A stretch of DNA of 64,000 nucleotides from Asparagopsis taxiformis. Its lineage: Eukaryota; Rhodophyta; Florideophyceae; Bonnemaisoniales; Bonnemaisoniaceae. The stretch spans positions 62,001-126,000 of the forward strand of contig JALQPE010000356.1 of assembly GCA_030407315.1 (NCBI GenBank), given 5' to 3'. Every line of letters starts with the position of its first letter. Within the stretch, counting starts at the first letter, position 1. Under the pieces are notes generated by a model. That model did no database searches, was not told the DNA's origin, and saw nothing but the letters and a program-made list of their open reading frames with translations. The position numbers and the translations under genes were made by a program. Positions 1 through 64,000 of the stretch are shown here, one piece after another.

Positions 1-2
1 TG

Positions 3-3000
3 GTCGAGTTCGAGTTCAACGATAACACTATTGTTTTTGGTTGCAACACCTCTCAATACTTTATAGCTGGAGCCAAAAACTATGACGGAATCAATGAAAG
101 AAACAATATCAACGATACAGGCAGCATATTTTGGTTGATACGCAATAGAGTACTTCGTGCATGGAAAGACATTGGACAAGCCATTTCACTCATCATTCCC
201 GTCAATATGGAACAAAATCATTGGGGAGCTGTGTTTTGTCTTGAAGATTCTACTGGAGAAAACAGTGGACTTGTGTTGTGGGGGGATAGCCTAGGGTACA
301 GACCACCACCCTTTATCTTAGAATTCGTCTTTGATTTCTTATGCAGGCTTCCGCGTAGCACAAGATGGCGAATAGGAGATCAGAACTTCATACTGGACGT
401 ATTGTCTTTTGAGAAACAAAAAGACGGATACAGCTGTGGTTTTTACGTCCTGTCCTCTCTCTCATTTTTCGCCAAATCGAATGGTAGAATGCCACCTGGC
501 ACGTACAAAACCTATACACCGACACGGACCGAAGCTATTCGGATGATTTGCACAAGGCGCTACATTGAAGGGTTCCTGGACATGCACAAAAGGCATATGG
601 AAACTGGAAAAATTGGGTGTGAAGGAGTTACAGACCTGAAAGTTTATGATAGTTTATGCATTCTATTACCGGGACACGATTCTGGTACTCTTGCTGAAGA
701 AGGCAATACGTTTGTTATATCTATCGAAGATGAGGTCGAGCAGAAACAGCAAGAATCTAAATCACATAGAAGAATTGTTATTGGCACTTCTGACTCTGAA
801 TCCATTTCTGGTTATGACTCCTCGTCCAAACTGCCAACAAGAGCTGAAAGCGGAGACCGTTATGAAAACGATTTGAAGTTCAATTTCGGCGATATTGGCA
901 ATGAAGTCACTCAGAACAGAGGAGGAGAAATTCTAGACGCGAATGGACCTGTACGCATCGGTGGAAAGGAATATGATGCAAAATTGAAAGATAGGAAAAC
1001 TCCGATGGAAACATTTGTTGACATACTTCGGGCCCCGAAAGTTATATCTGCTTTACCAGCGGTGTCTCCGCAAAAGGTTGTGGGAAACAAGAGTGGAAAT
1101 CAAATGGAGAAAGGAATCCTGTGCTTCGATGATACCCACGGTAGAAACAGCGGCCTCGAGGGTAGGGGTACAACCTCATTTTCTACGGATGACCAGCCCG
1201 GAGAGGGCACTGCAGAGAGCACAAAAAACTTACGTTTAGATCGGGCCACGGCTCTCGACTTGCCCGGGAAGCTACTCGATGAGGCTAAAGTACGGGAAAG
1301 ATATGAAAATATTGAAGAATTTATTAATCTTCCTGATACCGCCTCGGGGAAGCATAGAGTGGAACAATATGTAGATTCCTCTCACCAAGACGGAAGAGAA
1401 GATGACTCAAGTGAAGATTTTAATGCATCAGAGTTTCCCACTATTGAAATTGTAATACCGGGTTTCAGGAATGCGGGTGACTGCCAGGAACCACCTCTCG
1501 AAAGTGACTATGCTACAAGAACAGAAGAAAACTGTACAAAACGAACCAAGGATATTTCTGACACCGCTGATGAGATATACGAGACCTCCGGAAACAATTC
1601 ACAATGTATAAAGGCTGGATCCAGGTATGACGATGTCAAAGATTTTGACGACCAATATAGCTCCCCCATGGAACAGGACTCTAGACTACAAGATCACAGC
1701 GCTTCTTGTAACATGAAAGATCTGCAGTTTAGCATTCCGATGGAGAACGAAATATTATGCACACATGACAATTTCAAAAGACTTAGTAGACAAGATCGTA
1801 CGTTTGAAAAGCGTGCGGATAGAAATTGTGAAGTACTTCCCCAACTAGGAACTAGTCAAGTTCCAGAACCCCATGGAGAAAGTTCGAAACAATTGATGCC
1901 TTGGTCTACTCTGAAGTTATCACAAATTCAGCAAGGGACGAAGAAAATGCGGTCTCCAGAATCGCAGAGCTCTCAAGAATGTGAAACAAAGGAAGATTTT
2001 AATGGGATGAAGCCGTATCGTGGGGGATTGAAAAGGTACTTGTCAAAGTGTGAAGAAGATGGTATACATTTTAGCATTGCTTCGACAACCTTTTTGAAGC
2101 GATCAACATCGCAGTGTATTGTGCGGCTGCGACTTCGATGTGTCGAGTCGCGACGTTCCACTTCATGCCCAGTACAATTCAATGCTTGGCGAAGAAGGGA
2201 CAAGCCCGTATGGTTCTTGAAGGAGCCCCTTCAGGTCCACACGCACACGAATGAACTGAACTCAAAACCATCGAAGCGTTCAGAGTCTCTGTTCCACACT
2301 CTAAATGAAATCGAAGAAAAGGCCAAGAGAATGCATTACTCCTCTGAGTCTGTTCCAGTCTCATTCCCGATAATGAGAGATGCTTCCCATATTCGAAAAT
2401 ACCGCAAGTCAAGGCTTCTCGAGAAGGCTGGAAGTGTGGTTCGAACGGAACAAGAAATAGAACATAGAGCACCCGCAGTATTCGATGAGGGGGATACGGC
2501 AATTAACTTGCGCGAACGAAATCGTGATCTATCCATGTGCTTAGCGTCAGAAAAACCGCGGATTCTCGAAAGGAAAGCTATCACAACAGGAGCGCCAAAT
2601 AGTTTTTCCAATGCTCTAGAGGACGCTGAGGGAGTGCTTCGAACAGTTTCAGACGAAAATATGACCGATGATCAAGAGAAACAAGAAATGAGAACGAGCT
2701 CATCTGAGGCGATGGTATCTGGGACCAGGGCTTTCGATGGAAACGACAGTACGGGACTAATACCAACGCTAAAACATATTTCAAGAAGCTATGGATATCG
2801 TGTTTTTGTTCGGCGCTCCTTGTTTTATGACTCATCCCGTCGTTTTATTCGACAAGCTACATTGAACTGCTCCTATCTGCATCGGCATGAGAACAAGAAA
2901 TGCAAGTTTGAATGCCGGATACGGGGGTTCTTTCTTGAAAGAACAGATGGAAATGGTGTTGGAGATGTCGGTTCCAGTGAGGCGCAAACTATTCAACACG

Positions 3001-5309
3001 TAATGACGATTATTAATGGATACCATGACCATGATCCAGACCTCGCTGTTATTAGGTCAGCAATTCCACCTGACGCTCTACGCGCGGCAGTGGAAATGAG
3101 TCAAGTTTCTTACATTCGATGCCGCGATGTTACCAGATATATAGAGGATAAGTACAACATCACAGTCCACAGGGCTAGGTTACGACGTTATATCTCCTAC
3201 CGACATCGCCGCAATCACCCTTATGAACAAGACTGTATGATACTGATTCGAAACTTGACAGAACTACAACAAAACAATGCCAGGACGTTCTATAGCATCC
3301 GGCTAACTCAAGAGAACAGTTTGCATTCAGTTGTGTGGGCGTTACCGGAATGGCGCAATTTGTATGAAATGAACGGTATACTTCCCGGGATATCTATCGA
3401 TTGCAAATCAGTCGCTAACGTATATGGGCTACCTCTAATTGGATTTGCAGGACGCACGAACGAAGGACGTAATGTGATATATATGATGGGCGTGCTTTTC
3501 GATCAGACCGAAAACAGTATGGTTTGGGCAATGGAGCAATTCAATCATATGTGTCCTGCACCTCCAAACGTCGTCGCCATGTACCAAGATCTAGCAGGAA
3601 TAAATGCTGCCCGGAAGGTTTGGCCTCTTGCCTATGTGATGTTGGACGAGTGGCACATAAATATGAACCAAATGAAAAACGTTTCATCGTTCATAGCGAA
3701 ACACGGAGACCAATCACTTGCTAGGAGGGTAGGCAATGGAAACGATGTTCTATCCCGCACTGCTCTGCCACAGGGAAGCCCGTTATCGGATGTACATCGA
3801 CTCATGTCAAGAGACTTGCATACGCTACGCCAAAGTCGAACGGAGCAGGTATTCATGAGCCGGAGAGAAGCATTTGAAGAGATTTATTTTCATGGTATGG
3901 ATGTCAAAGATTATCCGAGATGGTATCAAATGTTGTATATGAAGCTACATCAGCTCGTGATTCACTGCTACAACCGGACAAGGTGCGGACTTCGGTTTCT
4001 ATTTCAAGGTAGCGGATACAGCGAATGTTTTAATTCTGTCTTTCGATCCACAATACTTCAACGTAACGTACCACTCGGTTTAGTACCGCTTGAAATGAAA
4101 AGACTGACAGATTTACACGAAGCAGAAAGAATCAACGAGACCTACAAAGTTTCAAGATCAGTGAAGCTTCTCATCGAAGGAACTGCAATTTACAAGCGAC
4201 CAACTGATTTGGAAAAATTCATGCTCGAGTTTACCAACTACGCTATTGAGAATTTCCACAAGCTTAGCTTTCGAACATCGGTTTCATGGCAGATTGTTCG
4301 AACATCAGTTCAAGCTTCCCCATCAATTCACCAAGGTAGTGAAGGAACTTCCGAAGATTTTGGTGACGGTGCGGTCGCTACTGTAACTTTTTTCCTTGAA
4401 AAAGATAGTGCAAATGGAGTTCAGAGAGCGGAAGTCATCTTGTGGAATGAGGCAGACAGCGGCAAATTATGCTTTTCGTGCTCTTGTCCGTTTCAACTTA
4501 CTTCTGGTATTCCATGCAGCCATTTGACTAGGGTCATCGTCCAACTTCCGACATGCATACGAACAAACAGTGCTCTCAAATCATTTTTTGATGATCGTGG
4601 CTGCATCCAACTTTCTGACGTATTCCATGTATATTGGAAGCGTGATAGGCGACAATGGAGGGATGAATACATCCAAACGCGATTCGATTCAGCCGCTACT
4701 CAGGCTGGAGATCCTTCGTTTACCAATCCAGTGCAAAAAAGCACATACCCAAGCTTACAAAACACTCCCGACAGTACTGAAATTCCTAGAATGAGGTTGG
4801 GGCAGGGTTTCGATGCGGACACCTTTCTGAGAATGCGAGTTCAGTACAGTAACCAAAAAGCTATTTTCGATCAGATCTTTCGATGTCTTGAGACGCGTGG
4901 GCCTCATATGAGACACTCTTTTGGTTCGCTACTGGCAACGGTACTGGCCAACGTCTCCCGTGGTGATGATCCTACGGCAGGAGTTGCATTGGATCGTCCT
5001 CTCGGAAACAGCTACCAAACAGCAGCTCTATCAACAATTCAAAGTGATGCGGATAATATGATTTTAAATCGAAACATTCAAAATCCAGCGGTTCGGAGGC
5101 CTAGAAATAGAGGCTCAACTCGACGGAAGAGAGGATTTTATGAAAGGCGGGGCCGGAAATCAGATGGTAACAATGTTCCACCTGCAGGTTCGATGAGAGG
5201 TGAGGGGAATACAACAAACGCACGATCTAATAACTCCTTTCGTAGGAACCTATCCACGGCGGACGCTATCAGCATGGCTGTTAATGTTGTGGATAGAAAC
5301 GAACCGTAG
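3..5309 (+). CDS. MULE transposase with N-terminal Ulp1-type cysteine protease domain (5' end outside window)
   Basis: The frame is open from base 3, so the true start lies upstream; residues below count from the TTG at 135. An Ulp1/C48 peptidase domain comes first: H29 (NHWGAV), D51 (WGDS), Q95 and C101 (DGYSCGFYV), the order and six-residue Q-to-C gap of SUMO proteases. A long low-complexity acidic region follows. Two WRKY/FAR1-like zinc fingers come next, about C668...HTH 702-704 and C912, C923...H964-D-H966. The MULE DDE core has D1089 (ISIDCKS) and D1152 (MYQDLAG), followed by the family's W-H motif at 1173-1174; I did not assign the catalytic Glu. A SWIM finger is C1449, C1451, C1461, H1463. 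The C-terminus is Arg-rich. The protein should bind element ends and catalyse excision and insertion; the protease may act on SUMO conjugates. The uninterrupted frame suggests a recently active copy. No terminal inverted repeats were identified. Confidence 0.9.
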   Translation, partial: VEFEFNDNTIVFGCNTSQYFIAGAKNYDGINERNNINDTGSIFWLIRNRVLRAWKDIGQAISLIIPVNMEQNHWGAVFCLEDSTGENSGLVLWGDSLGYRPPPFILEFVFDFLCRLPRSTRWRIGDQNFILDVLSFEKQKDGYSCGFYVLSSLSFFAKSNGRMPPGTYKTYTPTRTEAIRMICTRRYIEGFLDMHKRHMETGKIGCEGVTDLKVYDSLCILLPGHDSGTLAEEGNTFVISIEDEVEQKQQESKSHRRIVIGTSDSESISGYDSSSKLPTRAESGDRYENDLKFNFGDIGNEVTQNRGGEILDANGPVRIGGKEYDAKLKDRKTPMETFVDILRAPKVISALPAVSPQKVVGNKSGNQMEKGILCFDDTHGRNSGLEGRGTTSFSTDDQPGEGTAESTKNLRLDRATALDLPGKLLDEAKVRERYENIEEFINLPDTASGKHRVEQYVDSSHQDGREDDSSEDFNASEFPTIEIVIPGFRNAGDCQEPPLESDYATRTEENCTKRTKDISDTADEIYETSGNNSQCIKAGSRYDDVKDFDDQYSSPMEQDSRLQDHSASCNMKDLQFSIPMENEILCTHDNFKRLSRQDRTFEKRADRNCEVLPQLGTSQVPEPHGESSKQLMPWSTLKLSQIQQGTKKMRSPESQSSQECETKEDFNGMKPYRGGLKRYLSKCEEDGIHFSIASTTFLKRSTSQCIVRLRLRCVESRRSTSCPVQFNAWRRRDKPVWFLKEPLQVHTHTNELNSKPSKRSESLFHTLNEIEEKAKRMHYSSESVPVSFPIMRDASHIRKYRKSRLLEKAGSVVRTEQEIEHRAPAVFDEGDTAINLRERNRDLSMCLASEKPRILERKAITTGAPNSFSNALEDAEGVLRTVSDENMTDDQEKQEMRTSSSEAMVSGTRAFDGNDSTGLIPTLKHISRSYGYRVFVRRSLFYDSSRRFIRQATLNCSYLHRHENKKCKFECRIRGFFLERTDGNGVGDVGSSEAQTIQHVMTIINGYHDHDPDLAVIRSAIPPDALRAAVEMSQVSYIRCRDVTRYIEDKYNITVHRARLRRYISYRHRRNHPYEQDCMILIRNLTELQQNNARTFYSIRLTQENSLHSVVWALPEWRNLYEMNGILPGISIDCKSVANVYGLPLIGFAGRTNEGRNVIYMMGVLFDQTENSMVWAMEQFNHMCPAPPNVVAMYQDLAGINAARKVWPLAYVMLDEWHINMNQMKNVSSFIAKHGDQSLARRVGNGNDVLSRTALPQGSPLSDVHRLMSRDLHTLRQSRTEQVFMSRREAFEEIYFHGMDVKDYPRWYQMLYMKLHQLVIHCYNRTRCGLRFLFQGSGYSECFNSVFRSTILQRNVPLGLVPLEMKRLTDLHEAERINETYKVSRSVKLLIEGTAIYKRPTDLEKFMLEFTNYAIENFHKLSFRTSVSWQIVRTSVQASPSIHQGSEGTSEDFGDGAVATVTFFLEKDSANGVQRAEVILWNEADSGKLCFSCSCPFQLTSGIPCSHLTRVIVQLPTCIRTNSALKSFFDDRGCIQLSDVFHVYWKRDRRQWRDEYIQTRFDSAATQAGDPSFTNPVQKSTYPSLQNTPDSTEIPRMRLGQGFDADTFLRMRVQYSNQKAIFDQIFRCLETRGPHMRHSFGSLLATVLANVSRGDDPTAGVALDRPLGNSYQTAALSTIQSDADNMILNRNIQNPAVRRPRNRGSTRRKRGFYERRGRKSDGNNVPPAGSMRGEGNTTNARSNNSFRRNLSTADAISMAVNVVDRNEP

Positions 5310-7975
5310 GCTCTACTAGCTGAAAAAATCATAGAGTTGCTCCTGTTTTACGTTTTTCAGCGAACTCAACATGTTGCGTCGGATGAAGCCCCCTGCTGCG
5401 TCCTGAAGTACCAAGTTCACCATTCAATTAAAAACGACTGAATACCATACATTGTGTCTCTCTTCTATATCCAGATCAAATTGGCAACGTTCTACACTTT
5501 GATGCATGTCGACAAGTAGATTCGAAACATCAAACTGCCGAAAGAATTTCATGGTAGATTTCCTCCCAGCACGTTTCATAACCTAGATCTCCAACTCCAC
5601 TTTATTGACTCAGGTTCATGGAAAACCCAATTCTGGTTCTGAACAACTCAAAACTTAAGCAGGTAAGGGATGAATAGAATCAATCTAAGAAAAATTCAGA
5701 GCATTGTTTCGTCTAGCCTATACGAGAAAAACTGTAAAACAAAGAGTTTAATCGCCTCGGCGAACGAGATCCATAACCTCTTATCATTTTCAATTTCTTC
5801 GCAAATACATACGAGGGAAATTGAAGTCACCGAAGTACAGAATTCTTCATCAAGATCCACTTCACATGTTTTCCTCTCTTCCATTTGAATTGATCGCCCA
5901 TCTTATACGCCATGGGCGGCCATGAATAGTATCCCTCTGTCCGCCTATTTGTCACATGACACCTTGTAGATTCTCCATTGTAGCAATGTTATTTGAAAAA
6001 TATCATGAAGCACTGCTCATATTTCTTGATATACGAAGATTACAACTTTCATGCACATCGTTTGGGTTCATTCAATCCATTGAGAACCCTAACGTGCTCC
6101 ACTGACAACTTTCAGAAACACATTCGCTGGGAAATTGAAAAGTAAAAGGAAAGAATAGTACGTTTTCGTGGTTCCTTCTACATCCCCAGAACTTCTCCCA
6201 GAACAAGATAGTTCCAGATATTTTATCGGGAATAAGTTTCTGTATACACTTCCAAGCCCTAGAGGGCATTCTCCAAACTTGTGTAGCAGTTTCCAGAGAC
6301 AATTCCTGGATGAATCCATTATATTTCATTGGAACTTGAACTGGACTCTTAATGCCTTTCCAACTCATCGATTGAGTGCAAATAGATATATATGGCAGAC
6401 AGATGCTCTGATGTTGCTTGATTATTATTCTTCTCTCTGCTTCTCCCTTCAAATGCGTGGAAATTACAGTGAGATGCTGTACGAAGTTCTTCTGTTTCTC
6501 GGCCCAAAATCAGCTTCTGTCAGTTCATGATGTTTGTTCTATTTCGCATGTTTGTCATCGTATTGAAGAAGAACGTTCAGGTCACTTACTTTTCCTGAAT
6601 GCTATTTGCGGGGCTCCCTGTTTCTCTTCCAGTGCGCGCGTTGGAATTAATTTTCATAGATTTCCGCCTCACCTGTTTGACTCTGATAGTAGCTTCCTGA
6701 TAGTAGCTTCGCTGTGCAAAAGCGTCAGTAGTATAAAAGCTAGGAATGTATCGGGAGAAAAGATAAATGGAGTATTTATAGAGCGGGTGGTCGGAGGATC
6801 ACTCCGTTATCTGCAGATGTTTCAGTGCCGCGCGGAAAGTGGTGACAGCTTCGTGAAGCGCCAAAATGGATCGACGGTATACGGCTGTGAAGATATAAAC
6901 GTGCTTTCGTGCGTCTGAACCGGGAGATCTGTTTGAAAATCGAACGGTGCGTCGGGAGAAAATGCAGTGTGTGTCAGTGTGGTAGACACTAACGTCATGG
7001 GTGCTTGATGGAATTTGGAGAAAGGGGTGATGACGACACCAGTTGGGTGTGCCGCGCTGGTAATGTGACCCGCAGGCGTGGCGGGTCCACGGAATACGGA
7101 CCGCGTGGATGTGATGATCTGTCAGAGCATAGCGGCGGTGAATGTTTTCCACAGTTTTTGAGATGGTGAAAAACTGGAAAGTTTCGGAGGGGAGAAAGTA
7201 GAAAATGGGTTTTCAGTTTTTGGGAAAAGGGTGAGGCGGAAAATGGAGGTTGGTCACGGAGAGCTGTCACGGAAAAAGAGCGGGAGCCTAACGGAGCGGA
7301 GGCCCACGAAACGAGGCTATTTGAGCGCATGGCACCTGAGCAGTTTTTTCGACATATTTTGGGAACAACAAATAAGAGTGCGACAAGCTCTGTCAAATGG
7401 GGGACGAAGCAAAACTATTGGCCGAGGCATTTTTGGGGGGCGAAGGAAGGTGATTGGCTGACAAAGAGGGGCGAAAGATTGAGAGAGGCCTACAGTATAC
7501 CCGTTCCACCGTGGGTAAATTGTTCGCTCCCCCCCTGTGTGGTGACAGCTGTTTGTAGGTGTCATTTTTGGGCAAAGAAAACTCAGTAAGCCACAATTGG
7601 CTTCACTAGTGATCACTGTAGTTAATCGTGGTTTGAGTTTTTGTTGAGGTGGTTTTTCCTGCCTCCTTTACTTCTACTCTCTGCTACCTGCGTTTAAATA
7701 CACTCGATATCTCCCTAGCTATGTTTTCTGTTTCATTGACTATGTCCAATTCCCAGCGATAAACAGCTTGCACCGCCAAAGTTTCCTAGTTAGCCAGTCA
7801 AAAAGAAAAGGTCTTCCATTAATTGGGTAGCATTTGGCTGCGCCAAACGGAGTCTTGAGAGGAAATACAGGAAAGATGATAATGGCATAATAGAACCGAA
7901 TTTGGGATCTCCATTTGAATCGCATTATTTGGAATGCGTGACAGTAATGCTGCGCCTGTGCCTATTCCTCGTCCG
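5310..7975. other. No supported gene (about 2.7 kb)
   Basis: Only short overlapping frames on both strands, none with a recognisable motif, signal peptide or repeat. A 14-bp direct repeat (CTGATAGTAGCTTC) occurs twice in tandem near 6684-6711, and a TATAAAAG sits near 6731 with no convincing ORF behind it. The other end of the MULE element may lie here, but I could not recognise it. Confidence 0.5.
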
Positions 7976-8104
7976 TGTCCGAATATTTGTCGTCCAGGGC
8001 GGGCTGGTCGTGCACAGGCTATTCAAGAATGTACGCCCTTGTCGCCTCGATGCGTCGTTACGAGATGCCCCACGCCCATCAATGGCATCAGTGCTTTCAG
8101 GTGC
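7976..8104 (+). pseudogene. Relic of a secreted six-cysteine module
   Basis: A short frame carries one full cysteine module with spacing C-x3-C-x13-C-x6-C-x4-C-x11-C. This spacing is identical to the second module of the gene at 14201-14581, and the motifs CPNICR and CVVTRC are shared. There is no signal peptide, first module or promoter in frame upstream, so this is best read as a detached 3' fragment of that gene type. A short unrecognised functional exon is the alternative. Confidence 0.6.
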
Positions 8105-9250
8105 AGTCGTGGTCTCCTGCCCTGATCTAGCCGCGTCGCACGTGGTTTGACGCTGTGCAATGTTACCACCGATGAGTGTATTTGTGAGCACGACTGTTTG
8201 GGAGGATCTGTAGGTAATGTTAACTTGTGTAGTGTTCAATCTTGATCAAAGCAGTGATTCCGTAAAGAAATCATTGATAATGTACTGTGCAACTTGGAGA
8301 GGAAAGTGTGTTTTACAGATGGAATCTGTTGGACTGATCACCGCTTCTACATCCCGTAGGAATAAACCGCACGCAATCAAAGAACGTGCCGCGGTCGGCA
8401 GTAGCAGATACGTGGAAGTGCTGATGGATATGATAAACTATTGTACGGTAGCGACACAAAGGTTCGATTTAACACACGTCACAAGAGAAATCAGTGACTT
8501 TGACAAGCTTTCCTCACTCCCGAATCGACCCGTGTTTAGGGTAATACATATCATTCGCGGCGTGACATGATAGACTTTTTTCTCCTTCCAGCACCTCACC
8601 AGTGAGTTTGGTGAGACTACCATTATTACATTTCCTATCGGGTTACATGGTAGTATTCAGAATGCAGTATCTGCTTTACTGAAGATAAAATGCATTTAGC
8701 AGTAAACAAAATCTGCGAAAAAGCTAGCGAGCTCTACATGAGTTTATTCATTTCCACCTCGAACTTTCGCTCTAATTGTCTTGTAAAAAATTATCAAGAG
8801 CCAATAGCCATCACCGACACTTTTCGATAACACTGTGGCCTCACCACCATCAATAATAGTTCAGATCCACGACAGAATCGTGATATAAATAAACTCATCG
8901 AACTATGATTCCAATACTTTCCATCCACGTTCTCCATCCTGAGATTCACACCCCTCCTCATCACATCCCTCTGTCTCTCGGCATCATCCAACGTTCATCC
9001 TGACAGAGACTCTCCATGGCAAAAGAATGTCTCTGCAGCTCCACAAGATGCTTCATTGGTACTGAGAGGTTTGTCCCCATCTTGTGCTGGTTTATATTCC
9101 CCCTATCACTACTATCCGTAATTGTCACAAAACCAACCGTTATGGATCTAGCTTCATTCCTATTTCATCTATCCCAATTCGATGGCACCCGAAAGAAAGC
9201 TCACAATAAGTTAACTTTCCTTGACCGGCTTCATTTCTTCATATTTCATA
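8105..9250. other. No supported gene
   Basis: Short frames only, for example a 117-codon ORF at 8217-8570, without recognisable motifs. I see no repeats or RNA genes. Confidence 0.45.
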
Positions 9251-9318
9251 CGTCCGGGAGGAGTGCATTCCGTGATTGTCGTCGTATGTGTGACATCTGT
9301 AATATTTCTCGCTGCCCA
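9251..9318 (+). pseudogene. Short relic of the PTPM-family second module
   Basis: About 68 bp encode a piece resembling the AFRDCRRM...C....RC part of the second cysteine module of the PTPM genes. A stretch of 27 bases around 9263-9289 matches the same region of the gene at 12147-12629 exactly. Nothing upstream or downstream continues the similarity, so it is a truncated copy. Confidence 0.6.
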
Positions 9319-9942
9319 GGGGGATCAAAAGGCATTGTTCATGATAAATGATTGTGAAGGACGAGGCATTTCTGTTCAGTTTGGAGTTTGATGTGAACTT
9401 CGGAGTCCACTTGATCATGTTGCCATACACACGATCTTTTGGGAAGTCTATTCTCGACTGATTCTCATGATTGTCCTACTTCTACTTACACATTTCTCAG
9501 TTTCTTCCACGACTGTTCCACTATGTAGCGGGTATTGGATCATGGACACAAGGTGTCCTTGCCACGTCGAATCAGACCTCAGAATGAAGTTGAAAATATC
9601 TTCTTTAGCTCTAGGGATATTGAATCGGATCTTACGAAATGGGAGTCTCATAAATTCAGGTAAGACTGGAATATGCTACCCCTGCAAAATGTATGGGGTG
9701 TCTGAGCAGGACAGGTATCCTGTTATACATCCTTCACAAGTATTTTGAACTCTAAACATGTAAGCATCGAGGGATTTTCAGTTTCCAATTCTTCAACGCC
9801 ACTTTATAAGATATCAAATGAGTTCATAGAAAGATATCTTACTACCACTAAGTCAGTCTTCTGTTTTTCCTCCAGAAAAACAACAAAACCAGGGATCAAT
9901 GTGAAGAACTTAGCTATCCAGATCAGCTACAGTTCTAATCTC

Positions 9943-10422
9943 TTACATTTCAGTGCAGATGAATCCACGACGGCACCGGGCAACCTTGCAAGTATCAAAC
10001 ATACGACGACAATCACGGAATGCACGTCTCCTGGACGCGTTACCAGTTCTGCGTCGACGGCACACGTTGGGGCACGGCATCGGAGTCGGCATCATTGGAG
10101 TAGGGGTGGGCATCATTGGCGTAGGGGTGGGCATCATAGGAGTGGGAGTCGGCATCATGGGCGTCGGAGTGGGCTCCATGGGGGTCGGTGAGGGTGGAAT
10201 GGGAACGCAAGTAGATCCACGACGGTTGTTGATGCGGCATCTACGGAGGACACAGACGGCGGAGAAGCGACGGCAGCGGGCAATAGCGAGGCGTCTTCTC
10301 TGTCCGACAAGACATCTGCGGGGACCACAGCGATTTCCCATGTGATCGACGGTATCGATGTCCAATTGGGCGGATGCAAAAGCGAAGAGACAGAGGGTGG
10401 CGAGAAGAAATGTGAAATTCAT
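9943..10422 (-). CDS. Secreted Arg/Cys-rich protein with PTPM-repeat linker (copy 1)
   Basis: 159 residues. The chosen ATG at 10422 opens a signal peptide ([19 protein letters not shown]); the in-frame upstream codons reach back past the TATA box and are unlikely to be translated. The mature protein has an Arg-rich six-Cys module (CGPRRC, then three Cys spaced x6 and x4, last Cys after nine residues), a linker of PTPTPM-type repeats, and a second six-Cys module starting CPNVC and ending FICTEM. Arg content is very high in both modules, so the protein is cationic and probably disulphide-stabilised and extracellular. An antimicrobial or wall-matrix role is possible but unproven; I know no named family that fits. 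All but the ends of the gene are in inverted duplicate at 12147-12629. Confidence 0.8.
9961..10402 (-). repeat. Inverted 442-bp block, left arm
   Basis: Matches 12170-12611 in inverted orientation with equal length and no indel. Translations of the block in several frames on both strands are the same in both arms, so the DNA is essentially identical. Similarity stops abruptly inside the signal-peptide codons and inside the last six codons. Confidence 0.8.
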
Positions 10423-10512
10423 GATGGGGAATGTGGAGGAAAGGGTGGGGAGGGATGATGTAGTGAATGAGATAGGATGGGGAAATTGTTTATCATGATT
10501 CATGGTCAAGGT

Positions 10513-10519
10513 TTTTATA
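10513..10519 (-). promoter_or_regulatory. TATA box (TATAAAA) for 9943-10422
   Basis: On the minus strand, 91-97 bp upstream of the ATG at 10422. The same distance recurs in the relatives at 12147 and 15987, which supports both the start-site choice and function. Confidence 0.65.
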
Positions 10520-12047
10520 CTACTAATTGATGGGGCTTGATGTTGTGAAGAAATCATCGATAAACGCGACACTGTAACGAAGGCATAGAGCCGTGGAGCC
10601 ACAATTCAATAATGTGTCCTTACAGACTCGTGGATCAGATGGGCGATAATACATGAAGTGCTTTTGTCCTTTCATCTGCTTGGAATTTGGGCTGCACGAC
10701 AAATTGGAGAGCCGAGTTGTGATGAACCCTTCAACAGAGTTTGTAATGGATGGTAGAGCTGGAGAGGCATCAAAGGTGCATGATGTGGGGCATACAAAAA
10801 TAATATTACGGGTGGTGAGAACCAACTGTGGTGCGAATGTGTAGGTGCCAACGCCACGTCATTCTGAATTACACTTTGACTTGAGAATTCCTTTTGGCAT
10901 TGATCCGAATGAAGCCATTGCAATGCACAATTTTACAAAAAAAACTGTTAGCAAAATAATGAAATTCAAGCTTTTTCCATTACATTCATCTCTGACGAGT
11001 TGTCATTATACGTTTCTGAATTTTATAACAAAAACCGATTTCTCAAGTCCAAATGGTTCGGCTCATACAGAAAAAGAAACAGCACTTGGTCGATAAATGA
11101 ACTTTACCGGAGGGTCAAAGCATAACAACACATTACGTTTCTACCTCGGTCACAGTACAGACGTGCTGTAAGGTAAAACCTTGACGAGCGCCACAACGTA
11201 ATCCAGAAATTTATCCTTAGATACGACAAACACAAACCAAGGGTTTGGAAACATTGGTCGTATGCAAAATATAATTCATTTCTAATTGGAGAAAGACATG
11301 TTTTCAATGCTCCCAAGCCTTCACACCATACAGCTTTTCGAGGAACTTCATTTTCGAAGTGCTTCATACAAAACATGGAATCAAGCATCTATTATATCGG
11401 ACCCATTGTTGCAGTATGCCATGGGCCTGTATTACACACCCTGAATTCCTTTGCTGTCACACCAATGCCAAGATGACCTGGAACATCTGAACAACATCTT
11501 CTCGCAACCTTTTCAGAAATTCCCAAACATCTCTTGGCTTCTAATATGTTTGTTTTCTCACGAGACAGCACCCCATTTCTGTAATTCATACGATTACGCT
11601 TCTTCCCAGTATACAGTTGTAGAGAGGAGTGAATGTTGCGTCGAGAAACATTGTATATCGGATGCGTTTGACGTACAATACAGTTCGATTCCAATTCAAT
11701 GATAGAGGTAGTTGGCCTACGAGTCCTAATTGCACGCATGGAGCCATGCGTACTTTCCCCGTACACATATTGATACATTATTGTGGCTGGCCAAATCGAG
11801 TTTACAGGAGAGAGATAGTTCAGAACGTCCTCAGCTGTTGTATTTTCTTGTTCTGGCCCTCATCTTCAACGATCACGTATACTCTAAAAATAGAAAATGG
11901 GTTCACTCAACAAACAATCTTAGTTGAGATCCTAATCACATCAAACACCAATGAATTGTAAATCCCGATCTCTCTACACCCTGGACTCTCCTTCTATCTT
12001 CTCATCAACCCTCCCTCAGGAACACAACAACGCGTACATCTGAAGGG
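10520..12047. other. Spacer between inverted gene copies; no supported gene
   Basis: Only short frames without motifs. The DNA is not shared between the two flanking gene copies, which limits the duplicated or converted tract to coding sequence. Confidence 0.45.
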
Positions 12048-12054
12048 TATAAAA
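12048..12054 (+). promoter_or_regulatory. TATA box (TATAAAA) for 12147-12629
   Basis: Lies 93-99 bp upstream of the ATG at 12147, the same spacing as in the paralogues at 9943 and 15505. Confidence 0.7.
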
Positions 12055-12146
12055 CCCCTTCCCACATCCATCATCACCGACCCAACCATCACATCATCAC
12101 ATTTCAACCTTCCAAATCACAAACACAACTCACATCAATCTCCATC

Positions 12147-12629
12147 ATGAAGTACACGGCATTCGTCATCGCCACCCTCTGTCTCTTCGCTTTTGCATCC
12201 GCCCAATTGGACATCGATACCGTCGATCACATGGGAAATCGCTGTGGTCCCCGCAGATGTCTTGTCGGACAGAGAAGACGCCTCGCTATTGCCCGCTGCC
12301 GTCGCTTCTCCGCCGTCTGTGTCCTCCGTAGATGCCGCATCAACAACCGTCGTGGATCTACTTGCGTTCCCATTCCACCCTCACCGACCCCCATGGAGCC
12401 CACTCCGACGCCCATGATGCCGACTCCCACTCCTATGATGCCCACCCCTACGCCAATGATGCCCACCCCTACTCCAATGATGCCGACTCCGATGCCGTGC
12501 CCCAACGTGTGCCGTCGACGCAGAACTGGTAACGCGTCCAGGAGACGTGCATTCCGTGATTGTCGTCGTATGTTTGATACTTGCAAGGTTGCCCGGTGCC
12601 GTCGTGGATTCGTCTGCACCGAGATCTAA
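12147..12629 (+). CDS. Secreted Arg/Cys-rich protein with PTPM-repeat linker (copy 2)
   Basis: 160 residues, with signal peptide [20 protein letters not shown]. The mature protein is the same as copy 1 (9943-10422, opposite strand) apart from the last few residues (FVCTEI here, FICTEM there). Two six-Cys modules (C-x4-C-x12-C-x6-C-x4-C-x9-C and C-x3-C-x16-C-x6-C-x4-C-x5-C) are joined by PTPTPMM repeats. Identity covers 442 bp but not the promoter or the start of the signal peptide. That pattern fits gene conversion or a trimmed inverted duplication. Likely secreted and strongly basic; function unknown. Confidence 0.85.
12170..12611 (+). repeat. Inverted 442-bp block, right arm
   Basis: Partner of 9961-10402. 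The two arms enclose a spacer of about 1.8 kb and could form a cruciform or hairpin transcript. Confidence 0.8.
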
Positions 12630-14200
12630 GGATCGCGGGTGGCATCCGTAGTTTACCGAATGAGATTTTTGATTCGAGATGCAGTTGATGGTTGAGTTGA
12701 AGGAAAATTCTTTACAGCATTTAGATGATGACAGAAAGGACGTCAAAGGATTTGTTATGCTGTCCAATATAGAATAGTACGAAATGTAAACGAGATATAC
12801 GGGTTTCCCATGTATCGTTTATGACAAGAGGGACTCGTTGTCGGGTCGTAAGCCTGTGGAAAGCTTCATGTGAGACCTTGAAGAGACTAAAAAAACGTAC
12901 TGATAGCTGTTTTCGCGAACGCAATAACCTGCATTGGGAGGGGGCCGGGGTGTACAATCAACGAGCGGACGTATTCATCGTTCCAGGATTGAGTGTCACG
13001 AATCCTACTCTCGGTGCTTCATGGACCCAGTCATATCTTCTATGTCGAGAGTGTTGATGGGATCGGCGGCAGGCAGTGATACTTTGAACGATCCAACTTT
13101 GCGTCTCCATTGCGAGCGAAGCGGTCAAGCTGCTCCTGACAGTTTAGAGTTCATAAAATTATAAAACATTAAGGGAATAGAACAATTTAAAAGGGTTTAA
13201 ACTTTTTCACATTTTTGAAACATATGGGGAAGTTTAGATTACAGCGCGGCATCCAATTTGATCCCAGCTCGAATAGATCCGAAAATGAACGGTTTTCAAC
13301 GAATCATGATTGTGATCCGATTGATGTAATTGTGCTGTCCTGTAATCTTCTCGGTAGAATTGACAGATGTCGCCTGGATCCGCCTAACAGCCTTCCTTGA
13401 ATGAGAGTACCCTCTGAGGGTATGACTTTTCTCAATGGTGACAGTGAGGTTGGCATCCTTGTGGAACAAGGGTTTCAGTCTTGCAGTGGTCCAGATAATT
13501 GATATGCTGCACAAGCGAACGAGACGTCCAGAGGTCTAAACTGAGTGTTGCGCAAGACATAGGATACTTACGCGAGTTCGCTTGAGACCGTCACATTGAA
13601 AAAATTGTTGGCAGCTGCCTTCACGAGAATTTGCTGGCAAAATGACTCTCGTATGAAGCTCGATTGGGGCTGGGTTCATCATACCATCTGACTGATGCAA
13701 AAACACGCCTTCTAATGAGCCTTGTCACGTGCCTCTTTCAACTGCACACCTGTGCAATCCAACATGGACTGCGACGCATCCCTCGGATGTTATCACACCT
13801 CGAAGCAGGAGTAGTATTTTGACTGCAGAATTGTGATATGCCTAGCTGAGAGAGCGGAGCATACTAGCGTCGCATGGGTCTTGCTAACTTTCGTGGAGTA
13901 CGGGGCTGGTTCAATTGGACAGCGATGTCATATCATGTTCGGTATGAACTGCCGAGCAGTTGTGACCCTGTGTTGATCAATTTTAGGGAGACAATGGAAT
14001 AGTCAACATTGCTTTCCAGATGGCGTCAACGAATGACCCAGCGTACAAGCAGATGCGTCCTTGCCCACAATTGCAGCAATAAGACAAATAACTATGCAAG
14101 CCTGGTCTTTGTCTTTCTTTGAAGCAAGCGGAGTAGGCAGAACAAAATAGTCAACACTTTAGTGACATTGAACAAACGTACAAACCCATTACTCAAAACC
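12630..14200. other. No supported gene
   Basis: Only short random-looking frames (60-80 codons). I see no repeats, RNA genes or transposon motifs. Confidence 0.45.
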
Positions 14201-14581
14201 TCAGGCATCGGCACATTTGAAAAAGCGAACACCGGGGAAGCTATCACCACATCTAGTAACAACGCAATCGGGGGCGAGAGAAGCGCACTCTAGCTGGGCA
14301 GCTCGGCGACCGAAAGAGCGGAATCTGCAGATATTCGGGCAGTTTGATTCGGACTGATCAGCCACGGGCATGTTAGGCTCACAGATGATGCCGGCACGAC
14401 GACGGTTTCCACGGAAGAATCTGCAAGTAGTGAAACGGCAATTTGGAAGTGCTTCACATTGCATGCGGACACGTTGGGAGATTCTTGGCGATGCGGGGAA
14501 ACATCTGTTAGGGCATGGAATCATGTCGGCATTGAGACCGACGAAGAATAACGTGAGCAGAAACAGGATTGTTCGGTTCAT
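14201..14581 (-). CDS. Secreted protein of two six-cysteine modules without PTPM linker
   Basis: 126 residues from the ATG at 14581, chosen because it opens directly on the signal peptide MNRTILFLLTLFFVGLNA; an ATG nine codons upstream is possible. Module 1 starts CPNRC with spacing x3, x14, x5, x4, x13. Module 2 starts CPNICR with spacing x3, x13, x6, x4, x11. The modules match those of the PTPM proteins in cysteine order and in the C-x4-C core, but a short acidic-polar linker replaces the PTPM repeat and Arg content is lower. It is the form of the family lacking the repeat linker. Its second module is duplicated as a relic at 7976-8104. Role unknown. Confidence 0.75.
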   Translation of the reverse strand: MNRTILFLLTLFFVGLNADMIPCPNRCFPASPRISQRVRMQCEALPNCRFTTCRFFRGNRRRAGIICEPNMPVADQSESNCPNICRFRSFGRRAAQLECASLAPDCVVTRCGDSFPGVRFFKCADA

Positions 14582-14644
14582 GTTTGGAATATTTGAGAGA
14601 TCTTGCACATGATCTCCGGGTGGATGTGCGGTATTGCGATTGGA

Positions 14645-14651
14645 ATTTATA
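14645..14651 (-). promoter_or_regulatory. TATA box (TATAAAT) for 14201-14581
   Basis: On the minus strand, 64-70 bp upstream of the ATG at 14581. Confidence 0.55.
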
Positions 14652-15504
14652 CTGGTCCTGTGATGGGCTCGTCGGGGCGCGCGGGAATTGAGCAGATTTC
14701 AGGAGTGGAGAGGGTGAAAATTGATGGTTTGTAGTCGATTCCAGATTGATGGTTTAAGGCGGTAATGCGTCTCGTGTGGTGCAATCGCTGTGTGGTGCTT
14801 TCGTGTACTGCATAGTACGTAAGAGTGGAAATAAGTTTCTACGAGTGTATTCGACGACTGATGGACTGGAAGGGCGAGAGGGTCAACTTGTGTGAATAGA
14901 TTGTGCGGCATTGCAGCGGGAAACAATGCCCAGTGGTACTTAAACTGCGCGGTACTGTCGAAGCAGATGTTGGACGTTGGAAATCGTTGGGAGTAGCCCT
15001 TGATCTCGGGGCTAACGTGAACCGACTTAACAAAATCAATTGGAAAAGAAAATTGGATCGACTATTCTTTTCAATTTTTACCCAATCAGCCTCATTCGAC
15101 ATCATTTTTCCACCATTTTCTCTACAATTCCAACACCTTGCGCGAAGCTAAATGTATTCGCGTGACCAGTTCAACCCTCCACCTTGTCGTCAGCACTACC
15201 GCATCTCGGACCGATCCTTGCCAAGCAATTTCACCCGTACTATCTTTCTGCTAAGAAACCTTCATTCCCCATTCAAGCCTCATATCTAAACAGTGCAAAT
15301 TTCTCTCTGCGTGGCGCACATCATCTTCCTCGTTTACATTTCAATGCGTAAAACATTTTCGACTCAAAAATCTAACTCAATATGCTAATTCGACATCCGC
15401 CGCCAAAGAATAACGCTCTTACATCTCTCCGTTCAGCTCAAATCAAACAAAATCTGTCATGAAACGATATTCTTCACTATATTCCGCGCATCTCAAACTC
15501 CAGC
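14652..15504. other. No supported gene
   Basis: Intergenic DNA between two minus-strand family members; only short frames without motifs. Confidence 0.45.
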
Positions 15505-15987
15505 TTAAATCTCCGTGCAGATGAAGCCACGTCGACAGCGAATAACCCTGCACATATCGAACATGCGACGACAGTCATTGAATGCACGTCTCCTGGAAGC
15601 ATTGCGCGTGCGACGACGGCGACAGATATTCGCGCATGGCATCGGCGTTTCCACAGCAGCAGTCGGCGTCGGTTCTATAGGCGTCGGCGTAGGCATCACT
15701 GGAGTCGGTGTGGGCATCATGGGTGTCGGTGTGGGCTCCATGGGCGTCGGTGTGGGTGGAATCGGGACGCAACGAGATCCGCGACGATCGTTGATACGGC
15801 AGTTTCGCATCATGCATACTGAAGAGAGACGTCGGCATCGTGCAATTGCAAGACGTCTTCTCTGTCCAAGTAGGCATCTCCTTGGTCCGCAGCGATTGTT
15901 CATGTGATCGACAGTATCCAGGTCTGCCTGAGCTGTGGCAAATGCCATGAGGCAAATAGAAGCGATGGCGAATGCGGTGAACTTCAT
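15505..15987 (-). CDS. Secreted Arg/Cys-rich protein with PTPM-repeat linker (copy 3)
   Basis: 160 residues. The signal peptide ([20 protein letters not shown]) is followed by the first six-Cys module (CGPRRC...), a linker of PTPTPM, PTPTPV and PTPTPI units, a variant AAVETPMPC junction, and the second module (CANIC...CTEI). It is more divergent from copies 1 and 2 than they are from each other: a changed linker, MRNC in place of LRRC, and DRRGSRC in place of NRRGSTC. It is therefore an older paralogue. Secreted, basic, probably disulphide-bonded; function unknown. Confidence 0.85.
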
Positions 15988-16079
15988 TGTGAATATTGTG
16001 CTCAGTTGTTCTGTTAATTGTGGACGATTGATTGGTGGTGATGGATGGTTGGGTCGTTGGTGATCGATGTCGGTGGAGG

Positions 16080-16086
16080 TTTTATA
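16080..16086 (-). promoter_or_regulatory. TATA box (TATAAAA) for 15505-15987
   Basis: On the minus strand, 93-99 bp upstream of the ATG at 15987. Confidence 0.65.
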
Positions 16087-17654
16087 CTACTCTGCTAGGC
16101 ATCGTTCGGATTCCGAGAACAGATTAGTAGGACAACGAGCGATTTGGAGTTGGGAGAGATTGAGATGCACAATTCAATGGCGTTCGCCCGGAAAATTACT
16201 TCACTGAGAACGTTTGAAGAGTTTGTATGTACACGTATCATGAGTGCCCTCAATGGACATGCTTCTTTCTATACATAACCTGCTGAACAGCAGAGGAGTG
16301 TCAACGTGTGCACACGGGAAGAAGTATCGCACCTAGGGGTTCATCAAAATTGTATCACTGGACCATAGATCTATTCACTTGTTTGGGTATTGTTAAACTT
16401 GGCTTATGGCACAGCAGATTTACTTGTCTCACAGGAGGAGAGCTGTTTGAATATGTCTGTGGCCACAAACTTATTTCCGTAATACCCACTTGCGGAGTAG
16501 GAACCTATTTTGCAAGATTTCAGTCATGTATAGTACTTGAGCAGAAATTCTGGCAAACAACGCGTTGAATGAAGTCTACTCCATATGGGCACGGAGCAGC
16601 ACTCTGAAAGAAGGAATGAACAAAGTTTCAACAATATTGTGCCCTTTCGTCAGATAGTTATTTGAACAAGGCATGAGTGAGGCAATGGAATATCAAGATT
16701 CGTACATTTGGCCTTTCGTGCAGAGGACATTGATTGTCGTTTGTTGCAACTTGCTGTCACAGCGCAACACTAACCATTGCTCAGCGCTTGTTAATCTTGT
16801 AGAGAACGCTCGATTGAAAATAAAAACAGATGAATAAAATCAAAGCGGCAACCGAGACCATAACTTCGCTGCTATGGAACGCAAGAGGAAGTTTCGGGCA
16901 TTACGTGGACTCGAATACGCCACATGTTGCATGAATTCTGTTTGAATCTTTGGCGCGCTCCCAAGTGATAGTATTCAGTAGATTGCAGGCAGGAAAGGAA
17001 GACATGAAGTCTCTAGAATCGCATTGTTGTGGCTGTCAAATTTAGTTATCGATGTTTCCCTCGCTGTACTCATGTCACCAATCGATGAATGTATGATACT
17101 TTTTGAGACCTGTCTCATGTCATACTTGTCATACGATGAAAAGTGACAGATAGACAATAGTTCAACATTGAAATTTCAAACAAAAATAACGATGACACAC
17201 GAGAAACGTGTACGACACCCCATTATCATATGCCGGGCCACAATTCATAGAAGGGTGGCTGTTGAGTGTAAGGAGCAGAGAACTACAAACAACACCTGAC
17301 GTTTTAGATCGTCATCGTCATGCTCAAACATTCGGTTATCTCTGACGTTGAATTGATCATCTCCTTCTACCTCTATCCGATATTTTTTGTGGCAGAAACG
17401 ATTCGTGCACCATCAAAATAATCACTCAGAGGAAGGATTCCTGTCCACTCGCTTGTCATATGCGCCATTGTTGACAGAGCAATAATCCGTTAAGTGATGC
17501 ATTAGAGTCAGTAGGTGGGCCTGAAAATTATTAAGCCAAAGCTTCATATCAGCGACATTTTCCGAGAAACTGCAATCTACGTTCCGTTTGAGAAAATGAC
17601 GTTCTAGACGTGCATCCACTTCAGAAAAGCCAGTGTCAGACACTTCCCGCAGAG
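16087..17654. other. No supported gene
   Basis: About 1.6 kb with only short frames; I see no repeats or RNA genes. Confidence 0.45.
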
Positions 17655-17661
17655 TTTAAAG
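17655..17661 (+). promoter_or_regulatory. TATA-like TTTAAAG for 17739
   Basis: Lies 84 bp upstream of the ATG at 17739, close to the family spacing, but weaker than the TATAAAA boxes of copies 1-3. Confidence 0.35.
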
Positions 17662-17738
17662 CCACCTCTCCTCCCTCCACAACGCTCTCTCCAACCCATC
17701 AAACTATCCATCCTCCTCCCGCTTCCTCACTTATCATC

Positions 17739-18247
17739 ATGAAATTCACCGCCTTCCTCATCGCCTCTTTCTGCCTCATCGCTTTCGCATCCGCTCAAAA
17801 CAATCTTGACATCGATGCCGTCGATCACATGAGAAACCCCTGCGGTCCCCGCAGATGCTTGGTCGGTCAGAGACGCCGCCTCGCTATCGCCCGCTGCCGC
17901 CGATTCTCGTCTGTCTGCATGATCCGTTTTTGCCGTTTGAATGACCGTCGTGGATCTCGTTGTCTCCCCATCCCGCCGACCCCGACACCCATGATGCCGA
18001 CACCGACTCCTATGATGCCGACCCCGACTCCTATGGTACCGACCCCGACTCCGATGATGCCCACGCCGACTCCCATGGTCCCTACCCGACACCCATGATG
18101 CCGACACCGGTGCCGTGCGCCAACATTTGCCGTCGCCGCCGCACTCGCAATGCTTCAAGGAGGCGTGCATTCAATGACTGCCGTCGTATGTTTGATGTGT
18201 GCCGGGTAATTCGCTGCCGCCGTGGATTTATCTGTACCGAGAAATAA
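17739..18247 (+). pseudogene. PTPM-family gene, frameshifted copy of 24191-24700
   Basis: Signal peptide [20 protein letters not shown] and a complete first Cys module are intact. One C is missing in the linker near 18085-18088 (CTACCCGAC here, CTACCCCGAC in the twin). The frame then ends at 18098, just after MVPT. The second module (CANIC...CTEK) continues in another frame to 18247. DNA from about 17692 to 18241 is otherwise nearly identical to 24144-24693, with one LPIP/PPIP difference. This is either a very young pseudogene or a base-call error in a C run. Confidence 0.75.
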
Positions 18248-18794
18248 GAACTTGAAGAGATGATGTATTGAAGCTCTATGACGCTGTGGTATAGAAGATG
18301 GCTTGACATAGATTTAATGAGGAGCTTGTTGAGTGAATGTGATGAATTTTGCAAGAGGATTAGTTCACAAGTTTTTATTACAAATAACGAGGTGAGGGTA
18401 GGTTTGACAACGTCATATATTCTGATAAAGTGCATTTGAAGCGGTAATGTCCTATTCTTGCAGAAAAGCCCCTCAGTATATTGTAATAGAAGGAAACCTG
18501 AGAATTAAGAAGGGGAGGCCGGAGAAGCTGATGTTAAGATGTTATCCGATAAGCAGGTAGCTCGAAAATGTTGCCTTATTAGAAGATAATTTACGCTGAA
18601 CACAAGCAGTGAGAGCAAGGTTCGTAATACAAGGAAACAAAAAGCCCCAGTACATTACACTCGTGATGAATTCGAACAAAGGGTATTCTATTGGGGCTCC
18701 TTGCTGTGAAAGCCATGTAAGTAATACTTCATCAATGAACATTACATCAAATTGAAACAAGGCAGAGGCTGAAATGATCAGCGAAAAATCTATC
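18248..18794. other. No supported gene
   Basis: Flank between the frameshifted PTPM gene and the Copia insertion; short frames only. Confidence 0.45.
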
Positions 18795-18799
18795 GTAAC

Positions 18800-18947
18800 T
18801 GTGAAGACAAATCTCGTCTCCTCACCGCAATGCACCCATTAACAATTAACACATAGAAATCAATTAAAATTAAACTAATCCATCGATACTTATACTCCGA
18901 CGCCGGATCAATAAACAGAGAGGGTATCGGACTCTCAAGACTTCACA
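18800..18947 (+). repeat. 5' LTR of Copia 1 (148 bp)
   Basis: Bounded by TGTGAAG and CTTCACA. Matches 23181-23331 except for small differences in the middle (AATTAAAATTAAAC region and TATACTCC versus TATAGCTCC). Confidence 0.9.
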
Positions 18948-18959
18948 GGTTATGGTCCC
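18948..18959 (+). other. Primer-binding site of Copia 1 (GGTTATGGTCCC)
   Basis: Directly abuts the LTR. It matches, with one difference, the complement of the anticodon stem-loop of initiator tRNA-Met (GGTTATGGGCCC). This is the internal 'half-tRNA' primer known from Drosophila copia. Confidence 0.6.
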
Positions 18960-21900
18960 ATCGCTACCTGACGACACACCTCGACATCTACGCTATCTTC
19001 GCTTCATCACGAACCGATCTATCTCACTATCCGCATCTTCCGATCCATCTCACAACATGACTGACAACACCTCACCGCCCCACCGACTCCCCACCATCAG
19101 CTTTCCTGCACTGACCACGCTCATCCCCGAAAATCCCAATCCGTGTGTTTGCTACTCTTCACGCTACCGCCACCGCCCACGGCGTATCCATACATTTAAC
19201 ATCCGACACGTCCCTACAGGACAACAATTCTCATCACTGTACTCAGCACGCCCTCACAGCCTCATTATATCATCACTCCCAGCCACCGTCGCCACGAGAG
19301 TGGTGAAGCGCAACATGTCCTCCAAACACCCTTCCAACTTCTCCAGCGCATCAAGAAGAAATCGCCACCAACACACCCGCCGATCACCAATCCCTCCGCA
19401 GAGAAGCTGAGTCTATCCGCTTCCTCGACCACACCACCCATCAACGACTACATATCCACTCATGCATCCCTCCGCGACCGCATGATATCAGCGAACTACC
19501 CCACTCATAAACGACGAAGCAACCACCGTCGACCTCATGCTCACAGGGCTGAAACATTCCGCAAAGGCATAGAAATGGGAAAGCTCCTAGCCGGAAACAC
19601 CCCAAGATCCATCAAAGAATTCTCCCTACGCATGCACAACCTTCAAGACTTCATTCAGCTTGAAGAAAGCACCCCACTCCATAACCACCCCGCGCAAATA
19701 CTCCCACCCTTCTACGACTCTCTGCCCACACACGCGATAGACGCAGAGCCGGACCAGCACCCCGCCATCCGTGCTCTTATCACACCTCACTAGGTTCAAA
19801 CCGCTACACTCCGACTCACAATGCCGCCACCCCCCACCACCCCAAAGAATGAATCACGAAGCCCCCTAATCGCCCCAGAAACCTCACCAAACATGGCAAC
19901 CACGCGAAGAGTGCCCGCTTCACCCCCACCACAAACCAAGAGATAGAACCACTGCCAACCACGCACCACACAAGCGACGGTACGTTCATACTCGACTCAG
20001 GAGCTCAACCTTCCCACGTCACCCACCCCACAACAGCAATGCGTCCTATCCGGAAACATTCCACCTCTGTCACAGCAGCTAACCAAGTCTTCTCTTGCAC
20101 CCACAGAGGAGTCCTCCACCTAAAATCCCCACTAGCACCACATTTCCATACCACCGTGGCCAACCCATCCATCTCTCCGAACCTCCTATCTGTTCACGAT
20201 CTCGCACAAGAATACGGAGAAGTCACATTCACACCCTCCCGCGCTTTCGTCATCAACAACAAGCATCCACAAAACCCCGCATCATGTTGACTGCAGAATG
20301 GCGCGACAACATGTACTGTGTCCGCGACAAAAAATAGTCACTGAGCCCGAACCAACACATAAAGAAACCCCCACACCACTCCCTGCAAAAGGCGCGCGTT
20401 GTATCCCCACCTCACGCAAACAAACCACAAAAACCGTCCCGAAACCCAACCAAAGGCAACCTCGCCCCAAACCACCAACAAACCCTTCCAGGCCACCACC
20501 ACGACCCATCTCCAATCCGACTACACCTTCCCCACGTACAATCACCCACAGACACACCCCACCCATTCCCACACACTCCAACAAACCCACAACCCCGCCT
20601 CGACCAAACCGCCGACAGCAAAGGCGAAAGAGGCACTAGAATGGCACCTCAAACTTAATCACGCACCACCAAGCGCATATCAGCAATGTCCAAATCCAAT
20701 AGCCTCCCCATACTCCCGAGCGACATAACGGAGACACCAACTACATGCTCCGCATGCGCGCCGGCGAAGCAATCCATACGCCCGCACCATCGAACCTCCC
20801 ACAGCTACTCCCCTGGAGAATTCATTAGCTCTGACATTTGCGGTCCGATCTCACCCAAATCCATAGATGGCAACTCCTACTTCGTTACCTTCATTGACGC
20901 CGCCACAAGATTCCTCATAGTCGACTACCTTCCGTCACGAGCCGCCGTATCCACATCAATCCCCAAACCACCATCAATCAAGTCTGCACACATCACGATC
21001 GCCCACCGCGCCACTTTCGCTCCGACAACGCCAAAGAATTCACTCAAACATCCATCCAAGACTACTTTCACCAGTTAGGCACCATATTCTCAACCACAGT
21101 CCCATACCAACCGCAGAAAACTCAATCGCCGAACGAGTAAACCGCACCACCATGGAAGCCGCTCGAGCGAACCTACTCCACTCCGGGCTCCCCAACCCGT
21201 ACTGGGAATATGCACACAAAGACGCCGTATTCAAACAAAATATGCTCTCCCACAAGGGCACAGGCACCACACCCTACGAACAATGGCACGGCACCCGCCC
21301 ACAACCCGCGCGCCTCTTCATATTTGGACAGATCGGCACTATCCCCCTACACAAACGGAGCTCAAAACTCAGCTCCAGAGCACTCCCGCACGATACCTCT
21401 TCGGAACATCCATGAGCCACATCTGCGTAGAAAGCTTCCCACCCCGACGACTCCACATCGTACGTGCCACCGATTTCAAGCCCTATTTCCACACAACCGA
21501 CCCACTCCAAACACCAAACGCCGCATTCCATGTCACTTCTCCCGACATACCCAGACAAATCACTCCAAACACCCCAGCACCATCCTCTACCAGCCATGCC
21601 CGCATGTACCCGACGCCGACGAATGGTCAGCGGCCCACGACAACGAACTTGAAACCATAGATGCCACCAAAACAATATCTTGGGTACCCTCATCATCAGT
21701 TCCTAAACGAACACGCATAATCCCCCTCAAGATGGCGTACCGCTACAAACGCCACGCTGACGGCAGCATCGAACGCCGCAAAGCCCGAATAACTGTCCGC
21801 GGAGACCGCATGATCCCCGGAATACACTACAACCCCCTCCATACTTCCACGCACATGGCGGAACGCACGACAATCAGACTCCTTTTCGCTCTTACTGCCG

Positions 21901-23237
21901 CATACAACCTCCACATTGAAGCCTTCGACATCAAATCCGCTTACATACACGAATTATACGATCCGTCACACACCGTGTACGTAAAACAACCTCCGCGCTT
22001 CAACGGCGAACTGAAACACAAAGACAAAACAGGGATCCTCATCCGCAACCTCTACGGCACCCCACCGGCAGCCCACATCTACTCCACTGCTCTCTTCCGC
22101 TTCCTCAAATCCTGTGGATACACTCCATCACACACTGACCCTACCCTTTTCTCCCACATCACTCACCAACCAAATACATCCACTTCGCAATAAGCATGGA
22201 TGACTTCCTAATCATATCCACCCACCAACAACTCATAGACAAACTCCACTCGGAACTTCGCCGCAAATATGACATCAAACGTATCGGAAAACCAACTCAA
22301 CACCTCGGCTGGCACATCTCATATCGGCAACAGGACAGTGCATCCACATTGGACAGCCACAACTCACGAAACACGCCCTTGAACGAGCTGGCATGCACGA
22401 ATGTAACCCCACCCAAACACCTTACCCAGAGCCGCTAGATGACTCTCACACCCCTCAACCGCTCACATCAACTGAATCCACCAAGTTCCGATCTATTCTT
22501 GGCGAACTACGATACATCGCCGACAGCACAAGGCCAGACATCCACCTCTCAGTCAACAGACTGGCTGCAAACATGGCTGCACCCTCTTCTACTGACCAAA
22601 GCCACCTCAAGCGAGTCCTACGCTACCTCCGCGAAACGCCAACCCACGGCCTCACTTTCCTCCCGTCTCTGACCCATCAAAGCACCACCTCCACTCATTC
22701 GTTGATGCAGACCACGCCAATGGCAGCGATCGAAAATCCACCACAGGAACTGTCCATACCTTCAACAACACACCCATATTCTGGTCATCCAAGAAACAGT
22801 CCACCGTCGCGCTATCCACTTGCGCAGCAGAATATATAGCTGCCTCCCACGCCTCAGAACAAACAATGTGGCTCCGCCGGCTACTATCCACATTCCAACC
22901 TATCACCACATCGACCATACTACACATTGACAACATGGCAGCCGTCAAAATTGCGCTCAACAAAACACCAACAAAACGCAAACGCTACATTGATATCCGA
23001 CATCACCACATTATCGACCTCATCCGACGCAACGAACTAACTGTACAAGACATCCCTGGACACCTCACCCCAGCCGACATCTTCACCAAACCAGTCCATC
23101 GCCGGAAACTAACATCCATACGCAATTCCATTAACATCCTCCCTCAACTTTCCACCTCGCATTGCAGTGAGCCGGGGGCCTGTGAAGACAAATCTCGTCT
23201 CCTCACCGCAATGCACCCATTAACAATTAACACATAG
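18952..23237 (+). pseudogene. gag-pol remains of Copia 1
   Basis: Pieces in several frames: a gag-like part to about 19790; protease with FILDSGAQ near 19986-20010; integrase zinc-binding HHCC remnant (LKLNH...CSACAPAK) and core with SSDICGP near 20690-21080; RT from about 21660 with the second catalytic motif as MDDFLIIS at 22196-22220; RNase H ending DIRHHH...DIFTKP near 23000-23100. At least five frame changes prevent a full polyprotein. Closest in layout to Copia 2 (32384-36919), with which it shares motif wording such as SSD-CGP and DIRHHH. Confidence 0.85.
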
Positions 23238-23331
23238 AAATCTCAATCACAAATTAACTAATCCATCGATACTTATAGCTCCGACGCCGGATCAATAAAC
23301 AGAGAGGGTATCGGACTCTCAAGACTTCACA
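23181..23331 (+). repeat. 3' LTR of Copia 1 (151 bp)
   Basis: Preceded by a G-rich polypurine tract at 23169-23180 and followed by the TSD GTAAC. Confidence 0.9.
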
Positions 23332-23336
23332 GTAAC

Positions 23337-24087
23337 TTTCCTGAAATGTACAGGTGCATTGAGAATACCACACGATATGCTATTGTAAATGAAATGTTCT
23401 AGATTGATGTCTAGCCCATTATCTATTTCTGTAAGTGAAACGAGAAAATGGACTGTAACGATCTTCCTTTCCGATACGACGCATTGTTGTTTTGAACGCT
23501 TCCATTCTGGACCATCACATGCATCATATTAGAGAAAGATTTTGTGACGTCATATGAGCGGATCCTCAATTCATACAGGGAGGCGTATGTCATTTGACAT
23601 TACGTCATGCGCACTGTCATACATTCCCAAATCCATCGTCGGCGGTGGCGGTGTCACCTACTTCGATCATTCTTTCGACATCGTCAAGGAGTACGGTCGA
23701 TATGATTGGTTGCCTACATCTAACGGGTATACGTGTTGTTGGATAGGGTGTGACTGAATTCAACAAATTTAGTACCAACGTAAACCGAAAGTCTCAAGCT
23801 CCGAATAGATCGGTCTCCTATCAGCCATGTGATTTCAATACATGATTGAGGCTTTCGCCCTGAGTGTGTAGCATGAATTCTACGATGTGGCATGATCACA
23901 AAGTGCACCTCTTCTGACAAGCTCCAACAGCGCTTCAACATGTTATTCGAAGATTTTTTTGCCAAGAGACAATTTAACATAGTTTGTTCGTGCAAGAGAA
24001 AGAAATGTCTTTGTCGACACATTCCTTCTCTATCCTTTGCTGCCATTGCAGCGTTTAGACTGTAATGGAATAACATTATCACCCAGC
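23337..24087. other. No supported gene
   Basis: Continuation of the DNA that Copia 1 inserted into; short frames only. Confidence 0.45.
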
Positions 24088-24094
24088 ATTTAAG
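24088..24094 (+). promoter_or_regulatory. TATA-like ATTTAAG for 24191-24700
   Basis: Lies 103 bp upstream of the ATG at 24191, near the family spacing. Weak match. Confidence 0.3.
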
Positions 24095-24190
24095 CAGCTC
24101 TTCTGGTCGAGTTCCCAGCCCAGCCTCACCAACTCACCATCACCAACCCATCAATCTATCCATCCTCCTCCCGCTTCCTCACTTATCATC

Positions 24191-24700
24191 ATGAAATTCA
24201 CCGCCTTCCTCATCGCCTCTTTCTGCCTCATCGCTTTCGCATCCGCTCAAAACAATCTTGACATCGATGCCGTCGATCACATGAGAAACCCCTGCGGTCC
24301 CCGCAGATGCTTGGTCGGTCAGAGACGCCGCCTCGCTATCGCCCGCTGCCGCCGATTCTCGTCTGTCTGCATGATCCGTTTTTGCCGTTTGAATGACCGT
24401 CGTGGATCTCGTTGTCCCCCCATCCCGCCGACCCCGACACCCATGATGCCGACACCGACTCCTATGATGCCGACCCCGACTCCTATGGTACCGACCCCGA
24501 CTCCGATGATGCCCACGCCGACTCCCATGGTCCCTACCCCGACACCCATGATGCCGACACCGGTGCCGTGCGCCAACATTTGCCGTCGCCGCCGCACTCG
24601 CAATGCTTCAAGGAGGCGTGCATTCAATGACTGCCGTCGTATGTTTGATGTGTGCCGGGTAATTCGCTGCCGCCGTGGATTTATCTGTACCGAGAAGTAG
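24191..24700 (+). CDS. Secreted Arg/Cys-rich protein with PTPM-repeat linker (copy 5, intact twin)
   Basis: 169 residues, the longest member. It has signal peptide [20 protein letters not shown], a six-Cys module 1 (CGPRRC to GSRC), a linker with six PTPTPM[MV] units, and module 2 (CANIC...FICTEK). It is the open version of the frameshifted gene at 17739-18247. The duplication includes about 45 bp of leader but not the distal promoter, and Copia 1 now sits between the copies. Linker length varies between paralogues by whole repeat units, as expected of a slippage-prone tandem repeat. Secreted and basic; function unknown. Confidence 0.85.
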
Positions 24701-26624
24701 GTCCATAATGGACTATTCGCGAGCTTCACAAATAAATACAAGATATGTACTGTTGAAATAAGACTGCTGTCTTTTTCTTGTTCGTAAGTTGCAATAGCAA
24801 AAGGAGAGGCTGAAGCTGTTTGTCACTTGATTGGAGCACATAATAAAGTTGAACCTTTTGTCATCGTCCGCTTCTGATATCTGTGTTATACGCTGCCCCT
24901 GATCGTTGGAGCATTACTTGTTCCAGTACTATGGTCGTCACAGGCACTTACACCCGTTTTCTACGGCTGTAACAGTGCGCGGCATCTCTGTGGTCTGTTC
25001 TTGGAAATAATAGGCAGCTGTCCGCACCTTCGCAGATGACGCTTGATGTTGATTTCAGCTGCGTAGGATAACAGATGCGAACTGAAGAACCTCAGTCCGT
25101 ACCGAACTTGCAATTATATTGTGTAATTCGTAATTCCATGGTGAAGGCGAGCGAGAAAAGATGCCTATACCGGGCTGCAGGAACCAGTCTAAAGGGGTGC
25201 AGACAGGAATTACAAACTACAGAAATTAACCAATGAAAATCATACAAGTATTTTCTCTTCGCATGCCAGTCCTGGGAACGAAGATCAAACTTTGCCGTAC
25301 GATGATCGAGTTGCCTCCCACGCGACTATGATACCACAGGCGCTCGGCATTTCTTCGGTGTTTACGTGTAGTAAGGACATGCGAACGGAAACGTAACCGC
25401 AACGAAAATTCTCAACTACATTCTCGAGCACACCATTGGTTTCCCGACAATCTGAAATGCACGAGAAGCAAAGAGACGTGTTCGACGCATGGTATTCCGT
25501 GATAAACTTGTAACACATCAAGCATGATTGTGTCGTCAGAAAAGCGTACCCTATATTCTACGGTGTGATCAGCAAACTGCGCGCGCGAATACACAATGTA
25601 TCACACGTTTGTTCAACGCGATAAGCGCCTAATATCGAGTGGCAAATGCGAAGCGTGGGTGGACGAAATGTCGTGTTGGATGCAAGCCAGAACTCAATAG
25701 TTGTACCCTCGTATTGGAATGGGTAGGTAGTGAATTGAGATTAGTGGGGATCGTACACCGAATGCCGGATTGGAGCATGACTATTGAAATGCGACATGCG
25801 CCACATACCGGTATGTAACATACGTGTTTTTCGTCTTCAACGCACGAATTACGGTCCGCCATGCGCGTCGCTTCGCGAATTGACGTACGGAGGGGATGTG
25901 CGCATCTAGAGCACTCACCAAGGGGATCACAAAGGGTGCGTCGCGCACAAACTATTTGGGAACTGGTACACGACCTGCCACGTTTTGGGTTCCTTCGATG
26001 CCAATTCTACGATGCTCGTTTGTGCATGTCAGTATTACGTGAATTACGGTGCTGTGTAAAGCGCATTAAAATCTGAAGATGTAATGCCGCCCCGTACGTG
26101 AAACCACGTTCCCTTCACCTGACTAACAACTGTTCGTCTAGCCACGACGGCTGACTACGAGACAATTCAAATCAGGCCTTGCCCATTCGTGCATGCTGAT
26201 GTAACAGAAACATCTTAAAACTGGGAATGTAGTACCCTAACTATAGATGCTTCACATTCTCCTCTCCGTTCGTGCACGTAGTCAATTGTGAGTCGCATGT
26301 ACGCCTATACGTACTCGATGCGCCAATTATTGTTTCTGAACTCGACCTCAGCGTCTGTCGCTCTTTGTATCCTGAGACAACGTACTCCCACCTCTTTCAC
26401 GTAATGCCAACGTATTCTTAGCTCACCTGCGTGGCACATGAATTCTCGACATCTCGATCCTTCATTGCCTGTGTTCTGTCCCTTTCCAACTCACCGTCAG
26501 TCCAACATATGAAACTAGGGCCAATAACTTACATCGAAAACTTGCTGTCCGCACATTGTACCATTTTCTACCATCATATCCTTGGAGGAGATGAAGGAGA
26601 CCTGATGCACCCCTCTCAATATTC
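24701..26624. other. No supported gene
   Basis: About 1.9 kb with only short frames (60-80 codons). I see no transposon or RNA motifs. Confidence 0.45.
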
Positions 26625-26632
26625 TATATAAG
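26625..26632 (+). promoter_or_regulatory. TATA box (TATATAAG) for 26744-27679
   Basis: Lies 112-119 bp upstream of the ATG at 26744. Confidence 0.6.
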
Positions 26633-26743
26633 TGCTCCATCTCACCGCTATACCATCACCTCTCTCCCACCCATCACTCAGCGGCCCTCTACAGCTCCAA
26701 TCTCCAACAGTATCCAACATCTCCTCATTCACAACAAACAAAC

Positions 26744-27679
26744 ATGAAGTTGGTCTCATTCTGTGCCGCATTTGTTACCCTGATCGCGCTAGCGTCAGCA
26801 CGGCCCTTCCATGCCGCCAAATGCATAGCTCTCGGCCAACAGTGTGGAAGAGTCCTCTCTAGACGAAGTGGAAGATGTAATCCTTTCACCGCCGCCAGAT
26901 CTCAATCATCTGACTGTTTCGCAAGAGCCTGCGGATTCTGCCGGGAAGATCCGGATCGTTTCTCTCGATTCCCTTGTAAAAACCCATCCGTGAAAAGTGC
27001 CTGTTATGAAAAGACTTCTATGCCCAACATGCCTCCTATGCCAGATATGAACCCTATGCAGCCGGCTCCGATGCCGATGCCGACTCGTGCTCCGCAACCA
27101 CACAGGATGGATACTTCCAGATGTACATACATGGGTGACGACAAGGTTGTTATTGATCTTGGCCGCATCGAACTTACCTCTGGTTGGACCAGGATGAAGA
27201 GAGATGGCATGACTGGTATTATTTTTGATGAAGGAAGCAAGTCGCAGAAGATCATTCCAGCTGGAACAAGGGGAACTATCTGTTTCAACCTCAAGTTGAG
27301 ACAGGGTGGACAGTATTACACCACGGCCATTTCATCATCTCCGGATAACACGGAGCACAACGATGTTTGGATCAAGTCCAGCAAGGGATTCCGACTATTC
27401 AAGGAAGGAAACTTCCGCCCGAGGACTGGATCTTGGCTAAAGGGCTTCCAGAACCTCGGCCACAACAGGATCGCGGACATGTTGAAGACTGTTGATCACA
27501 ATGGGCATTACCTTGTTACTGATGTTGATGATAATGAAAGGTTTGAGATTTGCATCTCTGGACGCAGTACATTGTTTGAGATGTTCAAGTTGGTTCTCGT
27601 GCCGTGTGAGGGTCGAAACTGTGGTCCAAAGGATGTCGCTGATCACCTTGAGAGCCTGCCGCCAACCCAGTGCATGTAA
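26744..27679 (+). CDS. Secreted Cys-rich protein with C-terminal carbohydrate-binding-like domain
   Basis: 311 residues. A signal peptide (MKLVSFCAAFVTLIALASA) is followed by a Cys-rich domain of about 75 residues (eight Cys), a Met/Pro-rich linker (MPNMPPMPDMNPMQPAP...), and a domain of about 170 residues (roughly 120-290). The last domain includes HNDVWIKS, a TVDHNGHYL block and a closing RFEICISGRS...FKLVLVPC strand pair. That succession of an HNDVW-like strand, a DH block and a final 'E-I-S-G-R-S...LVLV' strand resembles beta-sandwich carbohydrate-binding modules attached to bacterial polysaccharide lyases and agarases. The assignment is from remembered motif shape only. Lectin-like or wall-binding secreted protein is my best guess. 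The Met/Pro linker recalls the PTPM linkers of the neighbouring family. Confidence 0.75.
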   Translation: MKLVSFCAAFVTLIALASARPFHAAKCIALGQQCGRVLSRRSGRCNPFTAARSQSSDCFARACGFCREDPDRFSRFPCKNPSVKSACYEKTSMPNMPPMPDMNPMQPAPMPMPTRAPQPHRMDTSRCTYMGDDKVVIDLGRIELTSGWTRMKRDGMTGIIFDEGSKSQKIIPAGTRGTICFNLKLRQGGQYYTTAISSSPDNTEHNDVWIKSSKGFRLFKEGNFRPRTGSWLKGFQNLGHNRIADMLKTVDHNGHYLVTDVDDNERFEICISGRSTLFEMFKLVLVPCEGRNCGPKDVADHLESLPPTQCM

Positions 27680-28146
27680 TTGTGCACATATCTGAAAATA
27701 GTATTGAATGCCACATTGGTGAGATAATGATAAGTTTGTAGTCCCTTGATGAAGAGGGAGATGTCATATAAGAATTGAGCAAGTGCAAAGAATGAATCGG
27801 AAATCTGGAAAATAAAGTTGCTGTTTGTTTTAGGTGAAGCTCTGTTCCAATATTGGTGAATAGAACACTTGATTGATAGGGCTGAGAATAATGAAGTTGA
27901 ATGTTGGGACGAAAAGGCTTTTCACTGTGGGGGAACAGATGCACTTGAATTATGCGTACGAATCGGCCGCACCTCTTCGAAAGGGTACAACCTTTGTGAG
28001 CAATTCACTGGGATGATAATAAGCCTAGATTTAGAACCCAAGTTGATAAGTTGGATACTTTGATGTGATTCACATAAAGGATACTTTCCGAACTGTATCT
28101 ATATAAATAGCAAAATTTCCTCCGCACTGCCACGAGCATGTAGGGA
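27680..28146. other. No supported gene
   Basis: 3' flank of the secreted gene and leader of the tRNA; an AATAAA-like motif near 27810 may serve polyadenylation. Nothing else seen. Confidence 0.4.
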
Positions 28147-28217
28147 ACGCCGGTGGTATAGTGGTAGCATACGCCCCTGCCACGGGCGAGACCCGGGTTC
28201 AATTCCCGGCCGGCGTA
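28147..28217 (+). tRNA. tRNA-Gly (GCC), 71 nt
   Basis: The acceptor stem ACGCCGG pairs with CCGGCGT, with discriminator A at 28217. The anticodon stem CGCCC/GGGCG encloses loop CTGCCAC (anticodon GCC). The T arm is CCGGG-TTCAATT-CCCGG. The internal promoter boxes (TGGTATAGTGG and GGTTCAATTCC) are present. There is no intron and no encoded CCA. Confidence 0.95.
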
Positions 28218-28223
28218 GTATTA

Positions 28224-28229
28224 TTTTTT
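28224..28229 (+). terminator. RNA polymerase III terminator (T6)
   Basis: Run of six T seven bases after the tRNA 3' end. Confidence 0.75.
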
Positions 28230-28558
28230 GTTATGTCATCGTAATTTTGGGATCTCGCGTCGATTCTGCACGGTAATATAGAGAAACGAAGTTGGCGGCG
28301 ACTGGTATCGCAGGGAGTGTAAGGTCGCGATGGTTGGAAACAAAGCAACATGACCTGACATCTCTTGCAAGATCTCTACGTGCAGCACCATGTGTTACCG
28401 CTCAATTCAAGCACACAACACTATTTACAATCTGAGCCTGGCTTGCTGTGTTGACGGCAACGTCTGTCGACTCGCAATTCTTTCGATTACTGCGCATTTG
28501 ATGCCCGAGGCTCCCGCAACTACTTCTACATATCGAAACAAGTGCACACTGCCAAGAA
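28230..28558. other. No supported gene
   Basis: Intergenic DNA between the tRNA and the 3' end of the first protease-family gene. Confidence 0.4.
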
Positions 28559-29947
28559 CTAATTTTCTATCACATACTCATGATCAGCCAAACCATCCGA
28601 CCAGGCCCCGATGAATGTATCCTCAGCCGGTGTTTCCGGCCTCCGATAGCGAACCCAATGTGCCAAGAAAATTGGTCGTCTGGCTGCGGCCACTTGCTCA
28701 TGATTTGCATCTCCCCCAACATGCATGCCATCTGCTATTCCCCGATTCGCTTTTCCCCAGATAAATTTCCACAGAATGAACAACATAATGACCAAGAAGG
28801 AGACACCGCCAACTACGCCTCCCACAATGGCGCCCGTTTTCGATGAGCCTACTTGTTCCATCATAGGAAGTTGACTCCCACTGGCAAACACCGGCTCCAC
28901 TTCGCTCGATCGCGCAATTGCTATTCCTTGTTCTTGAATCCAGTCTAAGAGTGTACTTACCCGAATGAACAAACTCGGAGACCCCGCTTCCCCGCAGAGG
29001 CCCGTTCCACGACTAAGACTAATCAATATACCAAATTGCACGATGTTGTTGTCGCTGTCGTATTGGAATACCGGCCCTCCAGTATCTTGAAAACTGTAAA
29101 GTCTCGTGTCAGTCCATGGTTGCTGTGAAAAGGAAACGAAGAATTAGATGGATTGAAACATACCATGGCCCGCACCACCGGTTGCTATACCCGGCGCAGA
29201 AATGTCTGTCAGGGTTGAATTGTTCTTCGAATGCGGCATTGCACGCTTCTTGTGGAGCTGTAGGTAAATCTACTTGTCGGAGACGGAATATATTTTCGTT
29301 TTGGTCTGTTCCCAGCGAGATTGTGATACCGTACCCGGCAAACCTCAAAAAGCTTCCCTGTCGTGGCTCATTATTACTTGGGTTGAGTTTCATGAACAAC
29401 ATTGGCTGAGGTACTGGCCGTTCTAGCTGCACCAACACGATGCTTGGTTGTTCAGGCGAAGATAAGGGGTGAACGATTGTGCGCTCTATTGAAATCTGGG
29501 AGCCGCCCTCGGAGACCCAGCCAAATACAGAGAAAACGCGACGCGAACCAACAACGACAGTCGCATTGGAAGGATGCAGCAAACATAACGAAGACGTGAG
29601 AAGCCATGTGGGTGCGATAACACTGGCCGCACACAGTTGTACAGCCTCGTTGGTTTGAAGGTTGAATACAATGATAACAGCAAGATGCTGCATCAATGAC
29701 GGTGATGCAACTAATTGGCCGTTTAGTATACGACCAACTGGTTGGGTTGCTGGGCGCTTGCGCTGCCATTTTGTTGTGGCTGAGGAAATATTGCAGATAG
29801 GTCGAGTTGGAAGATGTCTGGGGCTGGCAGCGGTGTTCCGAGCAACGGCGGGTCTGGTGACAGGACAGCTTGGCAGGAATCTGACGGGAGGACGGATTCA
29901 TCCTGCGCAGATACAAGCACCAGTAATAGAATGAAGACGGGAAGCAT
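28559..29947 (-). pseudogene. S1-family membrane-anchored protease homologue A, catalytically dead and frameshifted
   Basis: Exon 1 is 29947-29164, the intron 29163-29094 (GTATGT...ACAG, 70 bp) and exon 2 29093-28559. It has signal peptide MLPVFILLLVLVSA and the family's prodomain Cys (SCQAVLSPDPPLL). The frame must change near 29725-29740 to reach the mature start RILNGQ, and the summed exons are 1319 nt, which is not a multiple of three. All triad positions differ: His57 is Leu (SSLC), Asp102 is Ser (PSIVLVQL), and Ser195 is Thr (QDTGGP, replacing GDSGGP). One membrane helix (TGAIVGGVVGGVSFLVIMLF...) and a cytoplasmic tail follow. A single base-call error could explain the frame, but not the triple catalytic loss. 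Confidence 0.75.
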
Positions 29948-30210
29948 TGGTAATGATGGTGTTGGGCGGGTTACGACACAACCGGAATGGCAGAAGACAT
30001 GATGGTTAGGGTTGCGTCCTAAGGCGTTGTTGTAATAGTTTCATAGCGCAATGTGATTGCTCATAAGTTGAGATTGTCATCGGCAACAACGAAGGATTTT
30101 GGCTGGAAACGCTGAATGAACTGTGAACGTAAATAGAGCTGAAGAACGAGTACTCACAATGAAATAATTTGAAATATATTTACGAAAACCAAGTTTGAAA
30201 ATCAATAAAT

Positions 30211-31644
30211 TCAAGACCCAAATTGATCGAAGAGTCCTATTTCCGTTGGGACACGTGGCAGCGGGGGAGGCCGCGGTGGATCTGTCGTGTCCTGCCCCGA
30301 AGGAACGATTACTGTCGATGATGATGACGGTTCGTAGTTGTCTGCAACGTCAATCTGCGAAGATTTTCCTGAAGAGTTGGTAGGATATTCCGGTGGTCCG
30401 CGTGTTGAATTGTTACTAGACCTATTTCTTCGTTTTCTCCAGCGATAAAAATATGCTGCGCCGATCAACAAGGCTGCGACCGATACCACGCCGACAACAC
30501 ACCCTATTATTATACGTATAAGGTTGTTTCCTTCACCCTCCGGCCGTATACTGCCGTCACCAAACACAGTGCGCACTTGGTCCGTCGGTGTGAATGCGAC
30601 CCTATTTTCGCGCATCCAATCGATAAAAGCGTCGGTGCGCGTGTGAAGCGATGGAATTCCGGCCTGGGCGCAACCTTGTTGTTCAGTGGCAAGACCGATT
30701 AGCACTGGGTTGTCGTCTTCGTTGTACTGAAATATCGCTCCGCCCTTATCACCGATGCTGAATAAAGCAGTGGAGACGCATTTGTTAGAACAAGGTTGGT
30801 CGTTGGTGAATGATGTATTGTCAGTCAGTCAGTATACTTACCATACGCCACATTCAAGCTCCTCGTAACCTAGACAGAATTGCAGTTCTGAAGAAACCGT
30901 AGCGGTTAGCGTTTCGCGGCAGCGTTCAATCGGGAAAACGGGTATGTCGACTTGTCGTAACACGTTTCTCGTATCGCTTGGTTCTTCCCCCATCATGCTT
31001 TTCCCATATCCCAACACTCTGGAGAAGCTGCCTTGCGTGGGAATGTCCCTATTGGTGTTCACTAGCATAAACTGATTGCTGGGTGCATTTTCGCTCAGCT
31101 CAACCAACGCAATGTCATTAGCAGAATCGTCGTCATTTGCCTGAAAACTAGGATGGACTACGACTCGTTGCACACCGTTTTCCTTACCATTCACCGCTTG
31201 CACCATACTAGATGATACTTCTACAGCATTTGCGCCAACAGAAACGAAAGTGTCGCTGTCGATTTGGCAACGTGCGGCGGTGACCACCCATCTGGAAGAA
31301 ACAAGAGACCCGTAACAGACGTTGAGATTATCGGTATCAATGGGCGTGCGAACGAAGAGGACGGACAGTTGCACGAGACGCTCGGAGAAGACTCTGTGAC
31401 CGTTGACGATTCGCATTGAGTGCATGTCAGGCGAGCGTGTCTGTGCTACAATGGGCCGGCGTAGGCGGGTATCATGGCTGTTAGGCGCATACTGTCGCGT
31501 GCTCTCCAGGAAGGGACTGTCGGGTTCGAGAACGACGGGGCATTCTTGCTGACGCACGAGCGGGTGCCACAGCGGCCAGTCGTCCGAACGAGGGGTTGCG
31601 TGGACGATGGATAGCAGAAAAGCGACCAATATGGCGGGTCGCAT
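30211..31644 (-). CDS. S1-family membrane-anchored pseudoprotease B
   Basis: Exon 1 is 31644-30842, the intron 30841-30758 (GTAAG...CAG, 84 bp) and exon 2 30757-30211, together 449 residues in one frame. I chose the ATG at 31644 because it opens signal peptide MRPAILVAFLLSIVHA. The order is prodomain motif VRQQECPVVLEPDSP, activation site R78-IVNG, protease domain, membrane helix (about IIIGCVVGVVSVAALLIGAAYF), and a Pro/Ser-rich cytoplasmic tail. Catalytic His57 is R125 (TAARC) and Ser195 is K272 (GDKGGA), while Asp102 remains (NDIALVEL). It should not cleave peptide bonds by the S1 mechanism; a binding or receptor role is more likely. Gene A lies next to it in the same orientation. Confidence 0.85.
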
Positions 31645-32182
31645 GTTGAAGGATATGGACTCGACGTGGTGCGGATTGTGCACGAGGCGAGTTTGACTGC
31701 ACGTGGAAGACAGGAGGTTGGCGGGTATTCTGAAGTCGCGACTGCAAGTGCATTGTTATCCACTCTGGTTTACGGTGAAGAGATGTATCTAGGTTGTTTT
31801 ATGATGTACATACACCTGTTGAATGCGTTTCGGGAGAGGACGACCTGATTGGGCACATGTGTCATGCGTTGAAGCTGCGTGGAAGTCTTGCTCACCCCGG
31901 ATCATTCATGCACGTGTATTTATCAAATTCGTGGTCAAACAACGAGACAGCCATTGATGGTGTGGTGCAAACTGTGAGCTCTATGTGGTTCACCGGACAT
32001 GTGGTTCATTGGTTTCATAGATGCAGCACATTGCGACAAGTTGTTGACGCACCCTGCAACTAAATTTTTTGTTTTCAAACAAGCGCAGCAATCGATGACT
32101 TAGTATCATATCCATCGTATCCCACTAGACCTCTTGATCAAATAATGGCTTTTAAAGTAAATATTTAGAAAGCGACTATATA
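31645..32182. other. No supported gene
   Basis: Upstream region of gene B and target of the Copia 2 insertion. No clear TATA box recognised. Confidence 0.4.
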
Positions 32183-32187
32183 ATATG

Positions 32188-32341
32188 TGTCAGGGCGCTA
32201 ACTCATCGCACGCAATAACTGCACCTTACACCAGAGACCATTACACTGACAACACGTCAGATCCTTCAAACAGTAGTATTTAAGATAGAACACCGTGATC
32301 TCAATAAACGGCCGACGGCAAGGAAGAATCTCCTTCTAACA
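32188..32341 (+). repeat. 5' LTR of Copia 2 (154 bp)
   Basis: Starts TGTCAGGG and ends TCTAACA. Lacks one 54-bp unit present in the 3' LTR. Confidence 0.93.
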
Positions 32342-32353
32342 GGTTATCGGCCC
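32342..32353 (+). other. Primer-binding site of Copia 2 (GGTTATCGGCCC)
   Basis: Abuts the 5' LTR. One mismatch to the complement of the initiator tRNA-Met anticodon stem-loop, as in Copia 1 but at a different base. Confidence 0.6.
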
Positions 32354-32383
32354 TTCTTCGCTAACGCTGCGCAACTCCCCACG

Positions 32384-35300
32384 ATGACCACTCCAGCGCT
32401 ACCGCCACTCGAAATCGACAACGCACCGTACTGGCATCGCATGCTTCAGGCTATCGCCCTAGACATGGACCTAGACCACTTCCTGGATGCCTCCCACACA
32501 GCCCCAACCGATCCCACAGAATACAAAGACTACAAACGTCAACAGGAGCGCCTCACCATGATCATTCTGGCCAGCCTCCCAAAGACAATCACTTCCGACC
32601 TCACTGCCGATCAGCTGAAGCTGTCGCCGTACCTACTCACACGCCTCATCCTTAACGCCGTCGACGAACACACCGCAATAGACCACTCCATCCTGGAAGC
32701 CAACGCCCGAAACCTTCGACTAACCTCCCTCCACGACGCCCCTGAATATATTGAAAAGCACAAAAACCTACGCCGCACGATGCGCAACGCAAATTACCCC
32801 AACATACAAGATGAGACCACCACCGTCCACTTCATGATCCACTGCATACAGAGCGTCACTGCACTCCACAACGCACACGACACATTCATACTCCAACCCC
32901 CACCAACAATCACTGCATTTTCCACCAGACTTCAACGTGTCATCAACAGCATTCTATCCCGCCAATGCGAAGACCCACCAACTTCCATACGTTACTCAAG
33001 AACAGCAAAAACCCGAACGCCCTACCATCACCACACAAATCGCCCCACGCCACACTGGAAGCGCAATAGAGCCCCTAGGCCTAGAACTTCACACATGTGG
33101 TGCGATTTCCACAACTCGAAAACCCACACGAACAAAGGCTGTCGCGCACAGAACAAATCCGACCACCCATACAAACAAGCGCACGAAACCATAAACCTCT
33201 ACCAAGAGTGTGACGACACAAACACTACAGTCTCTGATGACACGGAACCCAACCGTAAGTCCTTTATATTAGATTCCGGAGCACACCCCACGCACCTCAA
33301 CCATCCTCACCCTTCTACAACACCGCTAACGTCACCTCAATACACCCACACTGCTGCGAACCACCGACACTCCGTCACCCACTCGGGTCCAATACAGATC
33401 AAGACACCTTCCATGCCGCTCAACATTAAGCACGCGATCGTCACTCCAGACCTCCGACACAATCTTGTCTCCGTACATTCCCTGTCGAACCACCACGGTC
33501 CGGTCACCTTCACCCCGTCCAAAGCATTCATCACCCCGCGCGGCCGCCGCAAGCCCCGGAAGATAGCTACTTTCAAACGCGGCCTATATGTTGTTGACAA
33601 TAAACCGCCAGGATTCCCTCCCCTACCAAAAGTGTGCAACAACACCACGCCAACCTCTGCTCGCTCGCGGAGCACTCCTCCCGTCACGGCGTCAACACGC
33701 TCCCGCTCTCAACAGCGAAACACATCCACCACACACCGCAGCAGACAACAGCCTCCTCCCGACGCACCATCTCAAAACACAAGATCCAAAAAGCAAACGC
33801 CCAAGTGGGATAGACCATGGCGCACTTCCACTCCTAGCCCCAAGTCGAAGGAAACATCTACACAGGTGGCCACAACACCTCACAAACCAAACAACAAGCC
33901 GCGCCACAGACCAGCCCCACGCCTCCAAACCCAAGTGACTCCGAAACACCACAACACTACACCATCACATCGGAGCACCACCCACGACACGCCTGCAAAA
34001 TCCACAACGGGTGTAAACAAAACCACAAGCACGAAAGAAAATGCTCCTCTCTTAACTTTCTACAAACTCACCCAGCATCCCAAATCACCACCCCCCAACC
34101 TGGAACCAACACTCCCATACGACAAACCACGGATCCGCGACCCCCTCTACACCCCAAACCCTGAAGACAAACCAAATACTGCACACGACCTCCACCTCCA
34201 ACTTGGTCACCCAAATCCACAAACCATGCGCCGCATGTGCCGCCACAAACACATACCTGCACTCGCACCATATCAGCATCTCGTCATTCCTGACATGACA
34301 TGCAGTGCATGCGCGATCGCCAAAATCAAATCTGCTCCACACAAGCCAACGACACACAGTCACCATATCGGGAATCACATATCCTCTGACGTCTGTGGAC
34401 CAATGTCCACCACGTCATCCCAAGGCAGCCGCTACTTTGTCACATTCATTGACACCAAGACACGTTTCATAACCGTCTACTTCCTACACAATCGTGCCGC
34501 CATACCGGACGTAACAATTCGACACATGGAATACATCCACACCGCGCACGGAAAATACCCCCGCTTCTTCCGATCAGACAACGCGCGCGAATACACATCA
34601 TCCACACTACAGAAAGCGCTGTCAGCCAGAGGAATTACACATATTACAACAGCGCCTTACACGCCGCAACAGAACAGTCTTGCTGAACGGATCAACTTAA
34701 CATTAATGGACACAGTCCGCGCCAACCTCACCCACAGCAACCTCTCCGACAAGAACTGGCAGTTCGCACTGATGGACGCCGTCTTCAAGCGCAACATCAC
34801 GCTACACAGTACGACCAACAAAATACCATACACTGAATGGTATGGGATGAAACCCAACATAAAACGGCTATTCGCATTAGGCCAAATCGGCCACATACCA
34901 ATCCCCAACCCAACCACAAAACTGGAAGACCGCGGCACTCTCGTCCGATACCTGGCCGCAACAGACCAAGACAACATACTAGTTGCTAAAACCAAAACAA
35001 ACCAAACCCTCAAAATCCCCGCGCTCGACTTCCACCCATACACGACAATGACTGACCCCACCGCCACAACACCATTCGCATTCCACACAACGAAAGCCAA
35101 CCCAAAACGCCGCAATGTCCCGCAACACATTACACCGCACACACCGGCCCCCTCGAACCACCGTCTCGCTCGCCAATATCCAGACGCCCATCTGTGGTCA
35201 ATAGCACACGACAGCGAACTTGCCAAAATTGACCAAATGCGAGCAATTGACTGGATCCCACGCTCATTAACCCCGACCATGTCCAAACCCATCCCACTTA

Positions 35301-36919
35301 CAATGACATATCGATACAAGCGTGATGCCAACGGTCACATAGAAGAAAGAAAGGCATGGTGTGCTGTACGAGGCGACCTAATGAAACCAAACATGCACTT
35401 TGACCCCAACAACACTGCCACATTCGCCGCCGACAAAACCTCGATCCGACTATTACTAGCACATGCCGCCGCCCACCGCCTACACACAGAGCACATAGAT
35501 ATCTCATCCGCCTTCCTCCACGAGGAATTTAACCACTCCATACCTGTATACGTCAAACAACACCCCTCCTTCGATGGCACATTTCGTCACGATGCCCACG
35601 TTGGGCACCTACGCGGAAACTTATACGGAACAAGACAAGCCGGCCGCATCTTCACCGATGGTATACGCCAATTCCTCCAATCCTTGGGGTACACACAACT
35701 ACGATCTGACCCATGCCTCTTCCACAAGACCAACAAAACAGGCCAAACCATAATAGCCACTACTATCGACGACTTTCTTGTAAGTGCAACCAGTCCTCAG
35801 CTCATCTCAGAATTCTTCAGACTCCTCACAACCAAATACAAGGCAAAACGCCTCGGCAAACCATCCAAGTACCTGAACTGGAAAATCACACACCACCACA
35901 ATGGGACACACATTTCCCAACCCCACATCATTGCATCTATCATATCCAAGACCAAAATGGACGACGCTAAGCCAATCACACACCTATACTCTGATGGAAT
36001 TGACCTCTCTCCACCCAAAGATTCGGACGAAGAAGACACCACCACAGCCATAGTGTTTCGTGAGGCCTTAGGCGAGCTCCGATACTTGACGGACTCGACT
36101 CGCCCAGACATTCAATTCTACACGAATGCACTTGCCCGCGCCAACCACAGACCCACGACGCTTCACTGGAAACTACTCAAACGCTTAGTGCGCTTCCTCA
36201 AACACACCCCCAACACTGGAATCACCATGCCCAACAGTCCCACATCTGAAACTCTTATCACATACACAGACGCAGACTTCGCGAATGACACCACCACTAG
36301 AAAATCAATATCTGGATCGGTACACACCTTGTATGGCTCTCCCATCCATTGGACATCGCAACGACAATCACTAGTAGCCACAAGCACATGTGAAGCCGAA
36401 ACCATCGCTGCATCAGAGGCCGTACGCCAAGCCAATTGGCTCGGCGACCTCCTTAAAGAACTCCACATAATTAACCCTCAACAAGCGATCCTCACATATA
36501 TAGACTCCCAGTCGGCTCTAACTATCGCAAAGAACAGCGCACCAACCAAGAGACGAAAATTTATAGACATCCGACATCACCACCTCATGGACAATGTCCA
36601 GTCTGGTCGCATCAATTTACAATACCTTCCGTCCAACGCCATGCTTGCGGACATTTTTACCAAACCACTAACCAAACAACCCTTCCAATCTCTAACAACC
36701 GCTCTGCGAATAATGCCACCCACTCCAACTACCACACCATCGCTCCCCGCCCCTCGGCGACAGGGGGAGTGTCAGGGCGCTAACTCACTCTATATGTCGC
36801 CCAGCGACGACTCGCTCACGGAACATCAGGGCGCTAACTCATCGCACGCAATAACTGCACCTTACACCAGAGACCATTACACTGACAACACGTCAGATCC
36901 TTCAAACAGTAGTATTTAA
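32384..36919 (+). CDS. Copia 2 gag-pol polyprotein (1511 aa, complete)
   Basis: One uninterrupted frame starting 42 bp after the LTR. Gag carries a zinc-binding motif C240-x2-H243-x4-H248-x4-C253. The aspartic protease active site is D297-S-G (FILDSGAH). Integrase has an HHCC region (LQLGHPNPQTM...CSACAIAK) and a D669, D732, E768 core with exact D,D-35-E spacing. The RT catalytic pair is D1129-D1130 (TIDDFLVSA). RNase H includes ITYTDADF near 1296 and DIRHHH...LADIFTKPL. The last 50 codons run inside the 3' LTR, where a repeated QGANS reflects the LTR's internal duplication. All catalytic residues look intact, so the element is probably still able to move. Confidence 0.95.
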   Translation: MTTPALPPLEIDNAPYWHRMLQAIALDMDLDHFLDASHTAPTDPTEYKDYKRQQERLTMIILASLPKTITSDLTADQLKLSPYLLTRLILNAVDEHTAIDHSILEANARNLRLTSLHDAPEYIEKHKNLRRTMRNANYPNIQDETTTVHFMIHCIQSVTALHNAHDTFILQPPPTITAFSTRLQRVINSILSRQCEDPPTSIRYSRTAKTRTPYHHHTNRPTPHWKRNRAPRPRTSHMWCDFHNSKTHTNKGCRAQNKSDHPYKQAHETINLYQECDDTNTTVSDDTEPNRKSFILDSGAHPTHLNHPHPSTTPLTSPQYTHTAANHRHSVTHSGPIQIKTPSMPLNIKHAIVTPDLRHNLVSVHSLSNHHGPVTFTPSKAFITPRGRRKPRKIATFKRGLYVVDNKPPGFPPLPKVCNNTTPTSARSRSTPPVTASTRSRSQQRNTSTTHRSRQQPPPDAPSQNTRSKKQTPKWDRPWRTSTPSPKSKETSTQVATTPHKPNNKPRHRPAPRLQTQVTPKHHNTTPSHRSTTHDTPAKSTTGVNKTTSTKENAPLLTFYKLTQHPKSPPPNLEPTLPYDKPRIRDPLYTPNPEDKPNTAHDLHLQLGHPNPQTMRRMCRHKHIPALAPYQHLVIPDMTCSACAIAKIKSAPHKPTTHSHHIGNHISSDVCGPMSTTSSQGSRYFVTFIDTKTRFITVYFLHNRAAIPDVTIRHMEYIHTAHGKYPRFFRSDNAREYTSSTLQKALSARGITHITTAPYTPQQNSLAERINLTLMDTVRANLTHSNLSDKNWQFALMDAVFKRNITLHSTTNKIPYTEWYGMKPNIKRLFALGQIGHIPIPNPTTKLEDRGTLVRYLAATDQDNILVAKTKTNQTLKIPALDFHPYTTMTDPTATTPFAFHTTKANPKRRNVPQHITPHTPAPSNHRLARQYPDAHLWSIAHDSELAKIDQMRAIDWIPRSLTPTMSKPIPLTMTYRYKRDANGHIEERKAWCAVRGDLMKPNMHFDPNNTATFAADKTSIRLLLAHAAAHRLHTEHIDISSAFLHEEFNHSIPVYVKQHPSFDGTFRHDAHVGHLRGNLYGTRQAGRIFTDGIRQFLQSLGYTQLRSDPCLFHKTNKTGQTIIATTIDDFLVSATSPQLISEFFRLLTTKYKAKRLGKPSKYLNWKITHHHNGTHISQPHIIASIISKTKMDDAKPITHLYSDGIDLSPPKDSDEEDTTTAIVFREALGELRYLTDSTRPDIQFYTNALARANHRPTTLHWKLLKRLVRFLKHTPNTGITMPNSPTSETLITYTDADFANDTTTRKSISGSVHTLYGSPIHWTSQRQSLVATSTCEAETIAASEAVRQANWLGDLLKELHIINPQQAILTYIDSQSALTIAKNSAPTKRRKFIDIRHHHLMDNVQSGRINLQYLPSNAMLADIFTKPLTKQPFQSLTTALRIMPPTPTTTPSLPAPRRQGECQGANSLYMSPSDDSLTEHQGANSSHAITAPYTRDHYTDNTSDPSNSSI
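36762..36769 (+). other. Polypurine tract of Copia 2 (AGGGGGAG)
   Basis: Purine run directly before the 3' LTR, where plus-strand DNA synthesis is primed. It lies within the coding frame. Confidence 0.75.
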
Positions 36920-36977
36920 GATAGAACACCGTGATCTCAATAAACGGCCGACGGCAAGGAAGAATCTCCTTCTAACA
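36770..36977 (+). repeat. 3' LTR of Copia 2 (208 bp, with internal duplication)
   Basis: Contains TCAGGGCGCTAACTCA twice, 54 bp apart (from 36772 and 36826). The 5' LTR has it once and otherwise matches. Confidence 0.93.
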
Positions 36978-37166
36978 ATATGTTCATTTCAAAAAATCCT
37001 AGAAAATTGATCTAAAACATAACACTTGAATAATTGCAGATTGAATCATCACAGATCGACCATTTGATCAAAGATCGATATATTTCCTAATTGCCAAGCG
37101 TGAAACTAGATGACCACGACTATTCCAAACACAGGCTTTCTTCATAGTAGTTGCAATCCAATAGAG

Positions 37167-37174
37167 TATAAAAG
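37167..37174 (+). promoter_or_regulatory. TATA box (TATAAAAG) for 37255-38505
   Basis: Lies 81-88 bp upstream of the ATG, similar to host-type promoters in this window. Confidence 0.65.
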
Positions 37175-37254
37175 TAGCAACTTACCCCAGTCCAGACCAA
37201 CTCTCACCATCCAGATACCTCTACAGGCAACTCATCCACTCACAGCTCAACAAC

Positions 37255-38505
37255 ATGTCTACCAACCCTACCCCCAACGTCAATAGGGCCCTTATGATGC
37301 TCAGTGAGGCCGCTGAGACCCACCGTAACCGTATTCAGTCGAGTGTTCCCCGTGATGACTCCTCCGATGATGAAGTGTCAGCATGTCCGCTTCTGGACTG
37401 CTACGTGTCAAAGGGAGGGCCCGATACCCTCAAAACAATGACAAATTTCACAGAGTCTGAATTTGACTATATTTGGACACGAATGAACACCCATGTTCAG
37501 TCCACGTGGAACGTCGGGAGAGGTCGTAAGTCAAAGCATCAGCCCAAGGATGTTCTTTTCATGACACTCACTGTGCTCAAGCATCCTTCGACTTGGCAGA
37601 TGTCTGGTTTGATGTTTGATATGAAAGGGCCAACCTTCCAGAAGCTGATCATGGGATACCTGGAAATAATTGGGCCAGAGCTGTACAAATTCGCAGTGAC
37701 AAGAATGAACTCCAAGTACACTATGAAGAAGGAGATGTTGGAAGGCCAGGTTTTCTCGACATTCGATTTTTGTCGATATGCGACAGATGTCACTTTTCAG
37801 CAGACTAATCGCCCATCTGGGAATATGCGTGAGGGCAAGTTATATTTCAGTGGTAAGCACAAGCTGTACGGATACAAAACCGAGGTGTCTGTCATTCCAC
37901 GTGGATACGCTATTGGCTGCAGCAAGCATCGCCCTGGATCTATTTCGGATATTGACATCTTCTATGATAACCTGGATTTTCACGAGAGTTCCGTGGCCAA
38001 AGGCAGTGATATGGCTGAACTTGATGACGATGGAGAATTGAATGACACTTACCCTAATCAATGGGGCATACTCGGTGACAAGGGATATCAGGGTGGAACA
38101 AGACACATCTGGATGATTCATCCAGTTACGAAGCCAATTAATGGGACTCTGACTGCTGACGAGAAGGTGTTCAATGAGGAGCTGTCAAGTGACAGAATTA
38201 TTGTGGAGAACTATTTTGGTCGCCTGTCAAGCTTATGGACTGTCATGTCCAACAAGTACAAGTGGAACGAAGACACGTACGATCTGGTTTTCCGTACTTG
38301 TGTGGCACTGACAAACATCCACGTCAAGTTCAACCCGCTTCGTGACAGTGACCAGTCCTTCTATAAGTCGCTGCAGAACTATCTTGTTAATACTGGAGAC
38401 AACATCTCTCGTAAGAGGGCCCGCTCCCAGGAGCTCTATAGGGACAGGGTAAGGAGGAGGCTGGCGATGGAGTTTGATGACTTGCCTGAATATGATAGTA
38501 TGTAG
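37255..38505 (+). CDS. PIF/Harbinger-type (DDE_Tnp_4) transposase or HARBI1-like protein
   Basis: 416 residues in one exon. The catalytic Asps appear in YATDVTFQQ and GDKGYQGG and the Glu in IIVENYFGRL, with typical intervening motifs (GKHKLYGYKTEVSV, HRPGSISDIDIF). The N-terminal 60 residues are polar and acidic. These nucleases normally work with a separate Myb-like DNA-binding partner, and none is visible nearby. I also found no terminal inverted repeats or TTA/TAA target duplication in the flanks. With a clean ORF and a host-like TATA box it could be a domesticated HARBI1-like gene or an active element whose ends I cannot see. Confidence 0.85.
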   Translation: MSTNPTPNVNRALMMLSEAAETHRNRIQSSVPRDDSSDDEVSACPLLDCYVSKGGPDTLKTMTNFTESEFDYIWTRMNTHVQSTWNVGRGRKSKHQPKDVLFMTLTVLKHPSTWQMSGLMFDMKGPTFQKLIMGYLEIIGPELYKFAVTRMNSKYTMKKEMLEGQVFSTFDFCRYATDVTFQQTNRPSGNMREGKLYFSGKHKLYGYKTEVSVIPRGYAIGCSKHRPGSISDIDIFYDNLDFHESSVAKGSDMAELDDDGELNDTYPNQWGILGDKGYQGGTRHIWMIHPVTKPINGTLTADEKVFNEELSSDRIIVENYFGRLSSLWTVMSNKYKWNEDTYDLVFRTCVALTNIHVKFNPLRDSDQSFYKSLQNYLVNTGDNISRKRARSQELYRDRVRRRLAMEFDDLPEYDSM

Positions 38506-39273
38506 GGTTGACAATGCTCCAGACTTGATTCACCAGTAAAAGTTCGATGTTTGAACCCTTTCAGGTAGGGGCAGGCTCTGAAAAAAAATTGATCGTCGAT
38601 TACATCCATAGTGGAAGCTGCATTCAGGAAATGACATTTAGTCGTTCATTGTACTGTTCGAAGGCTAGTAGTGTGCTGAGTAGCTTGATTGGACAAGCTT
38701 CCAGCGTGGCATTGGAGCGAACTTTGTCCCGCACACACTTTTCACCTTCCAGTACAAATCATCCTCATTACAGCAATTACCCAAGAGCAATCAACGTGGC
38801 AGGATTCGAACTGAGAAACTCAGTCAATGCACTGTCTGATTTCAGGACGGACTTACAGTGTAATATGTAGCTGAGTATGCCAGCAGCCTCGACCAAGGGC
38901 GGGAGGGTATTGGCAAACACCCTGTATTTTGTTAAAGAAAAGGGAATAATTTTTGTACTGAGTAGTTTTGAAATGTTTGCGTATTTTCCTAGTTGACGGG
39001 CCTTTGATTAAAATATACAAATTTTTTATTTTAGTTCGTAATCTAGGAAACGATGAAGCAATTAGGAAATGACTCGATCTTTAAGGAAATACCCCGTATT
39101 TGAATATGAGGTCTACTATTGGTCAAAAATATAATTAGCTAATTTTGATACGTCGTCGTCTCAGTATCGAGCGTCAGCTAAGAAGCCACCATGCCCTCAC
39201 GCAACACCTCCGTCCTGCCGTACATTAGCCTGCTTCTCGCGACAACCAAACTTAATCGCCTCAGATCTGCCCT
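38506..39273. other. No supported gene
   Basis: AT-rich stretch. A 28-codon ORF with a good Kozak context (GCCACCATGC) at about 39191-39277 overlaps the end of gene C on the other strand; I do not consider it supported. Confidence 0.4.
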
Positions 39274-41084
39274 CTAGTTTGTATTCCCGCTAGGCGCCCC
39301 GCCACCATCTCCTCCCGGCGATACCGCGGCTGGTTCTATTGGAACGACCGACCCATGCGGCACCGAAGATCCACCAGCATCGGGCGCATATTCCGTCTGT
39401 GTCACTCCTCGTGAAGTTTCAGCCACAGATACTGTCGCATCATATCCCATCTCTGCTTGTCCGGTAGGTGGCGTGTTTGCGATCGCATTATTTTCCCCCA
39501 GCACAGCGGCGTTGACCACCGGCATGCCTCCCGACTGTAACGGCCCCGGCGCATAGACGGGGTGACTTGGCGCTGCGGGTTGCGTCGCACCCGCCATGCC
39601 CACAGATGGACCTGTTGGAGCGGTAGGTGTGTACGGGATGTATGATTGTGGCGTTGACGGTGGTAGAGGATATTGTTGCAATGCAGCGCTGGGATACGCT
39701 GTTGTTCCAGCGGCACCATATGTATTCCCTGCGGCATTCGGCATTGTCGGTGGAGGATAGTTTCCTCCAGGAGCGTTTCCAGAGGTATCTGTGTACGCAG
39801 TTGGAGCTGCTGGTGGGGGCGGCACTAATGTAGCACTATTGTTAGCGGGATCCATAGAAGGCTCAGAATTGTCTCGTGCCCTTCGACGTTTCCTAATGAA
39901 GAGTACACCGGCGATGACTGCAACGACAACAATTGCAGCGATAACACCTCCCGCAATCGCACCAGCATTGACGCCAGAGCCGCCGAAATCATCCGACATT
40001 ACGACACGAATATTCGGTCCCGGTGTAAACTCAGCTCCAACACCCCTCATCCATTCTTCGAATGATTCCGGTCGCACGAATACTGTCGGTATCCCTGGCT
40101 GACCACAGTTTTGTGCGAAGGAAACTATACCGATTTGGACGGGATTGTCATTTTCGTCGTACTGAAACAGCGGCCCGCCGCTGTCTCCCTGACTGTTGTG
40201 CGCGAATGAAATGTACAGTTAGCGATGGATGTCGGTGCGCATCAAAGGTGTCTGGATTGAAAAGGGCGTGAAACCTACCAAGAGCCGCATTCGAGAGACG
40301 CATACCCGGCGCATACTTGTCTATCGAAGAGTACTTCATTTGGATATACTTCTTCACATCGATCGTCTGGAAAGACTGGTATATCAACCTGTCGCAAGAA
40401 GCCTTCAGTGTCCTCGGGCTCTTCTACTTGAAAAATGGTTTTGCCAAATCCAGAAACTCTAGCCATGCTGGCTTGGACAGGTTGATCACTTAATAAATTG
40501 ATGCGCATAAATGAAGAACTGTCAGCGGAGCGATCGAGTCTTAACAAAGCAATGTCATGAGCCCGTCGGAAGGGGTCGTCAAAGTTATACATTGGATGGT
40601 TATATGCATCGCTGACACGGATTTGTCGCCCATCTACGAAAAATACTCCGAATACGTTTGCAAAAACACGTTTGGTGTCCACAAAAACCGATGTTACAGA
40701 TGAGTCAGCTTCACAATGAGCTGCTGTCAGCACCCACCTTTGTGCAATGAGACTGCCAGTGCAGAAGCTTGGACCGAGAATGTCGAGATTTACGACAGCA
40801 ACAACCATTTCGCGCAGTCTTGGGGAGTTGAGAAATTCACCATTTACAATGCGAGGTGCATTGGTCGGTGTGTCGGGACGCTGTGTAGATTTGGAGAATA
40901 GGAGACGATGAGAGCGTTTCGCAGTGAATATCGGCGGCGTTGAGTGACTTTGGCTGGACGCCGGTGGATCTGGTTGCAGTACTACGGGGCATGTTTGCTG
41001 ACGAAGAAGAAAGGGCAGATGTGGGGTAGCGCAAACTAGGTTGGACAAGATGACTATGATGAAGACGATTGCTGTTGACATCAT
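39274..41084 (-). CDS. S1-family membrane-anchored serine protease C, full catalytic triad
   Basis: Exon 1 is 41084-40279, the intron 40278-40193 (GTAGGT...ACAG, 86 bp) and exon 2 40192-39274, together 574 residues. The signal peptide is followed by prodomain motif LLRQQTCPVVLQPDPP and activation site R78-IVNG. The triad is complete: H123 (TAAHC), D177 (HDIALL) and S273 (QGDSGGP). The position equivalent to chymotrypsin 189 is Gly, so trypsin-like Arg/Lys preference is not expected. A membrane helix (about 346-368) is followed by RKRRRAR and an unusually long Pro/Tyr/Gly-rich cytoplasmic tail of about 200 residues. The inferred topology puts the protease outside, with a single-pass anchor and a disordered tail inside. 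It is the only copy in the cluster with all three residues. Confidence 0.9.
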
Positions 41085-41474
41085 GATTGCGGTGTGAAAG
41101 GATGAGGATAGATGGGGTTCTCTACGGTGCCGTTTGTACTTGAATGAATTACGGTATCATGATGGAAACGAGTTGGTACGTTGAGGCCGGAGGGGCAGGG
41201 CAACAAGGATTAGAACTCTATTGGGGTGACATATGCTGTACTGTACACGTGAGCTTTACAAGTTGTACCGTACAAGTTGTACGTCGTAGTTGTCAAGTGC
41301 TGATTGGCCGAAGGATGAAGTTGTACGAGGGATAAGTGATGGGGCCTTATGTCGCAAGATAGTTTGAGATTTTGACGTAAGGCTACAGTACATGTAACAT
41401 GCAGTACCGAAAATCACGCCACCCAAATTAGAGGGACGGCAGCCAATAAGCGACATACATTTTTTCTCCGCTCA

Positions 41475-42699
41475 TCACGTGTTGCCATTCCTTTGTCGTC
41501 GTCGAATCCAACAAATCAAGCCGATCAACAACACTACTACTACAACAGCACCAATCGCACTGCCCACAATTACCCCAATAGATGGTTTTCCATCATCGCT
41601 CGAAAATACGCTACGCACATTGTCCGCTGCCGTAAACACAGCGCCATTCTCACGCATCCACGGGATGAATGCATCAGTGCGCGTGTGAAGTGAAGGTTTT
41701 CCTTCTTCACCACAACCATAAAGTTTAGAAAACAAGCCAACCTGTACAGGGTTGTCATCCTCGTCGTATTGAAATACCGGCCCGCCACCGTCACCAAAAC
41801 TGCAATACCAACGGAATTGAATTCGTTAGAACGATTCATTGCTTTTGAAACCTCTTCGCGCGATTTGCTTCAACTTCACTTACCACACCCCACATTCTCT
41901 AAGGTCATAGCCCACACAGATCTGCCTTTCTGCGAATATTTCCGTGGTGAATTCATCTTGGCATTCATTAAAAGGAAACACAGGCATATCGACTTGTCGC
42001 AAATTGTTTCTCGTGTCGAGTGGTTCGGGTCCGTTCACAGAAGACCCATATCCCATCACCCTAGTGAAGCTCGCTCTTTCTGGAATATTCGCCCTGGTGT
42101 TCAACCTCATGAATTGCCTGCTCGAAGCTGGTCTCTCAAGCTCCACCAAAGCTATATCATTCGCTTCTGCAAATTCACTGCGATTGTTATAGTCAGGATG
42201 AGGCATTACTAGTCGCACTTCAATAACTTCGCCCCCGTCAACTATGAGTTTCGGTGGCGTCCCCGGTCTCACTTCTACGTTACGCGGCCCCACAATCGCT
42301 TTGGCTGTCGTCAGAATATCGCACCCCGCTGCAGAAAGCACCCATGTTGCAGAAATAAGAGAGCCGGAGCAAAAAATATAATCGTCGTCACCTTGTTGTG
42401 TGAAAAGAAAGACAGCCATCTCCCTTAGACGATCAGACAGAACATTGTTTCCGTTCACATTCGCGGCGAAAGTCCATCTGCAGAATTGACATGCGTTGAA
42501 ATCGGCAAGTTGGTGATGTTGGTCCTGCCACCGAGTGGATACCGTTGTGAATTTCGAGCAAAGGGACTATCGGTTTGAGAACAACAGGACATGTCTCCTG
42601 GCGAAGGAGCGGCTGTTGTAGTACATGCCCGGATACTCGAGGGGTGCTTAGTGCGATGGCTAAAGCAAGAATGGTTTGAATGGGAGGTGTGATTGTCAT
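41475..42699 (-). pseudogene. S1-family membrane-anchored protease homologue D, dead and frameshifted
   Basis: Exon 1 is 42699-41884, the intron 41883-41800 (84 bp) and exon 2 41799-41475. Signal peptide (MTITPPIQTILALAIALS) and prodomain motif LLRQETCPVVLKP are in one frame, NSADGLSPR in a second, and the mature domain (VNGNNVLSDRL...) in a third. Two single-base losses would explain this, one at the activation site itself. Catalytic His is Gly (SAAGC), Asp is kept (NDIALVEL), and Ser is Gly (GDGGGP). A membrane helix (VIVGSAIGAVVVVVLLIGLICW) and a short tail RRRQRNGNT complete exon 2. The long clean protease frame suggests that the breaks are recent. Confidence 0.75.
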
Positions 42700-43488
42700 T
42701 GATAGTCGTTGACTGGATGAAGATAGACAATGAACCACCTCCCCTACCTGACATTTCAAGCAGTGAAGGGTTACACATTTTGTCTGTAATCTTGCGCCAA
42801 CGATGCCCAGTTGTACCATCTCTGATACGCGCTGTACAATATCATACAATACAAGTAAATATCTGAGATTCTGAACGTGTACCTTGCAAGAGTCGTGCTG
42901 CCCGATCAAAATTGTAATGTCTTGAGCCCTTTTTTTTTTCTGTTGCACTCCACTCTCTGTACAGCACTGGTAACCATATTGACACGATGAGGGGCGGTTG
43001 TCACCAAACGTTCAACGTGACAACGTTGCTACCTTTTTCCCCCGCTAGATTCCTCGGCAAACACCTCAATCTCACGGATATCTGCACATTATTCATGCAA
43101 TGATTTTGGCTCACCCGAGTTCGGCTCGCTGCGTTATTCTGGGTTGCGGTGACGTTACTGTAGCGCTCCGATTTTATGGGCCACAAATGCACTGTGTGAC
43201 AACATACACGAAACCTGTTCGTGTTCTTCTGAAACTGTCTTCTCCACCAATTGCATGGTATTTATCGACAGGTTTGCTTGTTGTATGGTATGGGGTCAGT
43301 GTGAAGAAGGCTGTGTGTTCGCGTCCCATTTGGGACTCATCTATCATTTCTTTTCGTGTGTTGCCAAATTAAATTAGGAGCCACTGAAACAGTCCTTGAC
43401 AAGAAAAATTCCAACACACAACTGAACCTGGCGAAAAAGGTTCATTTATTCCAATCCTTTGTGTCCAGGATAGCTGAACTTCTCACTA
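42700..43488. other. No supported gene
   Basis: Intergenic DNA between homologues D and E, with a pyrimidine-rich T run near 42930-42940. Short frames only. Confidence 0.4.
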
Positions 43489-44880
43489 CTAACATCCCCC
43501 ATACTTGATCTTCTGCATGAGTTCTCTACCAGAGACGGCGCGATTTGACACTATTATTTCACTAGTTGGAACCGTAGAGTCTATGGCATTCTTCTCCCTG
43601 CGTTCTTCTCGTTCTTGGTCGCTACAAAATATTCCTCCCCTTCGAAACCAGATTATTCCCCCGATGACTATAAAATGACACCCAGTGCACCTGCGATAGA
43701 GCCAACAATACTGCAATTGGGGGATCAGTACGTTCTCGTTCGTTATCATCACACCGCATATTTCCATTATCGCTCTCCGTTTCAAACACGGAATTCACGG
43801 GGTTCCCTTGCGTGAAATCAGCACCGTTCTGGCTCACCCATTCAATGAATGCGCTCACCGCGTGTTAATTGAGGGAAAACCCGGCCGTGCACATCCATTC
43901 CCCCGCGCAACGATACCAATTTGCACAGGATTATCATTTTCGTCGTACTGAAACACTGGTGCGCCGGCGTCACCATTACTGGAATAGAAATAGACATTCA
44001 ATCATTAGTATGCCTGGAAGTTGAAAAATTGGCTTGCATCTTCGCTTTCGTTGTTCACTTACCATATTCCGCATTCTCTTCTTTCGTAGCCTACACAGAT
44101 GTGCCTTTCCTGGATTATGTCTCCGCCATAAACTAAATTGCACTGATCAATAGGAAAAACGGGCATATCGATTTGCAGCAAAAAGTAAGACGAGGTTTGC
44201 TCATCTTCTGCAGTGATTCCATATCCGAAGATTCTTGTGATGCTGCCACTTTCGGGAATGGATGGATTGGTATTTAGAGTCATAAATTGGGGTTTCACAA
44301 CGGAAAATTCTAGTTCAAACAGCCCAATATCATTTGCCCTATCTGATACATCCGATGCATTGTATTCTGGATGAAGTATCCCATTTATTACTGGAACAGT
44401 CTGGGCCTCATCACTCACTGGACCATCAACGAAAATGTCTACTCGTTTTGCTCCAATGACAGCTAGAGTTCCTTCTTCATATCCACACTGGGCAACAGTG
44501 AGTACCCATCTTGAAGATATAAGTGAGCCAGAGCAGACAGAGTAGTTACCTCCTTCTTTCGGGATGAAAATGAACACGGCCATTGCCCTCAGACGGTCAG
44601 ACAAAACATCTTTCCCATTCACAACTCGTGGCGTAAGTCCATCTGCAGATGTGGCATGCATAGAACCCTGTAAGTAGGTACCGTTCGACGTGGTGTGGTG
44701 TGCTAGCCGTTGTGAGGTTGACTGGAGAGGGCAATCAGGTCTGAGGATAGCAGGACATGTATCCTGGCGTAGGAGCGGATGTAGAAACTGCGGGTTTCTC
44801 TTTGCTGAAGGGTGACTGTTCACCCGAGGCGCGGCAAGCGCGACGGTGAGTAGGAAGGAAGCCAGTATAGTGAGTATCAT
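43489..44880 (-). pseudogene. S1-family protease homologue E, dead and with broken exon 2
   Basis: Exon 1 is 44880-44063 and fully open: signal peptide MILTILASFLLTVALA, prodomain motif LLRQDTCPAILRPDCPL, and activation site R-VVNG. The intron is 44062-43979 (84 bp). Exon 2 begins at 43978 with CNGDAGAP. His is Gln (VAQC), Asp is kept (NDIGLFEL) and Ser is Ala (GDAGAP). Compared with its close relative F, exon 2 lost one base near 43861, which brings a stop after NTR, and has further indels through the membrane helix; the remaining frame ends at 43489. A shortened product without the anchor is conceivable but more likely this is a pseudogene. Confidence 0.75.
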
Positions 44881-45034
44881 TGTTGATGGTGAAGGATGAA
44901 GGCGTGGGTAAAGTTTGGAGAGCATGAAGCTGTAGGAAAAGCACTGAGAGGTTTTTTGAAGCTATTTGTGCATGCGGGGGAAATATGGTTAGTGCTACCA
45001 GGGTGTGGTAGAAATATTTCTGTTTCGTTTCGTT

Positions 45035-45316
45035 TGTAGACAACTCCAGGGGCAACGCTCTCTTCAAGATGGTTTCATGAACAGTGCTTTTATCACTGAT
45101 ACCCCTCTTCCGAGACGCGACTCTACTTCCTACTTTATATATCTATCAGGTAATCGAACGAGTGGTGGTAACTGCCTCAGACTGTCCGCCAATTTGCGGC
45201 TTGTAGGCTGTTGGCAGCTTGTAAGCCCACAGTAGCTTGTACAGCTTACGCTGTATGTGCGAGAATTTTTTGGCTACGCTAGCTACGGCATACAACGAGT
45301 GTGCACCTGCTCTACA
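45035..45316 (-). repeat. 3' LTR of the Gypsy element (282 bp)
   Basis: Matches 50036-50317; TG...CA ends. The left flank on the plus strand is (TTTCG) repeat. Confidence 0.92.
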
Positions 45317-45356
45317 CCGCCCTCATGCTCGCTAGCTACACGCAGAGCGAGCAGTC

Positions 45357-48300
45357 TTAGCTTGTGCGAGCGAGTTGCAGTAGCTCTTTTGCTCTTCGTG
45401 CCAGTACTTTCTTGTTAGTTTTTTCTAAGAATTTTTCCACCATTTCAGGAACATCACAATGTAGTCTAACCAACGGTTCCCACGTATGGTCCATCGGATC
45501 CGGTAAGCCTTCCCATCGCACTTGTATGAAAATAGAATTGTCCATTGCTTTCATGTCGACCAGCTCGTCGATCTCTTCATATTTTGCTTCCGTATGTGTC
45601 GCATGGGCGAGGAGTTCCGGTGCAATCACAGTCTCGTCCTGTGCACCCTTGTAAAATCTCAATCTGCACGCGTGCACCTTTTCCTTTTTTCTGTCAATCA
45701 ACCCTTCAATTTCGTAAACAACCTCGTTGACGATCCGAATGATCCGCTTAGGCCCCATCCATTTGAACATTAGTTTATGTCCTTTGTTTTGAGCGCGGCG
45801 CACCATGACGAAGTCTCCCTCCATAAATGATGGTACTACCACGTTCGTCTTCCTATTGTGAGCCTGTATTTGCTTTGACCTGTTGGCGGAGACTCTCTCT
45901 GCTACTGTGTGGTGCATACAGTCGATACACTTCTGCAATCCATCGATTGTGTCGCGCTGAATGTGTCTGATTTCCTCGATGTGTAGCTCCTTACCGCAAA
46001 TTTCGATGTTCCGCATTGCAAATCTGTTAGGCCTCATTCCTGTCATAACTTGCAATGGGGTGCGTGTTTGATGTTTTTCATCTCTCCCTAACCGTGTTAA
46101 TGGTGATTCGTTGAGGATGATCTGGATTGTGGGTATCACTTGAGGCCAATCTTGTGGTGCGAGCTTCAGTTCCGAGAGCATTGCACGAGTGGCTCTAAGA
46201 ACCTCACGGCAGCATCTCTCGACCGTTCCGTTCGCCCAGGGGCTATATGCGGTTACAAAATGGTGTTTGATAGAGTATTCGTCAGACAACTTCCGCATGA
46301 CCTGGTTCTTAAAATGCGCCGCTTGGTCGGAAACCCATGTTTGCATTGGAGTGAATGTGAATATCCATCGCGCTATATTCTGCGCTGTGATTTCAGCAGT
46401 TGCTGCAATTGCAGGACAAAGCCAAACATAAGATGATAGATTATCTTTGATGATTAGTACGTATTTCATGCCATTTGTTCCTCTTCCCATGTATAAAAAT
46501 CGAAGTGGACTATTTCGTTGGGTTTCGTGGCCATCAGTGTACTGGAAAGCGGCCTTGGAACTTTTTCGCCACTGTCGGCTGTAAGACAGTGTATGCATTG
46601 TTTCACGAACTCCTTACAGTCTTGAGTTTGTGTTTGCCAGAAATAACGTTCTGAAGCAATGTCATAAGTGGCTCTTGCCCCTCTGTGACCTGCCTTCCCG
46701 CAGTGGGAAATCACTAATATTTTCAATTGAATTTCATGATCTGATGGCGGCACCCATATACGTTGTCGTACTTTCCATAGCCCGTCTTCGTGTAACACGC
46801 AACCACATGGCATACTGTGGATCCATTTTTCTTGGGATATTTTGATCATTGAGTCTGAAGGCCAGCTGTATTCTTCACTGAGCGGCGAGATCGCGAGATC
46901 TTTGCATCGCACCACGTTGCATATGCGCTTCCTAGCTCTTGCTTTGTTGCGATATCCACTGTACCATCGCGTCATAATGTCCGCCATCACATTGCGCTCA
47001 CCGCTGATGTGTTCAATAGTGTATGTAAACATAGACAAGTAAAGTGCCCACCTTTGTACTTTGGATACGATATGCCTTCCCAGAGATGGCTCCAAAGACA
47101 AGGGATTAAAAACGAAAAGGAGGTTTCGGTGATCCGTAAAGACGTGTATAGGTTTCTCCGTTAGTAGCAGATAGTCCATTTTCCGAAACACCTGTACTAT
47201 CGCGAAGGCTTCTTTCTCGAATGTCGACCATCTTACTTCTGAGTTCTTAAACGCAGAGCTTAAAAACGCAAGTGGATAGTGCTTCTGATGCTCGAACGGC
47301 TTCTGAAGTTCTTTGGCTGGGCACTGTGTTAACACAGCAGCCCAGTGACTTTCCGAGGCATCCGAGAAAATGCAACGTTCCTGCGAGTTGTCTGGATGAG
47401 AGAGTCTAACTGCGTTGCGCAAGCTTTCTTGAAATAGGGAAAATGTTTGCGTGTGGACAGTCCCCCAAGATAGCTTGTGCAGCGGAATAGTTTTGATCGA
47501 CTTCGTGCTCCGTTTTCCTGCTATCGCATACGCCATTTCGAGGACGTCCCGTAGTGGCTGGACACGATTTGCAGAGTCCGGGATAGCCGGGGACATCCAT
47601 TGAAGGCAATGCACGTATTGTGACAGTTCGCCTGCTGTGATAGGTTGTTCTATTTCCTTGAGCCCACTTAACCGTCTGGGATCGAATTCTGTACCCTCTG
47701 GTGTTATGATTCGTCCACACCATTTCAAACTTTTCGTAAAAGATTGGACTTAAGAGCAGAAATTTTCAGCCCGTATTGTTGGCAGACTGAAAAAAAGGTT
47801 TCTAAAATTTTCAAAAGACCCTCTTCATCTTTGTGATGTAGAGCAAAATCGTCCAGCCAGGCCTTCATATTTTCCTTAATTTTTGAAAATAAGGGTTCGA
47901 CGCGGCATTGAAAATTTGGGCCGGAGTTGCGGGCACCTTGTAACGTTCTAGTCGGTGACCAGGTTGCTTCGGGCGTCATAAAACTGTGTGCGTCCTGCGC
48001 AGATTCATCCGCTGGAAGCTGCCAGTACGCGCTCGGGAAGTCGATGGAGGCATAACATTTGCTCTCGCTCATGTCAGATAGTTCGCTATCGATCTGGGGC
48101 ATTGGCCAAGCCATGGGCTCTGTGAACGCGTTGACTGGTCTTAGGTCGAATGTCATTCGGAACTGCCCCGGTTGCTTTTTCTTAACCAATAATGGGGCAG
48201 CAGCCCACGCAGCGCAGTTATTCTTCCTGATGAACCCGTATTTTTCGGCGCTGGTGGTGAACGATTTGATGAAGGCGCGCTGTTCTGGGGAATAGTTCCG

Positions 48301-49962
48301 CGCTTTTGTTCGGATTGGTACCGTGCCATCCTTTATTTTGACCTTCATACTGCCGACTTTCGCCGGTGGGTCATGTCCGATTCTGCAGCGGAATATGTCT
48401 CTGTACTCTTTCATGAGTTTCCGAAGGGTATGGGCGCCTTTTTCTGTCATCCCTTCGTTAATTGCGCTCTGCACCAGTTTTTCAAATGCCATCTGTATTT
48501 CTTCTTCTGTGTCATCGCCGAATTCTAACAGGGGTAACTCATCTTCATCCCCGGATTCGCTTTGCAGGGCTCCGTGGAACGTGTCACTATTGGCCATGAT
48601 GTGTGCCACTGATCCTGTTGGGTATTCCTCCGTGTCACAAATTTTGTTGACATCTATATCCGTCCCGTGCCTACGGCATGCAGCGGCCAAAATTTCCTTT
48701 GCATCCATTCCAAGGGCGTGCAGGAGAGGCCTTCCAATTAATTCATTTGGAATAGGCCTGGTCGATACGTAGAATGTGGTGTTGCGCAGCGTAAGGGAAG
48801 TACCGTGGCGAATCTGTAATTCGCATGTTACAGTCATTTTCCGGTCACACTCGACGTATATGCGCTTGCCATTGGTGTCCTTCTCTACTGCAAGGTCGAA
48901 CTTATGAGGCCGGTCTATTTTTGTCATGCGCACGTTTGATCCATTTGAGATAAGTCGTGCACACAGTCCTGGTGACATAAGATTTATATCCGATCCGATG
49001 TCAGTGACCACCGTGGCAGTTTGTGTACCTGCAAATATGGCACTGAAACGTGTACTTTCGAGCTCAGTTCGATCTCCGTTTGTAACAGCAGCGGCTTTGC
49101 CCTTTGATTCAAGCTTCCTCGCTTTCATTTTAGCGTAGAGGCGATTTTTTTCTTCCGGACTCGTGTTGTTACAGTAACGCAAGTAGTGTCTTTCGGTACA
49201 TGATGGGTTTAGGCAAGCTGGTGGCGGGTTGCTTCTTTTCTGTTCTGTAGCCGCAATGCTTGTTGCGGCGGAGGTGTTGGAACTGTGCTTCCTATTCTGA
49301 TTTCCTGAGGAAGTCTTTCCGATTTTCCGCATACTCGCCGCGCCCTTTTCTATGTGTTCCGCTTGCTTAGCGGCGTTGTTTAGGAATGCCTTCCAATTCG
49401 ACTGTATTGATGGTTTGTAATCGAAGTCGCTGAGCACTTGGGCTCGCAGTGCAGGTGGATGCAGTCTGGATGCGATTAGACGGGTAGCCATTTTCGTATT
49501 TGAATCCCTAAATGACTCATACCCTGCCTCACTCATCAGTTTGTCGAATTCGATTGCCAATTGGAACACTCTAGCTTTCGTGCTAGGTATTGCCATGTTC
49601 ATACGCAATTTCGAAAGTGCAGTTTCGATAACTGCAGCGTCGGGCTCTGCATCAGTTCCTGCGTTTGCGATATTCTCTATCGCAGTTTTAATGTGAGCGT
49701 CTGTGAGTTCTGCCGCACTTGCAACGTTTGCATCGTCGAAGATGCCACATGCAAACATTGACTTTAGAAGTCCAGGGTCGACAGAAATTCGGTAGGTAGC
49801 AGCAACAAGTGGCGCGCCATCCTTCGATTTTTCGCTTATCTCGAGTTCATACCTTTCGCGGTCCTTAAGGAATGACACCGCGTCAGCCGGAATGACGGTT
49901 TCTAGAATTGGATAGGATATTGGTTGAAAAATAGCAGGTTCCTTCTGCTTTTTTGGCGGCAT
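45357..49962 (-). pseudogene. gag-pol of the chromodomain Gypsy element, two frame breaks
   Basis: I start at the ATG at 49962 (MPPKKQKEP). Gag includes a CCHC-like knuckle (CLNPSCTERHYLRYC). The protease motif is DIGS in place of the usual D[ST]G. RT carries WLDDFALH. The frame changes near 47730 in an A run, just after KSNLLRK; RNase H (CIFSDASESHWAAVL, HVFTDHRNLLF) and the integrase zinc domain (CGKAGHRG...CIHC) follow. A second change occurs near 46490 in a T run; the integrase core (KDNLSSYVWL, WVSDQAAHF, NGTVERCC) and a C-terminal chromodomain (IQVRWEGLPDPMDHTWEP) follow. Both breaks behave as loss of one base in a homopolymer, so sequencing error or fresh decay are both possible. Confidence 0.85.
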
Positions 49963-50035
49963 GGTGTACCGCACTCGTCCAACTTGAGTGAATGTAGTCC
50001 TCAGAGGTATCCTCGATCGAAGATACAGAAATTTC

Positions 50036-50317
50036 TGTAGACAACTCCAGGGGCAACGCTCTCTTCAAGATGGTTTCATGAACAGTGCTTTTATCACTGA
50101 TACCCCTCTTCCGAGACGCGACTCTACTTCCTACTTTATATATCTATCAGGTAATCGAACGAGTGGTGGTAACTGCCTCAGACTGTCCGCCAATTTGCGG
50201 CTTGTAGGCTGTTGGCAGCTTGTAAGCCCACAGTAGCTTGTACAGCTTACGCTGTATGTGCGAGAATTTTTTGGCTACGCTAGCTACGGCATACAACGAG
50301 TGTGCACCTGCTCTACA
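50036..50317 (-). repeat. 5' LTR of the Gypsy element (282 bp)
   Basis: Identical by eye to 45035-45316. No TGG-type primer-binding site is visible right after it; the adjacent GTATCTTCGATCGAGGATAC can fold back on itself. Confidence 0.9.
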
Positions 50318-50342
50318 CGTTTCGTTTCGTTTCGTTTCGTTT
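50318..50342 (+). repeat. (TTTCG)n microsatellite
   Basis: About five units next to the Gypsy 5' LTR; about three units remain on the far side (45018-45034), marking the pre-insertion locus. Confidence 0.8.
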
Positions 50343-50837
50343 TACAGTAGGTAGTGTTCATTGGGGCTGGGAGAGAAGGTCTCAGTGGAAGGGACTAATG
50401 GCGTTACAAAACATCAGCGAACAAGGGCTCGAAAAAGCATGCATTGGTGCTGAGTAGAGGCGCTCTTATATTTATGGTGAATATGTCACGTAGATTTTGT
50501 ACGGCAGAAGAGTGAAATCTGCAATGTGTGAGGACGCTTTCCATCGCACCGCATGGAGCTATGGGATTTAAGCGTCACGTACTCAAAGTCATATGTTGAC
50601 GAAACTAGTGTTTTCACAGCATGTCTACTGCGACCAAAGCTGAAACTGCCATCCCACGGACGGTGAGCCCCCAAAGTTTTCAGAAATGTGCTGTTGTGAT
50701 ATTTTGTTAGTCACTCTTCCCTTACAGTCGGCCAATGAAATCAATTCATCCCCTCGAAAGCAGTGCCCTATTGACTATAGTTTACAACAAATGCAGAAAA
50801 AATACCTCAAGGGCCAAATTGCCCAAAACAGTCCACT
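50343..50837. other. No supported gene
   Basis: Here the 5' part (signal peptide, prodomain) of homologue G should lie; I could not recognise it. Confidence 0.4.
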
Positions 50838-51861
50838 ATATTGTGGTCGCTATTGCAAATCACAATCCTTTGTCCAATTCCTTCTGCAGTGCCAGTTTAA
50901 TCGCGCCATCCTGGGTGCTGTTTTCGTCGCCACCCAGCGCATCTTCTTCAACGGCGGTGTACAAATCTTCGTCCAAACAGCCATTAATCACCCGCAACAC
51001 TTCTTCGATGACCCGTTGCGTCGCGCACATGACATTGCCTTGCTACAACTTGAACGACCTGCGCTGAGTCCAACCTTTATGCATCTCAATGTCGATAGCG
51101 CCCAACTGAAACAGGCAAGTTTTTCCAGAGTCATGGGATACGGTAGCGTAGTTTTCATGGACGAAGAGCCGTCCACCACAAAGGGTCGATTGCGACAAGT
51201 GCATGTGCCCATCTTTTCAAATGAAAGATGTAAACAGCAGTACAACAATCAAATACTGCCCGACAGACAAGTGTGCGCCGGATACAATCAACGTGAATGT
51301 GGATCATGGTAAGTTGAGTGCAACGCAGCAAAATGAGAGCTGGTAGCGGGACGTACTGACTCGCAATTTGAACATACCAACAGTCAGGGCGATAGCGGCG
51401 GGCCGTTATTCCAATACGACGAGGACAGCAACGCCGTGCAAGTAGGCATAGTGTCCTTTGCGGAAGACTGCAGACAGCCTGGAAAACCGACAGTCTACGT
51501 GCGACCCGATGCGTACATTGAGTGGATTCGCGAAATGGGCGCCGAATTCACATCGGCATCCGACATTCGTGCGGTGTTTTCAGCTGGTAGCGATAGCATC
51601 AGCACAAGCAGTTCCAGTGCGGCGATCATCGGCGGCATAGTGGCGACGATTGCATTCATTGTTTCGATGGCGCTCGTTGTGATTTTCGCAAAACGACACC
51701 GCGCTTCGGATCGTTCGGATGTCACAGCGGATGGTGGTGACGAACGCGTGACGAACGCTGATACGGGGCTCACTCGCGTCGAAAATCAGACCGCCGATGA
51801 CGAGTTTGGGCGTGTCGCGGGTGGAGAGATGGTGAGCGGCGCGCGCAATGAAGAGATGTGA
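50838..51861 (+). pseudogene. S1-family protease homologue G, truncated at the 5' end
   Basis: Similarity to gene C begins with VVAIANHNPLSNSFCSASLIAPSWVL. The segment holding the catalytic His (TAAHC in gene C) is then deleted and the frame changes near 50917. The rest of the domain is open and keeps Asp (AHDIALLQL). The intron is 51309-51383 (GTAAGT...CAG, 75 bp). Exon 2 from 51384 has an intact QGDSGGPLFQYDED, a membrane helix (AAIIGGIVATIAFIVSMALVVIFA) and a tail of about 70 residues to 51861. It is the sister of gene C by exon 2 wording (QPG-PTV-VRP). No signal peptide or prodomain remains, so it is a pseudogene derived from an active-type copy. Confidence 0.8.
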
Positions 51862-52376
51862 TCGGGCGGAGGTGGATGGGACGCCAGTGATGTGTGGAAC
51901 ACGTGTGAAGATATTGGAAATAAATAAATTATTTTAAGAAAAACTTGTCAGAAACCTAAATGGAAAGATCTACACAAACCGAAGCGCATCTGCCCAGATT
52001 GTTCAATTTCTAAATCCTGTCGACATATATCGTACATGTTGTTCAGTACAGTCTCGGTGTTGTCAAGTGATGATTAAGAGAACTATTACGCCTTCTAGAC
52101 CACTAATATACGCAGAGTATTGGGTGGCGTTTTCGCTCAATACAGACTTCACTCTTCTGTAGGACCTACACATCGCTAATTCTAGAGCATCGCTGCCGTT
52201 TTATTCAAGCGCATGTTCGTCCACCACCATAGACGATGCCTTCTTTTGAAATACCCTCAGACCCTTCCTTTCACAGCGACACCGAACCATGCGAAATAGA
52301 ATTGTCTCTACCACTTCTCACTAGCGCAAGAGGCAAATCATGACGAATCATATTCCCCTGGATGCTCAGATAGCAC
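51862..52376. other. No supported gene
   Basis: Intergenic DNA upstream of gene F; an AATAAATAAATT run near 51920 may end the G transcript. Confidence 0.4.
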
Positions 52377-52383
52377 TATAAGA
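52377..52383 (+). promoter_or_regulatory. TATA-like TATAAGA for gene F
   Basis: Lies 64-70 bp upstream of the ATG at 52447, the start that opens directly on the signal peptide. Confidence 0.45.
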
Positions 52384-52446
52384 CCTCTCAGTGAATATTT
52401 ATTGCGACATAGTCTCCCAACCTCATTTACGCCTTCATCTTCCAGA

Positions 52447-53763
52447 ATGGTACCCGCTAAACTGGCTTTGTTCCTACTCATTGTCTTTCTTGTTGCGCCT
52501 AGGGTAAACAGTCATCCTTTGACACCGAGAAACTCGCAGTTACTACATCCGCTTCTGCGCCAGGATATTTGTCCCGCTATCCTCAGACCTGATTGCCCCC
52601 TCCAGCCAACCTCACAAAGGCAACTACACCACACCGCGACGAAGGATACTTACTTCCCGGGTTCAATGCATGCCAACTCTGTGGAGGGACTTACGCCACG
52701 AGTTGTGAACGGCAAAGAAGTTCGGTCTGATCGTTTGAGGGCATTGGCCGTGTTGGTTATCATACCAAATGGTGCATCAGGATTTGTTCTCTGCTCTGGC
52801 TCTCTAATTTCGTCAACATGGGTGCTAACTGCTGCTCAATGTGGATATGAAGAAGGAACTGTTGCTGTCATTGGATCAAGAGAAGTAACCTTTACCGGAG
52901 ATAACTTAGCGACTGATGGCGAAATTTATAACGTGAAAAACGGGATACTCCATCCAGGATACAATGAATCGGATGCATCAGGAAGGGCAAATGACATTTC
53001 GCTGTTTCAGCTCGAAAGTCCTGTTGGGAGCAACCCCCCATTCATGAAATTAAATATGAATCCATCCGTTCCAGAAAGAGGCAGTGTCACAAGGATCTTC
53101 GGATATGGAATCACTGAAGAGGATGAAGAAACCTCGATTTACAATTTGCGGCAAATCGATATGCCCGTTTTTCCTATTGATCAGTGCGATTCAGTCTACG
53201 GAGAACTAATAATTCCAGAAAGGCACATTTGTGTAGGCTATGAAAACAGAGAATGTGGAATATGGTAAGTGAACAACATGGTAGTTGCACGTTAATTCTT
53301 ACTTGAGCGTGCATACTAACGAACAAGTGTTCCTTTCTATTCCAGTAATGGTGACGCCGGCGCGCCAGTGTTTCAATACGATGGAGATGACAATCCTGTG
53401 CTAATAGGAATCGCGGCGAGAGGGGAAGGTTGTGCACGACCGGGCCTTCCTTCATTTAATACGCGAGTGAGCGCATTCGTTGATTGGGTGCGCCAGAACG
53501 GAGCCGATTTCACCTTAGCGAACGGCGTGAATTCCATGTTTCAAACGAATAAGAGGTGTGAAGATGATGATGAGGACGGGAACGGGAACGGTACTGATCC
53601 CCCAATCCCAGATACTGTAGGTTCTATCGCTGGGGCACTAGTGCTTATTGTTATCGTCCTCGGTAGTATTGCTATCATCGTCTGTGGAAAATGTTGTACG
53701 CGACAGAGAAGAGAAGAACGCACAGAGGAGAATGTCGTCGACTCTACAGTTTCACTATCGTGA
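52447..53763 (+). CDS. S1-family membrane-anchored pseudoprotease F (intact reading frame)
   Basis: Exon 1 is 52447-53264, the intron 53265-53345 (GTAAGT...CCAG, 81 bp) and exon 2 53346-53763, together 411 residues in frame. It has signal peptide MVPAKLALFLLIVFLVA, prodomain motif LLRQDICPAILRPDCPL, and activation site R85-VVNG. Catalytic His is Q131 (TAAQC), Asp is kept (NDISLFQL) and Ser is A277 (NGDAGAP). The membrane helix (GSIAGALVLIVIVLGSIAIIVC) is followed by a basic then acidic tail. It is the close inverted paralogue of E. An open gene with consensus splice sites and two lost catalytic residues argues for a maintained non-enzymatic role such as ligand binding at the cell surface. Confidence 0.88.
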
Positions 53764-54244
53764 AACGGTAGCGACATTCCGGTCATCTCTGATGGCCGGT
53801 CCTAACAAGTGCACATTTGGCACGCACAGCACATTATGCACGTCCGCGTCGTGATTTGGCATCTGGTCATTGGTTTTTTGTGCGGGCTTGTGAAATAGCT
53901 TGAATTAGACGACTTCAAGAAAATAGGTGACGAACATTCACAACTTACTGCCAGAAACCTACAGAATAAACAGTTGGCAAACAGTAGTTGGCTTATTAGA
54001 TGAAAGCCTTTCATTCCTCCCTTCAGCTGACTGCAAGCGAAAGTTTTGTATCGTATGTGGAGAATGTTGCTGAAGGAGTAGTCCCTTAACCCTTTACAAC
54101 GTCGGCGGCGTCAGGTGGTGATCGTATAAATACTATTTTGTATTCTACTGTAGTGTGGTGTATGATCTGGGTGATCATTCGACATGAAGGATTACGGTAG
54201 CTTGACGCGAAAAGATGGATTGATCATCCGACAGTCGCCGCGCG
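53764..54244. other. Intergenic; possible 3' LTR of Copia 3 at 54065-54233
   Basis: A segment starting TGTTGCTGAAGG and ending ATCCGACA lies just beyond the Copia 3 stop codon and contains a TATTTATACG motif on the minus strand. It has TG...CA ends, but without a partner LTR or target duplication it is only a candidate. Confidence 0.3.
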
Positions 54245-56505
54245 TCATGATTCATGATTAAGCCGTAGTAATTTGACTTGTTGACGGTATTGTGCCGGCT
54301 TCAAGGCCTTTGTCAGAACGTCTGCAGCGTTGTTGGTAGATGCTATGTGTTGCAAATCGATGCGGCTGCGTGCTATTTGTTCTTTGAGGTAATGGTACCT
54401 TACATCAATATGTTTGGATTTGGGCGTGGGATGTGGCATGTTGGCTTTGATGACTGCTCCGGCGTTCTCCATGAAGAGCGGAGTAGGTTTCTGTTCTGGA
54501 TGTTGTAGATCAGCGAGTAGATGGCGAATACATATGATGTGCTGGGCGGTCTGATAGCCCGCGACGTATTCCGCAGCCCATGTGCTTGGTGCTACGGATT
54601 TCTGCCTTTTTGAATGCCATGAAATGGGGACGTCGTTGTACATAATTACCGTGCCGGACGTTGATCGTCTAGTAGATTCACAAGTGGCAAAGTCGCTGTC
54701 GGAGAATGCCTTGAGCGAGCTTTGGAATTGTGTTCTGTAGTGGAGGCCTTTATTAGGCATGTCCTTGAGGTATCTGAGGACTCTGTAGTAGGTAGAAAAT
54801 CCGCAAAGCGGCAAAACCACCCTACAGGTTTCCCGAGCCTCGGTAGTGTGGTAGAGCAAGCGAATCTTGCGCTAACCGCCAATAGCGAGTATACCCCGAA
54901 AGGTCTGCCGGTAATACCGGGTGAAGGTTGGGGGGTGCTCACGCACGAAGTGCGTATTGATGGAGCGAAAGACGTAACCCGTCGAGCTGTATAGCTAAAG
55001 CTAATTCGTCCTAGAAGGATAGAAAAGAGCGATGCAAACACTGTTCAGTGGAGTCGTAAATTCCACGTGAGTTTACGTTACCTCTAAAGGTTGAGCACTC
55101 TGGCTAATCCAGAGGCATTTTATACTAAACTAAGTTACTGTAAACAGTTAGGGTAGGTAGACAGTTAGGAATAAATATCCTTATGTGCACCAATCAGATC
55201 CCTGATTATGGCGACTGCGGGAGCCCTCGAGATCACCGACTGTTAGTGTTACGGTGTAAAGTTAGCTGAGTCAGCTTAGTTAAAATTTGCCCCTTGTGGG
55301 GTCTTTAGTTGTCCCAATGGGTCCCTCTCCCTCACTGGTCTGAGGTACAGCGAGGCTGTTTCCATTGGTTATTCCCGAACCGGGGTCGTCCAATAGGATG
55401 TCGACACGACCCCACCAGGGCAGACCACTCCGTGGTATGACAGACTCGGAGTCCCGCTTGCCAGTGGAGTTTGGTCGGTTTGTGGCTATAGCGGCCGAGG
55501 AATCCCGTGATATAGGAGATGTATGGACGCTTGGAATCGGCCAGATAGCGAAGACTACCTACGAGTGACGTGTAGTTAAACTTGCTTGTGTCGAGTGGTT
55601 CGCTCAAGTGTTTTGTGGTATTGAGTATATCGGACGCGACTGGAGAACTCGCTGGTTTTGCACCTGTGAGTTCAAAGTTTTGGAGCAGCGTTGCAATGTA
55701 TGCGGGTTGGCTGGCGTGAATGCCGGTATTTTCGCGATTAACTTTCCATCCCAGGATGTGTTTGACAGGTCCCAGGTTTTTGATGACGTATTTGGACTCT
55801 AGTTGTTGCTTGGCTGTTTCACGCAGCCGGGAGCAATTGGATACCACTAGAAAGTCATCAATTGTGATAACAGAAAAGAAGAAGTTGTCTGGGTGTGTTT
55901 TGGATCGTAGGAGGAATGTGCAGCTTTCACTGGATAAGCGTGTAAAGTTGCGCCTTTCCAGGTGCTGTGATAATACACGTGTGAATGTGCTGCACGCTTT
56001 TTTGGCACCGTACATGTTGCCAGTCACTTTGCAGATGTGACCGGGATACTTGTAGGTGTCTTCAAAGCGTTGTGGCTGGTGGATGTAAAGGGGCTTGTCT
56101 AGACCAAAAGTCTCGTGTAAAAAGGCTGATTCTATGTCCCAATGGTGTACCTCATAATTGTGTGCAGCGGAAATGGCGAGTGCAAGTCGGATTGCATCTC
56201 TGTCTGCAACTGGGGACGTGATTGTGTCCGGATCATAGTGCTCGTGAGGTTTCTGTAAGTCGCCGCGAAGGTTACACCTTGTTTTGCGGGAGATGGGGAT
56301 ACCGTTGCCGTCCATTTTGGTTTTAAGAACCATTTTGACCGGTAATAGTTTTGTGTTAGGTGGCAGTTGTGTTTTTGGAATGTATGTAAGCGTGCCGCGG
56401 CGTTCTAGTGAGTCCAATTCCGCGTTCCAGGATATGGCCCATTCAACTGCGTCCAGTGCCTTTCTGGCCTCTGACAGCGTTTTGGGATGCACTACTGAGT
56501 TTGAT
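54245..56505 (-). pseudogene. Copia 3 fragment: RT and RNase H, interrupted by a solo LTR
   Basis: From about 56500 downward: a linker region (HPKTLSEARKALDAVEW), then RT with WDIESAFLHETF, TGNMYGAKKACSTF and the catalytic TIDDFLVVS, up to LHWQAGLRV. A 659-bp insertion follows (54784-55442). The chain resumes with LRYLKDMPNKG, RNase H (AFSDSDFATCESTRRSTSG) and the end SKHIDVRYHYLKEQI...ADVLTKAL. Gag, protease and integrase are missing: the element is cut at about 56505 where the palindrome array begins. Its wording differs from Copia 1 and 2, so it is another lineage. Confidence 0.88.
54784..55442. mobile_element. Solo LTR (659 bp) nested in Copia 3, TSD GACTC
   Basis: Begins TGTAGTAGG, ends GGTATGACA, and is flanked by GACTC at 54779-54783 and 55443-55447. 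Taking out the insert and one TSD makes the Copia motif LHWQ..LRVLRYLK continuous, which fixes the borders. There is no coding capacity. A TATAAAA lies on the minus strand near 55118-55124, so the LTR may point that way. It is unusually rich in short perfect hairpins. No second copy is in the window. Confidence 0.8.
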
Positions 56506-56515
56506 ATTAAAAATG

Positions 56516-56830
56516 TAGTAAATTTACTGCCTGAGGCAGTAAAATTACTATTTTAATTTTTTCAGTTCTAGTGCCGCAGGCAGTAAAATACAAAATTTCC
56601 TGGCAGTACGGTATGTAGCAGAATGCAGTACTGTACGATAGCAAATTCTAGTAATTTTTGCTGGTACCACAGGGCAGTAGTGCAATGCAGTGATTTTTGA
56701 TGATTTGTGCAATGGAATGTACTGCCATACAGTACTGCCCTGGCAAATGACCTGGCATTCGAATCAGGCAGTAAAATATACTGGCTCCAGCAGTGAATTG
56801 TACTGCCTGCAAGTACTGCCTTGATAGTAA
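56516..56830. repeat. Palindrome array with GGCAGTA/TACTGCC units
   Basis: Many short inverted copies of GGCAGTA and TACTGCC separated by AT-rich spacers. It opens with AGTAAATTTACTGCC, TGA, then GGCAGTAAAATTACT. It truncates Copia 3 on its left. No coding sense. Confidence 0.65.
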
Positions 56831-57175
56831 TTGGTGATTGGTATTTTCTGAGATTCAATATTGCAATAGTTGTCCAGGATAGGGTTGTACAATGTGTTCG
56901 CATGTGAGTTCAATTAGAGAATGTAGTATACGTGGCAATTCCGAAATTGCGAATATTTACGTTTTCCGCGGAATTCGAATTTCGGCGGATACGACCGGCG
57001 ACAGCAATGCACGAACATTGCTGGCGCATGCGCGCGCGCAACCGGCACACGTGTGCAACGAACGTACTGGCAACGGCCAACGGACCAACGGGTCCCTACG
57101 TGTGACCCACAAGGTCCTTTCCCATTCGGGGACGTTACGAGCAGTGTTTACACTGTAAAGCGATGCCATCGTGGC

Positions 57176-57182
57176 TATATAG
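57176..57182 (+). promoter_or_regulatory. TATA box (TATATAG) in a GC-rich segment
   Basis: Followed by a long GC-rich leader (57200-57690) and the ORF at 57692. The DNA before it (56940-57060) is dense in self-complementary words such as GCGCATGCGC and CACACGTGTG. It could be the promoter of an LTR or of a single gene. Confidence 0.4.
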
Positions 57183-57691
57183 GTATTGGCATCGTGCCGG
57201 GAGGGAAAGGGGACAATTAACGAACGAGCAACGGCTCTAGTCTACGACTGACTTCTACGTTTTATGTTTACGTTTTGCCTCGCGAGGCTTCGTCTCCGTC
57301 GAGCTGCGTACTCCCTACCCATCGCCGCACGTAAGGCTGATTGCGTGTAGTGCCTCCGGGCTTGGTTGAGAGCGCCTCCGGTGACGTACCACCTCGTTTG
57401 CTAACGTAATCCTCGCGTGGATTGTTGCGTCGTGACGCTCGTGTCTACTCGCTAACCACTCTACCGTTCTACCTAACATACAGTCAAAACACCAGCGGGT
57501 GGACTGTTCGTTCGTTTCGTTTCGTAAGGACAGCATGTCCACTGGCTCGTACCAGCTACTACTTCTAGAACTAACGTTGTTCCACACTGGTCTCTCGACC
57601 TAGAAGTTGCTACGAGCATAACGACAACCAACGAGGTTGAGCTCTTTTTACGTTAACGAAAAGCTACGTGCTACGCTACAGACGACGGTCT

Positions 57692-58297
57692 ATGAATTAC
57701 GCTGTGTCGAATTCCAGCGCGTCGCCCAGGCAACCGTTGCCAACGTCAGCGGACGCCGAAGCCGACGTGGCCTTGTCAGCAGAAGCGATCTTCGCGACTG
57801 ATCGATCTATCCCGCCGGATATCGAGGCGATCGGCCAGCTACCACGTACGGTAAGCCCGTTTGAGTCCGTGAGTATGGACCCCGCAACGCGCGGTCAGCT
57901 CAACGAAGGGAACGTGACTCCCACGGCACTACGCGTAGTGTACGAAGACCTTCGAGGTCACATCGAAAGGGCGAGCGACGCGGCCGTCGACGAAGCCGTA
58001 AGGCAGAGACTCGGAGTCTCGGAGCACGAAGCTCGTGCGTTACGTGAACGCTCAGCGACCCTCGAACGGGAAAACGAAGACTTACGAAACCGCCTCTCCG
58101 CCGTGGAGGGAAGACTCGACTCGTTTGTCGTAGTATTCAACGAAATCGTCGCCGGACGTTCCGCTCCGCCGAGCGGAAGCGATCCGAATTACGAAGGCTC
58201 GCGCGCCTATAACTCGCAATCCTCCCCGGCCGTTCCGGGAGGATACCCACCAACACCCGTTCCGACGACCCCGACAACACTACGGTGTTGGGAATGA
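57692..58297 (+). CDS. Unrecognised coiled-coil protein, possibly a gag-like fragment
   Basis: 201 residues from the first ATG. The N-terminal half is acidic and Pro/Ser-rich. Residues about 95-150 form a clear coiled coil (heptads through ALRERSATLERENEDLRNRL and SAVEGRLDS). The C-terminus is a Pro/Thr-rich stretch ending in PTTLRCWE. There are no zinc knuckle, signal peptide or catalytic motifs. GC content and codon use differ from nearby genes. The frame stops just before the right palindrome array. Coiled coils of this kind occur in LTR-element gag N-termini, so a truncated retroelement is one reading; a small host gene is another. Confidence 0.45.
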   Translation: MNYAVSNSSASPRQPLPTSADAEADVALSAEAIFATDRSIPPDIEAIGQLPRTVSPFESVSMDPATRGQLNEGNVTPTALRVVYEDLRGHIERASDAAVDEAVRQRLGVSEHEARALRERSATLERENEDLRNRLSAVEGRLDSFVVVFNEIVAGRSAPPSGSDPNYEGSRAYNSQSSPAVPGGYPPTPVPTTPTTLRCWE

Positions 58298-58302
58298 AAA
58301 AA

Positions 58303-58640
58303 GACAGTAAATTTACTGTCTGAGACAGTAAAAATTACTGTCTGGCCAAGACAGTGCGCGGAGACAGTAAAATTTACTGTCTGGAAATTTCAGAATACTG
58401 CTGCAGCAGTAAACTGGCACGAAATCTGGACAGTACCAAAAACAGTAAAATTTACTGTCCAGAACAGTAAATTTTACTGTCCGGAAGTGTTGCCGCCAGA
58501 CAGTATGTGCAGACAGTACATTTTACTGTCTGAGACAATACATTGTACTGTATTACTGCACTGTCTGGGGAAATCTGTAGACAGTAGTGTAGATAGCAAA
58601 TTGTATTGTCTGCGGGTAGTACCGTGCATTGTTTGACAAC
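58303..58640. repeat. Palindrome array with GACAGTA/TACTGTC units
   Basis: A run of perfect or near-perfect palindromes of the form ACAGTAAAATTTACTGT, at least five clear ones, with single units between. It opens with the same design as the array at 56516 (AGTAAATTTACTG, YCTGAGR, CAGTAAAA), but every core reads GTC/GAC where the left array reads GCC/GGC. Confidence 0.7.
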
Positions 58641-59183
58641 ACTGTCTGGTGGAGTGGACTTAGAGGAAATATGGAGCATAGTGTTGGTGTGAAGGTAAAT
58701 ATTGGAATGGTGTGTGGTATACGACTATATTAATTGTGATGGTGCTTTACAGATAGTTGGGTGCGGGGAAGCTAGATGCTGAATAGGACGTTGTAGAAAG
58801 GAAGATTGGGAGAACAGAACATATCTGGTTTGTCTCACCGTAAGGAGAGAATGTACAGAGTAGCTATAATATGTTGAGTTTAGCATTTCAAATTATACCT
58901 ATCTATCTTTGCATTGAAAGTGTCTAGTAGGAGACGTCAGTCTGGTAGCGAGGTGTGGTATGCACAGGACGTGGGTGGTGGCAAAGGAAAGAATACGCAC
59001 CATCCACCACTAAATTATGAAAAATAACCGTTACGGAGCACTGAGAAGCATTATTATTATGTAGAGTAGACCAGGATGGATGCATCCACTGAAATGATAT
59101 TTGCTACAACACTGCTGTACTAAGCGTGACATCCTTCCTTCAAAGCAATTCTCCTTTTAGCAAACTCCAATTGCAAGGTCAAG
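58641..59183. other. No supported gene
   Basis: Leader region of the next ORF; short frames only, no clear TATA box. Confidence 0.4.
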
Positions 59184-59990
59184 ATGAATCCCGAAACCTC
59201 CGTAAGCATCGCCGCATTTTCCGAAATAACGCGTGAGGGCTTTTCGAACATCACTGCAGAGTTGAAAGCCCTGAGTGATAAAATGGATGCCGTCGAGAAG
59301 AGCACCATTCAATTACGCGAGACTCTCGGAAATGTCGCCAAGACTGTCTCCATGCTAAACACCGATATGCAGGAGGTCAAGAGCATCGTCGATGGGCTTC
59401 TGAGCCAGGGACAAGGACATCCGAAGAAGATCGCCTCCGAGAAGGACAGGGAACGTCTCCGCATTGCGCAGGATGCGGAGAAATCGTTCACGTTCGAAAT
59501 GGTGTGTGCTGTGCTGTGTGCTGTTGTTCCAACGTACACGAAGGCAATGGTGGATAAGAGGGATAGGCATTTCAACGGATGCCAGCTAATCAATACGCTG
59601 ATGTTCGCCAGGCAGAGCAATGAGCGAAAGGATGTGTTCAATAGGACGCTTGCCGGCCGGAACCACATTGAATTGCGCTGCCAAGTTGTGACCTCTTTAA
59701 TCAAGAATACGTGTCAAAACAATTCTTTCAGAGAGGGAGGAGACCGTTCCAGCTCCAATGGAACGTCGGAAGGTATCGAACGGTGGGGGGCGCGGGGGTA
59801 TGTGACTACCGGGACCATTGAGGAGACAATTCGCGGAACGGACTCTGCTCGCATGGATGGAATGCATGGGACGTCCGAGGGAAGTGATGGGGCCGCTCGA
59901 AAGCAGAAGCGAAGAAAGGTTGGTGACAATGGGCCGTTGCACAGAAAGGAGGTAGGCATCACTGTGACGAAATCGGCACTCACGCAGTGA
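59184..59990 (+). CDS. Unrecognised coiled-coil protein
   Basis: 268 residues from ATG. Residues about 10-80 have heptad character (ELKALSDKMDAVEKSTIQL, TVSMLNTDMQEVKSIVDGLL). A middle region of mixed helices (CQLINTLMFARQSNERKDVF) follows, then a low-complexity Gly/Ser/Glu tail with a basic KQKRRK that could act as a nuclear localisation signal. The stop overlaps the frame of the next ORF (59999-60667). The tail may therefore be an unspliced intron, with AG at 59985-59986 a fair acceptor; I could not find a convincing in-frame donor. Function unknown. Confidence 0.5.
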   Translation: MNPETSVSIAAFSEITREGFSNITAELKALSDKMDAVEKSTIQLRETLGNVAKTVSMLNTDMQEVKSIVDGLLSQGQGHPKKIASEKDRERLRIAQDAEKSFTFEMVCAVLCAVVPTYTKAMVDKRDRHFNGCQLINTLMFARQSNERKDVFNRTLAGRNHIELRCQVVTSLIKNTCQNNSFREGGDRSSSNGTSEGIERWGARGYVTTGTIEETIRGTDSARMDGMHGTSEGSDGAARKQKRRKVGDNGPLHRKEVGITVTKSALTQ

Positions 59991-59998
59991 CCGGGTTT

Positions 59999-60667
59999 AT
60001 GAACAAGTCCAGAGATCATGTGCGAAACCGGTTCATCCGAGATCTTGGATTCGTTCTATACAGTGGGTTTCAAGGTTCAGTCCGAATGGAGCATCATTTG
60101 CACGACGGTGGGCTGGACATTGAGTCAGTTCCAAGTCTGTACTCGGCGCAGAGGAAAATGAATGCAGCGGAGCGTGCAGCAATGGATGACAAGAATATGA
60201 AGATTCTTCGCGACTTCATTGCAGTGCGAAAAGAAATGCTATTCAAAGTCGAGTACGAAGTTCAAATAATTGGAGAACCGGACAAGAGGTTTTTGACTAG
60301 GAGGATCAATTTAGTAGAGGTTGCACTGAACTTTGCAGTCGCCTACACGCAATGTTCTGATAAGAACATGTTCCTGCGACGTTCAGAATACTCCTTGCAA
60401 TTCATCTACATACTTGCATACGGGTTCCGAACGATTTTGAAATTTCAAAGTGGAACAGAGGTGGAAGGAGCGCAAATCCGGGAAATCAATGAAGCAGTGA
60501 AACTGCTTCTTCCCGGGGAGCGGGTGAGTAGTCGGTTCATGAATGAGGAGGTTTTGACTATATCGCGTGATAGATATGAAGAACTGAATGTAGACGATGG
60601 GGGGAATCAGTGCTGGAGGAGAGCTTCAGGTCTATGGAAGAGGACGGAGGAGATGCAGAATATGTGA
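59999..60667 (+). CDS. Unrecognised protein, possibly second exon of the preceding gene
   Basis: 222 residues from the first ATG; the frame is open back to about 59927. Basic and helical, with no known motif seen (for example NRFIRDLGFVLYSGF, FLRRSEYSLQFIYILAYGF). Its start adjoins the stop of the ORF at 59184-59990, so the two could be one spliced or frameshifted gene. It is convergent with the gene ending at 60984. Confidence 0.45.
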   Translation: MNKSRDHVRNRFIRDLGFVLYSGFQGSVRMEHHLHDGGLDIESVPSLYSAQRKMNAAERAAMDDKNMKILRDFIAVRKEMLFKVEYEVQIIGEPDKRFLTRRINLVEVALNFAVAYTQCSDKNMFLRRSEYSLQFIYILAYGFRTILKFQSGTEVEGAQIREINEAVKLLLPGERVSSRFMNEEVLTISRDRYEELNVDDGGNQCWRRASGLWKRTEEMQNM

Positions 60668-60983
60668 AGGTATTCGTCGATGATGAAATCGAGAATGAAG
60701 GGGAGTAGTATCGGATGAAACCAGTTTCGGTGTAGTAGACGAAGAATGAAGAAATAAAATTTCTGTTGAGTTGAATTTTGTAATAGATGGAAGTAGATAG
60801 ATGCGAGACATCAGGAAACCAGTCAGACGATAGTGTCAAGTCGAAGGAAAAGCGCAGAGACAGGTAGTGGAATAGTCGAAGTAAGAAGGGGCGAGGGTAT
60901 CCGTCTTTACTAGAAATTGATGGCCACAGGAGCTCTAGAATGGAATACCCAGGAACAGGATAACTACGGATAGGTGTGCTTTA

Positions 60984-62345
60984 TCATTTTTGCTCCGGAC
61001 TGCAGGTGGCAGGTGGAGGAGAGGGTGGGTGGGTAGTGTCTGAATCCGCATTGAAGCCAAGACGAGAGATAGCCTCATAGCCAATGTCTTCAAGCTCCTG
61101 GCATATAGTAGTACCACTGAAAATACAGCAAGGTAAGCGTAGATGTAGTGTACCAAACGTCTCTGCGGTTGATAGAGGCTGGAAAGTGCTGTAACAAGCT
61201 CGGCGCTGAATACGTCTCCACAGTAACGAAAACGTTGCTCCATAAGTAACAGTAGCCTTATCACGTAGGTGGAAAGAGTCCACGATGCTAGACTGTGATA
61301 GTTGGCTAAGACATAGGGGATGTAAAAATGTATTGTTGACATGGTCAAACTCGTAGGAGTCTCTGCAAAGAACTGTCATACGTTGGTCTGGGCTGGACAG
61401 GACGTAAGCAGATGAGCCGACGAGAAATGCGGAAGAAGGAGCATCATGAGAGCAATCAACGTCGACTAGATTTCCTAAAATTCGGACAATCGATGAGCTG
61501 CCTCCATCGCGTTCCGCCCTGCTCTTCACCAATATTTTCTGGAACCCGTGTTGCGAGGTACCTATGGAGTCACATAGTGCCTGAAAGGTGGGGAAAATGA
61601 TGGAAAGATCCGACTCATTTCCAGAGGGAAAGGTGATGTCCTCAAAGGACGGCTGGAAGAGAACGTCACGATTCTCTTTCGCCTTGCATTGAATGGCAAT
61701 AGTGCGGAATTGAGCAAGGGAGCAGTCAGCCTGTACTCTGATTTCTTCTTGCGATGTTTGTCGCATTCCCCTGGAGTGCTCGGATTTTGTCATCCGGAGG
61801 GAGAGGGGCTTGTCCGTGTACACACCAAGCTTCTGAAACAGAATGCTACATACAGTCAGAGCAGAGGAGGTCATGGAACTGTTGGAATCGAATGGAGGGG
61901 GAAGAGGATGTTTGGCAGCTGACTCCAGCTTTTCCAATCTTGCCAGCATTTCTGCTATGGTCTTCTTCATTTGATCCGCAGTGCAATCTTGAAGGATGCC
62001 GCGGTGGCGGTGGCGAGTGTGGTCAATGCCGTAGTCCGGGTCTCTCTCTGCTGGGGATGCAGGTGAGTCCATACTGCGAAGCTCACCACTTCGCCACGGG
62101 AGAACCCTTCCGGAATCCTTGTCGACGAGCTCGTTACGATCTGAAATCTTGACTTGAGAAAGGGTAGAGTCGAAACCATATTCAGCTTTGTATTCGAGCA
62201 ATGCATGGAGGAATGGGTCTGTTTCAGTCTTGACCTGAGTAATTTCCTTGACGATTGCAGACCACCACACAATTTTTCGTTTCCTCCCAAACGGCCGAAG
62301 TTCCCATTGAACTTCTATAACGTCGTTTGGAGCGAGAGGAAGCAT
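60984..62345 (-). CDS. Unrecognised 453-aa protein with possible Tudor/Agenet-like N-terminus
   Basis: Single open frame from ATG 62345. Residues 8-35 (VIEVQWELRPFG....KIVWWSAIVKEI) have the shape of the first strands of a Tudor/Agenet-type beta barrel; this is a weak resemblance. A short helix-prone stretch (KKTIAEMLARLEKLESAA) near 127-143 may be a coiled coil. The rest is mixed with several Cys but no pattern. No signal peptide or membrane segment. Divergent from the gene at 62859, with 513 bp between. Function unknown. Confidence 0.55.
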   Translation of the reverse strand: MLPLAPNDVIEVQWELRPFGRKRKIVWWSAIVKEITQVKTETDPFLHALLEYKAEYGFDSTLSQVKISDRNELVDKDSGRVLPWRSGELRSMDSPASPAERDPDYGIDHTRHRHRGILQDCTADQMKKTIAEMLARLEKLESAAKHPLPPPFDSNSSMTSSALTVCSILFQKLGVYTDKPLSLRMTKSEHSRGMRQTSQEEIRVQADCSLAQFRTIAIQCKAKENRDVLFQPSFEDITFPSGNESDLSIIFPTFQALCDSIGTSQHGFQKILVKSRAERDGGSSSIVRILGNLVDVDCSHDAPSSAFLVGSSAYVLSSPDQRMTVLCRDSYEFDHVNNTFLHPLCLSQLSQSSIVDSFHLRDKATVTYGATFSLLWRRIQRRACYSTFQPLSTAETFGTLHLRLPCCIFSGTTICQELEDIGYEAISRLGFNADSDTTHPPSPPPATCSPEQK

Positions 62346-62858
62346 GTTGGGATAGCTATGGGATAGAATTGTTGTATTAGTGAAAGCCTAACCGTTACCT
62401 TCTGCTAAAGAGTAGTATATACTAGGAGGATTGGAAAGGTCCAGAAGAGATGTTTAGGTGGTGTAGAAATAGAATGGACAATTGACAAAATTGACACGTC
62501 AGTGTGGATGATGTCTGCCATGAACTGATTGCAGCATAAAATTTGATGTGAATAATCGTTCTAGAAGTGAATGTCGGATGCATACGATTGGACTACAAAG
62601 ATACGCTTAGAGATGTTACGCGGCCCAATAAATTGCATGGAAAAATATTTTGAGTATTACTTTAGTATTACATTGATTATTGAGCTAACAGTCGATGTAG
62701 TTATCTTGTAAAGGTTCGGACAGGGGTGGAAAGGAAACAGCCACCGAAGTGCTACCACTCGCTGACACTTTGTTTTAAACAACCAACTTCTGCTTTGCGC
62801 CACCCTGGTCAAGCAGCAACCAACTATCCCTTTCTTAAAAACTCTACCTTTGTTCGCC
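62346..62858. other. Divergent intergenic region
   Basis: Separates the starts of the genes at 62345 (minus) and 62859 (plus). AT-rich, with TTTTAAAC near 62771 as a weak TATA-like word for the plus-strand gene. Confidence 0.4.
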
Positions 62859-64000
62859 ATGGAAGGAACGTTCCACAATCACGGTGAAAAGCACGACGGA
62901 TGGGTGTTCATCGACCCCAATCAAGTCAGCAAATTCGTATCGATTCGCGATGTTGATGCAAGTCATGTGGAAGCGCTCATGGAGAGCATTCGCAACAGCG
63001 GTTATGACACAGCTCATCCCGTGACTGGCAGGTTTCGAGAAGGCGTTCTGGAGATATTGGATGGAGCGCACCGCTGCATGGCAATTGTACGTGGAATGGA
63101 GAAGGGCGTCTTTCCTCCTGGCGTTACGATTCCTATGCGAGAAGAGTCTATCGTGGCGGACACCAACAGCAGTACTGCTGTTGTGCTGGACCGTGTGAGA
63201 GCGACGACATCCAACGACATTGCAGGCCTGCAAAGGCGCATGATGTTTGTTGAGTATCTGATGATCGCCGTTGATCTCAGAGACGAGTACTGGGTCCAAA
63301 ACGGAAAGGACAAGTACGCTCATATTTCGTCTGTGAGGATGGCCGATGTGTTGGGCTGGATCAAGTCCTGCGATCCAAGCGGCCAAATTGCTTCAAGCCT
63401 GAGTGGTAAACCGCAGTACAGCTCATGCATGTCTATCCTGGCTGTGCTTCGGCCGTATCACCGAGCAGAAGATTCGAGTTCGATTGATTTGCGTCTGTGG
63501 CAAATGTTTTGTCATGCATGGGGACTCAATGCAGAGATGGGTGATTCTCCGAGGATGGTTGAGTTTCCGAAACAGGTGGGGGTGACTAGTTCTCGTGCCG
63601 TCGAAATGTTTGGCAAGACACCCCGCGGAGAATTGTCCTCTCCACTGAACCGCGAACTGCTTTCGAGCAGGTACTTTCTAGACGGCGCTACATCCGACAT
63701 GCAAGATTCTTTGCAGGCTAGCCAGAAGCGGTTCAGGAGGCTGATGGTTATGATGTGCCAGTGTATCTTGGCTATTCGCAGTAAGGAGATGGACAGTGCG
63801 CCATCTAGGCGGGCCAGAGCCACATCCGGGGCCATTGGTGGTGGTGGAATGGTTGGAATTGCAACATCCAGTGCGCAAGCCAACCAGCTTGGATTTGTTG
63901 TCGACCGTGTGTTAGCTGCGTGGGATACCGGGGCAAGAGTGTTGGGGTATGAGGATGTTGAATCGATGTGCTGGCCGTTCATGGTATTCGATCCTGCGAG
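62859..64000 (+). CDS. ParB/sulfiredoxin-like domain protein (3' end outside window)
   Basis: The frame from ATG 62859 has no stop before the window ends (380 codons). Residues about 15-85 read as a ParB/Srx fold: a position like 'I-D-P-x-Q', then VEALMESIRNSGYD, a turn ending in a P, and the signature D68-G-A-H-R72 followed by CMAIVRG. ParB proteins have a G-x-x-R box and sulfiredoxin has GCHR; here Ala replaces the reactive Cys, so sulfiredoxin activity is not expected. The remaining 300 residues are helical with no motif I know, and a Gly-rich turn near 330. It could be a DNA- or nucleotide-binding protein. I see no second catalytic domain within the window. Confidence 0.75.
   Translation, partial: MEGTFHNHGEKHDGWVFIDPNQVSKFVSIRDVDASHVEALMESIRNSGYDTAHPVTGRFREGVLEILDGAHRCMAIVRGMEKGVFPPGVTIPMREESIVADTNSSTAVVLDRVRATTSNDIAGLQRRMMFVEYLMIAVDLRDEYWVQNGKDKYAHISSVRMADVLGWIKSCDPSGQIASSLSGKPQYSSCMSILAVLRPYHRAEDSSSIDLRLWQMFCHAWGLNAEMGDSPRMVEFPKQVGVTSSRAVEMFGKTPRGELSSPLNRELLSSRYFLDGATSDMQDSLQASQKRFRRLMVMMCQCILAIRSKEMDSAPSRRARATSGAIGGGGMVGIATSSAQANQLGFVVDRVLAAWDTGARVLGYEDVESMCWPFMVFDPA

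Follow-up and report, generated by a model that had tools for sequence, protein, structure and literature searches.

A probable selected clade of membrane-anchored S1 pseudoproteases in the red alga Asparagopsis taxiformis

Five inactive relatives of S1 serine proteases in the red alga Asparagopsis taxiformis (genes B, D, E, F, and P) group as one clade that, judged from its codon and residue patterns, very probably represents type I membrane-anchored pseudoproteases kept by selection. Each lineage of this clade lacks the catalytic His and Ser. Retained are a CP[VA][VI]L prodomain, the residues Arg15-Ile/Val16, Asp102, Asp194, and Cys58/Cys191, and a hydrophobic helix on the C-terminal side.

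Organization of the locus

Seven S1 genes, A to G, lie at 28.6-53.8 kb of the window (the whole 64,000-nucleotide stretch analysed, from contig JALQPE010000356.1). A spliced alignment reproduces both the location and the His57/Asp102/Ser195 states given by the first-pass annotation:

28559..29947, minus strand: gene A, S1 pseudoprotease; residues 57/102/195 are Leu/Ser/Thr, motif FQDTGGP; exon 1 ends at 29164, the intron is 70 nt, and exon 2 runs to 28559
30211..31644, minus strand: gene B, complete pseudoprotease; Arg/Asp/Lys, IGDKGGA; intron 30758-30841
39274..41084, minus strand: gene C, intact active-type protease; His/Asp/Ser, QGDSGGP, Gly189; intron 40193-40278
41475..42700, minus strand: gene D, pseudoprotease; Gly/Asp/Gly, FGDGGGP; prodomain frame-broken in the window; 15 residues past the helix
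43600..44880, minus strand: gene E, pseudoprotease; Gln/Asp/Ala, NGDAGAP; exon 2 broken in the window, end approximate
50686..51861, plus strand: gene G, active-protease copy that is broken: 5' part and His57 stretch absent, QGDSGGP retained
52447..53763, plus strand: gene F, complete pseudoprotease; Gln/Asp/Ala, NGDAGAP; intron 53265-53345; one helix, then 26 residues

Each gene has a single intron of 70-86 nt that interrupts the Cys191 codon between its second and third bases, which places the GDSGGP motif in exon 2. By profile matching, the A-G family is assigned to peptidase family S1A, with a predicted chymotrypsin fold. Pfam Trypsin (PF00089) matches the exon-1 open reading frames of A, B, C, E, and F, the five scanned, with E values from 9e-13 to 3e-21; exon 1 of C has an extra, sub-threshold match to Trypsin_2. 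Furthermore, a profile built from eight spliced proteins matches PDB trypsins at 1.7e-36.

Gene B displays a signal-like N-terminus, a CPVVL prodomain, the S1 domain, a single hydrophobic helix, and 81 further residues. In gene C a helix, recognized by eye, is followed by a long Pro-rich tail. Hydropathy detects a strong hydrophobic segment C-terminal to the protease domain in five of five inactive genes, which fits type I topology, with cleavage of the N-terminal segment judged by eye only.

The full triad is present in C and in the copy of G on contig C1624, and in none of A, B, D, E, F, and P. On the basis of an S1 domain with a replaced triad, these six are classed as serine protease homologs, their inactivity being read from residues, and B/D/E/F/P appear to be maintained. 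Arg15, Ile/Val16, and Asp194 are seen in A, B, D (on contig C399), E, and F, and Arg15-Ile16 with Asp194 also in P; retention of Arg15 and Asp194 may in part be ancestral inheritance. Gene G keeps Asp102 and Ser195 and has lost the His57 stretch to an internal deletion. It is a truncated, internally deleted duplicate of the protease that is intact on C1624: homology starts at window position 50840, and nothing remains of the sequence upstream of the point corresponding to C1624:144412. The deletion across the His57 stretch rules out a plain 5' truncation.

Residual or alternative catalysis, for example through Thr195 in A or Lys195 in B, is very improbable. Excerpts of one study describe low activity in a Ser-to-Thr homolog, Tenebrio SerPH122 (PMC11172050), but A also lacks His57, Asp102, and Gly193, and B has Arg57. 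Position 195 is Gly in D and in the E-like gene of C399, and Ala in E and F.

Haplotypes, frame breaks, and relatives

The short introns, together with contig C469, which holds 11 of the 13 phycobilisome matches, mark the genome as red algal. Contig C399 is the second haplotype. In the window the frame is broken in exon 1 of A and D and in exon 2 of E; on C399, D is fully open, as is the E-like gene at the place of E, and exon 1 of A is open but its tail is shortened. The A and D breaks are single-base differences in homopolymer length between haplotypes (context judged by eye) and so may be assembly errors. Gene B is open on both haplotypes, which differ there by one SNP. B and F, described earlier as complete open genes, are indeed open in the window, and donor, acceptor, and reading frame are intact in both, as they are in D (C399) and in the C399 E-like gene.

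The same substituted triad occurs on both haplotypes in A, B, and D, and a relative of D in another assembly, P0118, repeats its Gly57. Because of this agreement, sequencing error is ruled out as the source of these dead triads. Residue 195 of E is Ala in the window and Gly on C399 (Gln/Asp/Gly), never Ser. The two E versions are 76% identical over 229 aligned domain codons, and the flanks of the region are 99.6% (D side) and 98.4% (G side) identical. A second copy of F lies on contig C2930. Neither C399 (51300-57000) nor C1624 (145000-147000) carries a match to F beside G, and none appears among the other homologue matches listed. Gene P lies outside the window, on contigs C676 and C2537, with an in-frame TGA on both. 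The TGA of P, the broken window copies of A, D, and E, the shortened C399 tail of A, and the absence of F beside G are counted against a maintained function.

Close relatives with intact triads had been proposed as a sign of sequence or assembly error; P0118 is inactive instead. It is open over 273 amino acids, keeps Gly57, and is identical to D at 253 of 272 residues. Over the exon-1 part of the domain, 11 of 178 residues differ between D and P0118; active C and its environmental relative P0001, 93% identical, differ at 11 of 176 with one gap. By domain residue differences, D's relative is thus as conserved as that of active C. Motif counts (66 of 86 matches, the 20 without a Ser codon omitted, versus 85 of 147 places) count sites, haplotigs included.

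One inactive clade

B, D, E, and F form one inactive clade with P (aLRT 99.3, UFBoot 98) in a tree from which 7 of 44 sequences were dropped as broken or duplicate (G_C356, G_C399, G_C2930, D_C356, A_C356, P_C2537, and O_C587). AU tests with 5000 of the 10000 replicates requested by the program, and with constraints that left A outside the active group, reject grouping with active genes for D (p 0.032), P (p 0.022), and E+F (p 0.011); for B (p 0.096) such a grouping is not rejected at 5%. A search with a D-type query recovers D, P, F, E, and B in that order, at 565 to 208 bits; the first active gene, L, follows at 176 bits, so every active gene scores below the clade members.

The different replacements in different copies had been taken to mean that activity was lost several times. 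The tree does not support that reading, and several independent losses inside B/D/E/F are disfavored by tree and AU test, the placement of B with active genes excepted at 5%. Given one clade, a single loss followed by drift at residues 57 and 195 would be the simpler account. Genes H and O, elsewhere in the genome, look like separate losses.

Probable selection after loss of activity

Codon models place dN/dS at 0.34 for the inactive clade (2dlnL 147.5 against 1, neutrality rejected) and at 0.41 for the E/F subclade (2dlnL 36.5 against 1), which is wholly post-loss because Gln57 is common to both genes. These omega values, like the branch-model and tip ratios below, come from our own GY94-type code, with codon models run on sequence subsets and P included only from after its stop; an IQ-TREE codon fit is worse with the ratio given as 1. 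A branch model gives 0.18 for active and 0.35 for inactive genes, indicating weaker constraint on the inactive clade (2dlnL 32.5), in a set of four fits, two of which (three-class and fixed-at-1) ended at the iteration cap.

Values at the tips vary. B has 0.18 (2dlnL 37.6), D has 0.41 and is not significantly below 1 (2dlnL 2.0), the E and F tips jointly have 0.63, and the two F copies have about 1.2 at dS 0.017. If B lost activity late and separately, as the AU test allows, part of its constraint would predate the loss.

These tips bear on an improbable alternative: that a birth-and-death protease array is shedding its inactive copies as decaying pseudogenes, of which the open ones are merely young. 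The ratios of the recent F pair and of the D and E+F tips agree with decay, as do the broken copies of A, D, E, G, and P and the gap beside G on C399 and C1624 where F is missing. However, a value of 1 is rejected for both the clade and the E/F subclade, B combines open frames on both haplotypes with a low tip ratio, and D's open Gly57 relative matches active C in conservation. The intact splice sites and frames of B, D (C399), the C399 E-like gene, and F also argue against decay, and the A and D breaks that would favor it are possible assembly errors. A dN/dS near 1, which the first-pass annotation associated with simple decay, is found for neither the clade nor the E/F subclade, and the D tip is indistinguishable from 1.

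Putative cleavage-switched function

The retained switch residues and the analogy with insect homologs suggest that B/D/E/F/P could be cleavage-switched, non-catalytic binding or cofactor proteins, a role to which we give slightly less than an even chance. The single-chain form would be cut after Arg15 at the cell surface by a trypsin-like paralog, several of which have Asp189. The new N-terminus would then pair with Asp194, switching the inactive domain to its mature shape. This shape, with its remodeled cleft (charged residue 215, Gly189), could bind a partner and act in a non-enzymatic capacity, as cofactor, scaffold, or receptor. Taken together, a selected type I pseudoprotease clade with a cleavage-switched binding role is the explanation toward which we lean.

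The catalogue of retrieved genes holds 18 of active type. Residue 189 is Asp in several active paralogs and Gly in C, so C is not an obvious trypsin-like activator, and its candidacy as activator of the pseudoproteases is weakened. The first-pass proposal of a membrane-anchored pseudoprotease family maintained by selection is supported (0.34-0.35 for the clade; the relative of D), but its naming of C as the one active partner is not, given the 18 catalogued genes and Gly189.

Alternatively, the inactive domains might be decoys that bind inhibitors made by pathogens or grazers, or the substrates of active paralogs, and so shield the active enzymes. The prodomain and scaffold shared with active paralogs would suit this role, as would haplotype turnover like that at defence loci, seen in the divergence of E from its C399 counterpart between near-identical flanks. 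Canonical inhibitors contact S1 residues 189-195 and 214-216. Residue 215 is charged in seven of seven inactive rows and is Phe or Leu in 19 of 19 active rows. In the inactive clade, residues 195 and 215 are changed in all rows, 190 is Val, Ile, or Thr, and 214 or 216 is changed in part. Because these inhibitor-contact positions are changed, the inactive domains are unlikely to reproduce the active cleft closely, and we rate the decoy explanation as improbable.

A broader extension of the cleavage-switched proposal is speculative and rather unlikely. It envisages an independent red algal surface system in which active S1 proteases would cut anchored pseudoproteases at Arg15 to yield a ligand-binding or signaling form, with haplotype-variable sets as in recognition or defence loci. 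If true, red algae would have a counterpart to insect serine protease homolog (SPH) cascades or HGF-type switches.

Comparison with known systems

Catalytically inactive S1 proteases are familiar from animals. The beta chains of HGF and MSP are inactive S1 domains whose binding depends on cleavage and on the Ile16-Asp194 switch. The algal proteins differ in being self-anchored in the membrane, and the five exon-1 open reading frames scanned with Pfam contain no kringles, only Trypsin domains.

Arthropod SPHs (clip-A; CLIPA14, Manduca SPH1/2, PPAF-II), as described in excerpts of two reports (PMC9365933, PMC11172050), similarly have an S1A domain that has lost His and/or Ser, with GDGG[SAG]P-type replacements. 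Gln57 and Gly195 are among their commonest changes, Asp102 is mostly retained, and active and inactive paralogs stand side by side as they do here. They are cleaved by an active protease, for which the algal genes offer only a putative site (Arg15 with Asp194). Cleaved insect homologs with GDGGSP or GDGGAP are cofactors, according to excerpts of PMC9365933. The algal clade differs in having a C-terminal membrane helix instead of being secreted, in its red algal host, and in having arisen inside the algal CPxxL family. Pfam found no clip domain in the five exon-1 reading frames scanned (A, B, C, E, and F). iRhoms and MamO are likewise protease paralogs that lost activity and took on regulatory or binding roles, in excerpted accounts (PMC3149277, PMC4794232), but iRhoms belong to the rhomboid family rather than S1, and MamO is bacterial.

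A literature search found no paper on pseudoproteases in red algae and no such S1 title among the matches listed. If the proposal holds, loss of His57 and Ser195 with retention of Asp102 and the activation switch also happened outside animals. The clade would then be well suited to asking what evolution preserves of the S1 fold after catalysis is lost, and would point to extracellular protease signaling at red algal surfaces.

Another red algal S1 protein, Gracilariopsis chorda 'Serine protease 30' (P0119), also carries a hydrophobic segment at its C-terminal end and, by eye, looks similar to T1 from the present genome. It is not part of the tree; it differs in having an active-type GDSGGP motif and shares 33% identity, over 61%, with the D-type query.

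Layout of the S1 cluster

A clade of S1 domains in this red alga lacks catalytic residues, is under selection as a clade, has a C-terminal helix and keeps its zymogen activation site and Asp194. S1 pseudoproteases, or serine protease homologs, are a known kind of protein; the setting here is new. The cluster that holds much of this clade, read by the first-pass annotation as seven copies, is real and unusual: seven S1 genes, A-G, lie at 28.6-53.8 kb of the window (C356:62001-126000 of a 141.5-Mb assembly). The assembly is identified as that of a red alga by 13 phycobilisome matches, 11 of which share contig C469, and by the introns that nuclear-type genes contain. All seven are split by a single phase-2 intron in the Cys191 codon, which places His57 and Asp102 on exon 1 and GDSGGP on exon 2. 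Once the exons are spliced, the table of triad residues drawn up in that annotation is right. Its entry of a deleted His57 in G is exact, as comparison with an intact gene on contig C1624 shows; homology begins 243 bases into the gene, and the TAAHC stretch was lost by a further internal deletion.

Origin of the inactive genes

Inactive S1 genes elsewhere in the genome:
Gene P, C676/C2537: Phe57, Gly195
Gene H, C1624:4798-5723 and contigs C150, C257, C2074 and C1623: Gly195
Gene O, C587:13275 and C2654:89916: Arg15, Ile16 and Asp194 gone

In a maximum-likelihood tree built from 37 protein sequences, B, D, P, E and F group together (aLRT 99.3, UFBoot 98), while A is a long branch without a settled position. 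AU tests with 5000 replicates (the program asks for 10000) reject placement of D, P or E+F with active genes (p 0.032, 0.022 and 0.011) and do not reject it for B (p 0.096). When P0118, a D-type protein from another assembly, is the query, the top-ranked genes are exactly B, D, P, E and F, the lowest of them at 208 bits; the best active gene follows with 176 bits. On clade support, the AU rejections and this ranking, the varied states in B, D, P, E and F at residue 57 (R, G, F, Q and Q) and residue 195 (K, G, G, A/G and A) seem to have drifted once activity was lost a single time, as opposed to recording five losses. The earlier claim of several losses of activity was an over-reading of these replacements, although a separate loss in B is possible.

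H and O look like losses separate from this clade. The C1624 copy of H, a gene whose 17-base motif is present on five contigs, retains His57 and Asp102 beside its Gly195. O retains His57, Asp102 and Ser195, the reverse of what the inactive clade shows, and may be a locked zymogen.

Retained and lost residues

Arg15, Ile/Val16, Asn18, Gly19 and Asp194 are all present in A, B, D (copy on contig C399), E and F, and P has both Arg15-Ile16 and Asp194. The window copy of D is off at residues 15 and 16 only because of a frame break. Asp102 is retained in all inactive genes but A. All 7 inactive rows carry Glu, Lys or Arg at residue 215, where all 19 active rows carry Phe or Leu. At residue 189 the inactive rows have Gly; of the active rows, 11 have Asp (L, N, the S group and T1-T3 among them), five Ser and three Gly, and C and intact G have Gly. 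In the five inactive genes a single strongly hydrophobic segment (KD 2.8-3.2) lies C-terminal to the domain, with a tail of 15 to 81 residues beyond it.

Selection after loss

One-ratio codon models give dN/dS 0.34 for the inactive clade, with 1 rejected (2dlnL 147.5), 0.23 and 0.25 for the membrane-anchored active groups and 0.14 for the secreted group. In a branch model, where 2 of 4 fits halted at the iteration limit, dN/dS is 0.18 for active and 0.35 for inactive branches. These classes differ (2dlnL 32.5, active plus stem versus inactive), indicating that inactive genes are less constrained than active ones, and an inactive value fixed at 1 is rejected. Tip values are 0.21 for P (2dlnL 11.5), 0.63 for E+F (2dlnL 6.9) and 0.41 for D (2dlnL 2.0, not significant).

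The suggestion that B and F are kept, although dead as enzymes, is supported for B (tip dN/dS 0.18, 2dlnL 37.6). E/F alone, with Gln57 in all members, gives 0.41 with 1 rejected (2dlnL 36.5, one-ratio model). The two F copies give about 1.2 at dS 0.017, a value that carries little weight, because alleles of the active gene J give 1.19.

Relatives in other assemblies

Inactive exon-1 queries were run against 5.8 billion proteins, with 6387 candidates scored, and yielded P0118. Two fragments allow a comparison of rates:
P0118, 2,097-base contig, source tag lgn: D-type relative
P0001, 900-base contig, source tag ena: corresponding relative of active C

P0118 is open, has Gly57 and matches D at 253 of 272 residues. 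Over the stretch of protease domain that exon 1 encodes, 11 of 178 residues differ between D and P0118, and 11 of 176, plus one gap, between C and P0001. These counts suggest that inactive D evolves no faster than its active neighbour C, provided that the algae behind the two fragments are similarly distant. Among the best 120 of 197 matches listed, B, E and F have no relative as close as this.

Proposed mechanism and precedents

An Asp189 paralog may cleave an inactive-clade protein after Arg15, upon which the Ile16-Asp194 pair would form and the mature inactive domain could bind a partner via its remodelled cleft. Insect serine protease homologs are a tested precedent for a cleaved, non-catalytic role. 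As described in PMC9365933, CLIPB9 cleaves CLIPA14, which then serves as a cofactor; in Manduca, the motifs of SPH1 and SPH2 are GDGGSP and GDGGAP. For 125 Tenebrio homologs, PMC11172050 gives Gln as the commonest His replacement (n=55, printed as H195Q) and Gly as the commonest Ser195 replacement (n=26), with Asp102 altered in just 13. On these figures, the pattern of replacements at 57, 102 and 195 in the red algal clade is similar.

The S1 family in the rest of the genome

The genome has at least 147 scored PF00089 matches (exons and haplotigs counted separately), and exon 1 of C as query gives 113. C had been proposed as the single active partner, an over-reading: among the genes fetched for the catalogue, 18 are of active type (C, intact G, I-N, Q, R, S1-S5 and T1-T3), making C one of many. 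Serine-motif sites at most 900 bp from an S1 match number at least 61 for GDSGGP, at least 10 for GDGGGP and at least three for GDAG[GA]P (haplotigs included), counts that rest on 66 of 86 GDSGGP-type matches and 85 of 147 S1 places. One active-type gene is double:
C787 about 106770-109278 (L001): T3, 836-aa frame, two S1 domains in tandem, C-terminal helix

GDSGGP is in the second T3 domain; the first is without a serine motif. Seven S1-like copies (C967, C1718, C1719, C1727, C1728, C2296 and C2777) score the same or almost the same, and each carries one in-frame TAG; they look like a pseudogene that spread along with a repeat. Unrelated sequence breaks exon 2 of one allele of gene K (C1624:22461-23285, L043) just after the GDS codons; the allele on C2930 is intact.

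Haplotype turnover and neighbouring elements

C399, the other haplotype of C356, aligns with 26.7-43.0 kb of the window at 99.6-99.8%. At the site of E, the C399 gene has only 76% identity to E over aligned domain codons, between flanks at 99.6% (D side) and 98.4% (G side). F is carried by C356 and C2930, whose G/F segments are 97% identical; beside G on C399 or C1624, F has no match. A and D are each broken by a single-base difference in homopolymer length between the haplotypes, which may be an assembly error.

Other features of the window:
135-5309: 1,724-aa open frame, weak MULE transposase match under the Pfam cut-off
9943-10602, 12147-12629, 15505-15987, 17610-18098 and 24191-24700: five ORFs for a small secreted Cys/Arg-rich protein with a Pro-Thr-Pro-Met repeat linker
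32384-36919: Ty1/copia-like retroelement (by eye) between B and C, 1,511-aa open frame
45035-50325: Gypsy-type element (by eye) between E and G

A Pfam scan of one Cys/Arg-rich copy (24191-24700) gave no match. The Gypsy-type element is absent from this place on C399, where the E-like gene adjoins G. The Ty1/copia-like element is on both haplotypes, with five SNPs.
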